Of a DNA stretch of 64,000 nt, positions 1 through 64,000 are shown piece after piece. Numbering within the stretch: position 1 is the first letter of the stretch; every line of letters begins with the position of its first letter. The notes below the pieces were generated by a model that saw nothing but the letters and a program-made list of their open reading frames with translations, was not told where the DNA came from and ran no database searches. The translations under genes were made by a program, and so were the position numbers. Source of the stretch: Chaetoderma sp. LZ-2023a (Eukaryota > Mollusca > Caudofoveata > Chaetodermatida > Chaetodermatidae); the NCBI GenBank assembly GCA_034401795.1, contig CM067369.1, positions 187,324,742-187,388,741 of the forward strand. Reading direction: 5' to 3'.

Positions 1-27
1 GGTAAATTTCCTACACGTTGTCTTGCC

Positions 28-250
28 ACTTTAACACGCATATATCAGCCATCAACGGCTACTGCAGTGGTCGTGAGAAATGTTGATTTACAGACCAATA
101 GAAGATTAGTTTTGAAAATTTAGCATTGGAATGACTGGCTCGATAACTGAACCAGACATTTCAGTGGTCAATTTTCAAAAAGAGTGTTCTCTTGGTCTGC
201 AAATCACTATTTTCGATGAGAAAATTGAAGTTAAGAATGTTCCAGCCAAA
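28..250. repeat. Family A palindromic MITE (A0)
   Basis: Diverged copy of the A family described at 31362. The centre AATGACTGGCTCG..CGAACCAG is flanked by inverted arms that include AATTTTCAAAA and TTGGTCTGCAAAT. The ends have decayed and no clean TTAA pair is left. Confidence 0.7.
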
Positions 251-261
251 TTAGTTTCAAA

Positions 262-517
262 CTATTCCGGCACCATCAAAGTTGTACAAGCACCAAGAAG
301 CTTTTTTGCATCTTTGTTCATCATCCTACTCTGCCTATATTCCTCCCACGCTTTACATAACTTGTCCTGACACTTTCTGTAAACTTTTCTCTGCCTCCTC
401 GTTAACTTCTCACCATGTACAAGCTGCATTTGTAAGTCAACCAGTTTCGCTTGCTGGTGGAGCAGCTCTACTAAAACGAGCTGATTGTAGACGCTCCATG
501 TTGCAGGGGTCCACATC
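262..517 (-). pseudogene. C-terminal piece of a MULE-transposase-like gene
   Basis: Read on the - strand, an acceptor-like sequence (TTGTTAACAG) is followed by an 84-residue frame with MWTPATWSVYNQ, then LVLVELLHQQAKLVDLQMQL and a basic stretch KLTRRQRKVYRKCQDKL, ending AWEEYRQSR..KKLLGACTTL and a stop. The pattern (WSVYNQ, leucine-rich helix, KLxRxQRKxYRxxQxKLxxxWExY, LL) matches the C-terminus I know from invertebrate genes that join a PHD-like finger, a FLYWCH domain and a MULE transposase. The segment expected after WSVYNQ (RTNNDxEGWH-like) is missing, as if deleted in frame. With the finger exon just upstream and no transposase core between them, I read this as a deletion remnant rather than a working gene. 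No database search was possible. Confidence 0.55.
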
Positions 518-632
518 CTGTTAACAATCCACGTATCATTTATGTATGTTGTGAGCCTTACCAGTGGAACAGTCGTGGCTTTGGCACAGAGTTGTCTGTT
601 AACAAAATAACAAAATATTAATGGTAATGAGT

Positions 633-677
633 CAATGATGATGATGATGATGATGATGATAACGATGATGATGATGT
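633..677. repeat. (GAT)n microsatellite
   Basis: Run of GAT repeats, slightly interrupted. It produces an artificial poly-His tail in the overlapping - strand frame. Confidence 0.9.
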
Positions 678-852
678 ATAGTTAAACATGTAGTTGATCC
701 TGATGTTGATGATAATAACATGGGAGTATGTGGTGAAGATAATAGCGATGAAATCAGTGATGACAGGATTGAAGTTGGTGATGATGGAATTATAGCTGTG
801 CTGTGAAGGATGGGACGAAAATCATCTTCGTCATATGTAGGAATTGTCTCAC

Positions 853-1114
853 CTTCAATATCAGCAGCCATCTGATGCATTTCCGCTAGGCGTGCTGTCT
901 CTTCTGATGGTTCGAACACGTCATCATCTGTAATCTCCAGACATTCATCGCACTGCCAATCTAATGACGTTCCACTAGCTACTGCCGCACGATAAACTGC
1001 CTGCGTGATGTTAGTTCCGCATATACGATGCTGCCACCTACCACATGGTTCACACAACAAACCATGGTGCCTGTTAGTTACAGGTCTACCACACACGATA
1101 CACAACTCTGCCAT
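853..1114 (-). pseudogene. PHD-like zinc-finger exon of a MULE/FLYWCH-type gene
   Basis: A - strand frame starting MAELCIVCGRP carries a Cys4-His-Cys3 pattern: CIVC, CEPC, HRIC and WQCDEC, with WQH and a Trp before the last Cys pair as in PHD fingers. It is followed by an acidic stretch and a possible donor (GAAG|GTGAGA) at 853. This finger is the N-terminal module of a family of invertebrate genes that continue with FLYWCH and MULE transposase domains. The matching C-terminus lies only about 340 bp further on, but the two pieces do not splice in frame with each other and the core is absent. The start codon choice (1114) fits the family; an in-frame ATG lies nine codons upstream. Function of a surviving product is unknown. 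Confidence 0.55.
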
Positions 1115-1141
1115 ATCACTCAGAAAACTAACATATATCAC

Positions 1142-1867
1142 TTGGAGAAATAATTAACGTAAAAACTGTAAAATCTAAGATCACGATTTCAGATTTGCGA
1201 GGTTATCGAGTTATGAATTTCAGGAAACATTTAATAATTAAAATTTGTCACTTACATTTATACTTGATGGCCTATTATTCTCTGAGTAAATGTCAAAATC
1301 TCTTAAGCAACATGAAAGCATATTCGTACGCAGCCGCCCCATAGCCCGACACATATGTGTTGATGGATTAAGTTATTTAAAGTATTTGATTGACCGTTAC
1401 ACGCGTGTAAAGTTTGATGTATTTCAAATGTCACATGCAATCCAGTATTTTAAAAACGATAACCTTTTAAGATGACAAGAAAATATGACTAAGCATACTC
1501 ACCCACTCATAAAAATATGCATAATAGACATATAGCCTGTAGCGTCCAACATGAAAAAAATTCGGGAGGTCAATTATGTTTGACTGATTTTCTTATACCC
1601 GTATCTTAAACTAGATTGTTTCCATGCACCCACTGTTATGCTTGCCACTGGTAGTGGCTACATAAAAAATAGTAGGGTATTCAATCATTACAAAGAGTGT
1701 TTAATAGCATGACTAAGGTAGCGGTCATCAAAGTAAAGGTTACCCAAAGTGTTAATCAGACAGGCACGTGCCCATGCATTGAACCCAGTGCTTTTACCAT
1801 AACGCACAGGCGGCTAAAATTTTTGGTAAATTTAAGCATAGACATGCCACCTACATCAGTCAGAACA
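1142..1867. other. AT-rich stretch, nothing recognised
   Basis: Short chance frames only. No convincing gene, repeat or splice pattern seen. Confidence 0.5.
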
Positions 1868-2470
1868 GGCCACCATCTAAGCGTGGACCACTGCATTTAA
1901 GCAGATGGTCGTAATGATAACGATAGAATAATGTGTTAGCATAGATAATAGGCCACCTACGTAGGTGGTCTTATTGCTGGGTGAATATAAGTATGTGCTT
2001 GAACATTTGCCATAATGGGCCATATAAGCAGTTAGTAGCTGGTCGTACATAATATGAGTATAGGAATGCACTTGTCTTAATGGACCACCCAGTCAGGTGG
2101 TCTTAACAATAGTTGTTGGATGATTATATAGTGGGCAGTTGTATTAACGGACCACCTAAGCAGGTGGTCTTAACAATAACTGTTGGCAGATTGTATAATG
2201 GACAACTGACTTTACGGACCACCTAAGTATGTGGTCTTATAATAAGTTTGGTTGATCGTACAGTGGTCATGCACTTGTCTTATCAGACCACCCAAGCAGG
2301 TGGTCTTAACAATAGTTGTTGGATGATTATATAGTGGTCAGTTGTATTAACGGACCACCTAAGCAGGTGGTCTTAACAATAATTGTTGGCAGATTGTATA
2401 TTGGACAATTGTCTTTACGAACACCTAAGTATGTGGTCTTATAATGTGGCTGATTACATAGTGGCCAGTT
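1868..2470. repeat. 67-bp minisatellite with internal palindrome
   Basis: About eight to nine units; the conserved ACCACC box recurs at about 1953, 2018, 2084, 2151, 2218, 2287, 2354 and 2421 (spacing 65-69, mostly exactly 67). Each unit holds GACCACCTAAGCAGGTGGTC, a 20-bp near-palindrome able to form a hairpin, then TTAACAATA and a TTGTTGG-type spacer. The first units are the most diverged. Confidence 0.92.
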
Positions 2471-2628
2471 AGTTCACTGATTGTCATCACGTGTCCACCT
2501 CATCGTACGTCGCATCATATGTCGGCAATGAGTATAAGACACAAGCGAGAAAGAATAAAAAACGGGAATAAAAATAAATTAAATAGTTAAAAAGCAATAG
2601 TCGGCCTATCAATGAATGACTACGTCTA

Positions 2629-2729
2629 GGCCGACTTGACTTTTATTCAATCGGGCCGACTTGACTTTTTATTCTAGGCCGACTTGACTAATTTAAGTAG
2701 GCCGGGTTGGCAATTGGGCCGACTTGACT
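2629..2729. repeat. Short GGCCGACTTGACT direct repeats
   Basis: Five copies of GGCCGACTTGACT or close variants at 2629, 2654, 2677, 2700 and 2716, separated by AT-rich spacers. An inverted fragment (AGTCGGCC) lies near 2599. Confidence 0.85.
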
Positions 2730-3320
2730 GGAATTCGTTCAGGAAGTCAAACGTTCGTGTTTTTTGTGGGACAGTGTTCAGTAATGTATCATCTAGATTA
2801 CTAAACTAAAGTATATAGTGAGTATATGACACATTATTGAACACTGTTATGTAATAGAAAACGGTTTTTTATGCTCCTGAACCCACCCCTGGTAACATCA
2901 GTAGTCTGATAACCCAATTTTGCGACAGCCCAATAGTTTGATTCCGGGTCGTCTCTCCCCATCATTCAGAGTCACTTCGGATATTTGCCTAGTCACCCTT
3001 TGTCGATTTGCTCATACTCGCATCCGCCCGAGGTCGTTTCACACCCATAGATGATAGATAGTCATACAGGAAATGGAGTTGGATGCATGGCTAGATCAGT
3101 AAGGTCCGAATGCCGGCTTCTAACAGGGTATGGTAACTTGATAACTGTTGCCAATTGCATAAGAATGTAAAACTTTTGTCAAGAAATTACTTCTATTTAG
3201 TAATTAGCAAGTGCTAAATGAAATAATGCATTCATGAATTAAAATTTGTTAATTCTTCTAAATAAATTTACCATGTGTAAATACACAATATCAGTTTTCA
3301 GAGAGCTTTTGTGTACTTAG
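2730..3320. other. Non-coding stretch
   Basis: No gene seen. A solitary CTTCTAACAGGG near 3117 matches the terminal motif of the element that begins at 3321. Confidence 0.4.
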
Positions 3321-4381
3321 GTCCCGGTTTCTAACAGGGATGTAAATTTGTTATTTGTACAGCGACAAGATGGTAATATGACACCAATGTCTATGATATG
3401 ACAACAGGCGAGTTTGTCAGCAAAATAATGATACAAACGCCGCTTAAAGGGGCGCACAGCTTCATTTATTGTAAGTAAATCTAGACCTGGGCTTCCACTA
3501 ATTTCTAAAAACAGGAAGTCTGGGACTTCCTGGGTAATGCTACTGGGAGTCCACGCAAGAAACATGTTCAAATACATGTAATTTGGATAATGTCATTGTT
3601 TTTAGATATGTCAGAGCCAAAAAAGGAGAAGTCCAGGACATCATTTGTATGTTTTGGGCGAGTCCAAACATAAACTTTGGGAGTATAAAACTCCCAGACT
3701 TGCACTAGTGGAAACCTTGATCTAGACCTGGTAAAATTAAATTTTTCGTAATACTCGGTATACATAGACAGCAGCAACACCATTTAAAAAATTAAAATCC
3801 TGTATTAATGCTTTGTAAAATAGTAAATCTGGTGTTTAAAATGAAAATAAGTATTGCATAAAATAAAACGTTAGAGTTATTTTAACATAAAATGTTAAAG
3901 TTATTTTCGTTCTTACCATACATATAGAAACTATGTCCGTGTTTGGATTGGACATGTGCGTGAAAAAAATCAATCTATGTTTGAAAACAACATAAGCACC
4001 CCCATGCCCCTTCGGTGCACCCGTAGAAAAGAATTATTATTATCATTATGTTGGTGAAATCAACATGCCGTGTTTGACAGCAACAGGCATATGTCATCTG
4101 AGGTGTAAACTGGATTAGTTTGTTTAATTTCTGTACCAGTTATGGACATTTTTATGGACCCTGAAAAAAGTAATAGTGAAACACATGTTTTTCACACGCC
4201 CAATAAAAAGGTCGGAAAATAATTACTTATTTCTGCTGCGTCTTGATAAAATCTTTATGTTATGTAAAAATGATGAATCTATTGAAATGAACATGTTTTG
4301 ACAATGTCACCAAAACAAAGAGTTCAGGAGAAGGCAAAAAGGTGCAATTGTTAGAAATAGAACCCTGTTAGAAACAGGTAC
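3321..4381. mobile_element. Small inverted-repeat element, non-autonomous
   Basis: GGTTTCTAACAGGG at 3326-3339 is matched in inverted orientation by CCCTGTTAGAAAC at 4363-4375, enclosing about 1 kb without coding capacity. A second inner inverted pair (TTCCACTA near 3494 and TAGTGGAA near 3706) lies inside. Family and target duplication are not clear. Confidence 0.5.
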
Positions 4382-4439
4382 CTCGACCATACATCTTGAA
4401 TACCTCACTGTAGTGTTTAAAGGTATGTCTTAGTAATCA

Positions 4440-4620
4440 GGATTCGTACTGGTCATGGAAAGTCATGGAATTTGAAAATTTAAATTCCAGGCCTGGAAAG
4501 TCATGGAAAATCAGTGTTTTTATCATAGGTCATGAAAAGGTCATGGAAAATGGTAATCATGTAAAATAATAGACAGAATTTGTTAATTTTGGGCATGGAA
4601 AGGTCATGGAATTTCAAACA
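4440..4620. repeat. Clustered GGTCATGGAA motifs
   Basis: Seven or so variants of (A)GTCATGGAA within 180 bp, irregularly spaced. It looks like a decayed short-period repeat or transposon end. Confidence 0.6.
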
Positions 4621-4974
4621 CAGAAAAGCGTATGAATGAATTATATGTATAAACATAATATTATAAATGTTATTCTTTATTGTTATATGTCAAGTGTCCA
4701 CCGCATCATAGGTCTTGTCTCAAATGGTGGATGCTTGTATTGAACTATTAAACTATTTATGTACATGAAAATAAATAATCTTGAATCTTGATACATACAT
4801 ATATCATCGGATAATGCGTTTTCGAGGGTGTAAGAACATTTTCACTGATTTAATATAAGAGTAGGAATTTTATCAACAAATGCTGTCAATTTCATAACTA
4901 GCAACATTAACTACAATAAAACATGCAATAAAATAAAAATAAAACGTAAAATAAACTTACTGCTTATGAATATC

Positions 4975-5295
4975 CACTACCGGGTCTACATGCGTAATCT
5001 GAGTATTGTGTGATAAGTTTTCTAGGGTGCTAGTGGTCTCCCAAGAACTTTGATATCCACAAAAATATCTGTTGCTTTACAACATAAGCTTTAAGTTTAT
5101 TACAAAGTCTCATGTGGTCCAGTGTCAAATGCTTTACTAAAGTCTGTATACTACATCTAGTGCATCTCTGGAGTGTAAGATTTTCGTCCACGTTTCAATC
5201 ATTTCCAATAATTGTAGCATACATTTTGTACATGATCCTCCCTTACGGAAGCCATATTGAGTGTCTGAAAATAACTGGTTGTTATTACACCACAA
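4975..5295 (-). pseudogene. LINE reverse transcriptase fragment
   Basis: On the - strand the frames read DTQYGF, then a Leu-rich segment with MIETW, VVY, DFSKAFDTGPHETL, NKLKAY and FLWISKFLGR. These are RT core blocks of jockey/CR1/RTE-like non-LTR elements: QYGFRxGxS, DFSKAFDTVPH and LLxKLxxYGV..WIxxFL. Stops and a frameshift interrupt it and both ends are missing, so it is a dead 5'- and 3'-truncated copy. Confidence 0.75.
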
Positions 5296-6044
5296 AAACA
5301 TCCATTACCGTTCAATCACTACTTGCTAAATCAATTTATCTGCATTTAGCTACCGGAATAAAATTTGTATGCTTGCTTACTTTCCTCCCCATGCCTATTC
5401 CTATTAAAATATACCCTCAACCAGGCTACTGGTTGAGTACACCTGATATAGACTGGCACCAGTCTGTACTCGCTCCCTGGTGACGCCTGTCACCTTGCAC
5501 ACCTGCGCATGCGCATTGGAGCCCAAATAGGAAACAGATTCACTTTTCAATTATTCTGCAAGCAGAACAACTGCAAAATATTCCAGCGAAGTTTTTTATG
5601 GCCTTGCGCTGTGTCAGCTTACTGTTTCTAGAAGTTCATCATTACGAGGATGCCTAAGATGAAGTCTATCCTCCCTAAGTTATGTTTATGGAGTATTTTG
5701 TGGTTATTATTGGTTTTTATACTCCACTAAAATGTTACCGATTTTAGTGATGTATCTCGTTTTCATGTGTTACCCTTAATATGCCTAAGTCATCATCATC
5801 ATTTAATATCCCTCTTCTACTCAGGAGCCTTTAAGTCACTTATTACAGTTTAGTGCATAAGTAGGAAATTGTTTTAATCCCCTAGAAAGTTTGTTACTTG
5901 TCTTTAGGGATTTTTTAGATTTGAATTCGAAGTTTCCAGCCCTTTCTATAGCATGCGTTTTTGCTTTATATCAGACTCTATTTTAATGAAGTTCATTTAA
6001 GTTCTTTCGAAGCTGTATGCTTCATTTTCAATTTTATTTCGTTT

Positions 6045-8950
6045 TTAGGAGCCTGTTAAATCGGTCGAAAATGTCAAGTGTACGTCCTCCAAGTGCGATT
6101 GTGTTGACTCTGCGGAGTTTGGAGGCCATGTCTGTGTTAAGTGCACTTCGTGTACCCCCACAATGATGTGCGGGTTATGCAAGGGTTGGTATTCGTCTGT
6201 ATCAAAGGCTTTTTCAAATATTTTTCGGGTAAGTCCGTGCTGCCCTCTGCTTCTCCCCCCCCCCCCCCCTGTTACTTCAAAGGCAAAAGCTGTCTTGCTA
6301 AAACTTCTGTTTCTAAACCTCCAGCAACGGAGGGGGGGGGGGGGCCTCTTCATCTAATTCCCACGCCGTGTTAGCACTTTTTGCTAGGTTTGAGTCTTTT
6401 GCGACCGTCTTGACGAAATCACTAGATGTGCGCATATCGTCTGGCATCTGTGTGGCTAAAGATAATTCTTCCGAATCTGACGATGACCAGAAGGTCAGCA
6501 GATGTGTCCGCTAATGGGGGAAGCCCACTTCCCTCACGTCTAGACAGGAGATTCGGTCAACAAAACAGAAAAGTAGAGACTCTAGGAAGAGGCTCTCGAA
6601 GGTGAACTCGAGTAGGTCACTGGGGCAATTCCACATGAGCCTTGAGGGGGATGGGCATTACCCTCAAGCAGTGGTGGCGGTGGCTGAATCCCCCGACTTC
6701 AACACCTATGCCAGCGTCAAGTTTTCGGTGATTCCAGTATCTAGGAACGTTCATAGATCGCCGGTGTCTAGTTCTTCACAGACAGGAAGTTTGATAACTT
6801 CTGGGGTAGCAAGCATTCCGGTTTATGCATAGTAGATTCGGGTCTCCAGGACCCGGATCTACTTCCCGTTTCCGTTTCCGGTTTTACTTCTTCCGCTTCT
6901 GGTTTGACTTCTGGTTTTTCAGGACATCAGGGTCCTCAGGATCATGTCCATGTGTCAACTTCTGGTATTTGTTCTTCTGGTCCTACCAGACATCCTGGTC
7001 CTCAGGACCCAAGTAAATTTCGGACTTCCGGTAGGCATACTTCTTTTTCCGTTTCGGATTCCGGTCTTTACTCTTCCGCTTTCAGGTTGAAGGGTACACT
7101 TCCAGGTCTTATAGATCCGGCTAAGCTTCCAGTTTCTGTTTCCGGTTTTGTTGATACTCCCGGTATTGTCAATAGTCAGGGTTTGTCAGACCCGGCTAGA
7201 GTCTTATCCTATCGTCAACTTCCGCTTCCGTTTTCCGGTTCTCCATCTAAAATTAGAGTTGTCGTTTCCGGTCAAGAGCTTCCTGGTCTTTCAGATTTTT
7301 CGCCTAGTCGCTTAAATTTTTCGGATTCGCTTTTGGTAGATAGGAGTCAGGTGGCTGTTGATAGGAACTTTGTTAGCTCTGGTTTATCTCCTTGTCCTAT
7401 TGAGTTTTCTGACTTATTTTTCTGGTGATCATTTAGTTCAGGATTTTGGTTCCTGTCATTCACCCTCTCAAGTTGTTAATGTTGATGTGGCTTCCGGTTC
7501 GTTTGCTCCTTCCTTTCGTGATGCGGTATTGAGTTCTGGAGTGAGGCTTCCTCATTCTCATTCTTCTCAGGTCCAAGCTGCCCCTTCTCTTCCCCCCCCC
7601 CCCCTCCGGTGGTTAGGGATTCGTCCCTTGCTCGTTCTTTCATGTCAGCTCTTCTTTCGAGGTGTTCTGCTAGTGGCCTGAATCGTTTTCCCATGTCCTC
7701 TGGTCAGGATATTGTCTCTGATCTCATTCCTTCTGATCAATCTTATTCCTTTTCTGATTCTTTACCAGTTTCTTCTCTTCAAGTTTCATGGAGGCCTTGC
7801 TCTCCTCTTTCCACTAGAACTGTTGATTCTATGGCCTCTGATGACTCATCTCATCATTCTTCTTCTCCATCTCCTAATCCTTCTTCTAATTCTTCAATTC
7901 CCAAGTCGGTCAGGGCTAGGGATCTGAAGAGATTTTGTCCGGTCAGGGCCTCTTCGGATGACTTGTCCCTGGCTCACAGGTGGATTGCTTCTACTCTTTC
8001 TCTTCCTCTTAAGGACGAGTTTTCTATAGACCCTCCTTCTTTTGGGTCGGCTCTTTCATCTGATTTTTCTTCCATGGCTCCTCAGGTCCTTCTAATTGAC
8101 AATTTGGTCATTGACATGTTAGATTTCTTAGTGAATGATGTTAATTGATGTTAATTGTACGGAATTTTCTCTTCTAAATATTATGCTCCTGTTCAGACCC
8201 CAAAAGATGATTCCTTGCGAGTCGCCATGACTCAATCTCTCTCTGGTCCTTCCTGGGAAGTTCTTTCCTCTCATGTTAAAGATTCTAAGGTTGAGACCGC
8301 TTCTGATCTTGTTAAGTGGTAGTCTGTGTGCAGATCTCAGCTCAAGTCGTCCAATTTTCTTGCGTTGCTCTCAGAAGCTGTTCTCAAGGCTCAAGAGAGA
8401 GGTGAGCAGGTCCTTGTTGAGGTTTTCATTCTTTGGCCAATATTTCTAGAGGTTCCCTTAACTCCGTTTGCAGATCTCTAGGTTTTATTACTTCTATGAG
8501 AAGGTCTAGGAAGCATGCTGAGGCAAATATCTCCAATCAGCTTAATATTAGTCTTATTTCAGCTCCTCCTTTTGGCCAGGATATTTTTGGCCAGTCTTCT
8601 GCTAATCTTATTCGGTCCGAGTCTGAGCGTTTGAGAGCCTCTAGGGATCTTCAGGTTCAGATTTCTCTTTCTAAACCTTCTGTGAAGAGATTTTTCCGCG
8701 GTTAAGAGTCCCAATTCCTCCCCTAGGAGGAAGAGTCTCAGACCTGATGAATTTGGTGCTTATCCTTCTAGGATAATTAATAATTCTAACAGATCGTCTT
8801 CTAGCTCTCAAGATCGATCCGCGGAGGAGGATCATTTTGATTCTATCTCATCTCACCGTTCTAGGTCCCAGGTTAGACAACCCCCTGCTCTTAGAGCAAG
8901 AGGGGGGGGGGGGCAGGCTTATTTTTACAGACCTAGTTCAAGGTCTGGAG
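6045..8950 (+). mobile_element. Element 1: gag-like region (fossil)
   Basis: A short Cys/His cluster near 6090-6180 resembles the cluster at the start of element 2's first frame. It is followed by a long Ser/Pro/Gly-rich, low-complexity stretch (about 6820-7900) and then a region ending in a basic Arg-Gly tract near 8900. Assigned by position and by analogy with element 2. Confidence 0.55.
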
Positions 8951-9239
8951 GTAATCATCCTACAGAGGTTTTCAATCTAAGAGAGTTTGAGGGTGTGGCC
9001 ACCGCCCGGGTATGTCCAGGCCTTTCTCCTATTTTAATCTTTCCCATTCCTCTTCTTGTGCCTTTGGATCCGTCGGTCCAGTGCCTTCTACCCAGCTTGC
9101 CAGTTGGAGGGCGCCTGTCTCTGTTCTGGGAGACGTGGCAATCCATCGTTCAGGACTCCTGGCTAGATCAGATTCGCTCGGGTTATGCACCTTCTTGGAA
9201 CGTTTTTCCTCCTACTTTCTCTTATCCCCAAGTGGACTC

Positions 9240-10870
9240 CAGTTCCTTCCAATCTGGAGAAGTTGGCGGCCCTGAGGAGGAGTTGGATTCCATGATTGGC
9301 AAGAAGGCCATAGAAGAGGTTCCCCTTTGGAGTGTAGACCCGGCCTACTACTCAACCATTTTCTTAGTTCCCAAAAAGACTGGAGGTTGGCGTCCTATCA
9401 TCAATCTAAAGAAGTTGAATCTCCTTGTTTTAATCCCAAAGTTCAAAAGGGAGACCATCTCCCAGATCATCGCCAGTCTAGATCCAGGCATGTGGACTTC
9501 CTCCATAGATCTCAAGGACACTTACTTCCATGTTCTTATTCATCCGTCTTTCCGAAAGTTCATGAGGTTCGCTTCCACGGATTGAGTATGGCAGTTCCGA
9601 GCCATGCCCTTCGGTCTGACCACGGCCCAGGAATTCTGCACCGTCATTCTATCCATCTTCATGTTTATATAGACGATTGGTTAATAAAAGCAAATTCTTC
9701 CTCAATTCTTTCAAAGGTCATCCCAGAGGTCTGCAGTCTGGCATGCAGACTAGGTTGGATCTTAAATCTAGAGAAATTAAGCCTAGTTACCTCTCAAGTC
9801 ATCACACACCTAGGCATTGCTTTCGAGCTGGCTCAGGGCTTAGTCTTCCCATCCAAGAGTAGAGGCAATTTTAGTACATGTAGCTATGGACATTTTGTCA
9901 ACTGTTCCCTCGGTCAGAGCAAGGTTCTTCCTGAGAGTGATAGGCTTGATGGTCAACATAGATAATGACATTCCTTGGGCAGCGCTGATGAGAAGACCCT
10001 TTCAGATGTACTTAATGTCCCTTTGGAAGCAGTCAATCCACTCCATTTATCTTCAGATTGCCATAAGAGATCACTTAATTCCTCATCTAGAATTTTGGAA
10101 GGATCGTTCTCTGCTTCTGAGGGGTGTCCCTCTGGTCAAGTCCTCCCCTCAGGTGGTTATTTTTACAGACACTTCCCAGGAGGGATGGGGAGTGGTCTGG
10201 GATTCCCTATCGGTCTCAGGCTTTTGGTGTCTGGAGGAGTCGACAGCTCACATCAACATCTTGGAGTTGTGGGCTGTCAGGAAGGCTGTCCTGGCTTGGT
10301 CCGATAGATTAATAGGATTCAAAATCTTGATGCGATCGGACAATTCAACGGTAGTCTCCTACATCAACAGACAGGGGGGAACGAAATCCTCTCTCCTTTG
10401 TATGGAGGTTGGAACCTCCTTTTGTGGTGTCGCAAGAATCAGATTTTTCTAGTGTCCTCTCATGTCCCAGGCAGTCTGAATTTTCTTGCGGACCAGCTGT
10501 CTCGTCCCAGCAAATTCACCCACACAGAGTGGCAGTTAAAGAGGTCGGGTGCCAGAGCGATTTTCAAGCTCATGGATCGTCCCCACGTAGATCTGTTTGC
10601 GACTTGACTAAATGCCCAGATCTCTTTCATGTCTCCTTTTCCGGACAGCCTGGCACTGGCGGTGGACGCCCTGTCTCAGTCCTGGACAGGAATGTTCGCT
10701 TATGCGTTCCCTCCAACGATCCTGATTCCTTTGGTTTTGAAGAAGGTCAGGGACCAATTCTGCAAAATTCTTCTGATAGCTCCCTTTTGGCCAAAACGGA
10801 TCTGGTTTGTGGATCTTCTCGATCTCCTGGTAGATTTCCCTCGTATTCTTCCAGTCTCGCCAGATCTTCT
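9240..10870 (+). mobile_element. Element 1: reverse transcriptase and RNase H region (fossil)
   Basis: RT blocks FLVPKKTGGWRPIINLKKLN and [20 protein letters not shown] lie near 9355-9570. RNase H blocks follow near 10150-10480: [39 protein letters not shown] and HVPGSLNFLADQLSR. A segment with VDLFAT and FAYAFPP after RNase H is a feature of DIRS-type polyproteins. Confidence 0.85.
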
Positions 10871-11099
10871 TTCTCAAGTAAGGGGAAAGGTCTTCATCCA
10901 AATCCAGAAATCTTCATCCTGTGTGTTTGGAGGATTTCAAGCATCAAGTCCCTGAGGTCAAAGTTTCTTCAAGCTCTCAGGAAATTATTGATTCTGCCAG
11001 GAGGGAGTCGACCCGGCGAGTTTACAAGGGTCGACTTAAAAATTTTTGGAGAATGGTGTGCAGTTCATGATCTCGTGCCCGATTCTTTTTCTATTCCCT

Positions 11100-11915
11100 A
11101 GGTGTTAGATTTTTTATCTTATCGCTTTGATTCTTTACAGTTATCTGCTAACACAGTTAGGGGTTATATATTTTCTTTGGCATCTTCTCTTCCTTATCTT
11201 TTAAATGCTGATATTAAGGACACGAAGATTCTTAATGGTTTTATCAGAGGAATGGGCAATATTCGTCCTCCAGTAGCTAAGCCTTTGCCTTTCTGGAATT
11301 TGGCTTTGGTTTTTCAGGTTTTGGCAGGTCGCCATTTTGAACCTCTTGCTTCTATTAGTATTAAACTTTTAACTCTTAAGGCTGTTTTTCTTGTTGCTTC
11401 TGCTTCTGCTAGAAGACGTTCAGAAATTCATGCTCTTTCAGCCGAAAAGGACAGATTTATCATATCTGGGGACGGTTTAGTCTTATATCCCAGAAGGGAT
11501 TTTTTAATCGCAAACACAGTCTAACCGATTCCCTGCTAAACCGATCATTTTAAAATCATTATCTTCTTTTTCGCCTTCTGACAAATACTGGTGTCCTGTC
11601 AGGGCATTGAAAGTTTATAAGCAACAAACCGATTTTAAAAGATCTGATCCATCCCATTTATGGGTTCCGTATGCGGAGGAGGTAACCAGACCAGTCTCTA
11701 AGGCTACGATTGCCAGATGGATTTGTGAGACCATCAAACTTTGTTATGATATTGCTTCTCCGGAACAAATAAATCTTTCTCACATAAACACTCATGATGT
11801 TAGGGGAATGGCTACCTCCTTTGCTCTTTTCGCTGGCTCTTCTCTTGACAAAGTCATGCAGGTCGCAGACTGGAAATCGGAGTCCACTTTTACTTCATTT
11901 TATTTAAAGGATTAG
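11100..11915 (+). mobile_element. Element 1: tyrosine recombinase region (fossil)
   Basis: Blocks [18 protein letters not shown] and HDVRGMATSFALFAGSSL are the Arg-containing and HxxR-containing boxes of tyrosine recombinases. The order (recombinase last) and the sequence resemble element 2 closely. Confidence 0.85.
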
Positions 11916-12053
11916 AGTGCGGCGGCCTCCTTTTTTAGAAATATGAATTTAACTAAAAAAGCCGAAGACCATTTACCAAGCACATCCCGTCATTTTTGTT
12001 AAGACTGTGCATCTGCGTGAAATGGTGAGAGTTTTCTTTGGTTTTTATTTATT

Positions 12054-13046
12054 AGCTCACCTGGCCTGAAAGGCCAATTGAGCTTATGCTGTGGCGACCA
12101 TCCGTCGTCAGTCCGTCAACTTTTCCTTTAAACCACTTCTCAAGAACCATTGGGCCGATTTCAATTATATTTGGCAGGAAGCATCCTTATGGCATCAGGA
12201 TCCAAGTTTGTTCAAATGAACGTGATCAGCCAATTTGGCCGGCGGCCATCTTGGATATAGGCCGATTTTAGGAAACGTCTTTAAAAATCTTCTCCGAAAC
12301 CGCTTAGGGGATTGATGCAAGAGGTGAACCAAGTTTGTTCAAGGGAACTTGATTGGTCAAATGGTTCGGCGGCCATCTTGATTGACTCAGTTGTAGCTAA
12401 AATGACTTCTTCTCCAGAACCGCTGAAGGGATCGGGCCAAAATTTGGCAGATATGATTAGGGCCTAAGGGCCATTAGAGTTTGTTCAAAAGAAGTTGATA
12501 AATGGTTTGGTGGCCATCTTGGATCTTTTTCCAGCCAAAAGCTCCCATACTAAAGCAATGGGAAATTTAAAATATTTTCTTCTGGACAACTACCTGGTCA
12601 GTTTCAATTAGATTTGGCAGGAAGCATCCTTAGGGTGTAGAGATGCAAGTTTGTTCAAACGAAGCTGATGGGCCAATTGGGCCAGCGGCCATCTTGGATT
12701 TTTGCCGATTTTTAGAAACGTCTATAAAAATCTCCGAAACCACTTATGGGATTGATGCATGCCTGATGAAATATGATTTAAGGCAAGAGCTGAACCAAGT
12801 TTGTTCAAGAGAACTTGATTGGTCAAATGGTTTGGTGGCCATCTTGGTTGACCTAGTTGTAGTGAAAACAACTTCTCCAGAACCGCTGAAGGAATCGGGC
12901 CGAAATTTGGCAAATATGATTAGGGACTAAGGGACATTGAAGTTTGTTCAAGGGAAATTGATCCATCCAAAAACCTGGACACCATGGGCCAATCAAAATA
13001 TAGCATGTTTGGTGTCCATATTTGATTTTTTTTAAAACATGTTTTT
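12054..13046 (+). repeat. AGCTCACCTGG repeat family, copy S1
   Basis: Starts AGCTCACCTGGCC..AAAGGCCAATTGAGCTTATG, then a CCATCCGTC/GTCCGTC segment and TTTCCTTTAAACCACTTCTC, followed by internal ~150-200-bp repeats containing TTTCAATTATATTTGGCAGG and GCCATCTTGG. Its start cuts the DIRS fossil. The right end gives way to another tandem at 13047. Confidence 0.8.
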
Positions 13047-13140
13047 AGGGGGCCAAGCTGGTGCTTGACACCCTATTGTCTTTGTTCTGTTTATTTTTAG
13101 GGGGCCAAGCTGGTGCTTGGCACCCTATTGTTTTCATTCT
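13047..13140 (+). repeat. Tandem pair of a GGGGGCCAAGCTGG unit
   Basis: Two ~51-bp units, each with GGGGGCCAAGCTGGTGCTTG, then (A/G)CACCCTATTGT and TTCTGTTTATT. GCCAAGC/GCTTGGC forms a small inverted pair. Confidence 0.85.
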
Positions 13141-13156
13141 GTTTATTATTATTTTT

Positions 13157-14417
13157 AGCTCACCTGGCCAGAATGGCTAAGTGAGCTTATGCGATGGTGA
13201 CCATCCGTATTCTGTGTGTCGTCTGTCATCGGTCGTCCGTCAACCTTTTTTTAAACAACGACTTCTCAAGAACCATGTGCCAATTTCAATTATATTTGGC
13301 AGGAAGCATCCCTAGGGCATAGAGATTCAAGTTTGTTCAAACGAAGCTGATCGGCCAAAATCCAAGATGGCCGACAGCCAAAATGGCTGATTTTTAGAAA
13401 CACTTTAAAAAATCTTCTCCTGAAACCGCTGGAGGAATTGATTCAAAACTCATAACATATCATCTATTGCAACGGTAGACCCAAGTTTATTCAAGGCAAC
13501 CTGATTGGCTGATTTGACTGGCGGCCATCTTGGATGACCTAGTTTTCGCGAAAACGACTTCTTTTCTCGAACCACTGAAGGGATAGACCTAAAATTTGGT
13601 AAATATGCTTAGGGACCGAGGTCCATTCAAGTTTGTTCAAGGGAAGTTTGTACGTTAAAAAAACATGACCACAGTCAACCAATCAAAATTTGGCGTTTGT
13701 TGGTCATATTGGCTTTTTTGTATTTGATGTATTTTGATTGCTTTATATATGCTTATCAGTGTGGCGAGTTCAAATATGCCACTTTCGAGACTGTCGGATA
13801 AACGCTTTGGCTATCATCTTGGTTTGTTTTCCCGCCATAGGCTCCCATAGTAAAGCAATGGGCCCATAGTAAAGCAATGGGGAATTCTTTAAACGACTTC
13901 TCAAGAACCACTGGGCTGATTTCAATCATATTTGGCAGAATGCAGCCTTAGGGCATAGAGGTCTAAGTTTGTTCAAACGAAGCTGATCGGCCAAAATCCA
14001 AGATGGCCACCGGCTAAACCAGCCAATTTTTAGAAATGTCTTTAAAAATCTCCGAAACGGCTTGGGGGTTGATTCAAAACTCATGAAACATCTTCTAATG
14101 CAAGAGGAGAACCAATTTGTTCAAGAGAACCTGATTGGTCCATTGGCTTGGCAGCCATCTTGGATGACTTAGTTTTTGCGAAAACAACTTTGTATCCAGA
14201 ATCGTTGAACGGATTGGGCCGAAATTTGGGAGATATGATAAGGGACTAAGGGCCGTTAAGTTTTGTTCAAAAGTAGTTGATACATAAAGAAACATGGCTT
14301 CTGTTTTCTTGTTATAATTCTGCTCAACTCTGTAGGGTTCTACTTATTGTTGATGGCCTTTCTGGTTGAAATGCCTATGATGCAGGTGAGCGATACAGGC
14401 CCCCTGGGCCTCTTGTT
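13157..14417 (+). repeat. AGCTCACCTGG repeat family, complete copy S2
   Basis: Left end AGCTCACCTGGCC; right end CAGGTGAGCGATACAGGCCC then GGGCCTCTTGTT. About 1.26 kb, no coding capacity. Internal diverged repeats centre on TTTGTTCAA(A/G)(C/G)GAAG and GGCCATCTTGGAT. AGCTCACCTG and CAGGTGAGC form a short terminal inverted pair. The same family recurs at 26125, 29800, 34838, 36373 and, reversed, at 58100. Confidence 0.85.
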
Positions 14418-14502
14418 CGTAATCTACATAGTTCCTTGTTTCGGTGTAGCGCTGCCAACTCTTGTGTTTCTATTTCACTTTTCTTAATACATGTCTATTC
14501 AT

Positions 14503-14720
14503 CTATAGTGCTTTGAATTTCTTCGTCCTCCCTAATACTCTTACAGTTGGTATACACTTTGACACAATTTCATTGATTTTGTCTGTAAATAATTTCCAAC
14601 AATGTTCTGCATCGCTTATAAGAACATTTTCCCAATTAATTTCCGTAACACCAACTTTTGAAATAGGATCATAGTCTCCTTTGTGGTACAAGTATATAGT
14701 CACTATTTCAGTATTAGTGA
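14503..14720 (-). pseudogene. LINE fragment, endonuclease-RT linker
   Basis: The - strand frame reads INWENVLISDAEHCWKLF, then TDKINEIVSKCIPT. This fits the linker of CR1/RTE-type LINEs, typically (I/D)WExxL, W..F..KLNE..KYIP. It is short and without neighbouring domains. The assignment rests on pattern only. Confidence 0.45.
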
Positions 14721-14827
14721 GCTCAATTCCTATTTCTATCTTGGTTGCTGGTATACCAATCCTGGCTTCCTTGTGTATCTAGTATTTTATCCGTATTATA
14801 TATCTATGTTCATGTTACGCTATACCT

Positions 14828-16638
14828 TTTAGGTCAATTCCACAGAAAAGTAACATTTTCATGTTTAAAAGAAAAAAATGTACAGTTAAATAATGCACTG
14901 AAATCAAATAGGGAATGGTTCTGGTTTCTAAAACAGGTCTAACCTTGTTTATACCTGCTTCTATTCCTGGTATATAGTTTTTCAAAATATAGGTTAAATT
15001 TGAGCTTAATATTAGTCAGTTTAGTGATTAGTTATGCTCCTTCCACATTCAGTTCACACTGCATTCTATGCTTCTGGGTGATGAACTCCGAACAAAGGTA
15101 CAATGCACTTTTTATATCCAGGGTCATGAATCAACCTTATTGCCAGCCTCTGCACTAATTTGACCCAGAACTGTTTAGACGGCTCTGTCCCATCAGTCAC
15201 AGTTTTGGTCTTGCTGTTTAGTCTGCATCTCAGTGGAATGCCGATTTTTGTAATTTTATATTTTCCTATCTACTAGACTGCTAAACATATCAGAGCCATG
15301 TGCTTATATATGAGTTGATGTGTAGATATTCTCAGCAGACCAGTTTACCTTGTCCCATAAGTCACAAAATATTTAGTAATATTTAGCGCAAATGGGGAAG
15401 GTAAGCTTAGAAACCCTTAACAGTCTGCCAACAAAGTGGCACTTTTCAGCCATGTCTCATGGTAAGGGGTGCATTGATGCACTATCTGGCAGCCATTCAT
15501 CTCATTATGTTGAGGCCATTGACGACTGCCAGATAGTGTTTTAATTTCTTGTCCATTTGGGTTCCAGAAACCATCAAGCTCAGTTTTTTTGGATTCAATC
15601 TTGTCCGTAGCAATATATACCACATTGATGTTTGGGCAGACATTGGTAGCTAGTTTGGCAAATTCAGCTTATGGGTTAATAGTAGATGTAAAGGAAAACA
15701 TGCATCAAATTAGGTGCCTTAAGCCATCTAGCTCTGGAAAAACCTACATTATGTGTTTCAACCAGAGAAAAACACAGTTTGGTATAATGAAGAGCAAATA
15801 AAGGCCAGAATGGAAAGAGAGCCCATGCTAGTTAATGTCAGAGGCATGTATAAAATATCACCATAATCATGATAATTGTCCCATCAGTCACAATTTCAAG
15901 TCACAATTTCAAAAGTCCTGAAACTGACACATGGCTGAATTTGTGACCATTGTATTAAGCATTTTATTATTTTTACGCATTATTTGAGAATTACATATTA
16001 AAAATATGCATTTTTTTGGCATCATGAATCATGATAATAAGTGTTCACTCTTCAGTGTAGGCATTAGTAATTATAGAATAAAAACTTTTTAAGTTGTTGT
16101 TGTGTTTGCTTAAAATAAGGTGATCATTACTAATGAATATAATACCTCTTAATACTTTGATGGTTCCACTATTCTATTAAGATTAATATGTCTCAGAGTG
16201 ACACCTACAGATAATTTTTAAATACAGTCTCATCAGTCACAATTTCTTGTCCCATACGTCACAGTGAATAATTCACTGCTGTCATGATGAAAAAAATAGG
16301 ATGTATGTCTCTATGGTCATTTTAGAAAGCTACCAGTATCTCCTAATAGAATTATAGTCACATGTAAGCTGCCTCTCAAACTGAGATAGTATTTGCAGTG
16401 TGACTGAGCAGGATATAAAATGGTGGTCCGCAAAAGTCCCATAAGTCACAGACCCTTTATGCATGCTGTCCACAAGAGGTGATAGATAATTCCAGATTAC
16501 ATTCATATTTGGTTATAGTCAGGTCTTTTCTACCAGATTAAATTAAGAAAATAACTCTATTGCGTCTTAATTTTTTTGTATTATTGGTTACAATTTAAAA
16601 AAAAAATGTCCCATAAGTCACAATGGAATTGACCTTTA
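14828..16638. mobile_element. 1.8-kb inverted-repeat element with TTTA flanks
   Basis: GGTCAATTCC at 14832-14841 is matched by GGAATTGACC at 16625-16634, and TTTA lies directly outside on both sides (14828-14831, 16635-16638), as expected of a 4-bp target duplication. The interior has no coding frame but carries seven copies or variants of GTCCCATAAGTCACA (15187, 15352, 15879, 16227, 16249, 16436, 16608). Family not recognised. Confidence 0.6.
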
Positions 16639-16651
16639 GATATATCTAAAC

Positions 16652-17042
16652 AGGGCTCGAAATAAACTAAGGTAACCAATGTAATAGCCTTGGTTGCCCA
16701 TACCTTTTTGCCTTGGTGCCCCTCCATTTTGTCATCTTTTTACTTGAGGCAACAGGTGTGCCTTAGGTGCCCTCCTCTATTGCCTTGGTGCCCATCTTAC
16801 AGACTGTTAAATAAAGTATCTGAAGTAAATGTACAGAGTTACCCAAAAGTAGATAGCAACATTGAACATATTCTGACTGTAATGCTTGTACTGTAGAAGG
16901 GGAACAGGAGGTTCTTGATCCTGATTACATGAGAAAGTCAAAATCTTGCCTTTATGCCCTTCTTCATGAGGTATAGTCTGCCTTGCCTTAGTGCCCCTAA
17001 TATTATGAAAGCTGTTAAGGCAAGATTGCCTTCCCCTTTTTA
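16652..17042. repeat. GGGCTCGAAATAA repeat, copy R1
   Basis: Begins GGGCTCGAAATAAACTAAGG and contains recurring TTGCCTTGGTGCCC boxes. It ends GCAAGATTGCCTTCCCC. A second copy, R2, lies at 20885-21605 with another element inside it. Confidence 0.75.
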
Positions 17043-18900
17043 CTGATATCTTCAAGCCATGTTTATGTACCTTTTAGATACATACATATTCCTATTTCTA
17101 TCTTCTAACATTGGTTTTCCTATTTTCTGACAGAGTTAATGGATGCTACTAAATTAGTTGCATCGCTATCGGCTTACAGTTTAGCGCTAGAAAGTAATTG
17201 TAAGCAATGCACATGTAGTTGATGGCTAAAAGCATGTTTAGTGTGTAAAATTAATTTTGTAGACGATATAAATACTGTAATACTTTAAACTGCTCATATG
17301 AATGTTTGAAATCTAAAACCATTTTGAAACATAGACGAAATCAAAGCCGTATTTATAATAAATTGTTTGAATAAAATATGTTTGTGTTGTCTACTTTGAA
17401 TATAACTTGGGAAATGTATAAATCGCTTTCCTTAAAGATCGAAAATGTAGCCTACTGAATGTTTACACTTATTTCCAATATTTTCAATATAGTCAATGTT
17501 TGAATCGAGTTCATAATGTTTAAATTAGCAATCCAGTTTGCCGTTTCTGGAGAAATTTAAGATCAATAAAAATGATTAAAGAACTATATCGAAAAAAGAA
17601 ATTAGGATGTCAAGTTCTAATTTAGAAGGTTTGAAGACACAATATATGAAGAGATTGTGAATGGGTGATGCCTGATGAAGTATTCATGAATGAACATTCT
17701 ACTGTGGTAACATCTAGTCTGTTTGGACTACTGAGAGTCGAGTTCATCTCATATCAGTAAGTGGACATGCGTGGGCTGGTGATGACCCAGGACATAGTTA
17801 AGGGACTAGAAGTTCACTGTATCTGTTAAAGATATCCTGCAGGTAAAGCTGGGAATACAGTCAACGTTCTCATACCGTTAGCAAAGATGTATGTGGATGA
17901 GACCATCAGTTCCTCTCGGTTTGAGCTCAGATGGTGATCATGATAGACTGGGTTGCTGGCCAGTTGTCTTGATCTGATATTATTACATCAACCCCTTCTG
18001 AGTTAGGTGCATGATCAAAATGGCTTAATGTACTGTCAGGCCATGGCAAGCATTCCTATTGTGAGTCATGCTTCCTGTGATCAGACATGAAAAGTTATCA
18101 TTTGGAAATCATGAGGACCTGGTATATGTGTGAGCGTATATGACTTTGTTTAGCTTACTATAAACGTAATGCACTTCCTTGTTTGGCCCAGTTAGGCCAA
18201 CCCTGAGGCCGTCTAGTCTTGCCGACCGATTTAGTCAGTGGCAAATTAAAAGTTATAGTCTCATAGACTACAGTCCTTGGTCTCACAAATGTATGAGAAA
18301 GGCAACTATCCTAGGCTGTGTCCTGTACTTGAGTACCAGGTGGCGTTCTGCTGAACATGTCACCAAACTGTTTGATTGTCCATTTTCTTGTCACAGTGTG
18401 GGGTAGCCATGCCACCTGTGTAGTGATGGCGCAGTGATTTACCCGCACAGTCTTTCGCCACATTGTTGAGGCAGCTCCACCGGGCGATAACATGTTCCAT
18501 ACATGGAAGCTAGAGTTGGGTGGTTTGGCTTACAGTCATATCGGTTTTGATATGACCTTTCATATAGGTTTTAACCAACTCAGGTTTATAGATGATCTAT
18601 ATTGAGTTATGTAAAGAAAAAGTTGAAATCCATTCTCTAAAATGTTTAAAAACAATCATAAATAACATGAAAATAGGACACAATTTCCTGTTACAAATTC
18701 TTGGTGCCTTACACCTATGCTTAATGTCACCCATGCCCATCATTGCTGCAGTGAACTTATTATCTGGGACCACTTATATATTAGGTATTCTGTAATAACC
18801 ATCATTTATTACATCAAAATTAATCAAAAATTTGACTGCATTCATGTCATCATTGTGAAAAAATACAAATCGTGTCCAGCATCATGTGACTTGGGAATTT
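17043..18900. other. Long non-coding stretch
   Basis: Both strands were read: only short chance frames, no recognisable exon or repeat family member. The missing first NADK2 exon could in principle lie here or upstream, but no matching peptide was seen. Confidence 0.4.
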
Positions 18901-18902
18901 TA

Positions 18903-19105
18903 TGATGAAAGCAAGCCACTATAGATGTATTGAATTTTTTTATGAAAGCAAACCACTTTAGATGTATTGAATTTTCTGATAAAAGCAAGCCACTATAGAT
19001 GTATTGAATTTTCTGATGAAAGCAAGCCACTATAGATGTATTGAATTATCTGATAAAAGCAACCCTACTAGTCTAGATGCATTGAATTTTCTGATGAAAG
19101 CACTT
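18903..19105. repeat. 37-bp minisatellite, about five units
   Basis: The box AGCAAGCCAC recurs at 18910, 18947, 18984 and 19021 (spacing exactly 37). Each unit continues TATAGATGTATTGAATTTT. A fifth, diverged unit follows near 19058. 37 is not a multiple of three, so it is not a coding repeat. Confidence 0.92.
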
Positions 19106-19560
19106 CAATTTGCTGCCAGACTTGCCAAATGTTTTAGACCAGAAGAAGGGACAGAAGCTGTGCCACAAAAAGTGACACTATTCACAAATTTTGTTAGAGA
19201 AGGCAATAGGCAAGCACCTACAAGTAAGTGACTTTGTCAACCAGAAGTTGATTTAGAAATCAACACAGAAGTCGCACATGAAAGTGGACTCGAAATGCAG
19301 TTGATTTTCTCGGAACAGATACATGTAGCAACCTAAGTCATATGGCCTGATAGAGTGCTCTGGAATGAAGAAACAAAGCAAGTGCTGTTGTGGAGCTCAC
19401 TGTGTCATGGGCAGTGAAATTGGAGATGTTCTGAGAGGAAGGGATTGAAGTACCATAACATTTTGGACCAGTATACAAAGGGAGGCAGGAGAGTCGTACT
19501 TTCTAGTGGAGGTAGGGTGTAGTTTTATTGTCAAACTTTAGTTCTATGAACCCTGTCTGT
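19095..19560 (+). pseudogene. Retroelement C-terminal tail remnant (ELTVPWE-type)
   Basis: In shifting frames the + strand reads LFTNFVREG..APTSK, then VLWNEETKQVLL, and in another frame VELTVSW. The order FVREG - RPDxVLWxEExKxVxLVELTVPWE is familiar from the nuclease-like C-terminal tails of invertebrate non-LTR retroelement proteins. It is badly decayed by frameshifts and stops and no RT domain adjoins it. Confidence 0.4.
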
Positions 19561-20570
19561 GACGACGCACTGGCACTAGGATGTAGTTCATTTATCATCT
19601 GGAATGTAATTTTACCTTTTCCAATTTTCCACCCAAGTGGGGTTCGAACATGGCAATTCTAGAAAATGCAGTGATCCCATTATCCCTATATTTCCTATAT
19701 TTCTCTATATTTTTTACACTTTTTCCTATAGTTTGTTAATGTTTCCCTATAATCCCTATTATTTGATAAATTCACTACTGAGAAATTTTCATATATCATT
19801 TTTCATCCATTTACATTGACCATTCTCAAGTCATTGTACCTAAAGTGAGACTAAGTAAATCTCAAATGATTGATCATTTTAATTTATCATCAGCATTTGA
19901 GCTAAACAGTTCTTGGACATATTCCTTGATCCCACATGCCATGTTTTTCTGAATTTTTCTACTTTACACATTCTAAGGAACTATCCCTAAAATATGGTGC
20001 AACAAAAGAATCTGCCTCACTATAAGGGACTTAGCCTTTCTCACTGATGGTGGTTACCAGGAAACAAACAACCATGTAGAGCAAGTGGGGAATTGCCAGA
20101 TAAAAATAGTTTTCAACGCAATTACAATCCAAATATTGTCCCCCACCTTCTACTTGAGGCGATTGCAGATCACTGTAAATCCAGATATTGTCATTGTAAC
20201 CAATTTAACAGAAACTGCCTCATCGATAGAGAACGATATCATTGTGAAAGCCACAACGACAACATTCAGAAGACACGCAAATGAAAGTGCAAAGAAGAGC
20301 TTGCAAGAAACAAACAGCCTCATTGAACTTTTACAGCGACTGTACCAAATTTTGGAAATGTCCCAGAGCCATGAGTGTTGATGGCATCAAACATGGAAGA
20401 ATAATGCTGGAAAAGTACATCCGAGTCTACTGTCATGGCTTTGGAATAAATGCTGCAAATCTAAAAAAAATTGAAGAAAGAAGTAAATCTTTAAGTTTTG
20501 ATCGACAAATATGTTATACAGGAAAACCAGAAGCACAAAAGAAGCTATCAAAGTGGCTGAGGTGATTAAC
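19561..20570 (+). other. Unassigned stretch with a Cys-rich open frame
   Basis: Overlapping short frames at 20085-20565 include a Cys/His-rich piece (CKSRYCHCNQFNRNC) and a Lys-rich piece (NLKKIEERSKSLSF). I do not recognise them. Because a LINE RT scrap follows directly, they may be older retroelement debris. Confidence 0.3.
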
Positions 20571-20574
20571 AATA

Positions 20575-20800
20575 CATTAGAGAAGAGGAACTTGATGTAG
20601 CTATCAGTAGCCTGAATCAAAAGAATTCCAACATGACACAAGCTAAGGTGAAAACTAAACTCCAGATCTGACAAATTGGAACAGTCCCTCGGGGTTGGAG
20701 AGAAGCAACAGTGATTCTAATGCACAAAAAAGGAAAGGAGAAACACTAATGTGATAGTTACCATCCCATCAGAGAGGATGGTGAATACAACATTGAAATG
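20575..20800 (+). pseudogene. LINE RT entry-block fragment
   Basis: The + strand frame reads VPRGWREATVILMHKKGK, then EKH and, after a stop, CDSYHPI. This is the first RT block of many LINEs (P..WR.A.V..I.KKG....NYRPIS). Only this block survives. Confidence 0.6.
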
Positions 20801-20884
20801 GTTCCTGGACAAGTCATGAGTTCCTTACCCCAGATATGCCAGAGTTTCAGGGAGGACAGATCTACAGAGGACCGTACCGCATCC

Positions 20885-21605
20885 GGGCTCGAAGTAAACC
20901 AAGGCAATTGACCTTTTCAGTTTTAGCTATGCCCCACCCATCTCAAGCTAAGCTCCACCGACACCTCACTCACTGACTATCAATTTCCAAAAAACTATGC
21001 AGGTAAGCTGTTGAATATTTTGAAACTAATTTGACTGGATGCTGTTGGCCCAGTCAAATTAGTTTCAAAATGTTCAACAACGTATTTATTAAATAGTAAA
21101 GACATACAATTCGTACAACAGCGCATAGTCACCAATTATGCGTTCATGACATACTTATCTACGTCGTTCATGACATCATTGATTATGATGTCATCATACA
21201 CATCATGTACCGGTAGTTGATTATGACATCATATGATGGGTGGATAAACTGGAAAGGTCCATTACGACAATTGCCTTGGATGCCCATGTCCCTTACCTTA
21301 ATTTCCCTCACTTTTGCCATGCCAAATATATTTAAGGCAACAACTGCCTTACATGCCCTCATCTATTGCAGTTCCAAACTGCATTACAGAGTTATCCTTC
21401 TGTAAACAGCAACACTGAGCAACCTCTGACTGTAACGTTAGTACTGTACACGAGAAATATGGTGATTCATGATCCTGATTGCCTGAGAAAGTTCAATGTT
21501 GCCCTCATGCTCTTATCGGGAGCCATGATCTGCCTTCATACCCTGAGATGTTGCCTTAATTCCTCTGAAATTAGGAATGCCATAAAGGTATCATTGCCTT
21601 AACCT
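20885..21605. repeat. GGGCTCGAAATAA repeat, copy R2, split by a family P MITE
   Basis: Left part GGCTCGAAGTAAACCAAGG. The right part resumes at ATTGCCTTGGATGCCC (21268) and parallels R1 through CATGATCCTGATTGCC to AAGGTATCATTGCCTTAAC. The R1/R2 alignment is broken exactly by the P element at 20906-21263. Confidence 0.75.
20906..21263 (+). repeat. Family P palindromic MITE (P1)
   Basis: TTGACCTTTTCAGTTTTAGC start and AACTGGAAAGGTCCATTA end. It holds the TAGCTAAGCTCCACC segment, the central hairpin GTTGAATATTTTGAAACTAA with its inverted arm, and the GATTATGATGTCAT-rich right half. It is inserted in repeat R2. Confidence 0.85.
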
Positions 21606-22200
21606 TCTTCCTGACATCTTCACGCTCTTTGCATATTGCACAAAACATCAAACACGTCAAAGACGCCTTCAGACCCACACCATATATGTATGAATCAACT
21701 TGCGAAAAATGTTTGATTAGGTATGGAAGCAAGGGCTGAAGCAAGCTTCTAACCGATGTAACAAAGCACAAGCTCAAATGGATGGAGAGCTACCTTTAAA
21801 ATCCAAAAGCATTGGCTGAACTTCGAGGAAGCCAGGAACCCTATAACAGTGCATCCCAAAGTGAGGCACATGGCTTTCTCTTACACTATTTCTTATCTGT
21901 ATAAACTATAACCTTGAGGAATTTCTCAAAAATTTGAAAATTTATCATCTATCGGGATGATTTGGTATTATGGAGGAGTACGTATTGTATATCACTACTG
22001 CAGAATTGCACATAAGAAATGCAATGAAGGTACTGGAGGAATGGAAAAAATTGGTTTGTCAACGAGAGGAAAACAACTTTCATGATCATCAGACTGTCAA
22101 CATGACACCCCAATATCAATCTTTGCATAGGTGACTTCTAGATGAACCAACTCCAACATACCTTGCCATCATCACCGTAGATAGACAATTAATGTAGAAA
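21606..22200. other. Non-coding stretch
   Basis: Nothing recognised. Short frames only. Confidence 0.4.
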
Positions 22201-22202
22201 GT

Positions 22203-22290
22203 TTACATAGGTACATACATACAAACGTACATACTCACACACATGCAAGCTCGCATGCTCGCATATGTGTGTGTGCGCATGTGTGAGGAT
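22203..22290. repeat. ACAT/GCAT/TGTG simple repeat
   Basis: Mixed (TACA)n, (CATG)n and (TG)n tract. Confidence 0.8.
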
Positions 22291-22534
22291 AAAGTTAAAC
22301 CCAGACCAGAATAACATACTAAAAAGCAGAAGCAGACCCGGACGTGCATACAAAAAGATTCACATAATACGTTTTTCATCTATTAATCAATTTACCAACC
22401 ACTCACCCTCCCATCGATTCGGCTACCCACTAATCAATCAATCAATGACTAAACTAATTGGGCAAGTGGTGGTGTTTGAATGACCATTTAGCTGGTTGAT
22501 TTGGTTGGTGGATGATTGTGTTGGTAGATCATTG

Positions 22535-22770
22535 AGTGGGAGGACAGACAAACACCCAGATGGACAGACCAAAAGATGGTAGACTAAAAGACAGACCGAT
22601 GGACCGAAAGACAGATTGACTGACCAAAAGACAGCTTGACCGAACGTCCAAGAGACTAACTAAATGACAGATTGACAGACTGAAAAGGCAGACCATATGA
22701 CCGATAAATAGAACAACAACGAAAGACAGACCACCTGAAAGACAGACCAACTGAGTGAAAGACACCCCAC
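22535..22770. repeat. AGACAGACC-type short-period repeat
   Basis: Irregular tandem of AGACAGACC, GACTGACC and AAAGACAGA units with ~12-16-bp spacing. Confidence 0.75.
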
Positions 22771-22914
22771 CGTTAAAGTTTAAAATGGCTGTACAAGTTG
22801 CGGAATGTTCCGGATCATAGCTCACGATACAAACTTCTTGTTTCACCTAGGTTTTATATGCATTTATATAACTTTATATTCAAACACATTTTTCCTTTCT
22901 ATTTCTCTTATTAG

Positions 22915-23003
22915 TTGTACTCCAAGCAGTCTGACTACCATGGCTTGTTGGAGCGACATAAATATCACCATAAATGTCTGAAGAATATTACAAACTGTCT
23001 TCG
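22915..23003 (+). CDS. NADK2: NADK2 exon a
   Basis: After the acceptor TCTCTTATTAG the frame reads [18 protein letters not shown], then a segment ending TNCLR. The donor is CTTCG|GTAAGT. It matches the NADK2 segment before the GGDG domain (human GLLERHHIHTKN-like). The last codon is split and completed by exon b (CG|A = Arg). Confidence 0.88.
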
Positions 23004-26000
23004 GTAAGTTTAAAAATAATAGCAAAATATATCCTACTTTAATAGTCAAGATTTGTCCAAAAGTTTACATTTATGCATAGTAGATCAACGATGCCCTTGA
23101 TAAAGAGGCTACGTTTATACAATGCAACCTGCGTATCCTTGATGCTGTATAACTGTAACAGCTGGGCAGCTCCAATGGCACCAAAATGCTTGAAAATAAA
23201 ATGGTTAAAATGGTATACTTTTAGAGGCTTAAGTTAAATCTCAATGCAATGAAATGAAATAGGGTAAATCTTAGCATATGATTTCATTGCATATAAAGTA
23301 ATAGAAATTTTTAGTTGTGAAGTTGAATTAGGGATATGTGTCTCACCAATTAACCCTGACTAAGCATAAAGTTAGATTTTCTTGAGCGTTATATCTTTAA
23401 CCCTTTCACTGACCAATCCGTGAAAACGTAACTTTTTACACTATATAGTGACATCTCAAAACCGATCATGCACCTAATCAATTCAGCTTTTATGCACCAC
23501 CTTCCCATCAATGCTGTAGGCCAAGGCACCCTTATCGCACTACCCAAACCCAAGAAGCCACTTGGGCCCCCAGCCAATCTGTGGCCCATTGTGCTCCTCA
23601 ACAGCAAACAGAAAATCCTATCCAATGTTACTCTATGCCGCATCCGAAACAAGATCGATTACTTCACTGGATCATGTCAAAGTGGCTTCAAATGTGGACG
23701 CAGCTGCGCAGACATTGTATGGGCTCAACGCATGCTTGTGTCGGTAGTCATGTCCAAACACTTGGACTTCCACAAAATGGGCATTGACATGTCACGAGCC
23801 TTCGACACAATTAAACGCTCAAAGATCCTAGATGCACAACGCCAGGCCAGTTGCAATGAAGATGGGCTATGACTAGTGAGACTACTCCTTGCAGACACCA
23901 AGCTGAGAGTACGAGTCAAGTCAGTGAAATCTGTAGAGATTGAGACATCAATCGGCTCCCCATAGGGAGATGGTCTATCTCCGGTGATTTTCACCTGCTA
24001 CCTTGCTGCCGCATTGAAATCTGTGCGGGAAAGCTCCACAAGACCAAACCCCCCCCCCCCAGTGTCAATACTGGGCATGCCGCTAGAGATGGAATATGCC
24101 GATGATGTGGACTTCATAGATGAGGAAAAGAAACCCCTCGACGAACTTCTCCCAATAGCTGCAAGCAATCTAAAAATTGCTGACATTTCTGCACACTGCG
24201 TCATGGAGAACATAGCCTTCCAGTCCTTCAGGAAGCTATGGATTCGTAGATCAAAGATGCCCTTGATAAAGAGGCTATGTTTATACAATGCAACCTGCAT
24301 ATCCTTGATGCTGTATAACTGTAACAGCTGGGCAGCTCCAAAGGCAGCTCTAGACAAACTCGATGCCTGCCATCGCAAACAGCTATGCACATCACTGAAA
24401 ACCGATGGCCAGACAGCATAATTTCCAATGATGCACTATACAAGATGTGTAATACGTTGCCGCTGTCTGTAAAGGTCACAGAGCAAAGATGGTCCATGTT
24501 TGGCCATGTGCTAAGGATGCCAGAAGAGACACCAGCACAGAGAGCCTTGGAATTCGCCCTACTCGGAACCAGCAAATACAAAGCCAGGAGAGAACGTCAT
24601 TGCATAAATCTGCTAAGCATGCTATGAGGTGACCTCAAGAAAGCAGGACTCGGTACACTCGAGTCAAGAATGGACATGAAGCTATGGATCTCGGCTGAGG
24701 ACAAGACGCAATGGGCAAAAGGGAAGGACTGATTGCAGCTGTAGGATGTTTCTACTACTACAGCCGCAGAATACAGTAATCATACATGACTGGAAGACGT
24801 TGCTAGGCAGCAACGGGTTCCAGTTATATTTATTTCAAAATATTCAACAGCTTTCCTGTAGTATTATCTTGTAATTGAGATATGGAGGATTCATCGATGA
24901 AAGGGTTAATGGTCAAGCCAGCCAAAACAGCCTTTGCAGTGGTCTTGAGAATTATCTATTTGCAAACCAACAGAATGCTGTTTCTGTAAATTCCAGTGGT
25001 AGATTTACAAAAATGGTCTTGGCTTGCAAAAAGATATTCACTGAACAAAAATTGTAATTTTCCAGGTAAATTCTTGACTTGACTTGCTGATAAAAAGGTT
25101 ACAGGTCTACGTTTAACTCCACTCAAATATGCAATGCCATATCGTTTCATCATCATGTTTACAAATCACTCTTTCTAACAGGTTTGTGTCTAAATGTATG
25201 GAAATCATGTATGAAGGGTCTAGCTGTCATGATTCATGCATTCATGAACACCAATTAATTTGTTTAAAATCTCTGATCACCATATTTAGCTGGTAAGTCA
25301 TCCACTCAGCTGCTAACTTTATATATATGGCATCTGATTAATTAACCCTTTAACACCAAAAGCAGACACAAATTGATTCTGCATTGGTTTTGAGAAATGT
25401 CCATTTGTAGGCCAAGGGATGACTATTTTTGAAAATTTACCATTGCAATGACTGGCTCAATAATCGAACCTCTTGCAGATCCGCCGGGATAGAGATCCAT
25501 GTGGTGCAAAGGTTTAACCTGACCTCTGAACTCATTGACTGGGCTGATGTAATCTTTACCGCCGGTGGAGATGGAACATTCTTACTAGCTGCCAGCAAGA
25601 TCAAAGGACATGACATTCCAGTGATAGGGATCAATACAGATCCTGAAGGGTAAATTAGAATACATGTCTACAATGTTGTCTGCTCGGACACTACTGCCTC
25701 TTAGTACCAACCTGCACTGAGTACTAGAGGATTCCAGTTTTAGCCCATCTTTAGCTAATCTCCACTCACACTTTGCCCGTGTTTGGATCGATTGATCCCT
25801 GAACTCCCTGACTTAATTTTAAGAAAACTATATGGGTAAGCGGTTGAATATTTTGAACTTGCAACAACAGCGTCCAGTCAAATTAGTTTCAAAATATTCA
25901 ACAGCATGTTTATTAAATAGTAAATATTAAATTCATACGACAACAACACTTAGTCCATGATCAATTAATCACTCGTGACAAACTTAGCTGTGTCATTCAT

Positions 26001-29000
26001 GACGCAATTGATTATGACATCAACCTAGATGTCACATAGTTGATTATGACATCATATGATTGGCTGAGAAACTGGAATCCTCCATTAGTATTAGTGTTCT
26101 TTATCCATTGAGCAAATAACTTGTTAGCTCACCTAGCCTAAAAGGCCAGGTCAACTTATGCCATGGTGACTTCCCATCATCTGTCTGTCTGTTGTCAACT
26201 TTTCCTTTAAAGGTCATATATGGAGAGCGTGTTTTAAGACATTTTAATATATCCAGTCCTTCCAAATCATATAGCTGTTATCAATTTGCTAATACATGGC
26301 ATATTTCTATATTTATTGCCGATAAAGTACATAGCTTTAGAATATCGCGTCATGAATTACCTCCCTTGAATTCCAAGCAGCTGTGACGTCATAGTGGAAC
26401 AACCACTAAACAAAGCTAATACATGCAACACTGTTTAGCCAGGGTAACTTTTTCATTCTATTGTATTTAGCAACGAATTTTGAAATTGGCAATGATCTCT
26501 ATGATATTCCCGGTAGACATAAGTTTATAATAGCGCCGATGCCATATTTAAATATGAATATCTCGGGCACGAAAGCCCCTTTTTAGATGAGATCTGCTTC
26601 GTGAAAATATCTCAGTGTGATTCTATAGATACTGTAATTATATGACACTGTATCTTGCTACATCCAGTATTGATGGGGTGGCCATCAAGCGCAGATCTAG
26701 AATTTTATTATCGAGTTAGTCCAATATTGGCGAGGGTCTGTGAGTGAGGGCGTGACCCCTCTAAATGGCCATTTGGGGAGATATGGGTGGGCTGGTTCTT
26801 CTCCCTGAAAATTCTGATGCTCTGCGAAGTCATTTCCTGCATTCCATTTCATAAACAATATGTCTATTTTGTATCCAAACTGCGCCTATAATTCAGCAGA
26901 ATCTGTTATGATTTTCCAGATGTATCTCTATCCCCCGCCCCCCCCCCCCCCACCCACCACATGTACGCAAGCACGTAAGCATGCGCACACACACACAAAC
27001 CAAATGCAAAGTCCACCAGTAGATCCGAATTTGCGAATTTGCCCAAGGTATCGCAATCAATTGATTTGTTTAATTCTAAGACTGGAGCAAGCTAGGCCCA
27101 TAGTGGATACATTTTATAGGCCTATATAATTAAATCTCCTGTAGACTTAAGCGAAACTATTTGTTACAATCTAAAACATCAATTTTAACAAGCATTGATT
27201 ACAACATCATTTAGGGATATACATTATGCCAGCAATGAGTGACCGGGTGGGAGGTGGGGGTGGGGACGGGGGTGGACTTCTCATAGTCTAAGTGATTAAC
27301 CTACTTGAACAAGCAAATAACACTGCATTCAGTTGCAAAAATTATGCCAAAAATACCTGTAGTCGGGCCTACACATTGCCACTTATGTTTCCTGTCATTC
27401 TAAACATAGGCCTACACATGCGTGCGTATCCTATATGTATGTGGGTGAGGAGGTAAATTCTGGGTATATATCTATACCACTTCTTTGAATGTACTGTAGC
27501 TTACGTATAAATTTACGCATAACGACACTCACTCTCCAACATTTTACTGGAGTAATTTGTAGGTTTACGTACTAGAGACAAATACTGGCCCTGAGTGTGT
27601 ACAATTGTCATGTATACCGAAAAAGCACATATATGAGAGAAGGTGCGCAAAAAACGTGACAATAATAATTTATAACAGGTGGGTAAGATGAACTAAATTG
27701 TCATATTTAGATAGGCCTACGTTTATTAACAGTGCACAAATTTACGTTGGATAGCTTACGCGTCGAAGACTGTCAAAATTGTTTGTTTACCATAAGCTTT
27801 CATTGACGTCCGCATGAACTGAAAGGGAGTTCCTATGAATTCGTTCATCTGCTACTATTTATGTGCTTCCATCACACGGAATGCTTGTTTTATCGCCCGG
27901 TGGTAATTTTCAATAAGCCCGGTGGTAATTTCTTAAAGTAATATGCTTTGCATCAATGTGAAAATATGCTGGCCCATCAATTCCCCAACTGCGGGCTCCC
28001 CCCCCCCTGCCCCCCCCCACCCACCCCATATGCCTCCCACCACCACCCCGCCCTGCCCCGCCATCCAACCATTGCTACGGTCATGTAATATCGATTATTT
28101 TTCTACGCATGTTAGGTAAAACCAGAAGGGTGTCTGATAAAACCTACAAACAGTTGGTCTCGAAAATGATGAGTATGTATATGCTAAGCTTTAAAAATCC
28201 ACACGTACATTAAATTATCTTATCATTTACAGGCTAATTTTGTTCACGTACATTTCTATCGAGCCAAAATCGCCATTGAAGCAATCGTGTTCTCAAACAT
28301 GCCTGGAAACATAAAACCGAGAAAAATCTGCCGCATTGATTTATCGTAGCTGTTGCCGTTTTTGCGTGATTCAAACTACACACCCACCCCCTAGGCTTAA
28401 ACCATGTAGCCTACATAGCCGCAGCAAAAATGTCAGAATTAACGAAAATGCCTTGAGATCTCATACAATTTTTGTTTTAGACAGATAAGAAAGATCTAGC
28501 TGACCTACGTGTATCTGTTTTATGTATGCACATGTATTTAATTCAGCAACAAAAAACCTGTCATTCCGCTATGTAGGCTATATTATGTATGTTAAGTAAG
28601 AGTGCGCATTAGACTCTGGTCAGTTGTTTATTTAGGGTTAAAATCAATCAACATATAACTTTCTATTATTTTTATTGGCATAAGACCTGAAAAAGCAATT
28701 TTCATTTTGCCTGATCGGGAAAATGCAACCCAACTGTACTTATTTCCTGCTGAAGTTGAACGAAGCTGCAAGTATTCAACGTTGCGGTATAATAGCTTGT
28801 TCCTCTATTACGTCATAATTGACGCTGAAGAGCTCAAAATCAAGGGAGGTAAGTCATCACGTAATTTCGTGTATTCGATCATACGCCGACTTCGCGGCTT
28901 AATATTAGCTATTTTGGTGAATGTTAGACACATACAGCTGGTTTGTTATTAATTACTATACAATAATGCCTTAAATACTTGCAAAATTGTACATAAAAGG

Positions 29001-32000
29001 GATTTCTCCAAATATGACCTTTAAGCTAGTAAAAGGTATCCAGCCACAGTCACTAGTGATTAATACCTGATGCTGTTCCCGAGAACAGCATCAGGTATTA
29101 ATCACTAGTGACTGTGGCTGTCCATGTTTTACTAGCTTAAATCAAACCCAGCCACTATTTTGTTGGCGCCAATACAGAGAAAACCTCCACCTGGAGGGAA
29201 TCCTCCACAGATATAATTTTTCTCTGAAACATTTCTAATCTGTGAATCTAATTCTCTTTCCAAAGCAGCATACCACAGAAATAGACCTATATTTCTGAAG
29301 TAGTAAACTACTACTACACGTCAAAGAATGAGAATGGTTACTGTTAGTAACATTCCCAATATATGGAGAATGTAGACAGGCTCAGCAATGTTATGCGTGG
29401 ACTGGCCACCCGGCTTGACAATTAAATGGATGTCACTTCCCATCAATCCACCCATGAGGACACCACCGGACAGAATACTGTTCACAATGAAAAAACAACT
29501 TCCAAACAGGAAGACATGTTCACCCATTTTGCCAAGCAGTTCTTTCACATATTTTGGGAAAGACTAAACCTTCTCGCTTTGGAGGAAAGAAATCCTCGAC
29601 TCCACCATTGGATCATTCCGACACAAACAAACACCTCAGGTTTACAGGTTTTAAGAGGGTGCCTCAATGCGTACATCCAAAAGCCTCCAATCAGGAGGAA
29701 AACAGTATAATGGATCCATCAAACTCCACATTATGGAACCTCTCAGCCCGACCTTATTAGATGAGGGCTCCCATATCCCCCCCCCTCACCCATGTTTTAA
29801 TTGCTTAACTTTTCCTTTAAGCCTCTTCTAAAGAACCACTGGGCTGATTTCCACCAAATTTATTAGGAGGTATCCTTTGGTTATAGAGATCCAGGTTTCT
29901 TCAAATGAAGCTGATTGGTTGATTTGGCTTATGGATCTCTTGGATTTTCAAGAGAACCTGATAGGTCCATTTGTCTGGCAGTCATCTTGTGGGATATAGT
30001 TTTCACAAAAATATGGTAAGGACTAAGGGCTATTAAGGTTTGTTCAAGCGAAGTTGATACATAAAAACATGGTTGCCGTGGACCATAAAAAATGTTGCAT
30101 TTAGTGGTCATATTAGATTTTTTTATTTGATAGATTTTGATGGTGAAAATTGGTTTATATGTATGTATTATTAAATATGACTCCTAAAATGCCTCCAATT
30201 TGTACTTTTAAAATCAAAATTTTGATGTTTCTGACTATTTCTTGCAAAAAATGGATTCAACATGTAGAACATGCCTTTCTGGTTGAGATGCCAATGTTTC
30301 AGGCCTCATGTATTATATACCTACCTGTAGCCTTGCTAATGAAATTGTTCTATTTCTATTTTAGCACAAATTTCACCAATTTTGATAATATTATGACAGC
30401 CATTTGCAAATATGAATTACAGGCAGGGTCACTTATGCCCCAAGCTTCTATGCACAAGACATGTTTCTGGTTGCACATTTTAAAACAGGATTGTTATGAT
30501 AAAAGCAGAACAGTTTACTTTATTTTGTAAATATGCTGTATATAATGCTAATCCAATATAAAATTGAAACATGTATGTTCATAGGCATCAGTAGTCTATA
30601 GCTATATGTAGTACAGTATAGCTCAGAAATAACTTAACGATTCCAAAACAAAAATTGAAACATGTTAGTTAGTACACTTTTTAACATGATGTAAGAAATG
30701 TTCTGCTGCTTATTTTGTATCTTTGAGCCAGTTTCAGTGTCTTTCTCGGAAAAGAAATGTTGGCTACTCTGAGAATAAATCTCTTATATTGAATCCTGAA
30801 CCAGGGGATGCTGGTGGTGTGGTGACACCCCACTTTGAATATAGTATTAACCCTCGAATTTGTTCAAGAAATTTCAGTTTTCGCATAGAAAAGGTCCATT
30901 TGCAGAGAGACTATTTTTGAAAACTTACCACTGGAATGACTGGCTCGGTTATCAAGCCAGTCATTCCTGTGGTAAATTATCAAAAATAGTCTTCTCTTTC
31001 TCGGCAAATGAACATTTCTCAAGACCAGGGCTGATATGAGTGTAAAACGGTTAAAACGACTATCATAGCTGATATTCTAGGAAAGGTTGATAATCTGGGG
31101 ACTTGCTGATAAAAAGGCTACAGGGTCTATGTTTAACTCCACTCAAATCTGCAATGCCATATCGTTTCATCAACATGTTTACAAATCACTCTTTCTAACA
31201 GATTTGTGTCTAAATGTATGGAAATCATGTATGAAGGGTCTAACGGTCATGATTCATGCATTCATGAACACCAATTAATTTGTTTAAATTCTCTGATCAC
31301 CATATTTAGCTGGTAAGTCATCCACTCAGCTGCTAACTTTATATATATGGCATCTGATTAATTAACCCTTTAACACCAAAAGCAGACAAAAATTGATTCT
31401 GCATTAGTTTTGAGAAATGTCCATTTGTAGGCCAAGGGTTGACTATTTTTGAAAATTTACCATTGCAATGACTGGCTCGATAATCGAACCAGTCATTCCA
31501 GTGGTAAATTTTCAAAAATAGTCTTCTCTTGGTCTGAAAATAGACATCTTCTATGAGAAAATTGAAATTTGCTTGAACACATTTGAGGATTAAATGGTTA
31601 AACTATCATCCTGGCATGTTGCTCTCATAATGATAATTTACAGAATTCAGAAGTGAAAGCTTTTAATAGTAACTTTATGGGGTTTTGACAAGTTGTGTCA
31701 CATAAATGCATTTCATTAAGTAAGAAAGACTCAAAACTTAACCCGTTCACCAATGAATTCCCCATATCTCATTTTCAAGGCAACCATACAGGAAAACTGT
31801 TGAATATTCTCAAATTAATTAGACTGGAAGCCGTTGTTACCTTAGGCAGCAACAGCTTCCAGTCAAATTAATCTTATAATATTCAACAGAATAAGTTTTA
31901 TATCATAAAGAATGTACTTTTTCTGTGATTTGTCGGTGAACGGGTTAAACAGGAGGGCTCATAGTGATCCTTGAAAGTGGTTACAGTACTTGAATCTTGA

Positions 32001-35000
32001 ATTTGTTCTTCACGGACCCCAGAACTTGCTGGGTTTTAGAAAGTTGACCTGACATGCTTGAAACTGCTTAAATTTAGGAAAAATCTGTGAAAATGTATAG
32101 ATTTTCACGAAAACCTTTGTTCCCTGTACATTAAAAGAACAAGACCACATAATGACTGAATTTTTAAGCATTTGCTGCTTAAGATTTGTCAAGAAAACTA
32201 AATTTTTCATTTATTGAATGTCGATTTGCAGGCTAATAGAGGACTAATTTTGAAAATTTGCGACTGAAACTCTGAATGATTGGCTCGGACACCATTTCTC
32301 AGACCACTACCATGGCTAATTTTAGTCAGCTTGATAATTAGCATTTAACCCTCAAATTCTTTCAAGAAAATTTCAATTTTCTCATCGAAAATGTCAATTT
32401 GCAGACCAAGAGAAGACTATTTTTGGAAATTACCACTGGTCATTCTAGTGGTAAAATTTCAAAAATAGTCTTCTCTTGGTCTGCAAATGGACATTTCTCA
32501 AGACCACTGCAGAAGGCATTTTTGGCTGATTTGAGTGTTAAAGGGTGTAAAGAGTTGATGAATTATGAATATGATAAAACATTAGCAAAGATCATTGAAA
32601 ATATTTGAAAATGGTAAAAAGTCCTTAAAAGTGATTGAATGTCCTTGCAACTATGAACCATGTTAATAATGTAGGCCTTCATTTCCATTTTTACCGATGG
32701 TAGTTTATTTAATATTGTATGAAATTGCCAATAAACATCATTTGTTATTTCCCTTTTTCCTTTCTTTAATAGTCCATCAAGTTGTAGGAATTGTATGTCT
32801 TTATCATTTAATAAACATTCTGTTGAATATTTTGAAACTAATGTGACTGGGCACTGTTGCTGCCATAGGCAGCAACAGTGCCCAGTCAAATTAGTTTCAA
32901 AATATTCAACAGCTATGGCAGCATCAGTGCCCAGTCAAATTAGTTTCAAAATATTCAACAGCTTACCTGTATAGTTTTCTGGAAATTGAGATTCAGAGTG
33001 CAGGGATCGATCGAGCACAACACAGGCAAAGAGTGGGTGGAGCTTAGCTAGAGATAGGTTCCTCCATTACGTCAATCATAAAGTAGAAAATAGGTATGTT
33101 TATCAGAATGCAGTATTTGACATTGACACAATATGTCAGTACGCTTTGTGAAACTGACCCCTAGAGTTAATGTCACTTGTTACTCTTTTTCAGATCAGAA
33201 GGGTATCTATGTTTATGTAAAAAGTGTTATTCTGGGATGGATTTTGCAGTGGCCCTGGAGCATATCTTGGCAAAAAGGTTCAGGTAACTAGTTGTATTGC
33301 ATGCAAAATGTAACTGTTTACCATCAGCAATTAATTGTGCAAAGTAATCTTAAAAAGTAATGTTAAATTTACCAAACTAGTAACATGATGGTTTTATTCT
33401 GGGCAAATTAGCCTGGAAAGCTCAATATCTCAATTTAAAAGCACCTATATTAGGTAATCTGTTAAAATTTTGAATCAAATTTGACTGGAAGCTGTTGCTG
33501 CCTTAGGCAGCAACAGCTTCCAGGCAAATTAGTCTCGAAATATTTAAGAAAATTATTTTATGTGGCATGTTGTGTTCAGTTGCGGTGGGTTAACTGGTGT
33601 CGAATGATTGCATATTACATGCATGTGGCATTTACTTAGAACTGCGGCTAAGATAGCTAAGAAATGGCTATGAAGAAATACAGTTGTCTAATACCGGTAC
33701 TTTGCGAAGTTGTGATTCTATCCTAATTCATCTGTCTCTCCATATCCACATCATAGAAACTACTGGTTCCACTTTGCTCCTCTATATTAAACACAAGAAT
33801 TGGTGTTTCGGTAAATTACGAATGCCTAACTTTGATCTAGAAAAAAATTAGATTAGGATTTTCGATCTCTGATTCTCTTATCATTGTACATACAATTTGG
33901 TACAGTGGTGTGTAACCCTTTAATGGTTAAATTTTGTCAAGAAAATCTAAATATTTGTTTATTGAAAAAAAATGTCCATTTGCAGGCAAAGAGAAGACTT
34001 TTAATTTGCCACTAGACTGTCTGAACTTGTGTAAGTTACTTTTTTTAAGGTGGCAATGGCGACAACGTATACGCATCACCATATCTGGACGACACATGAA
34101 TGATGACCCAACAAAGCTTCATGATCAACAGCTTCTCTATCCTGAGTATCGATTTACAGAGCATGTACGTGAAGAGGAGCAGTCTCGTCAAGCTCACTTG
34201 CTTGACGCACCACAGTTGGAACGTGTGTTACCAATATTAGCGCTGAACGAGGTGTTTATTGCAGAATCACTTTCAGCAAGGTTTGTAATATTGAACCCAT
34301 AGAAAACTGAACTCATAAATTTAGTTATCTTTAGTATACAATAGAGTTCAGAAATTACTTAATTTGTTTCGAAACAAATAAAGAATAAAGCATAACAGTA
34401 CTCTTGAATATTTCCTCATTCACCTTTTCAGAGTATCCATCCATCATCTGATCTCGTATGACGTCTTAATCAGCTCAGCGCATGTATGATAACATCATAA
34501 TCATTACATCATAAAGGGTTCCATATAGACCATCATAAAGGGTTCCATATAGACCGTCATCAAATCTCAAATGGTCCGGGACGTTGTATGAATTGTATGT
34601 CTTTGTAATTCTTTGTTATTTAATGAAGATGCTGTTGGATATTTTGAAACTAATTTGCCTTAGGCAGCAACAGCACCCAGTCAAATTAGTTTTAAAATAT
34701 TCAACAGCTTACCTGTGTAGTTTTTTGAAAATTGATAGTCAGGGTGTTCAGAGATCGATCGATCCCAACATGAGCGAGGTGTGGGTGGAGCTTAGCTAGA
34801 GATGGGCGGGGCATAGCTAAAACAGGAAAGGTCCATTGGCCGACTTCAACCACACTTGCCTCGAATAACTAGACTGGCGTAGCCTTACAAACTTGTATAA
34901 AGAAATTTGATTGATAAATTTTCTTGCCAGCCATCTTGGATTTTCCAAGAATTTCTGGTACTCCTCATTAACCATTAGGCTACCTTCACCCATACTGGGC

Positions 35001-38000
35001 TGAAAGGACCCTATAGTTGTAGGCTTCTGAACTTGTATACAGAAATTTGATTGGGCAATTTTTCCTGTGGCCATCTTGGACTTTCCAAATATTTTCTGGA
35101 AAATCAGTTAAAGGACCACTCATTAAACATTGGCCAGATTTTAACCATACTTGCCTGAAAGGACCCTGTGGTCATAGACCTCTGACCTCATATACAGAAA
35201 TTTAATTTTTATAAAAGTAAACTTTTGCTTTAAAAACGACTCAGTAACTGCTTTGTCAATTTCAACAAAACTTGGTGCAAATAGCCATATGGCGATAGAC
35301 TTTGAAACTCGTATACAGCAATTTGATGCGTAAACTTTTCAAGCGTCCATCTTGGATTTTCCAAGAATATTCTGGAAAATCTTTTAACACGCCACTCCTT
35401 AGTTATCTAAGCTTCAAGATTTTTAACATGAACCCACAACCTTTGGTTATCAGAGGACAATTGGTGTCACATGGTTTCTAGGTCTCTGATAGACCTTGAT
35501 TAGATACCCATGGTCTTCTGGTAATGAGATCATACTGCTACTTTATGAACATCAAAATTGTGAAGCCGGTCGTGGAGTTGATGAGTCTTATGGTGTCTGA
35601 ATAATTCACTATTTTTATCGGAAATCCTATTGCTATTATGATCTATATGAAATCTTATAAATTTGTTGGACAAATTTTCTATAAAAACAAGAGCAATTAG
35701 AGATTTTAGACTTGTTTTTGTCACATTGTTAAAAGTTTTCGGATTGTCCAGATTTTTTCAGATTTTCAAAATTTTTTAGATCATGCCTAAAGTTGTGTAA
35801 TCCTAAGGTATGGGCGCAGTCTTTGTGTCAGAATTTGAGCCAAATGGACCTTTCCAGTTTTAGCTATGCCCCCGTACATCACTAGCTAAGCTCCACCCAC
35901 ACTTCACCATGTTGGGATTGATCGATCCCTGAATGCCCTGACTATCAATTTCTTAAAAACTATACAGTTAAGTTGTTGAATATTTTGTAATTAATTTGAC
36001 TGGGCCTATAGCAGCGACAGCATTCAGTTAAATTAGTTTCAAAATATTCAAAAGAATATTTATTAAATAGTAAAGACATACAATTCGTACATTGCATTGT
36101 CTGTCTTCAACTATGCATTCGTGATGTACTTATCTACGTCGTTCATGACGTCATTGATTGTGATGTCATTCTATACGTCATGTAGTTGATCATGACGTCA
36201 TATGATGGATGGATACAGTGGAAAGGTCCATTGTACCAGTAGTTTAGAGTTATCTATAGATAGAGAATTTACTCAGATCCAGTTTCTTTTATCTGGATCA
36301 CAGCCAATGTCTGGAAATCCTCCTGTCTCTTCAGTATGTTAAAACTTGAGCCAAATCAGATCTGTAGTTTTTAGCTCACCTGGGCCAAGTGAGTTTATGC
36401 CATGGCGACTGTCAACTTTTGCTTTAAAACACTACTCGTTATTAACCACTTGACCGATTTCAACCAAATTTGGCTGGAACGACCCTATAGTCGTAGGCTC
36501 CAGAACCTCCATTCGGAATTTTGATTCATCAATTTTTTGGGTGAAAATCTTAGATTTTAGGGAAAATGTACTGAAAATAGTCAAAATGCTGCTTCTTACC
36601 ATTCTGAGCGATTTCGACCAAATTTGGCTGAAAGAACCCAGGCTCCAGAACTTCCATTCAGAATTTTGATTCATCAATTTTTTGGGTGAAAACCTGAGAT
36701 TTTTTTTAAAATGTAGTGGAAATTGTCAAATTGCTTCTTCTTAACATTCTGAGCAATTTCAATCAAATTTGACTGAAAAGTCCCTATGCTCGCCGGATCC
36801 AGAACGTCTATTCAGAATTTTGATTCATCAACTTTTGGGTGAAAATCTTAGATTTTATGAAAAATCTACCAGACCGTACCATTCTGAGCGATTTCAACCA
36901 AATTTGGGTGAAAGGACAGAATGGCCGTAGGCTCCAGAACGTCCATTCAGAATTTTGATTCATCAATTTTTTGGGTGAAAATCTTAGATTTTATGAAAAA
37001 TGTACCGGAAATTGTCACAATGCTTCTCCTTACCATTCTGTGCGATTTCAACCAAATTTGGTTGAATAGACCCTATGGTCGTAGGCCCCAGAACTTCCAT
37101 TCAGAATTTTGAGTCATCAATTTTTTGGGTCTTTTATGAAAAATGTACCTGAAATTGTAAAATTGCTTCTTCTCCTTACCATTCTGAGCGATTTCAACCA
37201 AGTTTGGTGGAAAGGATCCTGTGGTGATGGGCTCCAGAAGTTCCATTCACAATTTTGATTCATCAATTTTTTGGGTTGAAAATCTCAGAGTTTATTAAAA
37301 ACGTACCGGAAATTGTCAAATTACTTCTCCTTACCATTCTGAACAATTTAAAGCAAATTTGGCTGAAAGGATCCTATGGCATGAGGCTCTAGAACTTCCG
37401 TTTGCAGTTTTGATTCATCAATTTCTTGGGTGAAAATCTGAAATTTTATGAAAACTGTACCGGAAATTGTCAAATTTCTTCTTCTCCTTACCATTCTGAG
37501 CGATTTCAACCAAATTTGGCTGAAACGATCCTGTGGTGATGGGCTCTAGAACTCCCATACACAATTTTGTTTCATCTAATTTTTGGGTGAAAATCTTAGA
37601 TTTTATGAAAAATTTACCAGAAATGGTCAAAATGCTACTCCTCCAATAGCTGATTGAGATATTTTAACCAAATTTGGTTAGATGGATTCTATGGTGGTTG
37701 GCTCCAGAACTTCCATTCGTAATTGTGATTCATCGATTTTTTGTGTGAAAACATTAAATTTTATGACAAATTTACCGGAAATTATCAAATTGCTTCTTGT
37801 CAACTTAACTGATTTCAAGCAAATGTGGTCAAAGGATTCTATGATCATAAGCTTTGGAACTTGCATTCAGAATGTTGATTCATTAAATTTTTGGGGGAAA
37901 AATCTTACATTTTATTACAAATTTACCGGAAATTGTCAAATTGCTGCTTCTCCTTAGTACTGTGAGCAATTTCAACCAAACTTGGCTAAAATGATCCTAT

Positions 38001-41000
38001 GATCATAGGCACTAAAATTTCCATTCTGAATTTTGATTGGTAGATTTTCCTCTGAAAATTTGTTTTCCCATCTTGTTTAATGTAATGAATCATGTATATC
38101 TAAATTCAAATGTTAATGGTCCAGGTGAGCGTCACAGGCCCTTGGGCCTCTTGTTTAGATACAGCGCCGGACATACACATACACAGGTATGCAGGCAGGC
38201 AAGCAAGCAAGCAGGCAGGCAGGCAGATAGGCAGACTGACCGACCCAAATTTAATACCCTCTTTCCCTCATGGGCATTGGGGAGGCCTGAGGGTAGTAAT
38301 ATAAATCCATTAAACAATAGAAAGTTAATATGTTAACATTTCGGAAAACAAATATCAAATTATGTTGGTATTTGCAGATATTACGAAAATGCATTAGACC
38401 TTTAATGGTTAAGATTGCTCAAGAAAATCAAAACATATAGTATAGTAAATGTCCATGTTCAGACTAAGGGAAGGCAATTTCAGATTTACCAATGAAATGA
38501 ATTTCAGAAGATTTACGGAACCAGTCATTCCAGTGGTAAATTTTCAAAAAAATTTCTTGTAGCATGCAAGATCAGTCATTTCTCAAGCCTATTGCATTGG
38601 CCAGCCTGACAATTAAAATATTAATGCATGAAATGACTCTTGAAGCCAAAAGATGGTGACTCATTAAGACATCTTGTCTTTCACTCACCTGTCTTAAAGA
38701 ACAACCATCATTTTGTACAAAAAGGCAGGTGCTCCTTTGACTGTGTCAATATAAGCTAGATATGTATGTTATACCTACTTTATTAAGGGTGTCATACTAT
38801 GAGATTTCCGTTGACCGAGGGAAGCATGAAAAACAAAAGAGTTCGGGTGTGACTGTGTGCACGGGAACAGGCTCTAGCTCATGGCATCTTCACATTAACC
38901 AGCTAGCTCTGAAGGCAGTACAGCAACTTGCTACGATAGGTCTGTGAGTCAGCACTTATTGTCTGCATGTACTAGTCCATATTCATTGACAGTTTTTGTC
39001 CCCAAACGTTGTCAACTGTGAAGATAAAAGTTAGGCCATGGCATGACATCCACGCATCCAACTGGATTTGACCAGATTGAAATATGCCTACAAGGTTTAG
39101 CATAAATTTTACTGTGTCAATACCATTTGACAAGATGTTAGTCGAAATCTGTGGTCATTTGCTGTGAATATTCACCAGAGTTACTGAACCCTGAAAGTAT
39201 TGGGATCGCGTTTCCATGAAATCGCTTCATATTACTCACAGTTTCCGGAGTGTAATTTTAGAATGTCTGCATGTGATTGCATCAAATTTGATATATCAAT
39301 GTATCGTGACAATGGATGAGTCCAGTTTAGCGATCAATCATATGATGTCATAATCAACTATATCACATGTAGGATGATGTCATAATCATTTATGTCATGA
39401 ATGACATGAGTCTATCATAAATGCTTAATAGTCCGTCAAGTTGTGCGAATTGTATGTCTTTTCTATTTACTAAACATTCTGTCGAATATTTTGAAACTAA
39501 TTTGGCTTGGCACTGTTGCTGCCATAGGTAGCAACAGCACCCAGTCAAATTAGTTTTAAAATATTCAACAGCTTAGAATACGTGTAGAGTTTTCTAGAAA
39601 TTGAGATTCAGGTAGATCCCAACAAAGCATAAGTGGAGCTTATTTAAAGATGGGCAGGGCAAAGCTCAAACTGGATTCCACCATTAGGATCGCACCTCAG
39701 TGAACTGCATCCATAGAGGCATCAATTTCTAGCTTAGGCCTGACTATTTCTAGCCAAGTTCTTCCCACCTTGGCTGCGTGTTGAAATCGATTTGAAGCAT
39801 TAAAACCTGAATACACAAATAGAAAATGTAGATTTCTCGGTAATTGCATGCGAGTTATTGAATCTTTTGAAACTAATTCGACTGGTGGATGGTGCTTCTA
39901 TGGCAGTCAAAATATTCAACAGAATTCTTATGAAATTGAAAATAAATCCAAGACATACAATTCATGTGACTCATAAGATACTATTGCCACCTTTGTGATG
40001 GACTTACATCATTTTGATTGTGGCATCAGGCAACAAGTGATGTATTTGATTATGATCTCATATACTTGAGCGACAGATAGGATCCCGCCATCGAATTACC
40101 TCTTATCATAATGGACCTTTCCAGTTTATCCATCCATCCTATAACGTCATAATGAACTACATGACGTGTAGGATGACATCATAATCAATGATGTCATGAC
40201 TGATGTAGATACATGTAAGTACATCACGAGCTCATAATTGGTGATGGACTATGCGTTGTTGTACAAACTGTATGTCTTTACTATTTAATAAACATGCTGT
40301 TGAATATTTTGAAACTAATTTGACTTGCTACCCTAGGCAGCAACTTCACCCAGTAAAATTAGTTTCAAAATATTCAACAGCTTACCTGTAATGTAGTTTT
40401 CTGGAAATTAATAGTCAGGAAGTTCAGGGATCGATCGATCCCAACACGAATGAGGTGTGGGAGGAGCTTAACAAGAGATGGGCGGGGCATAGCTAAAACT
40501 GGAACGGACCATTAGGAGTCATAAAAGATGTGGTTGTTCTCAAATGTGATCATAAGAATTCCGTCCATCCATCCTAGATTGATTTCTGAAGAGAAATTGC
40601 TTGGAATTGTTTTAAATTTGATAATTCGATACCACAAGACAAGATTTTGCTATATTCTGCATAATCTGGTCGATGGTAAAAATTTGAAAACAATGTTTCT
40701 GATATCTGTTCTTTCTCAAGGCATTAGTACCAGTTATCATGGAAAACATATCTAAATAACACATGCTGATACATATGATAATGTGGTATACCGGCCTTAA
40801 GGAGATCACAAACACGAATTAGATTTCCAATAAATGCAGCAAAAATCACTTCATATTTTATGAAATAATATTATTTTACCATTCTTCACAACCGCTATCG
40901 ATATTAAAATTTGATAAACACCCCATATAATTCACCATGTTACACCATCGCGTGAATCACCAACCATGTGGGTTCAGCTTACTCCATACATGTGTTCAGA

Positions 41001-44000
41001 GTAGAAACAAGGCAAATCAATAAATTGATGTATGCTCCCTGAAGGCATACTCTGCAGAGAAACTGAATGGATAACCCCGAAGGCATATGCTTCAGCTAAA
41101 GGTTTGGAACTGTGGCTCAGACACACAGAAAAACGAACTTGAAATTGTCAATGAGATATCACCATATTAGGCCATCCTTAAAATATTGTTGGTTTGGTGT
41201 AATGATGTTAAATCCACAATTTGGGGAGTAGGAATAATTCGGTGGGCCATCCTTCTTTTGGTCTGGCGGGATTTGCCCTAATGAACAATTTGTTAAGGAT
41301 AGCTTAATAAAAGCAAAATCTAAGTTTCTCTAAATAAACACTTAGACTTTGCTTGGCACCATATGAAAAATACATATAAAAACTATGTTCAAAGTGAACT
41401 GAGATACTTTATGTAATAATCAATACCAAGTTTGGTGACCATATGTGAAAAAGTCTTGAAACTATGGCCCGGAGAAACATTTTCTGTGATATTCAGTCGA
41501 CCATGAAAAGTAGATCAGCATGACCTACTTTTCATACTGTGCACACCTTCTCCCTAAGATGCATCCATATACCAAGTTTGGTGACCATATGTGCAAAAGT
41601 CTTGAAACTATGGCACGGACAAACATTTTCTGTGATATTCAGTCGACCATGAAAAGTAGGTCAGCATGACCTACATTTGACCTACTTTTCATACTCTGCA
41701 CACCTCCCTAAGATGCATCCACATTCTATAATACTTACCAGATGTACTATTATGATAATGTCTATTATCTAGTCTAGCTCAAAATAAACAATTAAAACTC
41801 CGCACTCTCCTGGTCCTGCCCATACTGTGTCCGGGAATTACCATAGCCGCAGGTATCGAGTCAGTTACCAATCACAGTCAGATTCGTCTATTTTGCGACT
41901 TTGTCAAGTCACGTTTTCTAGAGCTCTAATTTTTCAATTTACTGCGTATCAAGAGTTGTTTGGAGTGCGTCGTCTGTGACATCATGGAGGACAAAGGGAA
42001 ATCATCACAGGGGCAGGTTGTATCAATCTAGAATTTATACATTCGTGCCATAATGACTGTTTGAAATTTCCTTAAATTGGCACATTATTCTAAAATGGTA
42101 GCCATTGTTGGAGTCGCCCAGTACCCGTTAGCTTATTAGTGTTAATCCGGGTACTCAGTTCTTTCTCTCTGCGACTCGGTTCTTTCTAAGATGGATGCGC
42201 TCTTAGCCAAGATGGCGGCGCCCATGATGTTTATTCCGCTTGGCTTCGCGTGTCTATGCACTCTATTTATGCCGATTTTTAGCTCTCGCTTCATTGTCGA
42301 GGGTGTTTGTAGCGATCAGCGTTTATTTCTTGGTCGTTTTAACGTTAGTTAACGTCTAAGTCGTGTTTTTAATTTTTTCACTTAAAAAAGTTTCAAATAT
42401 TTCCTGCCTGAGGCTTGATTATCATTAATTGAGAGAAAGTTAATGTTTTCCTAGTAATTCAATTTTACTATCAAGTCTATTGTGCGTATTGCTCATCATC
42501 AGTCATGTGCAGCATTTTAATTCTTCTTTGTGTTCGCAGAAAGCCAAGAACCAGGACACTGTCAAAAGTGCAACAGGTTCATGAAGTGTAAATACTCTGG
42601 TCATCACTGTGTAGCTTGCGGTAAGTGTAGAGTGAGAAGCCCATGTGATGTGTGCGTCAAGTGGTCGTCGGAGATGGTGGCAGAATTTGATCGTGATCGA
42701 CGTGCGCACTTGGAGAGGATCGTGATGGACAAGGCGACCAAGCTAGATCAGGCGTCTTTGAGAGGAGTGGAAGGTCGTCTGAATACTTGCATGGATTCGG
42801 CACTGGGCGTATGGGCGGCCCAGTTCAAGGCAATGTTCGACTCATTGCAGTCCACGGTCCCATCGATGCAGGCTGGTGCAGGGCAACCTTTAGGTGGTTC
42901 GGCTAGTTCTGCGGAGGGACAAGCACCTGCCCCTTCTCTGTCCTTGGCTCAAGAGCCGACGGTGGAGGAGGAAGATCTTCTACTTATGGAAGATTCCGGC
43001 ATGCCGGATATTTCGATGACGGCAATGCCCAGTACTTCCCAGGGGTCTCCCTCAGGATTTGTACGGGTTTGCCAAGCGGATGGTGATGTCGACGTTCTGT
43101 CGGGCATCTTCCATCCGGGGTTTGTGCAACCTGTGGTGTCGGTGGAGCCATGTTTTGCGGTTCCTACCGGCATCCCGGTTGCGTTAGGTGCGGCTCCTAT
43201 CGGATTGCCGTCGCCTGCCGTAGGTAAAGCGGTCGTGGTCCCGCCTCCCGTGTTGGAGCCGATGGACTGCGGGGAATCCGTGTCCGGCGATTCGTTGGAC
43301 ACCGGTGCCGCTGGTAGTCGGGCTATGGATGCGCCCTATGTTGGTAGAGGTGCGTCCCATAGCTCTCAGCATGGATCGTCGGTGGCCTTCTCATCCAAGG
43401 GAGAGAGGGAAGATGAGAACGGTAGTTCTTTAATGGACGAATCCGTTTTCTGCACCGAAGCTGAATGGGTGCAGGTCCTTGGCTGGATGTCCGACCGTCT
43501 CGGGTTGGCATCTGATCTTGGATCTCAGCGCGATCCGGCGATGGAACGGATGTCAGAGCGAGCGGCTAGCGCTCTGTCAAGTGGCTCTTCTGCCATGCCG
43601 ACACTCCCGTTGGACACGCAGACTTCCGACATGCTGGAAGTTGCGGCATACCATCTGATTCAGCCGGTGTATGCACTGCCCAAAGCCCCCAAGGGGGTGA
43701 GGAGTAGGGTCCATTTTCCGGAGCAGGCCTACCATCAGTATGCCCGGGTTCCACGGCTTTCCGTCGGGGAGCGAGAGGTGCTGAACAGGCCGTTGGCTGG
43801 GAAGTCTAAGGGGCGTTCTCGTCCTTTGGTTTCCCAGACCAATAAAGATCCGTTTAATGAGCTTACGCTCATTGAAGATGCGGCGAGCGCAGCCATGGCT
43901 GCGCTCTCACATGGATGTACCCTCCTGCAGGGTATGCTGACCTGCACGGAGGAGGGTGGGCAGGTGCCAGAGGCTGCTCCCGGAGTTATTCGGGACACCA

Positions 44001-47000
44001 TGCACCTGTCTCAAGATTGCCTGGCCAGGGTGATCACCAGGACATTGGCAGAGCGACGGAGAATGGTTCTCGATTGCGTAGAACGAGGACCGGAGATGAG
44101 GGCTGCGTTGTCGTCTGCGCCTTTCATCGGTCCAGGCTTGTTCGGCGGCTCGGCACGACAAGCTCTCTCCAAGGTCGCGTCAATGGTTGCAGAGCAGGAG
44201 GTAGTCAGCAAGTCATGGAAGTCGACTAAGAGGACACAGCCACAGCAGTCCTACAGGCAACATCGCTAGGAGCAGCAGAGACAGCGTCCAAGATCGCCTT
44301 TCCGTCCTTCAGGTCGTGATGCCCATCGGCCATCCGGCTCTCAAGGACCTGGCCATTCATCTTCATACAAATCCTCTAATAAGAGGCCGTATGAAGATGA
44401 CAGGAAGGGTGGCGGTTCGGGCCGTGGCGGTTACCGTAAGGATAACCATGGCGGCGGTTCCGGACCATCATATTCCAAGAAGCCGCGGGGCGGCTGTGGG
44501 GGTCGGTCCTGACGGGATTCCGGCGGAACCAGTTCCGGTAACGTCAGGAACGAATGGAGTCGAGAATCTTCACCCAAGCGATTTAGCGTCTTCACGCCAG
44601 CTGTGTGCAGATTCCTTCCGTTGGAGGCAGACTTCAACCGTTCTTAAGCCAATGGGAACAGGTCGTGCGAGATTGTTTAGTCTGTCAATGGATAAGAAAC
44701 GGCTACGAACCGGACTGGCTCATCCATTAATCGTTAGTTCCGTTAATTTCGACTCCAATATGGACTCCCGTTCCAAGGGAATCCGATCGTCTAGATTCCA
44801 TTTGCTCAGAAATAGAATCACTTCATCAGAAGAATGCGATTCATCTAGTCCGCAATCAGTCATCTCTAGGCTTCTATTCGATGATGTTCCTCGTTCCGAA
44901 ACGTACCAGAGGATGGAGACCAATTCTCAATCTCAAACCGTTGAACAAATTTATTCTTTCTCCCAAATTTCAGATGGAGATTGTAGTAGCGGTAATGACA
45001 GGGCTGAGAAAAGGCATGTGGGCAGTGTCGATAGATCTGAAGGATACATATTTTCATATTCCAATGTCAATTCATTTTCAGAAATACCTTCGCTTTGCAT
45101 TCCAAGACAATGTTTGGGAATTCAATGCGCTTCCATTCAGCCTGACCACAGCACCGAGGGTCTTCACCAAAGTGGTTCTCGCCATGACTTCTTTCCTTCG
45201 CAGGAGAAACATAGCTGTTCATACTTACATAGACAACTGGCTGCTAAAGGCGGGGAACCCAGTCACTCTGCGCAACAATCTGCAGGTAGTCCTAGCCGTA
45301 TTAAAGGATCTAGGATGGATTGTGAATCTAGAGAAATCAGAATTGACTCCATCCCAGGAGTTTGTTTATCTGGGAATCTTTTTCAATCTCAGGGACGGCG
45401 TAGCTTTTCCGGCGGAGAGCAGAGTCAAGAGCCTGATTGCAGTTTTGGAGTCGGTTTCCCTAGGAGCCTATCTGACGGCGCGTCAATTTCTCAGAATACT
45501 GGGTTTACTAGTATCTCTGGAGAAGGTGGTTCCATATGCGGCACTCAGGCGCAGGCCAATTCAGATGTATCTAATGTCATTCTGGTCTCAGAGAACGGAT
45601 CCGTTATCTCTGAGGATACCAGTGAAAGAACCATTGATATTCCACCTTCAGTGGTGGTTATCAGAACAGAATCTCCTGCGGTTCCTCTACAACCTCCTCA
45701 ACCTCAGATGTCCATCTTCACAGATGCATCGACGACGGGTTGGGGAGCAGTATTGGACAATTAGTCAGTGTCAGGGGAATGGGATCGGACCAATGCGCAG
45801 AAACATATCAATGTTCTCGAACTATTAGCGGTGGTATTGGCACTTCGAAAGTTCGAGAGTCTAATTCAAGACAAGATTGTCCTAATAAGGACAGACAACT
45901 CAACAGTGGTGTCTTATTTGAACCGCCAAGGCGGGACGAGATCACAAGAGTTGTGTATGATGATTTGGAACCTTCTGCTGTGGTGCCAAGAGAGGAATGT
46001 TATTCTTCGGGCAGCACACATTCCAGGAAGATTGAACATCCTAGCGGATGCTCTCAGTCGAAGGACGGTTTGTCGTCCGACGGAATGTCAGCTCAACCAG
46101 TCGGTAGCGAAGGTTCTATTCAAACATTGGGGCAAGCCAAATGTCGACCTGTTTGCGATGAAACAAAACGCAAAGATGGTCACTTACGTGTCGCCGATCC
46201 CGGACCCGCTAGCTCTAGCGGTAGAAGCACTGGCGATAAGTTGGAAGGGAATGTACGCGTATGCGTATCCTCCAACAATTCTCATCCCAAAAGTTCTGGC
46301 AAAGATAAGAGAGGGAATGTGCCAAGTGCTACTGATCGCCCCTTATTGGCCAGGCTGATCATGGTTTACGGATCTGCTGGACCTTCTGGTCTGCAATCCA
46401 ATCCCTCTTCCAGACAGAAGAGATCTAATCTCTCAGAACAAGGGTCTGTACCTTCACGACATACTAGAAATGTTCAAATTGACTGCATGGATGTTATCAA
46501 GCAGCGTGCAATTGAGGGTGACTTTTCTGAGCAAGCAGCGAAGTTTGTTGCTTCAGCCAGAAGAGGTTCAACCACGAAAACATATAATTATAGAATCAAC
46601 AAATTTGCAGAGTGGTGTAAAGGGAAGAGATAACAATCCCTTTTCTGCATGTGTTCAACACGTAGCAGATTTTATGTCATTTATACGAAGTTGACAACCT
46701 TGTACCTTCAACCCTAGCAGCATATAAGTCTGCATTAGCTTCAGTCATTCCCAGTCTGGCCATTGAATGAGTGGAGAATGACACCTTGAATGAAGTTATT
46801 AAAGGAATGAGCAATCTGCGACCTAGCCAGCCAATTCCTATCCCAGCATGGAATCTATCTCTTGTTCTACAGGTTTTAGGGCATGCTCCCTTTGAGCCAA
46901 TTAGATCTATAGACATTAAACTGTTAACTATTAAATCAGTTTTCTTGGTTGCAGCAGCGTCGGCGAGAAGGAGAAGCGAAATACATGCGCTTTCTGCCGA

Positions 47001-50000
47001 ACAAGACCGTTTTGTCATCACGGGTGAAGGTTTAAGACTACTTCCACGTCTTTGTTTCCTGGCAAAGAATCAGTCACTTAAATATCCAGGACAGCTGATC
47101 AATTTGCCAAGTTTAACTAGACATGACCCAAACTCTTCTGCTTGGTGTCCTGTCAGATGTCTGAAAATGTATAAGAAACGTACTGAGGAGTGGAGAGATG
47201 ACCCGAAATCTCTGTGGTTATGTCTCAAAGCTCCTCATTTACGCGCCTCGAAAGATACTATTTCTCGTTGGATAGTTGACCCTATTCAGATGTCGCACAA
47301 AATCGCTACAGGAAAGCAGATTGATCGTGCGAATGCCCATCAGGTCCGAGCACTAGCAGCATCATCGGCCCTTTATAAGGGTGTCTCATTAGAGGAGGTG
47401 ATGTCTGTAGCACAATGGCATGCCGAGTCGTCATTCACTGATTTCTACCTTCACGACATCTCCAGCGCACTTAATCCGGTAGCCGTCGCCAATTTATCGA
47501 ATCTAAACTAAGCCACATCCGACAACTACTTCGCACACATCACAAAGTCTTCCACTTACACTGAACAATGGCTATGCACATGACTTGAGTACGACCGTAG
47601 ATTGGGCCGAGCTCCTGTGATGAACAAGAAAAATGGTGAGTGTTTACGTTAATTAAGTGACTGGATATATTTACTTAGTCGAAATACCAGACTGCTTAGG
47701 TAAATAGTCTGGTACAAGATTATACTTATCCTCTCAAACGGACATTAGACTCATTCCAATTTGAAAATCTAATCGATATACTGATATTTTTTCAAAATTA
47801 GAAGTTGTAGTAGCTTCTTTGCACTCTACTGGACTGCCCTAGCTGAGACTTGGGGCTGACACGGGTCTGGTGGGTGTTGCATCCCCATTGACAGCCATCT
47901 GAATTTTGTGCGGGGAGGGGGGGGAGCGCGGTCTAGACCATGGAAGTTTAGCACTCTATGAGTCAGATGGCAGAACCCAAGCGTATGCCAGGGTTCTAGT
48001 CTCTTCACAACCTTCTCTGTTTGATGGTAGATGAGTGCTGGTTCGAGCCTCACCTCCTCCCACCGGTATTTCCTGGCTGTCAAAATCCAGAGTTTATCAT
48101 AATAGTACATCTGGTTAAGTATTATTCGAAGTAGAATCAAAAAAGCATCCGCTTTTGTTTCTACGAGAATTCTTAATACTTACCAGATGTACTATGGCCC
48201 TCCCTCAGCCGCCCCGCTGAGGTGAGGCTGAGCTGCTTTCGCTGTTTGTCAAGGCAAATATAAGACGAATCTGACTGTGATTGGGAATTGACTGGGTACC
48301 TGCGGCTATGGTAATTCCCGGACACAGTATGGGCAGGACCAGGAGAGTGCGGAGTTTTAATTGTTTATTTTGAGCTAGACTAGATAATAGACATTATCAT
48401 AATAGTACATCTGGTAAGTATTAAGAATTCTCGTAGAAACAAAAGCGGATGCTTTTTTGATACCAAGTTTGGTGACCATATGTGCAAGTCTTGAAACTAT
48501 GGCACGGACAAACATTTTCTGTGATATTCAGTCAACCATGAAAAGTAGGTCAGCATGACCTACTTTTGATACTCTGCACACCTCGCTAAGATGCATCCAC
48601 ATACCAAGTTTGGTGACCATATGTGCAAATGTCTTGAAACTATGGCACGGACGAACATTTTCTGTGATATTCAGTCGACCATGAAAAGTAGGTCAGCATG
48701 ACCTACATTTGACCTACTTTTCATACTCTGCACACCTCGCTAAGTGGAATAATCTGATTGGATGCTGTTGGAATCACCCTTTTTGGAACTCCGATTAGTG
48801 TACATTTATGAATGAAATTCCCCTATAGTATATAATGTTACATGCGACAGGCGCTCATTGATTGAAGAATTTGAAGCCCAATTTTCGTATCTCACTAGCT
48901 CGTATTTTCATATTTCATGCTGACCCCATCCACGTTGTACAGAAGCAAACGATTTTTCTTCTACGGTACATAAATAGTAAAAGCTGTTCCATTGCCTCCC
49001 ACCATGGTTCTTTATCACAAGAAATTTGGATCAAATTTAAGGAATTTTCGTTGCCGTCATCATTGTAGAAGTATTTAAACACTGAAGACTGAAGTCAATA
49101 TGTTTGAGAAAATTTATTGACAATATTGCTGGAATTAATCAAGAACGATGTAAAATTTACATGGCATTACCAGGTTTCGTAACCAATAGATGTAGCAGTC
49201 ACAACTTGCCCCCTAAATTTTCCTCACTAAAATCCCTCATCGAGATACTTACATCGTAATTTAAAAAGATTAATGTATCCACTTGTTATTTAATGTTTGA
49301 CATCTGAAATCAATGAAATAAATGGTCACCTCCGATTTTACTGAATATATCTCACTTGAACATTTTTGGGGGGTATCGCAATTCGGAAAACAAGTATCGT
49401 GGGGAAAATATCGCAATGCATCGATGAATCATTGCAGCCCTAATGTCATATATATTCAGGTAATTGTATTTTGCTTTTAACCCCTCAGCTGGCAAAGTGA
49501 CTGGCATGAAGGAGTTATTCACCTGTGATCACAGCGTCCTTAGTCAAATCACCGAAGAGTTCAACAGATCGCTGCGCTTTGATCCGAGTGAGCCAAAGAT
49601 GGGCTACACAATACGAGACCCGATTATAAATGGTGAGAATTCTAAGAGTGCTTTGTTTGGAGCATGTGTTACAGATAATTCTCATGTTTTGGAAGTCTAT
49701 CTGTCACATTTGTGGCAAAGTTGTCTATGTCACAACTATAGGTGTCGCAGTTGTTAACTCTGTCTTCTGAATTTCTGCAGACTACATTTTCAATGGGGCT
49801 TAACTGAGCCACTAACAAATTTCAGTCAAATTGTTTTCAAACTATTCAGCAGCTCCAGAATTATTGCCCAGTGATTCTCATAAAATAAGGGACACTATCA
49901 TAAATAATACATACCACAATTCAGTGAATATACCTGAGACTAATTTCACATCCAATAATTATCTATCACAATTTGCTCCTGTCACTGATGAAGAAGTCAA

Positions 50001-53000
50001 GAAACTGATCAACAGAGCACCGACAATGTCTTGTGCACTTAATCCTATCCCAACTGCTCTAATTAAACAGTTTATAGACGAGTTGTTGCCATTCCTGAAA
50101 AAAATTATTAATAACTCCCTGATTCAAGCTGTAATGCCTTCCACATTCAAATGTGCCCGAGTCAGACCATTACTCAAAAAACTTAGCTTAGACCCTGAGA
50201 ATCTGAAGAATTATCATCCAGTGTCTAATTTAGCATTTGTCTCGAAAATCATCGAAAAGGCGGTGGCTTCCCGATTCCAGTCTCATGTGATATAACATAA
50301 TCTTTCTGAGCCATTACAATCTGCTTGCACTGCATTCTGTTCAACAGAGACAGCGTTATTAAGAGTACAAAATGATGTGATGAGAGCCGTCGATAACAAT
50401 ATGATCGGAGTGCTGTTTTTACTAGATCTGTCAGCAGCATCCGACACAATAGATCATGATCGACTACTTGCTAGACTAGAAAATATGCTTGGAGTAACGG
50501 ACTCAGCTTTGGTTTCGTTCATATTTGACCAGTCGAACACAAACTGTCACTATTGATGGTAAATCTGCTCAACCTCAAACTTTGACATTTGGTGTCCCAC
50601 AAGGCTCTGTATTGGGACCATTACTTTTTATTGCATATACAGCTCCATTGGGTGCTATTATTCGTCAACATGGATTGAACTATCATCTATATGCTGATGA
50701 TACACAAATCTACACCTGGTTCAATGCTTGTGATAGCGCTACTATTACCATCGAGCAAATTCAGAACTGTTTGGCTGATATACAACTATGGATGAAAGAA
50801 AACTTCCTTATGCTAAATGCCGACAAAACAGAGACCATTGTCTTTGGAACTCCAAATATGAAAACTAACATGAATAACGTGTCTATTAAGGCTGGTGAAT
50901 GTACCATCATACCAGCATCTCACGCAAAAAACCATGTGATATTTGACTCGCACATTACACTAGAGAAGCATATCAGCTCTGTGTGTCGGTCTACACACCT
51001 AAGTCTCAGATCCATTGGACGAATTAGAAAATACCCGACATCCTCAGCTGCAAAGACACTTATGCAATCATTGGTGATCACAAAATTGGACTACGCTAAT
51101 GCTCTTCTCATTGGGGTCACGGGTCAGCAACTGGACCGTCTCCAAAGGATACTAAATATATCCGCTCCTATTGTCACCTGTTGTAGCCGCTATGCTCACA
51201 TCCAACCAGTGTTAAAAGAACTTCATTCTTTACCAGTCTGTAGACATATTCAATTTAAGGTTTGCCTTTTAGTTTATAAAGCGCTGATGGGTCTTACTCC
51301 AGAATACATTACACAAAAGATAAGCCTCTACGAACCAAGCCGAAGCTTACGCTCAGTCGCAAAACAGCAACTTAAAGTTCCCAGAACCCGCCTCTCCAGC
51401 TTCGGTGACAGGGCATTTAGCAAAATGGCACCCGTCTGGTGGAATGATTTGCCAATAACGCTCAGAACAATGACACATGTTAACAGTTTTAAGAAAGGAC
51501 TAAAAACGCATCTTTTTAAACTTCAGTATAATTGTTAATTTTTTAGCACTATTTTACACGCTGACCTTCCATTTTAATCATATAAAATCTAGTTTTATTT
51601 TTTAACATTTTGCCCATAGCGGTTTTTTACTAATTTTATTGTTTTTACCATGACTGAGTAGTTTTATAGACTTGCATAAAAATACCTAACAAATCTAGCA
51701 TGGGACATACATAATTCATAGTTGTGAGTCCCATGGTACACTCTAATTTTAGCATGGATGAGGTAATACTGCTTGGGAACTCAATTTGAATTTTGGGACC
51801 CCAGGATTTCAGCGGGGGACCCCCAAATTTCAGGGTGTGGGGTCCCTGGGACCTTGAAAATATAGATGCCATGAGAAACACTGTTATTGCCCATTGAAAT
51901 TATTGTTGGTGGCTTGCAGCAGTCCGACAGAAAATGATATGTGCTGTGTCTCAATAATGATTGATGAGTTAATCCTATCAAAGAAACTGGTGTACATTTT
52001 TTAAGAATATTGGTGGAAGATGTTGCTGTCTATGACAGCACCATCTCCCACCAAATTTGTTTGAAAATGAACACCAGTTCATCTGGTAAGTTAATTTGAA
52101 AATATTAACACCAGAGTGGTAAGGGTTAATATAATAGTGGAGCCAGAGCCAAAACTGGGCTTTGCCGTCATCTTGATAGATGTTTACTTGCAGGCCAAGA
52201 GAAGACTATTGAGAATAATTTTGAAAAATAACCTCTCATGCAACTGTGATTAAATTCATAATGTATAAATGAGTTCTTAAATAGTGAGTCTTTGGTTACG
52301 ACTTGTACCTAGTATGTCGGTATGTGTATCAGTAAGTCCGTTTGTGAGTTAGGCGGTTGGTCTGTCAAATTTTTGACAATTTTGTCACAACTATCACGTG
52401 CTCGCACTTGTTACACTAACTTTAGCCTTGTAATGCTCAAATATGTTCAAGAAAATCCCAATTTACGCGTAGAAAATGTCTATTTACAGTCCAACAAAAT
52501 ACTATTTTTGACAATTTACCACTAGAATGATTGGCTCTGTTTATATCGAGCCAGTCATTCGTCGTAGTCCTTTCTTCGTCTGCATATGGACATTTGTCAA
52601 TGGCACTGCAGAGGCAGGATTTGGCTGACCTTGTCCAGTAAAGGGTTAATTGCATGAACATTCTATCAAATGTTGTACTCTATCAATATTGCTGGCACAA
52701 CCCATTTCTAAATATCTGCTTTCTTCATTATTTTTCAGGAATCTTTCAAGTTTCTGATCCACGAGGCTTTGCTGAGAGGTATGTACATATGCAAAGGCAG
52801 CGTGTGGCGATTTTTAACACCATTCTTCATCTGATCAATATAATGGACCTTTCCAGTTTTTGCTCAGCCTCGCCCACCTCTACCCATACCTCACTTGTGT
52901 TGGGATCGATTAATCTCTGAACTCCCTGACTATCAATTTCTGGAAAACTATACAGATAAGCTGTTAAATATTTTGAAACTAATTTGACTGGGTGCTGTTG

Positions 53001-54762
53001 CTGCCTATGGCAGCATCAGCGGCCAGTCAAATTAGTTTCAACATATTCAACAGACTATTTATTAAATAGTAATGACATACAATTCGTACAACACATAGTC
53101 CGTCTTCAAATATGTGTTCGTGATGTACTTATCTACGTCATTCATGACGTTACTGAATACGATGTCATTCTTCACGTCACGTAGTTAATTATGATGTCAT
53201 ATGATGGATGGATAAAGTGCAAAGGTCTATTATATGTGATCTGCAGTTCCTACATCACATTTCTCCACAGGTAGCCTTTGAAATCATTGAGTTTTCTTTT
53301 AGGCTCATTGTCTGTCACTCGACATCCCCAATGGGTACCATGAGCATAAGTTTCAAACGTGTAATTAGATGCGCTTCAAGGTTATTTTGTTATCTGAGTC
53401 CGCAATGTTCGTAAAAAGAACCTTGATTCAGTGTTTAACTGTCTCGCTGCTGCGACCCACCGGACAATAATTTCAGTGATAAAAAACTCTTGACTTGATG
53501 AATATTTTGAAAACAATTTGTCTGAAAGTTTCTGGTGGCTTAGCCACCAGCAACTTTCGGTCAAATAGTTTTCAAAATATTTAGCAGGTCCTGAGATATA
53601 ATCCCTGGAATATGTTGTCTGCAAAAACTCGGCAGTCAGAGAGTTAAACTATCAGTATCTGACAATCGCTAAAAGCAACTTCGGTTTCTGAATTTCAGAT
53701 TTTCACGCTCGCCATACTATAGGTCATACCAAGCTTTTGTTTTAATTAATCATTTGTCTTTCTTCATCGTTTTCCTCCATCAAAACTCTGACAAGTGACA
53801 TTAATAAAGGGATCCAGTCTGTCACTCAAGTATTTGACATCATAATATATTACATCACTACTTATTTGATGTCACAATCAAAATGAGGCAAACACGTATA
53901 AAATGTTGGAGTTTAGAGAGAAATGGGCAAGGCTTTGTTAGAATAGGGATCCTCTATCGGTTTATGAAATCATCCTTGATAATGATTGATAGATTGGGAT
54001 CTGTGAATTCAGCAGCGCAAGATTTAACAATTTAATGTCAAATTTTCAAATATTTGCTCATTGAATGTCCATTGGCATGACAAGAGAAGACAGTCATTCC
54101 AGTGATAAATTTTCAAAAATAGTCTTCTCTTGTCCTGCAAATGGACATTCATTAACCATTTAACCCTCAAATTTATTCAAGAAAATTAAAATTTTCCCAT
54201 AGAAAATATCCATTTGCAGACCCAATGAAGACTTCATTTTAAAATTTGCTATTGGAATGACTGGCTCGGTTTGGGAGCCAGTCATTCCAGTGGTAATTTT
54301 CAAAAATAGTCGTGCAAATGGGCATTTCTCAAGACCACTGCAGAAGCCATTTTTGGCTGATATGAGTGTTAAAGGGTTAAGACCACTAGAGGCAGGTTTT
54401 GGACGGGTTGACCATTAAAGGGTTAAATCCTACAGAACAGAAACTAGTAATACTTTTTGATATTGAAAATATTATCTTGAATATTTTGAAACTAATTTGG
54501 CTGGGAGCTGCTGCTGCTCCCAGTCAATTAGTTTCAAAATATTCAACAGCTTGCCTGTATGTCTTAAACGGAGGTACTGTAATTCCATGGGTTACAGGGT
54601 TAAGCTCTTAACTATCCGTTTAATTTCAGAATAAAGTTACGATCGCGCATGTGGGACGCGTGCATTGTGATTGATGGCGGTTATTCATTCAAGTTCAATG
54701 ATGGAGCGGTTGCTAAGCTGGAAATCTTTGAGGAAGACGCTTTAACGACTGTTGTCATTTGA
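22915..54762 (+). CDS. NADK2: NAD kinase 2, mitochondrial type (partial gene, eight exons, 3' end complete)
   Basis: NADK2 phosphorylates NAD+ to NADP+ with ATP in the mitochondrial matrix. Eight exons join in one frame with GT-AG introns: 22915-23003, 25479-25649, 33194-33283, 34050-34280, 38788-38939, 49489-49632, 52739-52778 and 54630-54762. In order they give [14 protein letters not shown]; the nucleotide-binding [13 protein letters not shown] with [74 protein letters not shown]; and [10 protein letters not shown] with FKFNDGA, then a stop. Each piece and each junction follows vertebrate NADK2 as I remember it. The N-terminal exon or exons (start codon, any transit peptide, KTTRYEFE block) were not found between 12 and 22.9 kb. 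Introns total about 31 kb and consist largely of transposons. No change suggests loss of function. It ends 2.55 kb short of convergent DPH5. Confidence 0.93.
23081..23195 (+). pseudogene. Short duplicate of the LINE-Y 3' region
   Basis: Nearly identical to 24245-24355 of the LINE copy downstream ([25 protein letters not shown]-coding). It is an isolated scrap in the same intron. It is either a separate truncated insertion or a local duplication. Confidence 0.75.
23397..23452 (-). repeat. Family B MITE (B1), left remnant
   Basis: TTAACCCTTTCACTGACC..ATCC matches the far end of B2 (31738-31948) in inverted orientation. The remainder of the same MITE resumes at 24790 after a LINE insertion. Confidence 0.65.
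23455..24789 (+). pseudogene. Non-LTR retrotransposon (LINE-Y) RT copy, 5'-truncated and broken
   Basis: RT blocks in order: [63 protein letters not shown], then in other frames [19 protein letters not shown] and [20 protein letters not shown] (YADD active site). The C-terminal tail follows: [32 protein letters not shown] and [20 protein letters not shown]. At least two stops and several frameshifts. An internal piece after the YADD block is missing. The 3' terminus (AGTAATCATACAT) is shared with - strand tails at 55955 and 60505. Clade not assigned. Inserted in MITE B1. Confidence 0.85.
24790..24909 (-). repeat. Family B MITE (B1), right remnant
   Basis: The hairpin arm CTGGAAGACGTTGCTAGG..TTTCAAAATATTCAACAGC is followed by GAGATATGGAGG and the end GATGAAAGGGTTAA, the mirror of B2's start. 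Confidence 0.75.
24906..25065. repeat. Family A MITE half copy
   Basis: TTAATGGTCAAGCCAGCC, GCAGTGGTCTTGAGAA and CCAGTGGTAGATTTAC match one half of family A, then the palindrome falls away. It abuts B1 at a shared TTAA. Confidence 0.6.
25081..25470 (+). repeat. Segmental duplication copy 1 (partner 31100-31490)
   Basis: From GACTTGCTGATAAAAAGG to CTGGCTCAATAATCGAACC, about 390 bp matches 31100-31490 with only about ten to fifteen differences by eye. It includes non-repeat sequence plus the left half of a family A MITE. Similarity stops 8 bp before NADK2 exon b, in the middle of the MITE palindrome. Confidence 0.92.
25341..25470. repeat. Family A MITE, left half (A1)
   Basis: TTAACCCTTTAACACC to AATGACTGGCTCAATAATCG. 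The second half is absent and the splice acceptor TCTTGCAG follows directly. Confidence 0.85.
25479..25649 (+). CDS. NADK2: NADK2 exon b (GGDG nucleotide-binding exon)
   Basis: Reads [42 protein letters not shown] and [12 protein letters not shown], with donor GAAGG|GTAAAT. GGDGT is the conserved NAD kinase motif that binds the phosphate donor and NAD; NTDPE continues into SEG in the next exon, as in NADK2. Acceptor TCTTGCAG has a poor pyrimidine tract, because a MITE half ends 8 bp upstream. Confidence 0.95.
25724..26087 (+). repeat. Family P MITE (P2)
   Basis: Variant ends GAGGATTCCAGTTTTAGCCC and AACTGGAATCCTCCATTA. Central hairpin GTTGAATATTTTGAA with partner arm AAAATATTCAACAGC, partly eroded on the left arm. 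Confidence 0.8.
26125..26209 (+). repeat. AGCTCACCTGG repeat, 5' end only (S3)
   Basis: AGCTCACCTAGCCTAAAAGG..CTTATGCCATGGTGAC through GTCAACTTTTCCTTTAA, where the 2.8-kb element begins. The TTAA used is the same site of this family that receives a MITE at 58526. Confidence 0.75.
26206..29022. mobile_element. 2.8-kb non-autonomous element with ~200-bp inverted ends and TTAA flanks
   Basis: The ends read TTAAAGGTCATATATGGAGA (left) and TCTCCAAATATGACCTTTAA (right). Similarity of the inverted ends continues imperfectly for about 200 bp, sharing TTACCTCCCTTGA, a CGTCA/TGACGT motif and GGAACAA. TTAA at both outer edges fits a target duplication of the piggyBac or Kolobok type. The interior holds a C-run with (CA)n near 26936-26998, a G/C-rich tract near 27980-28060 and no transposase frame; an open frame at 28707 lies in the terminal repeat and is not taken as a gene. 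Confidence 0.65.
29022..29139. repeat. Fold-back, ~50-bp arms
   Basis: CTAGTAAAAGGTATCCAGCC..CACTAGTGATTAATACC, a loop at GTTCCCGAGAAC, then the inverted arm back to GGCTGTCCATGTTTTACTAG. The arms are nearly perfect. It starts right at the outer edge of the 2.8-kb element. Confidence 0.85.
29140..29800. other. Unassigned stretch with a small hydrophobic frame
   Basis: A - strand frame at 29548-29321 encodes about 75 residues with two hydrophobic segments ([35 protein letters not shown]). I do not recognise it, it has no splice or gene context, and a + strand frame overlaps it. It may be a fragment of a processed copy or chance. Confidence 0.25.
29800..30300 (+). repeat. AGCTCACCTGG family, internal fragment (S4)
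   Basis: CTTTTCCTTTAAGCCTCTTC, AAGAACCACTGGGCTGATTT and TTGTTCAAGCGAAGTTGATAC match S1/S2 internally. Left and right ends are missing or decayed. Confidence 0.7.
30301..30846. other. AT-rich non-coding stretch
   Basis: Nothing recognised. Confidence 0.4.
30847..31054. repeat. Family A MITE (A2)
   Basis: TTAACCCTCGAATTTG start, central ATGACTGGCTCGGTTATCAA and inverted arm, end AAACGGTTAA. Confidence 0.9.
31100..31490 (+). repeat. Segmental duplication copy 2 (partner 25081-25470)
   Basis: Same block as copy 1. Here the family A MITE is complete (to 31601), so the block boundary lies inside the MITE centre. Confidence 0.92.
31362..31601. repeat. Family A MITE (A3), reference copy
   Basis: TTAACCCTTTAACACC at the left. 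Then TGTCCATTTGTAGGCCAAGG, GAAAATTTACCA, the centre ATGACTGGCTCGATAATCG, then inverted ATTCCAGTGGTAAATTTTC and TCTTGGTCTG. The right end GGATTAAATGGTTAA is less well kept. About 240 bp, no coding capacity. Confidence 0.9.
31738..31948. repeat. Family B MITE (B2), reference copy
   Basis: TTAACCCGTTCACC..CCATATCTCA at the left. Central hairpin: TGTTGAATATTCTCAAATTA, TTGTTACC|TTAGGCAGCAA and the inverted arm to ATTCAACAG. Right end TGTCGGTGAACGGGTTAA. 211 bp with CCCGTTCACC and GGTGAACGGG as terminal inverted repeats inside the TTAA pair. Confidence 0.9.
32345..32550. repeat. Family A MITE (A4)
   Basis: TTAACCCTCAAATTC to TGTTAAAGGG. The arms GACCAAGAGAAGACTATTTT and its complement flank a shortened centre that has lost the TGGCTCG loop. 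Confidence 0.88.
32771..33068 (-). repeat. Family P MITE (P3), truncated, with duplicated hairpin arm
   Basis: Reverse orientation. The hairpin CTGTTGAATATTTTGAAACT..GCCATAGGCAGCAACAG is followed by two successive copies of the CCCAGTCAAATTAGTTTC..TTCAACAGC arm, then TAGCTAGAG and an end TCCTCCATTA. Confidence 0.85.
33194..33283 (+). CDS. NADK2: NADK2 exon c
   Basis: Acceptor TCTTTTTCAG and donor TTCAG|GTAACT. Reads [14 protein letters not shown], then [22 protein letters not shown] completes the NTDPExSEGxLCL block of NADK2. The rest corresponds to the segment leading into WRQRIR and is more variable. Confidence 0.9.
33440..33592. repeat. Family B MITE (B6), decayed
   Basis: Hairpin TCAAATTTGACTGGAAGCTG, TTGCTGCC|TTAGGCAGCAACAG and inverted arm. 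Right end GGTGGGTTAA; the left end is not clear. Confidence 0.65.
33912..34010. repeat. Family A MITE fragment (A5)
   Basis: TGTAACCCTTTAATGG, AATGTCCATTTGCAGGC and AGAGAAGAC, then similarity fades about 40 bp before exon d. Confidence 0.6.
34050..34280 (+). CDS. NADK2: NADK2 exon d
   Basis: Acceptor TTTTTTTAAG, donor GCAAG|GTTTGT. Reads [29 protein letters not shown], an acidic Gln-rich spacer, and [23 protein letters not shown] and ALNEVFIxESLSxR are strong NADK2 markers. The spacer is the variable loop between them. The split Arg codon (AG|G) continues into exon e. Confidence 0.95.
34419..34837 (-). repeat. Family P MITE (P4)
   Basis: Reverse orientation: TATCCATCCATCATCTG at the left, hairpin with one arm shortened (TTTGCCTTAGGCAGCAACAG), ATCGATCGATCCCAACATG, and end CAGGAAAGGTCCATTG. 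A small local duplication of AAAGGGTTCCATATAGACC lies inside. Confidence 0.85.
34838..35500. repeat. AGCTCACCTGG family, internal fragment (S5)
   Basis: Three to four diverged ~150-bp units with GCCATCTTGGATTTTCC and ATACAGAAATTTGATT, close to the unit type of S6. The ends are absent. Confidence 0.6.
35843..36232 (+). repeat. Family P MITE (P5)
   Basis: AATGGACCTTTCCAGTTTTA start, GTGGAAAGGTCCATT end. Near-complete, hairpin arms partly eroded. Confidence 0.9.
36373..38155 (+). repeat. AGCTCACCTGG family, complete copy with 11-unit internal array (S6)
   Basis: Start AGCTCACCTGGGCC, end CCAGGTGAGCGTCACAGGCC and GGGCCTCTTGTT. Between them about eleven units of ~155 bp, each with GCGATTTCAACCAAATTTGG, CCAGAACTTCCATTCAGAAT and a TTTTTTGGGTGAAAATCTTA box. 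The box recurs at about 36453, 36608, 36753, 36889, 37043, 37189, 37344, 37501, 37658, 37810 and 37969. No coding frame. Confidence 0.9.
38185..38240. repeat. (CAGG)n/(CAAG)n microsatellite
   Basis: Tetranucleotide run of CAGG and CAAG. Confidence 0.9.
38400..38636. repeat. Family A MITE (A6), diverged
   Basis: CCTTTAATGGTTAAG start, AACCAGTCATTCCAGTGGTA and AATTTTCAAAAA in the right arm. Ends decayed. Confidence 0.65.
38788..38939 (+). CDS. NADK2: NADK2 exon e
   Basis: Acceptor TTTATTAAG, donor GATAG|GTCTGT. Reads [37 protein letters not shown] and [28 protein letters not shown] and CTGTGS.W are conserved in NADK2. CTGTGS is the glycine-rich substrate-binding block. An in-frame stop follows two codons past the donor, so the splice is needed. 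Confidence 0.95.
39311..39685 (-). repeat. Family P MITE (P6)
   Basis: AATGGATGAGTCCAGTTTAG at the left and AACTGGATTCCACCATTA at the right. Hairpin with GTTGCTGCC|ATAGGTAGCAAC. Confidence 0.85.
39735..40092 (+). repeat. Family P MITE, strongly diverged
   Basis: TTCTAGCCAAGTTCTTCCCACC, TTGAATCTTTTGAAACTAAT, GACATACAATTCATG and GATTATGATCTCAT keep the P order, but both ends are unrecognisable. Confidence 0.6.
40109..40514 (-). repeat. Family P MITE (P7), near-complete
   Basis: TAATGGACCTTTCCAGTTTA start, ACTGGAACGGACCATTA end. TGTCTTTACTATTTAATAAA, hairpin, ATCGATCGATCCCAACACG and TAGCTAAAACTGG, all in family order. Confidence 0.9.
40515..41424. other. Non-coding stretch
   Basis: AT-rich, nothing recognised. 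It leads into the tandem array at 41425. Confidence 0.4.
41425..41724. repeat. ~150-bp tandem array, left part (split by DIRS element)
   Basis: Two units beginning ACCAAGTTTGGTGACCATAT (41425, 41581), each with CTTGAAACTATGG, TTTTCTGTGATATTCAGTCG and AGGTCAGCATGACCT or a one-base variant, ending AGATGCATCCACAT. It continues at 48462. Confidence 0.93.
41658..41672. promoter_or_regulatory. ERE-like palindrome AGGTCA-GCA-TGACCT
   Basis: Exact match to the oestrogen-response-element consensus (two AGGTCA half sites, inverted, 3-bp spacer). Repeated in other array units at 48547 and 48690, and with one change at 41512. Function is not shown. Confidence 0.5.
41725..41890 (+). repeat. Element 2: left inverted terminal repeat
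   Basis: From ATACTTACCAGATGTACTAT through CTCCGCACTCTCCTGG to CACAGTCAGATTCGTCT. It is the reverse complement of 48263-48422 with about four mismatches. Confidence 0.95.
42530..44269 (+). mobile_element. Element 2: gag-like frame (fossil)
   Basis: A long frame of about 580 residues. A Cys/His cluster at the N-terminus ([17 protein letters not shown]) is followed by an acidic Ser/Pro-rich middle and a basic Gln/Arg C-terminus. The position and composition match the first frame of DIRS elements, and the Cys cluster resembles that of element 1. Confidence 0.8.
44840..46360 (+). mobile_element. Element 2: reverse transcriptase and RNase H region (fossil)
   Basis: RT blocks [40 protein letters not shown] and [20 protein letters not shown]. 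RNase H blocks follow: [32 protein letters not shown] and [16 protein letters not shown]. After them, VDLFAM and [12 protein letters not shown] form the DIRS-type segment after RNase H. Confidence 0.9.
46540..47511 (+). mobile_element. Element 2: tyrosine recombinase region (fossil)
   Basis: [20 protein letters not shown], then [33 protein letters not shown] and [16 protein letters not shown]. These carry the Arg, HxxR and Tyr boxes of tyrosine recombinases in the right order and spacing. It is close to 11100-11915 of element 1. Confidence 0.92.
48094..48195 (+). repeat. Element 2: internal complementary region
   Basis: 48094-48126 is complementary to the extreme left end (TCATAATAGTACATCTGG). 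48136-48195 is complementary to the extreme right end (AAAAAAGCATCCGCTTTTG, CGAGAATTCTTAATACTTAC). The two complements are joined side by side, the hallmark of DIRS1-type elements. Confidence 0.9.
48263..48461 (+). repeat. Element 2: right inverted terminal repeat with extension
   Basis: Reverse complement of the left repeat up to about 48422, plus a unique ~38-bp outer extension (AATTCTCGTAGAAACAAAAG..GCTTTTTTGA) whose complement is found only in the internal complementary region. Confidence 0.92.
48462..48745. repeat. ~150-bp tandem array, right part
   Basis: Two further units (ACCAAGTTTGGTGACC at 48462 and 48603), each with a perfect AGGTCAGCATGACCT (48547-48561, 48690-48704). Continues the array at 41425. 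Confidence 0.93.
48746..49488. other. Non-coding intron stretch
   Basis: Mostly unrecognised. Near 49370-49443, GGGTATCGCAATTCGG..CATTGCAGCCCTA looks like the end of an hAT-like repeat (AGGGCTGCAATGAT type), without a visible partner end. Confidence 0.35.
49489..49632 (+). CDS. NADK2: NADK2 exon f
   Basis: Acceptor AACCCCTCAG, donor AAATG|GTGAGA. Reads [37 protein letters not shown] and [10 protein letters not shown]. The block ..NxSLxxxPxEPKxxxxIRxPI is the C-terminal NADK2 signature. Confidence 0.95.
49870..51538 (+). pseudogene. CR1/L2/jockey-type LINE, 5'-truncated
   Basis: RT blocks in order: [77 protein letters not shown] and [14 protein letters not shown] (active site YADD), then [15 protein letters not shown], and the tail [20 protein letters not shown] and [10 protein letters not shown]. 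There is one stop near 50293 and one frameshift near 50525; the rest (50525-51538, 337 codons) is open. No endonuclease domain remains. It is a moderately young copy in the intron between exons f and g. Confidence 0.93.
51539..51968. other. Non-coding stretch after the LINE
   Basis: AT-rich. The GGACCCCAGGATTTCAGCGG..GACCCCCAAATTTCAGG region has short repeats, otherwise nothing recognised. Confidence 0.4.
51969..52129. repeat. Family C MITE (C1)
   Basis: TTAATCCTATCAAAGAAACTGG start, GTGGTAAGGGTTAA end. Central hairpin TGGTGGAAGATGTTGCTGTC|TATGACAGCACCATCTCCCACC. Same family as C2 at 58526. Confidence 0.85.
52421..52648. repeat. Family A MITE (A7)
   Basis: TAATGCTCAAATATGTTCAAG, centre ATGATTGGCTCTG..CGAGCCAGTCAT, end CAGTAAAGGGTTAA. 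Confidence 0.85.
52739..52778 (+). CDS. NADK2: NADK2 exon g (40-nt microexon)
   Basis: Acceptor TTATTTTTCAG, donor GAGAG|GTATGT. With the split codons it reads [14 protein letters not shown]. It corresponds to the short, poorly conserved NADK2 link between IRxPI and the WDAC block (human NRVFSSSRQRCFSSK region). The frame is kept on both sides, which supports it despite its length. Confidence 0.85.
52842..53232 (+). repeat. Family P MITE (P8), near-complete
   Basis: AATGGACCTTTCCAGTTTTT start, GTGCAAAGGTCTATTA end. A near-perfect central hairpin around GTTGCTGCC|TATGGCAGCATCAG. Begins 63 bp after exon g. Confidence 0.92.
53420..53646. repeat. Family B-like palindromic MITE (B4)
   Basis: GATGAATATTTTGAAAACAA, then GTCTGAAAG and TTTCTGGTGGC|TTAGCCACCAGCAAC, with an inverted arm to AATATTTAGCAGG; right end AGAGAGTTAAAC. 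A B-type frame with a different loop. Confidence 0.65.
53770..53960. repeat. Decayed P-like half
   Basis: GATCCAGTCTGTCACTC, TTTGACATCATAATATATTA and GATGTCACAATCAAAATG resemble the GATTATGATGTCAT half of family P. Weak. Confidence 0.35.
54023..54424. repeat. Family A MITE, outer copy of a nested pair
   Basis: AACAATTTAATGTC left arm, centre shortened to AAGACAGTCATTCCAG, and a right arm TCTTGTCCTGCAAATGGACAT that is interrupted and resumes as AGACCACTAGAGGCAGG to GACCATTAAAGGGTTAA after the inner copy. Confidence 0.75.
54156..54379. repeat. Family A MITE, inner copy of a nested pair
   Basis: TTAACCCTCAAATTTATTC start, GGCTCGGTTTGGGAGCC centre, AGTGTTAAAGGGTTAA end. It lies between the two parts of the outer copy at a TTAA. 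Confidence 0.85.
54422..54604. repeat. Family B MITE (B5)
   Basis: TTAAATCCTAC start and CAGGGTTAA end. Hairpin TTGAATATTTTGAAACTAAT, TTGGCTGGGAGCTGC|TGCTGCTCCCAGTCAA. It ends 26 bp before exon h. Confidence 0.75.
54630..54762 (+). CDS. NADK2: NADK2 exon h (terminal coding exon)
   Basis: Acceptor TTTAATTTCAG. Reads [39 protein letters not shown] and TVVI, then TGA at 54760-54762. WDACxVxDGGxSFxFNDGA and the ED.L.TV tail are the conserved end of NADK2. No clear AATAAA was seen close after the stop. Confidence 0.95.
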
Positions 54763-55239
54763 CTGATGGATTTTTTAATATACATGTATGTGCTATTTTA
54801 TTATCTGATCATGCGAGACGGAAAGAGGAGTCAGTTTTCTGATGGCGACTGTGAAAATGTTAATGTATTGTGTTTAGTTCTGCCTTTTAAGGCCCATTCA
54901 AACCGCACACTGGCGACACCAGCAATTTTGTATAAACGCGCTCAAATGAGTAGGTGCAGCATTCACGAGAGCAATGAGAGGGACACCAGTGCCAGCGCAT
55001 GCTTGCGTTGTAGTTACACTCTATCAAGCCAATCAGAAATAATTGTTTGACCTTTCACCTTACATATTCCACCTTGATAATGTTGTCAAAATTACAATGT
55101 GTTGGATCACATATGTGCTTGGTCTGAATGCTATTTTTACCCTTGGTGATGCAAGGGTATATGCGAGCATTAAGTGATTCTTCTTCTTGTTCTTAAGACA
55201 CTTTTGAATAGCTCTGGTTCTACTGGAGAGATCACTCCA

Positions 55240-55406
55240 AATACCAAGACCATTTTTGAAAATTAAACACTGGAATGACTGGCTCGGTTATCGAGCCAGT
55301 CGTTCCAGTGGTAAATTAAAAAAAATGGTCTTTTCCTGGTCTGCAAATGGACATTTTTCAAGACCACTACAGAAACCGGTTTTGGCTGATGAGTGTTACA
55401 GGGTTA
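55240..55406. repeat. Family A MITE (A9)
   Basis: Centre ATGACTGGCTCGGTTATCGA with a near-perfect inverted arm; right end GTTACAGGGTTAA. The outer left part is lost. Confidence 0.8.
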
Positions 55407-55586
55407 ACCCACTGACTTTATTTTAGTTATTATTGTAAAGGTTGTATGTTGGATGTCCATTTATAAATGTGCATAAAACTTTTATTTAAACGATGCTCAC
55501 AGAGATTATGTATTGTAAATTATTACGTTGAACTATTTGCTAAAAATACACAATTGCTCTGATTTTATGTATGTTATGTTTTTATC

Positions 55587-55888
55587 TAATGGACCCTTCC
55601 AGTCTTAGCTATGCCCCGCCCATCTCTAGCTAAGCTCGACCCACACCTTGCTCATGTTGGGATCGACCTATGGCAGCTGTAGGCAGCAACAGCACACAGC
55701 CAAATTAGTTTCAAAACATTCAAAAGCATGTTTGCTAAATAGCAAAGACACAATTCCTATGTGTCGGCCTAGTAAGCGTTTAAGACAGACTAAATCGAGT
55801 CATTCATGCTGATTATGACATCATCCTACACATCACGTAGTTGATTATGATATCATATGCTGGATGGATAAACTCGAACGCTCCATTA
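55587..55888 (+). repeat. Family P MITE (P9), internally shortened
   Basis: TAATGGACCCTTCCAGTCTTA start, CTCGAACGCTCCATTA end. The left hairpin arm is missing. Confidence 0.85.
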
Positions 55889-55949
55889 TGTCCAAACCCC
55901 TCCGCTTCTTACTTTTACTTTTCAATTATGATGGAGACTAGATGCAATG

Positions 55950-56565
55950 ATGTATGTATGATTACTGTATTCTACGGCTGTAGTAGTAGAAACATCCTAC
56001 AGCTGCAATCAGTCCTTCCCTCTTGCCCACTGTGTTTGTCATCAACCAAAATCTTTAGCTTCCTCAAGGTCCATTCTTAATCTGAGTGTACCCGAGTCCT
56101 GCTTTCTTGAAGTCACCTCGCAGCACGTTTCACAGATTTATGCCATGACATCCTCTCCTGGCTTTATATTTGCTGGCTCCCAGTAGGGTGATTTCCAATT
56201 CCAAGGCTCTTGGCGCTGGTGTGTCTTCTGGCATCATTACCACATGGCCAAACATGGACCATCCTTACTGGGCGACTTCTACGGACCGCAGCAATGTATA
56301 GTATCTTGTATAGTGCATTTTTGGAAATTATGCTGTCTGGTCATCGATGTCCAGCGATAGTGCGGAAGTATTTGCGGTGGCAGGCATCAAGTTTGTCTAG
56401 AGCTGGCTTTGGAGCTGCCCAGCTGTTACAGTTATACACCAAGGATACGCAGGTTGCATTGTCTTAGCGTAATCCTTTTGTCACAGGCATCATTGATCTC
56501 CGAGTCTATAGCTTCCAGAAGGACCGAAAAGCTCCCCATGACACAGTATGCATCAGTCATTGATG
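55950..56565 (-). pseudogene. LINE-Y 3' tail, reverse orientation
   Basis: On the - strand this encodes parts of the same tail as 24240-24789: [12 protein letters not shown]-coding DNA, HVVMMPEDTPAP and the shared 3' end AGTAATCATACAT. Broken by stops and frameshifts. Confidence 0.75.
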
Positions 56566-56621
56566 AATTAAATGTTAGTTGAAAAACTATGTTTACCTAA
56601 TTCTTGGCGGACATGAATGTC

Positions 56622-57006
56622 AATGGACCTTTCTATTTTTAGCTATGCCCCGCCCATCACTAGCTAAGCTCCACCCACACCTCGCCATGATGGGATTGAT
56701 TGATCCCCAAATTCCCTAGCTATCAATTTCCTGAAAACTACAGGGAAGCTGTTGAATATTTTGTAACTAATTTGACTGGGTGCTGTTGCTATGGCAGCAA
56801 CAGCGCCCAGTCAAATTAGTTTCAAAATATTCAACAGAATATTGATTAAATAGTAAAAGCAAACAATTTGTACAGCAACGCATAGACCGTCTTCAAATAT
56901 GCATTCGTGATGTACTTATCGACGTCATTCATTATGATTTCATTGTACACATCATGCAGTTCATTATGACGTCATATGATGGGTGGGTACTCTGGAAAGG
57001 TGAATT
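56622..57006 (+). repeat. Family P MITE (P10), near-complete
   Basis: AATGGACCTTTCTATTTTTA start, CTGGAAAGGTGAATT end. Hairpin TGCTGTTGC|TATGGCAGCAACAGC with long, nearly perfect arms. Confidence 0.92.
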
Positions 57007-57039
57007 GAGGGCTATGTCTAGGTCCTCTGCTTCACTATG

Positions 57040-57137
57040 GGCTCGACAAAAAATAATGTCTTGGACTGCAAATGCACATTTTCTATGGCACGGTTGAAAT
57101 GTTCTTGAAAGAATATGAGTGTTTAATGGTTAAATTG
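57040..57137. repeat. Family A MITE right half (A10)
   Basis: GGACTGCAAATGCACATTTTC to GAGTGTTTAATGGTTAA. Confidence 0.7.
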
Positions 57138-57312
57138 TTTCTACTTACACATGTAGCATGAAGAATAGAAATGGCCATGTCATTACCGAATGCATTTCAT
57201 TAAATCTGCATTCCTTCAGACAGATACTCATTGTATTCACACCACTTCACCTTCGTTGTTTCTCGAAATTATACACGTTAAACTTAAAATAAAATAATTT
57301 ATTTTATCCTGA

Positions 57313-57551
57313 CTAAGTTGAATGTATATGCAGATGAGATAATTTGTCTAGTTCAGTCTCTACACTGCTATTCCTTGTAAACTGCCTAAGCATGTCTATC
57401 TCGAGTGGATGCATTTCACCGGGTATAACAAATGACTGGAGAGGACCACCGATGTCAATGGAAGGGAACTCTTTCAACTTTGCCACAACTATTTCCTGAG
57501 AGTCGGATCCAATTCTTGCCAAACCAATACCAAGGCTGTTTTCGGTCAGGA
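57313..57551 (-). CDS. DPH5: DPH5 last coding exon
   Basis: Acceptor TTTTCTTTTTCAG, begins TCCTGACCGAA. Encodes TENSLGIGLARIGSDSQEIV, AKLKEFPSIDIGGPLQSFV and IPGEMHPLEIDMLRQFTRN, then a Ser/Glu-rich tail and TAG at 57315-57313. Frame fits the single base left by the previous exon (C|TC = Leu). Confidence 0.95.
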
Positions 57552-59975
57552 CTGAAAAAGAAAATATTAAGAATTTTCTTATTTTTATTTTAACTCCTTC
57601 ATTCACTAGATCCATATGACAATGAACAGCAGCACATCTGTACAAATTATTAACACCTTTGTGTCCAATGGACCTTTTTAGTTTTAGCTATGCCTCGCCC
57701 ATCCCTAGCTAAGCTCCACCCACACCACGCTCGTGTTGGGATCGATCAATCCTTGAACTCCCTGACAATCAATTTCGAGAAAACTATACAGGTAAGCTGT
57801 TGAATATTTTGAAACTAATTTGACTGGGTGTTGTTGCTGCCATAGCAAATTAGTTAGAAAATATTCATAATGCGTCAGATTATTAAGCATTTAAGACAGA
57901 CCATTTCGAGTCATTCATGCCGTAAGTGATTATGACATCATCCTACACATCACTGGGTTGATTATGATGTCATATGATGAATGGATAAACTGGAAAGGTC
58001 CATTATTATTGTAAGATCAGGAATTCAATTTAACCCTTTAAAGGTCAAAGCAGCCAGAAATGGGAGCTCACTTGGAATTATTGTCCGTAATCAAAATTTC
58101 TGTAAAGGTCTACGTTTTATTAAAATTGGCCCAGTGGTAATAAGTAGTCTTCACAGAAATTTTCAGAAAATCCAAAATGGCTGCCAAACGCTAAATTCTG
58201 ATTGATCCACAGCGGCCATGTTTTTTGACATTAATGGCCCTTGGTCCCTCATCATATCCCCAAAATTTCAGCCCGAACCATTTTGTGATTCTGGAGTAGT
58301 TTTTCACGAACACTAGCTCATCCAAGATGGCTGCCAAAACAATTGTCGTCTTGAATCAATCACCCAAGCAGTTTCGGAGTTCTAAAAATCTGACAAAATC
58401 CAAGATGGCCGGCAGCCAGCCAAATTAGCCAATCGGCTTAGTTTGAACAAACTTGATCTCTATGCCCTAAGGATGCTTCCTGCCACATATAATTGAAATT
58501 GACCCAGTGGTTCTTGAGAAGTTATTTAACCCATACCACACATGTCCAAATTTTAAATCTTCAAATTAAATTAAAAAATGAACTGGTGTTCATTTTTCAA
58601 CAAATTTGGTGGGAAATGGTGCTGTCATAGACACCAACATCTTCCACCAAAATGGTTGACAAATGTACACCAGTTTCTTTGATAATGACACAGTAAAAGA
58701 TACAATATTGACATCAGAGTGGTAAGGGTTAAAGAAAAGGTTTTATGGATGGACAGGCAATGGATGGTTGCCACACTATAATCTCATTTGGCAATTCTGG
58801 CCAGGTAAGCTAATAATTAAAAATTTCTAATTTTCTCGAGAAATCTGGATCATTAAAAGGTTACCTACTATTGAGGTAAACCTTATCTTAAGTTAGTATT
58901 TGAATGAGCCTGTGCCAAGACTATCAATTAACCACTGATCCCATCATCTGTAGGCATTTTTCACAGACAGATCCAGTAATGGATCACCGCCGTAGGATAG
59001 TAACTGCTCCAGCTGGATCACTGCGTTTCAGCAGAAGTAATTAACGCTTTCACTGATTACTTACCCATATCTTATCAGGAACACCGTACAGGAAAATTGT
59101 TGAATATTTTGCCATAGGCAGCAATGCCTTCCAGTCAAATTAATTTCAAAATATTCAACGGATTAAGTTTTATATCTTAATACTTTTTCAAGGATTTGTC
59201 GGTGAAAGGGTTACGATGTCATTACGTTGATTCGCAACAGCATAGGCAAAATGTATGCCAGTTTAGTATCAATGCGGTCAATCAATCATGAAATATGTAA
59301 TCTGAGACATTTTGATAAACGCAAAAAAACTTATGCTTAAAAATAAAGTTCTGTAAACAGGTCACATTTACATGGACCTTTGACCTGGTCTCCATGCTAT
59401 CATCATCCTGCATTGTCATCATATATGCACACATACCAAAGTTTTGTTCAATTACATTTAACCATTTCTGAAAAATGACCTAAAAACTTATGGTTTTTTA
59501 AACCAGAGTTTGGTCAAGATAACTTCAGTAGAATGTTAGTTATTGTACCAGACATCTTTGTAACCTTTTTGATGACGACCTTTGACCCCAAAATTGATGC
59601 ACTTCTTGCGGGATTTCAGTCCCGCTGCCCACCCATGTTTGGATAATTTTCCATCAGTAGACACCGAGTTATCTCACTGGACATGCATACACATACATCT
59701 CGCGGCACATCGTGAGGCATCTAAACACATGTATAGTCATAAAACTAGCTAAACTATGGCTGAACCGCATTGGTGCATAGGGCCCTAAAAGTTTAATAGA
59801 CGTCTAAGGGGATGAGTGTATGTGAGATATTTCTAACTTTAAATATCGTGTACATTGGTATCACTTACGCAGTGGTTCCTGTTCATCTTGACTTTTAGTC
59901 GTGATAACTTCTAGAAGTTGTGTTACTGCATCACTGACGGTCATGAATCGAGGGGGCTCATACACTTTTCGTCCT
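57313..59975 (-). CDS. DPH5: Diphthine methyl ester synthase (partial gene, last two coding exons)
   Basis: DPH5 transfers methyl groups from SAM to the modified histidine of elongation factor 2 in diphthamide synthesis, in the cytosol. Two - strand exons join in frame. 59975-59869 reads GRKVYEPPRFMTVSDAVTQL, then LEVITTKSQDEQEPL; 57551-57313 reads LTENSLGIGLARIGSDSQEI, then PLQSFVIPGEMHPLEIDML and a stop. The blocks match the DPH5 C-terminus (GRKIYEPPRYMSV; LCVGLARVGADDQKI; GEPLHSLIITG..HPMEMEML). The upstream exons with the SAM-binding methyltransferase core were not found up to 64 kb. Convergent with NADK2. A minus-strand AATAAA lies about 10 bp past the stop (57298-57303) and could serve as the polyadenylation signal. 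Confidence 0.93.
57666..58004 (+). repeat. Family P MITE (P11)
   Basis: AATGGACCTTTTTAGTTTTA start, ACTGGAAAGGTCCATTA end. The hairpin is reduced by a deletion after GTTGTTGCTGCC. It lies in the DPH5 intron. Confidence 0.88.
58028..58070. repeat. Family A MITE end fragment
   Basis: TTAACCCTTTAAAGGTCAAAG, then AGCCAGAAATGG. Only the tip remains. Confidence 0.5.
58100..58816 (-). repeat. AGCTCACCTGG family, reverse copy (S7), split by MITE C2
   Basis: Reverse orientation: CCAAGATGGCTGCC and GATGGCCGGCAGCC, then AACAAACTTGATCTCTATGC, CCACATATAATTGAAATTGA and GGTTCTTGAGAAG, then C2, then AAAAGG and the head CAATTCTGGCCAGGTAAGCT. Removing C2 restores the family sequence. Confidence 0.85.
58526..58732. 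repeat. Family C MITE (C2), readable TTAA insertion
   Basis: TTAACCCATACCAC start, GAGTGGTAAGGGTTAA end. Hairpin TTTGGTGGGAAATGGTGCTG|TCATAGACACCAACATCTTCC. The host repeat reads GAGAAGTTAT-TTAA on the left and TTAA-AGAAAAGG on the right; undisturbed S1/S2-type copies have one TTTAAA there. Confidence 0.92.
59041..59213. repeat. Family B MITE (B3)
   Basis: TTAACGCTTTCACTG start, TGTCGGTGAAAGGGTTA end. Hairpin arms AATTGTTGAATATTTTG and CAAAATATTCAACGG; the left arm is shortened. Confidence 0.85.
59290..59600. repeat. Single diverged unit related to the array at 62140
   Basis: CGCAAAAAAACTTATGC, GGACCTTTGACCTGGTCTCC, CATCATCC and ACATACCAAAGTTTTGTTC follow the unit order of the 62-kb array. 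Confidence 0.55.
59869..59975 (-). CDS. DPH5: DPH5 penultimate coding exon
   Basis: Acceptor TTTTCCTGGACAG, donor CACTGC|GTAAGT. Reads GRKVYEPPRFMTVSDAVTQL, then LEVITTKSQDEQEPL. The first base completes the Lys codon of LIK|GRK as in other DPH5 genes. Confidence 0.93.
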
Positions 59976-60089
59976 CTGTCCAGGAAAACAGATACAATGA
60001 TACAGATATTGAGCCTGAATATTTCTAAAATGATCCGACAAAGCCTTTCAATGAAAGTAACCATTTTACCACTTCCACAACAAAGACAA

Positions 60090-60210
60090 ATTAATTATGT
60101 TTCAGCAATATTCTGTTCAATAATTTGAAAGTAATTTGACTGGGAGCTGTTGCTAACTATGACATCAACAGATTCAAATCAGTCATTTCAAAATATTCTA
60201 CAGCTATCAT
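60090..60210. repeat. Family B-type hairpin, ends lost (B7)
   Basis: TCTGTTCAATAATTTGAAAG..GACTGGGAGCTGTTGC with a diverged inverted arm to AAAATATTCTACAGC. Confidence 0.6.
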
Positions 60211-60504
60211 GTAAACTGTAGTTCTGAAATTACGACATAGAAATTGGAATTTTAAAAGTTAAGGTCTCACTGAAACACAATCGTGACACTTCATCTCTAC
60301 CTAACGGATGGATCTCGCTGAAAAGAAATCATGACATTTTGTCTTCACCTAATATATCTGGTGAGAAATAAATTTCAAATATATATTCAAAACTCTGAGA
60401 TCTGACCAGGATACAAATTTATTAACAGATGGACAGACAGATGCCACGTGCCATCACAAAATACACCATGCCTTATGACGGGTGTATAAGAAGGTGCTGA
60501 ACAT

Positions 60505-60805
60505 ATGTATGTATGATTACTGTAGTCTGCGGCTCTAATAGTAAAGCAATCAGTCCTTCTTCACTTCTGACTCCTGTGTTACCTTGCAGCATGCCTAACA
60601 GATTTATGCAATGATGTCTTCTGGCCTTATATTTTTTGGCTCCCATTGTGTCTTCTGGCATCCTTAGCACATGGCCAAACGTGGATCATCTTTGCTCGGT
60701 GACTTTTATGGAAAGCGGTGAAGTATTAAACAACTTGTTTAGTGTATCGTTGGAAAGTATGCTGCCTGGCCATCGGTGTCCAGTGATGGTGCATAGGGCT
60801 TCATG
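60505..60805 (-). pseudogene. LINE-Y 3' tail, reverse orientation
   Basis: On the - strand it contains [11 protein letters not shown]-coding sequence, the KKYKARR block and the same 3' terminus (AGTAATCATACAT). Short and broken. Confidence 0.75.
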
Positions 60806-60928
60806 GTATTAGAAAGTTGAATACCGGTATCGATATAAATTTCCATACTGGTATACCTTTAATATTGGTATTATTGTGACTGGCAAAATATTGAGGCTTG
60901 GGTAGTATGATAACTTATTCAACGTATA

Positions 60929-61072
60929 TTCGGTCTCCAGCCAACATCCCACAATGCATTGCACTTACTACTGTTTAACGTTAAACCGGAACCTGTACCA
61001 GGAATAGTTTTCCGGTTAGCGTTAAACTGTAGTAAGCACAATGAATTGTGGGCTGTTGGTAGAAGACCGAAT
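60929..61072. repeat. Fold-back element, ~60-bp arms
   Basis: TTCGGTCTCCAGCCAACA, CACAATGCATTGCACTTACT and GTTTAACGTTAAACCGGAA, a short spacer, then the inverted arm back to CTGTTGGTAGAAGACCGAA. No coding content. Confidence 0.88.
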
Positions 61073-62139
61073 CAGCGCTCCTGAAATAGTTGCTGAACAT
61101 TACAAATTTCCGGAATAAAACAAAAAAATTACACGAATCCTGACATTAAATGCTAAAGTATAACCATCTTCAATTAAGTCATATCCCAAAATGGCTTAAA
61201 TAATCCTAAAATTGGCCCTACAAATGATTAGAATCTACGAAGAAATTACACCTATTTCCGTGATCTCAGAGACACACCTGCGTGGATATCGCGAGATAAC
61301 CAGAGACATCTCGTCCCGAATAAAGTCGCCTAATGAGACTGCAAACAGCTAAACCTGTTGATATTGGACTGACAAATATCAGTTATGAGTAAAAAACATT
61401 GGATAATGGATGTAAACCTGTTTTACTAATTTTCCGTGATAAGTGTATTGATATACGCCAGAATAATAAATAAACATTCCACACAAACCTGTGCTAAATA
61501 GGACGAATTTGCAATGGGACGAAACCACCAGGAATCATAGAAATCTCTGCGCAGGCGTAAAACTTAGCCATTATACCACTTACTAAATATACCACTGCAA
61601 ATAGATAGTCCTATGCTCGCTCCCGTTAGAGTAGTTTGTATCGATCGATATCTGATTGGGATTGAGAAGTTTTTCTAGTACCGTCGTGTTCCCTTTACTT
61701 GGGCTGTTTGGTGGTCACTATAAAATGGTACAATTCCGCAAAATCTCTAACTAACCAGGCTGTAGTAATTGAGAACTGAGAGAAAATATTATGACCCAAA
61801 ATATTCATCTAAATTGTGATTTTCTAGCAAACGGGCTGAAATTATAAAATATTAGCGCAAGAAAAGCTATATTTTAGACATTTTTAACCATCCCATGTCC
61901 TATGAGTTTAATTAAAATAAGTTTTATTCCATTTTTTGTGAGAAGTGCATTCTTTTATGTAGGCTTGCACGATTTTTTTATTTAATCGTGAAGTTCGATT
62001 TATTTCTTAAATCGTGATTTTTACGATGTAATTGAGGAAAAATTGGAAAATTGTCAAAAATTTCATGTTTGTTTAAAATCTGAAGTGTACTTTTCCGCCA
62101 CATTTTAGCAGTACATGAGTACAATTATATCGATTCACG
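61073..62139. other. AT-rich non-coding stretch
   Basis: Nothing recognised apart from a TTGCACGATTTTTTTATTTA motif near 61966 followed by ATCGTGA repeats, typical of hAT-like ends. Confidence 0.35.
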
Positions 62140-62885
62140 CCTGTGTTTTGCTAAACGCAAAAACTTGAAATAACAGAGTTCGGTATCAAGGTCACAGACT
62201 CACAGTAACCTTGACCTTTGACCTTGTGACCCCAACATCATCATGCTGCTTCCTATCATTATAGGTAACCATGTATCGAAGTTTAGTTGCAATAGGCTTA
62301 ACCAATACTGAAATATAAGCTGAGAAGTTTTGCTAAATGCAAAAACTTAATGTTGAAATAACAGAGTTCTGTATCAAGGTCACAGTAACCATGACCTTTG
62401 AACTTGTGACCCCAACATCATCATGCTGCTTCCTATTATTATAGGTAACCATGTAGCCAAGTTTAGTTGCAATAGACAAACAATCCTGAAATATAAGCTG
62501 AGAAGTTTTGCTAATGCAAAAACTTAATGTTGAAAAAGCAGTTCTGTATCAAGGTCACAGTGACCTTGACCTTATGACCCCAACATCATCATGTTGCTTC
62601 CTAAGATTATAGGTAAGCATGTAGTTGCAATAGGCTTAACCAATCATGAAATATAAGCTGAAAATTTTGCTAAACGCAAAAACGTAATGTTGAAATAACA
62701 CAATTCTGTATCAAGGTCACACTAACCTTGTGACCCCAACATCATCATGCTGCTTCCTATCATTATAGGTAAACATGTATCCAAGTTTAGTTGCAATAGG
62801 CTTAACCAATCCTGAAATATAAGCTGAGAAATTTTGCTAAATGCAGAACCTTAATGTTGATGCCACAACCATCGCCATCGGAAGT
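62140..62885. repeat. ~170-bp tandem array, about four units
   Basis: Units share AAGTTTAGTTGCAATAGGCT, TGAAATATAAGCTGAGAAG, TTTTGCTAAATGCAAAAAC, TGTATCAAGGTCACAGTAACC and ACCCCAACATCATCATGCTG. The CATCATGCTGC box is at about 62238, 62418, 62586 and 62743. A perfect TGACCTTTGACCT lies at 62212-62224. Confidence 0.92.
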
Positions 62886-62984
62886 GATACCTTTGTCTCA
62901 CTTTCTGCTTCGCAGGCGAGATAAAAACCTATGTTCAGCTAAAAAGAATATCCTGGTTTGTATTTACCAAAAATGTGTATGTAC

Positions 62985-63112
62985 ACGTACGCACATGCAC
63001 ACCTACGCACACCATGCACACACAGCATGCACACGCAGACACACACACACAATTATGACTACACACATGCACACATGCATCCGTACACGAGCGTGCACAC
63101 GCACAAACACTA
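62985..63112. repeat. CA-rich microsatellite
   Basis: (CACA)n, (CGCA)n and (TGCACA)n mixed tract. Confidence 0.9.
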
Positions 63113-63397
63113 ATATTCTTACCGCATTAAATTTTCAATACTTTGCTCCTTCATTTTGATATCTGAAAATGACATAAAATAACAACACATCGGTGTTACA
63201 CTGATGGGACATTGGCGAGAATTTTTGCATTTTACATTTCCAAATGCAAATCTAGATTTGTATCAAGATCACAATGACCGTGACCTCAAAAGTCTGAATG
63301 TCTTTGTGCTAATGATTTTGTACGATCCCTTGCTTGGCAGGTTTTGCAATTCTGCTATAAATTCATTTATTAGCTTACATCACTCAGTTTTGTTATG

Positions 63398-63623
63398 TTA
63401 AGCCTTTAGCACTCAAGCCCACCAAAAACGGCTTCTGCACTGGGGCTGAGAAATTATCATTTACAGACCTATAGAAAACTTACTGAAAATTCAACGCTGG
63501 AATGACTGGGTTAATAATCGAGCTAGTCATTCCAGTGGTAAATTTTCAAAAATAGTCATAAAACATTAAGTTTGTCTGCAAATGGACATTTTCTATGAAC
63601 AAATTTGAGAGTTAAAGGGTTAA
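63398..63623. repeat. Family A MITE (A11)
   Basis: TTAAGCCTTTAGCACTC start, centre GGAATGACTGGGTTAATAAT and inverted GTCATTCCAGTGGTAAATT, end GAGTTAAAGGGTTAA. Confidence 0.9.
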
Positions 63624-64000
63624 GCGATGCTGCTAAAGGAATCTGGAAGCGAATATTATGAAAACTGAATACAACAGACACACTTTTTTGATTGGTTATA
63701 TCAACCACCCAAACAATACATCGCTTGTCCTGATGTCCTGAATAGACAAATATGTAAACAGCTGCTGATGGTGGAAGACTAACTTAATACAAGGAAGAAT
63801 GCTTTCTAAACGGCCACAAAAACAATGTTGCATAATGACATCATGTTGCAAACATTTGTCAAAAGTAAAATAATCATATCCCCCCCCCCCCCCCCCCCCC
63901 CGATCTCAGAACAGTTATATCTTGAGCAAGACAAATCAAGTTTGACATTTTTAAAATATGCCATACAGCTAAATCGATGATCAAATACTGTAATTTTCCA
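63624..64000. other. Non-coding end of window with a poly-C run
   Basis: A ~21-bp C homopolymer at about 63881-63901. Nothing else recognised. Confidence 0.6.

Follow-up and report, generated by a model that had tools for sequence, protein, structure and literature searches.

Introduction

The usual classification of MITEs is based on their ends, to which the success of these elements is also generally attributed. In foldback elements, of which Tetris and Galileo are examples, long inverted repeats occupy a terminal position. The closest described counterpart of the elements reported here is the CMITE group of the coral Acropora, in which families that differ in their terminal inverted repeats (TIRs) share a conserved internal region (Wang et al. 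2010, PMC2872659). CMITEs are approximately 100 bp in length, with a 75-nt internal region, TTAA target sites and CC[C/T]T ends of the piggyBac type, and one of them, CMITE-IN, is a composite made by insertion. The authors suggested that the internal region aids transposition and left its origin unresolved; the words “hairpin” and “palindrom-” are absent from the main text of their paper (PMC2872659). A composite has also been described in Anopheles, namely AgaP2-P12MITE, each end of which derives from a different subfamily within a single superfamily. For the Anopheles P-MITEs, a fill-in model with an ectopic template was proposed, and it was suggested that a stable secondary structure could give such elements a transposition advantage (PMC1562414).

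In this study we analyzed a 64-kb stretch of DNA (the window; contig 11, G000, positions 187,324,742–187,388,741) from the 2.44-Gb genome of Chaetoderma sp. LZ-2023a, together with related loci fetched from the same genome. A palindrome of approximately 93 bases sits centrally in at least four families of small transposons with different ends and target sites. As with the CMITEs, several MITE families have unlike TIRs and an internal region that is more conserved between families than the ends are. Unlike in the CMITEs as described, the core is palindromic and lies under three target types; the TTAA target characteristic of a CMITE-type group is replaced by AATT-type flanks in family P and TA-type flanks in family C. 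AgaP2-P12MITE is likewise a chimeric MITE for which an ectopic-template fill-in model exists, but in our case one core is found under different kinds of ends (PMC1562414). The long inverted repeats recall foldback elements, from which our elements differ in having a central 93-nt palindrome, with non-palindromic spacers between the palindrome and short TIRs.

The initial annotation of the window knew of no described case of such a shared core. For a single target type, the coral CMITEs provide a precedent (PMC2872659), whereas core sharing across target types and the covariation of the two arms are new. The literature found, in which coverage of subscription papers was limited, contained no report of a hairpin core common to MITEs that differ in target type, and the available text of a mollusc transposon paper (PMC10294476) contains neither “hairpin” nor “palindrom-”. 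The recurrence of one core under ends of three target types, with arms that co-vary like those of a structured RNA, makes an old question testable, namely whether the interior of a MITE, and the hairpin especially, is a driver of amplification.

Results and Discussion

Occurrence and folding of the shared hairpin

The hairpin is 93 nt long, has two 44-nt arms, and corresponds to positions 60–152 of the family B consensus (211 bp; the family P consensus is 403 bp). The arm motif TTGAATATTTTGAAACTAAT matched the window 31 times at up to three mismatches, compared with 0.03 matches expected in shuffled sequences, which bears out the view of the initial annotation that B and P have a common hairpin core. 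The P terminus gave 21 matches (2.4 expected). The arm-motif counts and the alignment z scores presented below together rule out chance similarity of the hairpins. When folded as single-stranded DNA, all five hairpins or hairpin parts tested beat their shuffles by 10 to 19 SD, with energies from −25.6 to −51.5 kcal/mol. No match to Rfam was obtained for the window at the gathering score, which argues against reading the hairpin as an RNA gene, and viral contigs gave no exact match to one 26-nt arm pattern.

Censuses were performed on a library consisting of the fetched loci and the window (346 kb; 272 kb in the first version). It contained 167 hairpins of at least 70 nt, comprising 89 seeds, that is, hairpins coming from the searches, and 78 non-seed hairpins. 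The window held 14 hairpin-like places of this size, some of them beyond the segment covered by the initial annotation. Together with 64 non-seed hairpins in 282 kb of other loci, this amounts to one hairpin per 4–5 kb, a density that refers to MITE neighborhoods and not to random genomic DNA, since the sample was composed of the flanks of fetched MITE loci plus the window. Both ends of one family were recognized at 34 of the 78 non-seed hairpins, one end at 31 and no end at 13; an end was accepted above the second-highest score from 400 shuffles. As each place underwent 20 tests, some of the one-end labels arose by chance.

Copies of the families in the window

Copies of B and P were located in the window by BLAST, with one B copy and one P copy as queries; genome-wide, at least 39 further copies of each were detected (86–91% identical to the query for B, 84–88% for P). 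The 211-bp B copy at 31738..31948 (+ strand; BLAST and consensus) reads TTAA-CCCGTTCACC ... GGTGAACGGG-TTAA and has its hairpin at 31797–31889. BLAST also identified a B copy with an internal deletion at 59041..59213 (+) and one at 24787..24909 (−) that consists of the left end and part of the hairpin only. At 33425..33561 (+) lies a B-like core, made up of the hairpin and the left spacer, whose ends are unrecognizable or lost. The census labeled part of it (33459–33547) as P-left, a label that we suspect to be due to chance, as the core of B fits better.

The initial annotation counted eleven or more P copies. Eleven are indeed present in the window, several of them partial, but only six lie within the segment to which that count referred. 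Full-length copies occupy 35843..36232 (+; BLAST), 40110..40513 (−; terminus matches and BLAST) and 52842..53231 (+), the hairpin of the last (52961–53053) giving a DNA fold z score of −14.9. The copy at 56622..57006 (+) is nearly full length, that at 20906..21263 (+) has GGACC ends in A|AT|T flanks, and that at 57667..58004 (+) carries an internal deletion; these three were recognized by terminus matches and BLAST. Four more were found by BLAST: a diverged copy at 25746..26086 (+), a copy at 34603..34837 (−) with left end, core and a diverged right side, a partial copy at 39321..39612 (−), and a copy at 55588..55887 (+) with an internal deletion that extends up to the hairpin tip. In the partial copy at 32783..33055 (−), the right arm is present as a tandem duplicate (32868–32912 and 32917–32961), the two units differing by one change.

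One copy of a further family, D, lies at 53434..53647 (−); it reads TTAA-CTCTCTGACTGC ... GCAGCGAGACAG-TTAA, and its hairpin is homologous to those of B, P and C. The remaining hairpins comprise a core at 54449..54561 (−), in which a B/P-like hairpin adjoins a TTAACCC motif and whose family is not settled, a degenerate core without recognized family ends at 60107..60213 (−), and a more distant hairpin of similar design at 51983..52068 (+). A look-alike of the latter was noticed by eye near TTAACCC-type motifs in a library locus (L036, 2274–2355). Family A, an abundant TTAA-type family, is represented by a copy with TTAACCCTTTAAC ends at 31362..31601 (+; comparison with the consensus), and occurs also at 32439–32513 and in other places.

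Ends and target sites

The B consensus has the ends TTAA-CCCTTTCACC...GGTGAAAGGG, in which the terminal CC[C/T]T motif is present. In 33 full-length copies each letter of TTAA was found at 85–100%, and the 4-mers at the two ends were identical in 23 of them; the library contained no empty site for any of 37 B copies. To judge from its TTAA and CCCT ends, B is piggyBac-like. Its TIR of approximately 12 nt also resembles that of piggyBac-type MITEs, and family A, too, starts with CCCT.

Family P ends in GGACC within A|AT|T flanks. Its fixed letters (A, A, T on the left and A, T, T on the right) were each present in 94–100% of 34 full-length copies, and duplication of the flanks was not above that in shuffled flanks. 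ISL2EU elements, of the PHIS superfamily, have AT duplications in A|AT|T, and P resembles them in the AT inside A|AT|T and in its short TIRs (PMC4482050). To go by its target signature, P thus looks ISL2EU-like. The search for empty P sites yielded 17 candidate rows from 45 copies, of which only one (L004) was judged informative; it reads AATT, which fits P, and has a 36-nt rearrangement beside it. The other rows were discarded, being mostly P copies inside C- or B-like hairpins, or misjoined repeats. In one such arrangement (L010, ~2156, minus strand), a P copy is inserted in the hairpin of a C-like copy, and hairpins may be insertion targets. Five library loci (L050, L051, L064, L066 and L067) contain P copies that lack the right end and have the same flanks on both sides, which indicates a P fragment carried by a larger repeat.

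Families C and D were found by way of hairpins that had neither B nor P ends in the first census. The C consensus (252 bp) has TA-CAGTACAGCTCA ends with a 44-nt TIR. As a candidate Tc1/mariner-type MITE, C was examined for a TA target and matching TIRs: T and A were present at the two ends in 75–94% of 16 copies, and no empty site was found in the library for any of 19 copies. D is approximately 214 bp in length with TTAA-CTGTCTGACTGC ends, and of 11 copies that were aligned, all but one (L027) had TTAA at the two ends. Unlike piggyBac-type MITEs, D lacks the terminal CC[C/T]T motif, its consensus starting with CTGTCTGACTGC (CTGT), and is therefore named only a TTAA-target MITE. A fifth form, E, is a B-like element with a recognizable left end (TTAATCCATTCACTGATGG) within a longer repeat. 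Since the TTAA, AT and TA flanks consist of fixed letters, shuffled flanks match as often, and the matches do not tell target duplication from fixed termini. The genome contains at least 119 matches to the piggyBac transposase domain (PF13843) and at least 150 to DDE_Tnp_4 (PF13359; Harbinger/ISL2EU-like); with both kinds of domain so numerous, both transposase machineries exist or existed in this genome.

Extent of the similarity between families

The consensus alignment of B and P extends over 168 columns at 80% identity (B positions 18–185 of 211), which leaves 17 nt of B unaligned on the left and 26 nt on the right. In BLAST, the match between a B copy and a P copy of the window spanned B positions 45–174, i.e., more than the hairpin at 60–152. 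With the consensus of an older P subfamily, the alignment begins at B position 17, and the identities per 10 columns were 7–10 in the hairpin, 6–9 in the left spacer and 5–8 in the right spacer, compared with 4–5 at the left end and 3–7 at the right end of B. The B/P similarity had a z score of 4.6 in the left spacer (none of 1000 shuffles as good) and 2.5 in the right spacer (15 of 1000). B and P thus have in common a block of approximately 170 nt with the hairpin in its middle, contrary to the initial annotation, according to which sequence outside the hairpin did not match. Nine places were labeled with parts of both B and P; we did not accept them as recombinants, because mostly their B scores were near the chance threshold, and one of the nine (L036) lies beside a neighboring P copy.

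Arms were 73–98% identical among the B, P, E, C and D consensuses, and the ends of P and C are unlike those of B. B, P and E have spacers in common on both sides of the hairpin, whereas the similarity of C and D to B is nearly restricted to the 93-nt hairpin: all spacer tests with D gave z scores of 2.7 or less, and the right spacer of C gave a weak match (z 1.9 with P, 2.9 with E). The near confinement of C and D to the hairpin is what would be expected if the hairpin itself were a mobile element that inserts into MITEs, a possibility raised in the initial annotation. We regard this as highly improbable, considering that B, P and E share their spacers on both sides, and that, of the 78 non-seed hairpins, 34 had a complete pair of ends from a single family and a further 31 had one end. 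A search for solitary hairpins with target duplications of their own gave none: at the edges of the 13 hairpins that lack family ends, duplications reaching 6 nt were absent and shorter ones occurred at chance frequency. Some of these 13 have B-type spacers and are probably worn or unclassified elements.

The initial annotation had also reasoned that gradual similarity running past the hairpin into the flanks would show simple descent of one family from the other. Such similarity was found in the flanks, but not at the ends. Even so, similarity past the hairpin does not amount to simple descent, given that the families have termini and target sites of different kinds (TTAA, AATT and TA). Under simple descent, the terminal sequences of one ancestral MITE would have drifted gradually, following different transposases. 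Among the TTAA families such drift may well have occurred. The consensus of A, which contains a 133-nt central palindrome of a sequence different from the shared hairpin, aligned with B from end to end (TTAACCCTTT included) at a z score of 6.2; A showed no resemblance to P, C or D (z 1.0–1.3). On this alignment A is distantly related to B, and it may be common for TTAA MITEs in this genome to have a central palindrome. By eye, the ends of B and D agree in TTAAC and at some other positions, so that simple descent may well hold among A, B and D. P and C, however, have other target letters and outer parts dissimilar to B, and no intermediate ends were noticed among the copies listed. A change of target from TTAA to either AATT or TA presupposes a different type of transposase. 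As an account of all of the families, we therefore consider simple descent improbable.

Origin of the shared core

On balance, we think it probable that unrelated ends acquired the hairpin core from a lineage of TTAA-type MITEs on two or more occasions, and that its palindrome was maintained afterwards. The core would belong to a large TTAA-target lineage that includes B, A as a distant relative, and D through its hairpin. P and C would each have arisen when a set of ends captured this core and the chimera then amplified. The block shared with the TTAA lineage is 168 nt in P, and in C the 93-nt hairpin and possibly some right-hand spacer. This agrees with the suggestion in the initial annotation that insertion or recombination put one core under different ends, and extends it to more families (C, D and E).

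Because A, B and D all have TTAA sites, the core most likely came from the TTAA lineage and was most likely received by P and C. The hairpins of B and E are also nearest to those of the remaining families: the consensuses differed at 1–2 positions between B and E, 4–5 between B and P, 6 between B and C, and 9 between B and D, compared with 9–10 between P and C, 10–11 between P and D, and 12 between C and D. A hairpin tree of 93 columns (16 rows each for B, P and C, 13 for D and 4 for X, with E absent) placed C as one clade (97/89) among B rows and D as one clade (100/96). P required two changes on this tree (one in 34% of bootstraps), in which 38 of 61 inner branches were open, with the bootstrap unsettled. 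With D spacer z scores of 2.7 or less and a weak right-hand match in C, the direction of transfer for C and D rests on this 93-column tree.

As a route to capture we tentatively propose ectopic gap repair, in which one of the many hairpin MITEs would serve to fill a gap that lay within, or next to, a transposon bearing the new ends. Close behind, though somewhat unlikely in itself, is nested insertion: a TTAA hairpin MITE would have jumped into an ISL2EU-like MITE and a TA-type MITE, and as the resulting composites multiplied, their inner TTAA ends would have been lost by decay. There is a published example of a new element formed by MITE insertion, the coral CMITE-IN (PMC2872659). In the genome studied here nesting does occur, as seen in the P copy within the hairpin of a C copy (L010), and E, with its B-like left end TTAATCCATTCACTGATGG inside a longer repeated sequence, looks like a composite.

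Traces of inner ends and of unoccupied receivers bear on the choice between the two routes. The B left end gave no match at the core edge of P (1794 of 2000 shuffles as good) or of the older P subfamily (1619 of 2000), and the younger P consensus likewise had no match to the B right end (1419 of 2000). In older P, a borderline match to the B right end, equaled by 147 of 2000 shuffles, lies where it would be expected and ends near a TTAA, and the best of 20 other P windows scored lower; an eroded B right end may thus survive in the older P consensus, which would favor nesting. Against nesting, no unoccupied P was detected: among 255 candidates, none of the 40 scored matches to joined P flanks spanned the joint. 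For joined C flanks, 5 of 40 scored matches clearly spanned the joint, but the three examined (L106–L108) keep hairpin remnants and are therefore deletions, so they were rejected as core-poor C copies. Gap repair and nesting are nearly level for P, and we lean only slightly toward fill-in. These searches turned up neither a donor event nor an autonomous partner, and no form of P or C that predates the capture. Several P copies in the library have deletions ending near the hairpin tip. A P-like copy at 564–798 of locus L016 has both spacers recognizable and no hairpin; it is probably a deletion, the alternative being a hairpin-free stage of P.

Paired changes in the arms and maintenance of the palindrome

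Within each consensus, the two 44-nt arms differed from one another at few positions (B 0, P 2, E 3, C 0 and D 2), whereas between families each arm differed at 1 to 12 positions. Most of the changes between families were mirrored in the opposite arm: 6 of 6 for B/C, 8 of 9 for B/D and 11 of 12 for C/D, counted over 44 positions; 8 of 9–10 for P/C, 8 of 10–11 for P/D and 7 of 9–10 for E/D; and 4 of 4–7 for E/C, but only 3 of 4–5 for B/P, 2 of 5–6 for P/E and 0 of 1–2 for B/E. Between families, therefore, the two arms of the hairpin changed as a pair and the palindrome was kept.

Pairing in individual copies was counted for 30 of the 65 tree rows (29 distinct; 92–94 nt, no family contributing more than 9 rows: B 9, D 9, P 8, C 3 and X 1, C being thinly represented). 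In these, 93.9% of 1270 cells paired, compared with 27–44% in a slid control. Double-sided changes were found in 105 cells, compared with 32.7 ± 4.4 after shuffling (0 of 500 shuffles as high); the shuffle test ignores relatedness, but the slid control, which keeps it, gave at most 22 double-changed cells. The covariation score was 0.258 (0.108 shuffled). The number of further pair types was unexceptional, being reached by 37 of 500 shuffles.

The hairpin would have stayed palindromic in the lineages that multiplied because the arms were corrected mutually, by template switching or conversion, and/or because good hairpins amplify better; either cause, or both, would maintain the palindrome. 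It is possible, although we hold it only tentatively, that a pure mutation bias, i.e., template switching from arm to arm, keeps the palindrome with no gain to the element. This reading concerns maintenance and is compatible with capture of the core as explained above. In its favor, double changes within copies exceeded independence in B (32, of which 24 mirrored, vs. 15.1 expected) and in C (19, of which 15 mirrored, vs. 9.9), an excess that small subfamilies inflate in both. The P copy of the window with one arm tandemly duplicated and one change between the units (32868–32961) is as expected of template switching at a hairpin, and several P deletions stop near the hairpin tip. Against it, P and D showed little excess of double changes (10 vs. 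7.9 and 8 vs. 5.1, respectively).

Divergence within families also bears on this question. With CpG positions removed, and with seed and non-seed copies treated separately, the ratio of arm to spacer divergence was 0.65 and 0.51 for B, 0.34 and 0.56 for P, and 0.53 and 0.52 for D (seed and non-seed, respectively). Correction alone should not reduce divergence, so that the values of 0.34–0.65 obtained for B, P and D speak against a pure bias. The ratio was 0.82 for C seeds, 3.68 for the single non-seed C copy and 0.60 for A. As the arms of A, of different sequence, behaved alike, the lower divergence of arms may concern palindromes generally. Arm correction and an advantage of good hairpins both fit these data, which show that the palindrome was maintained without separating the causes. 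A stronger proposal, that the palindrome is a portable amplification module through which any MITE that gains the hairpin gains copies, whichever transposase it uses, appears to us unlikely. If it were true, selection among elements would keep the arms matched and spread the core across transposon superfamilies.

Other repeats

A 21-bp unit resembling CCCATCTCTAGCTAAGCTCCA lies in the 5′ part of P and is related to tandem arrays of up to approximately 24 copies found elsewhere, namely at L046 395–503, L032 2153–2335, L010 1–371 and L023 625–1133; perhaps an end of P is turning into a minisatellite. Within the window, approximately ten imperfect tandem copies of a 145–158-bp unit (repeat families D1–D4) lie at 36374–38038. 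The region at 42530–47511 is GC-rich and has long open frames, of which the four tested gave no Pfam match. Two retroelement remnants are also present in the window: one at 9327–9965 with a reverse-transcriptase domain below the curated cut-off, and one at 50525–51538 with an RVT_1 reverse-transcriptase domain (E = 8e-14).
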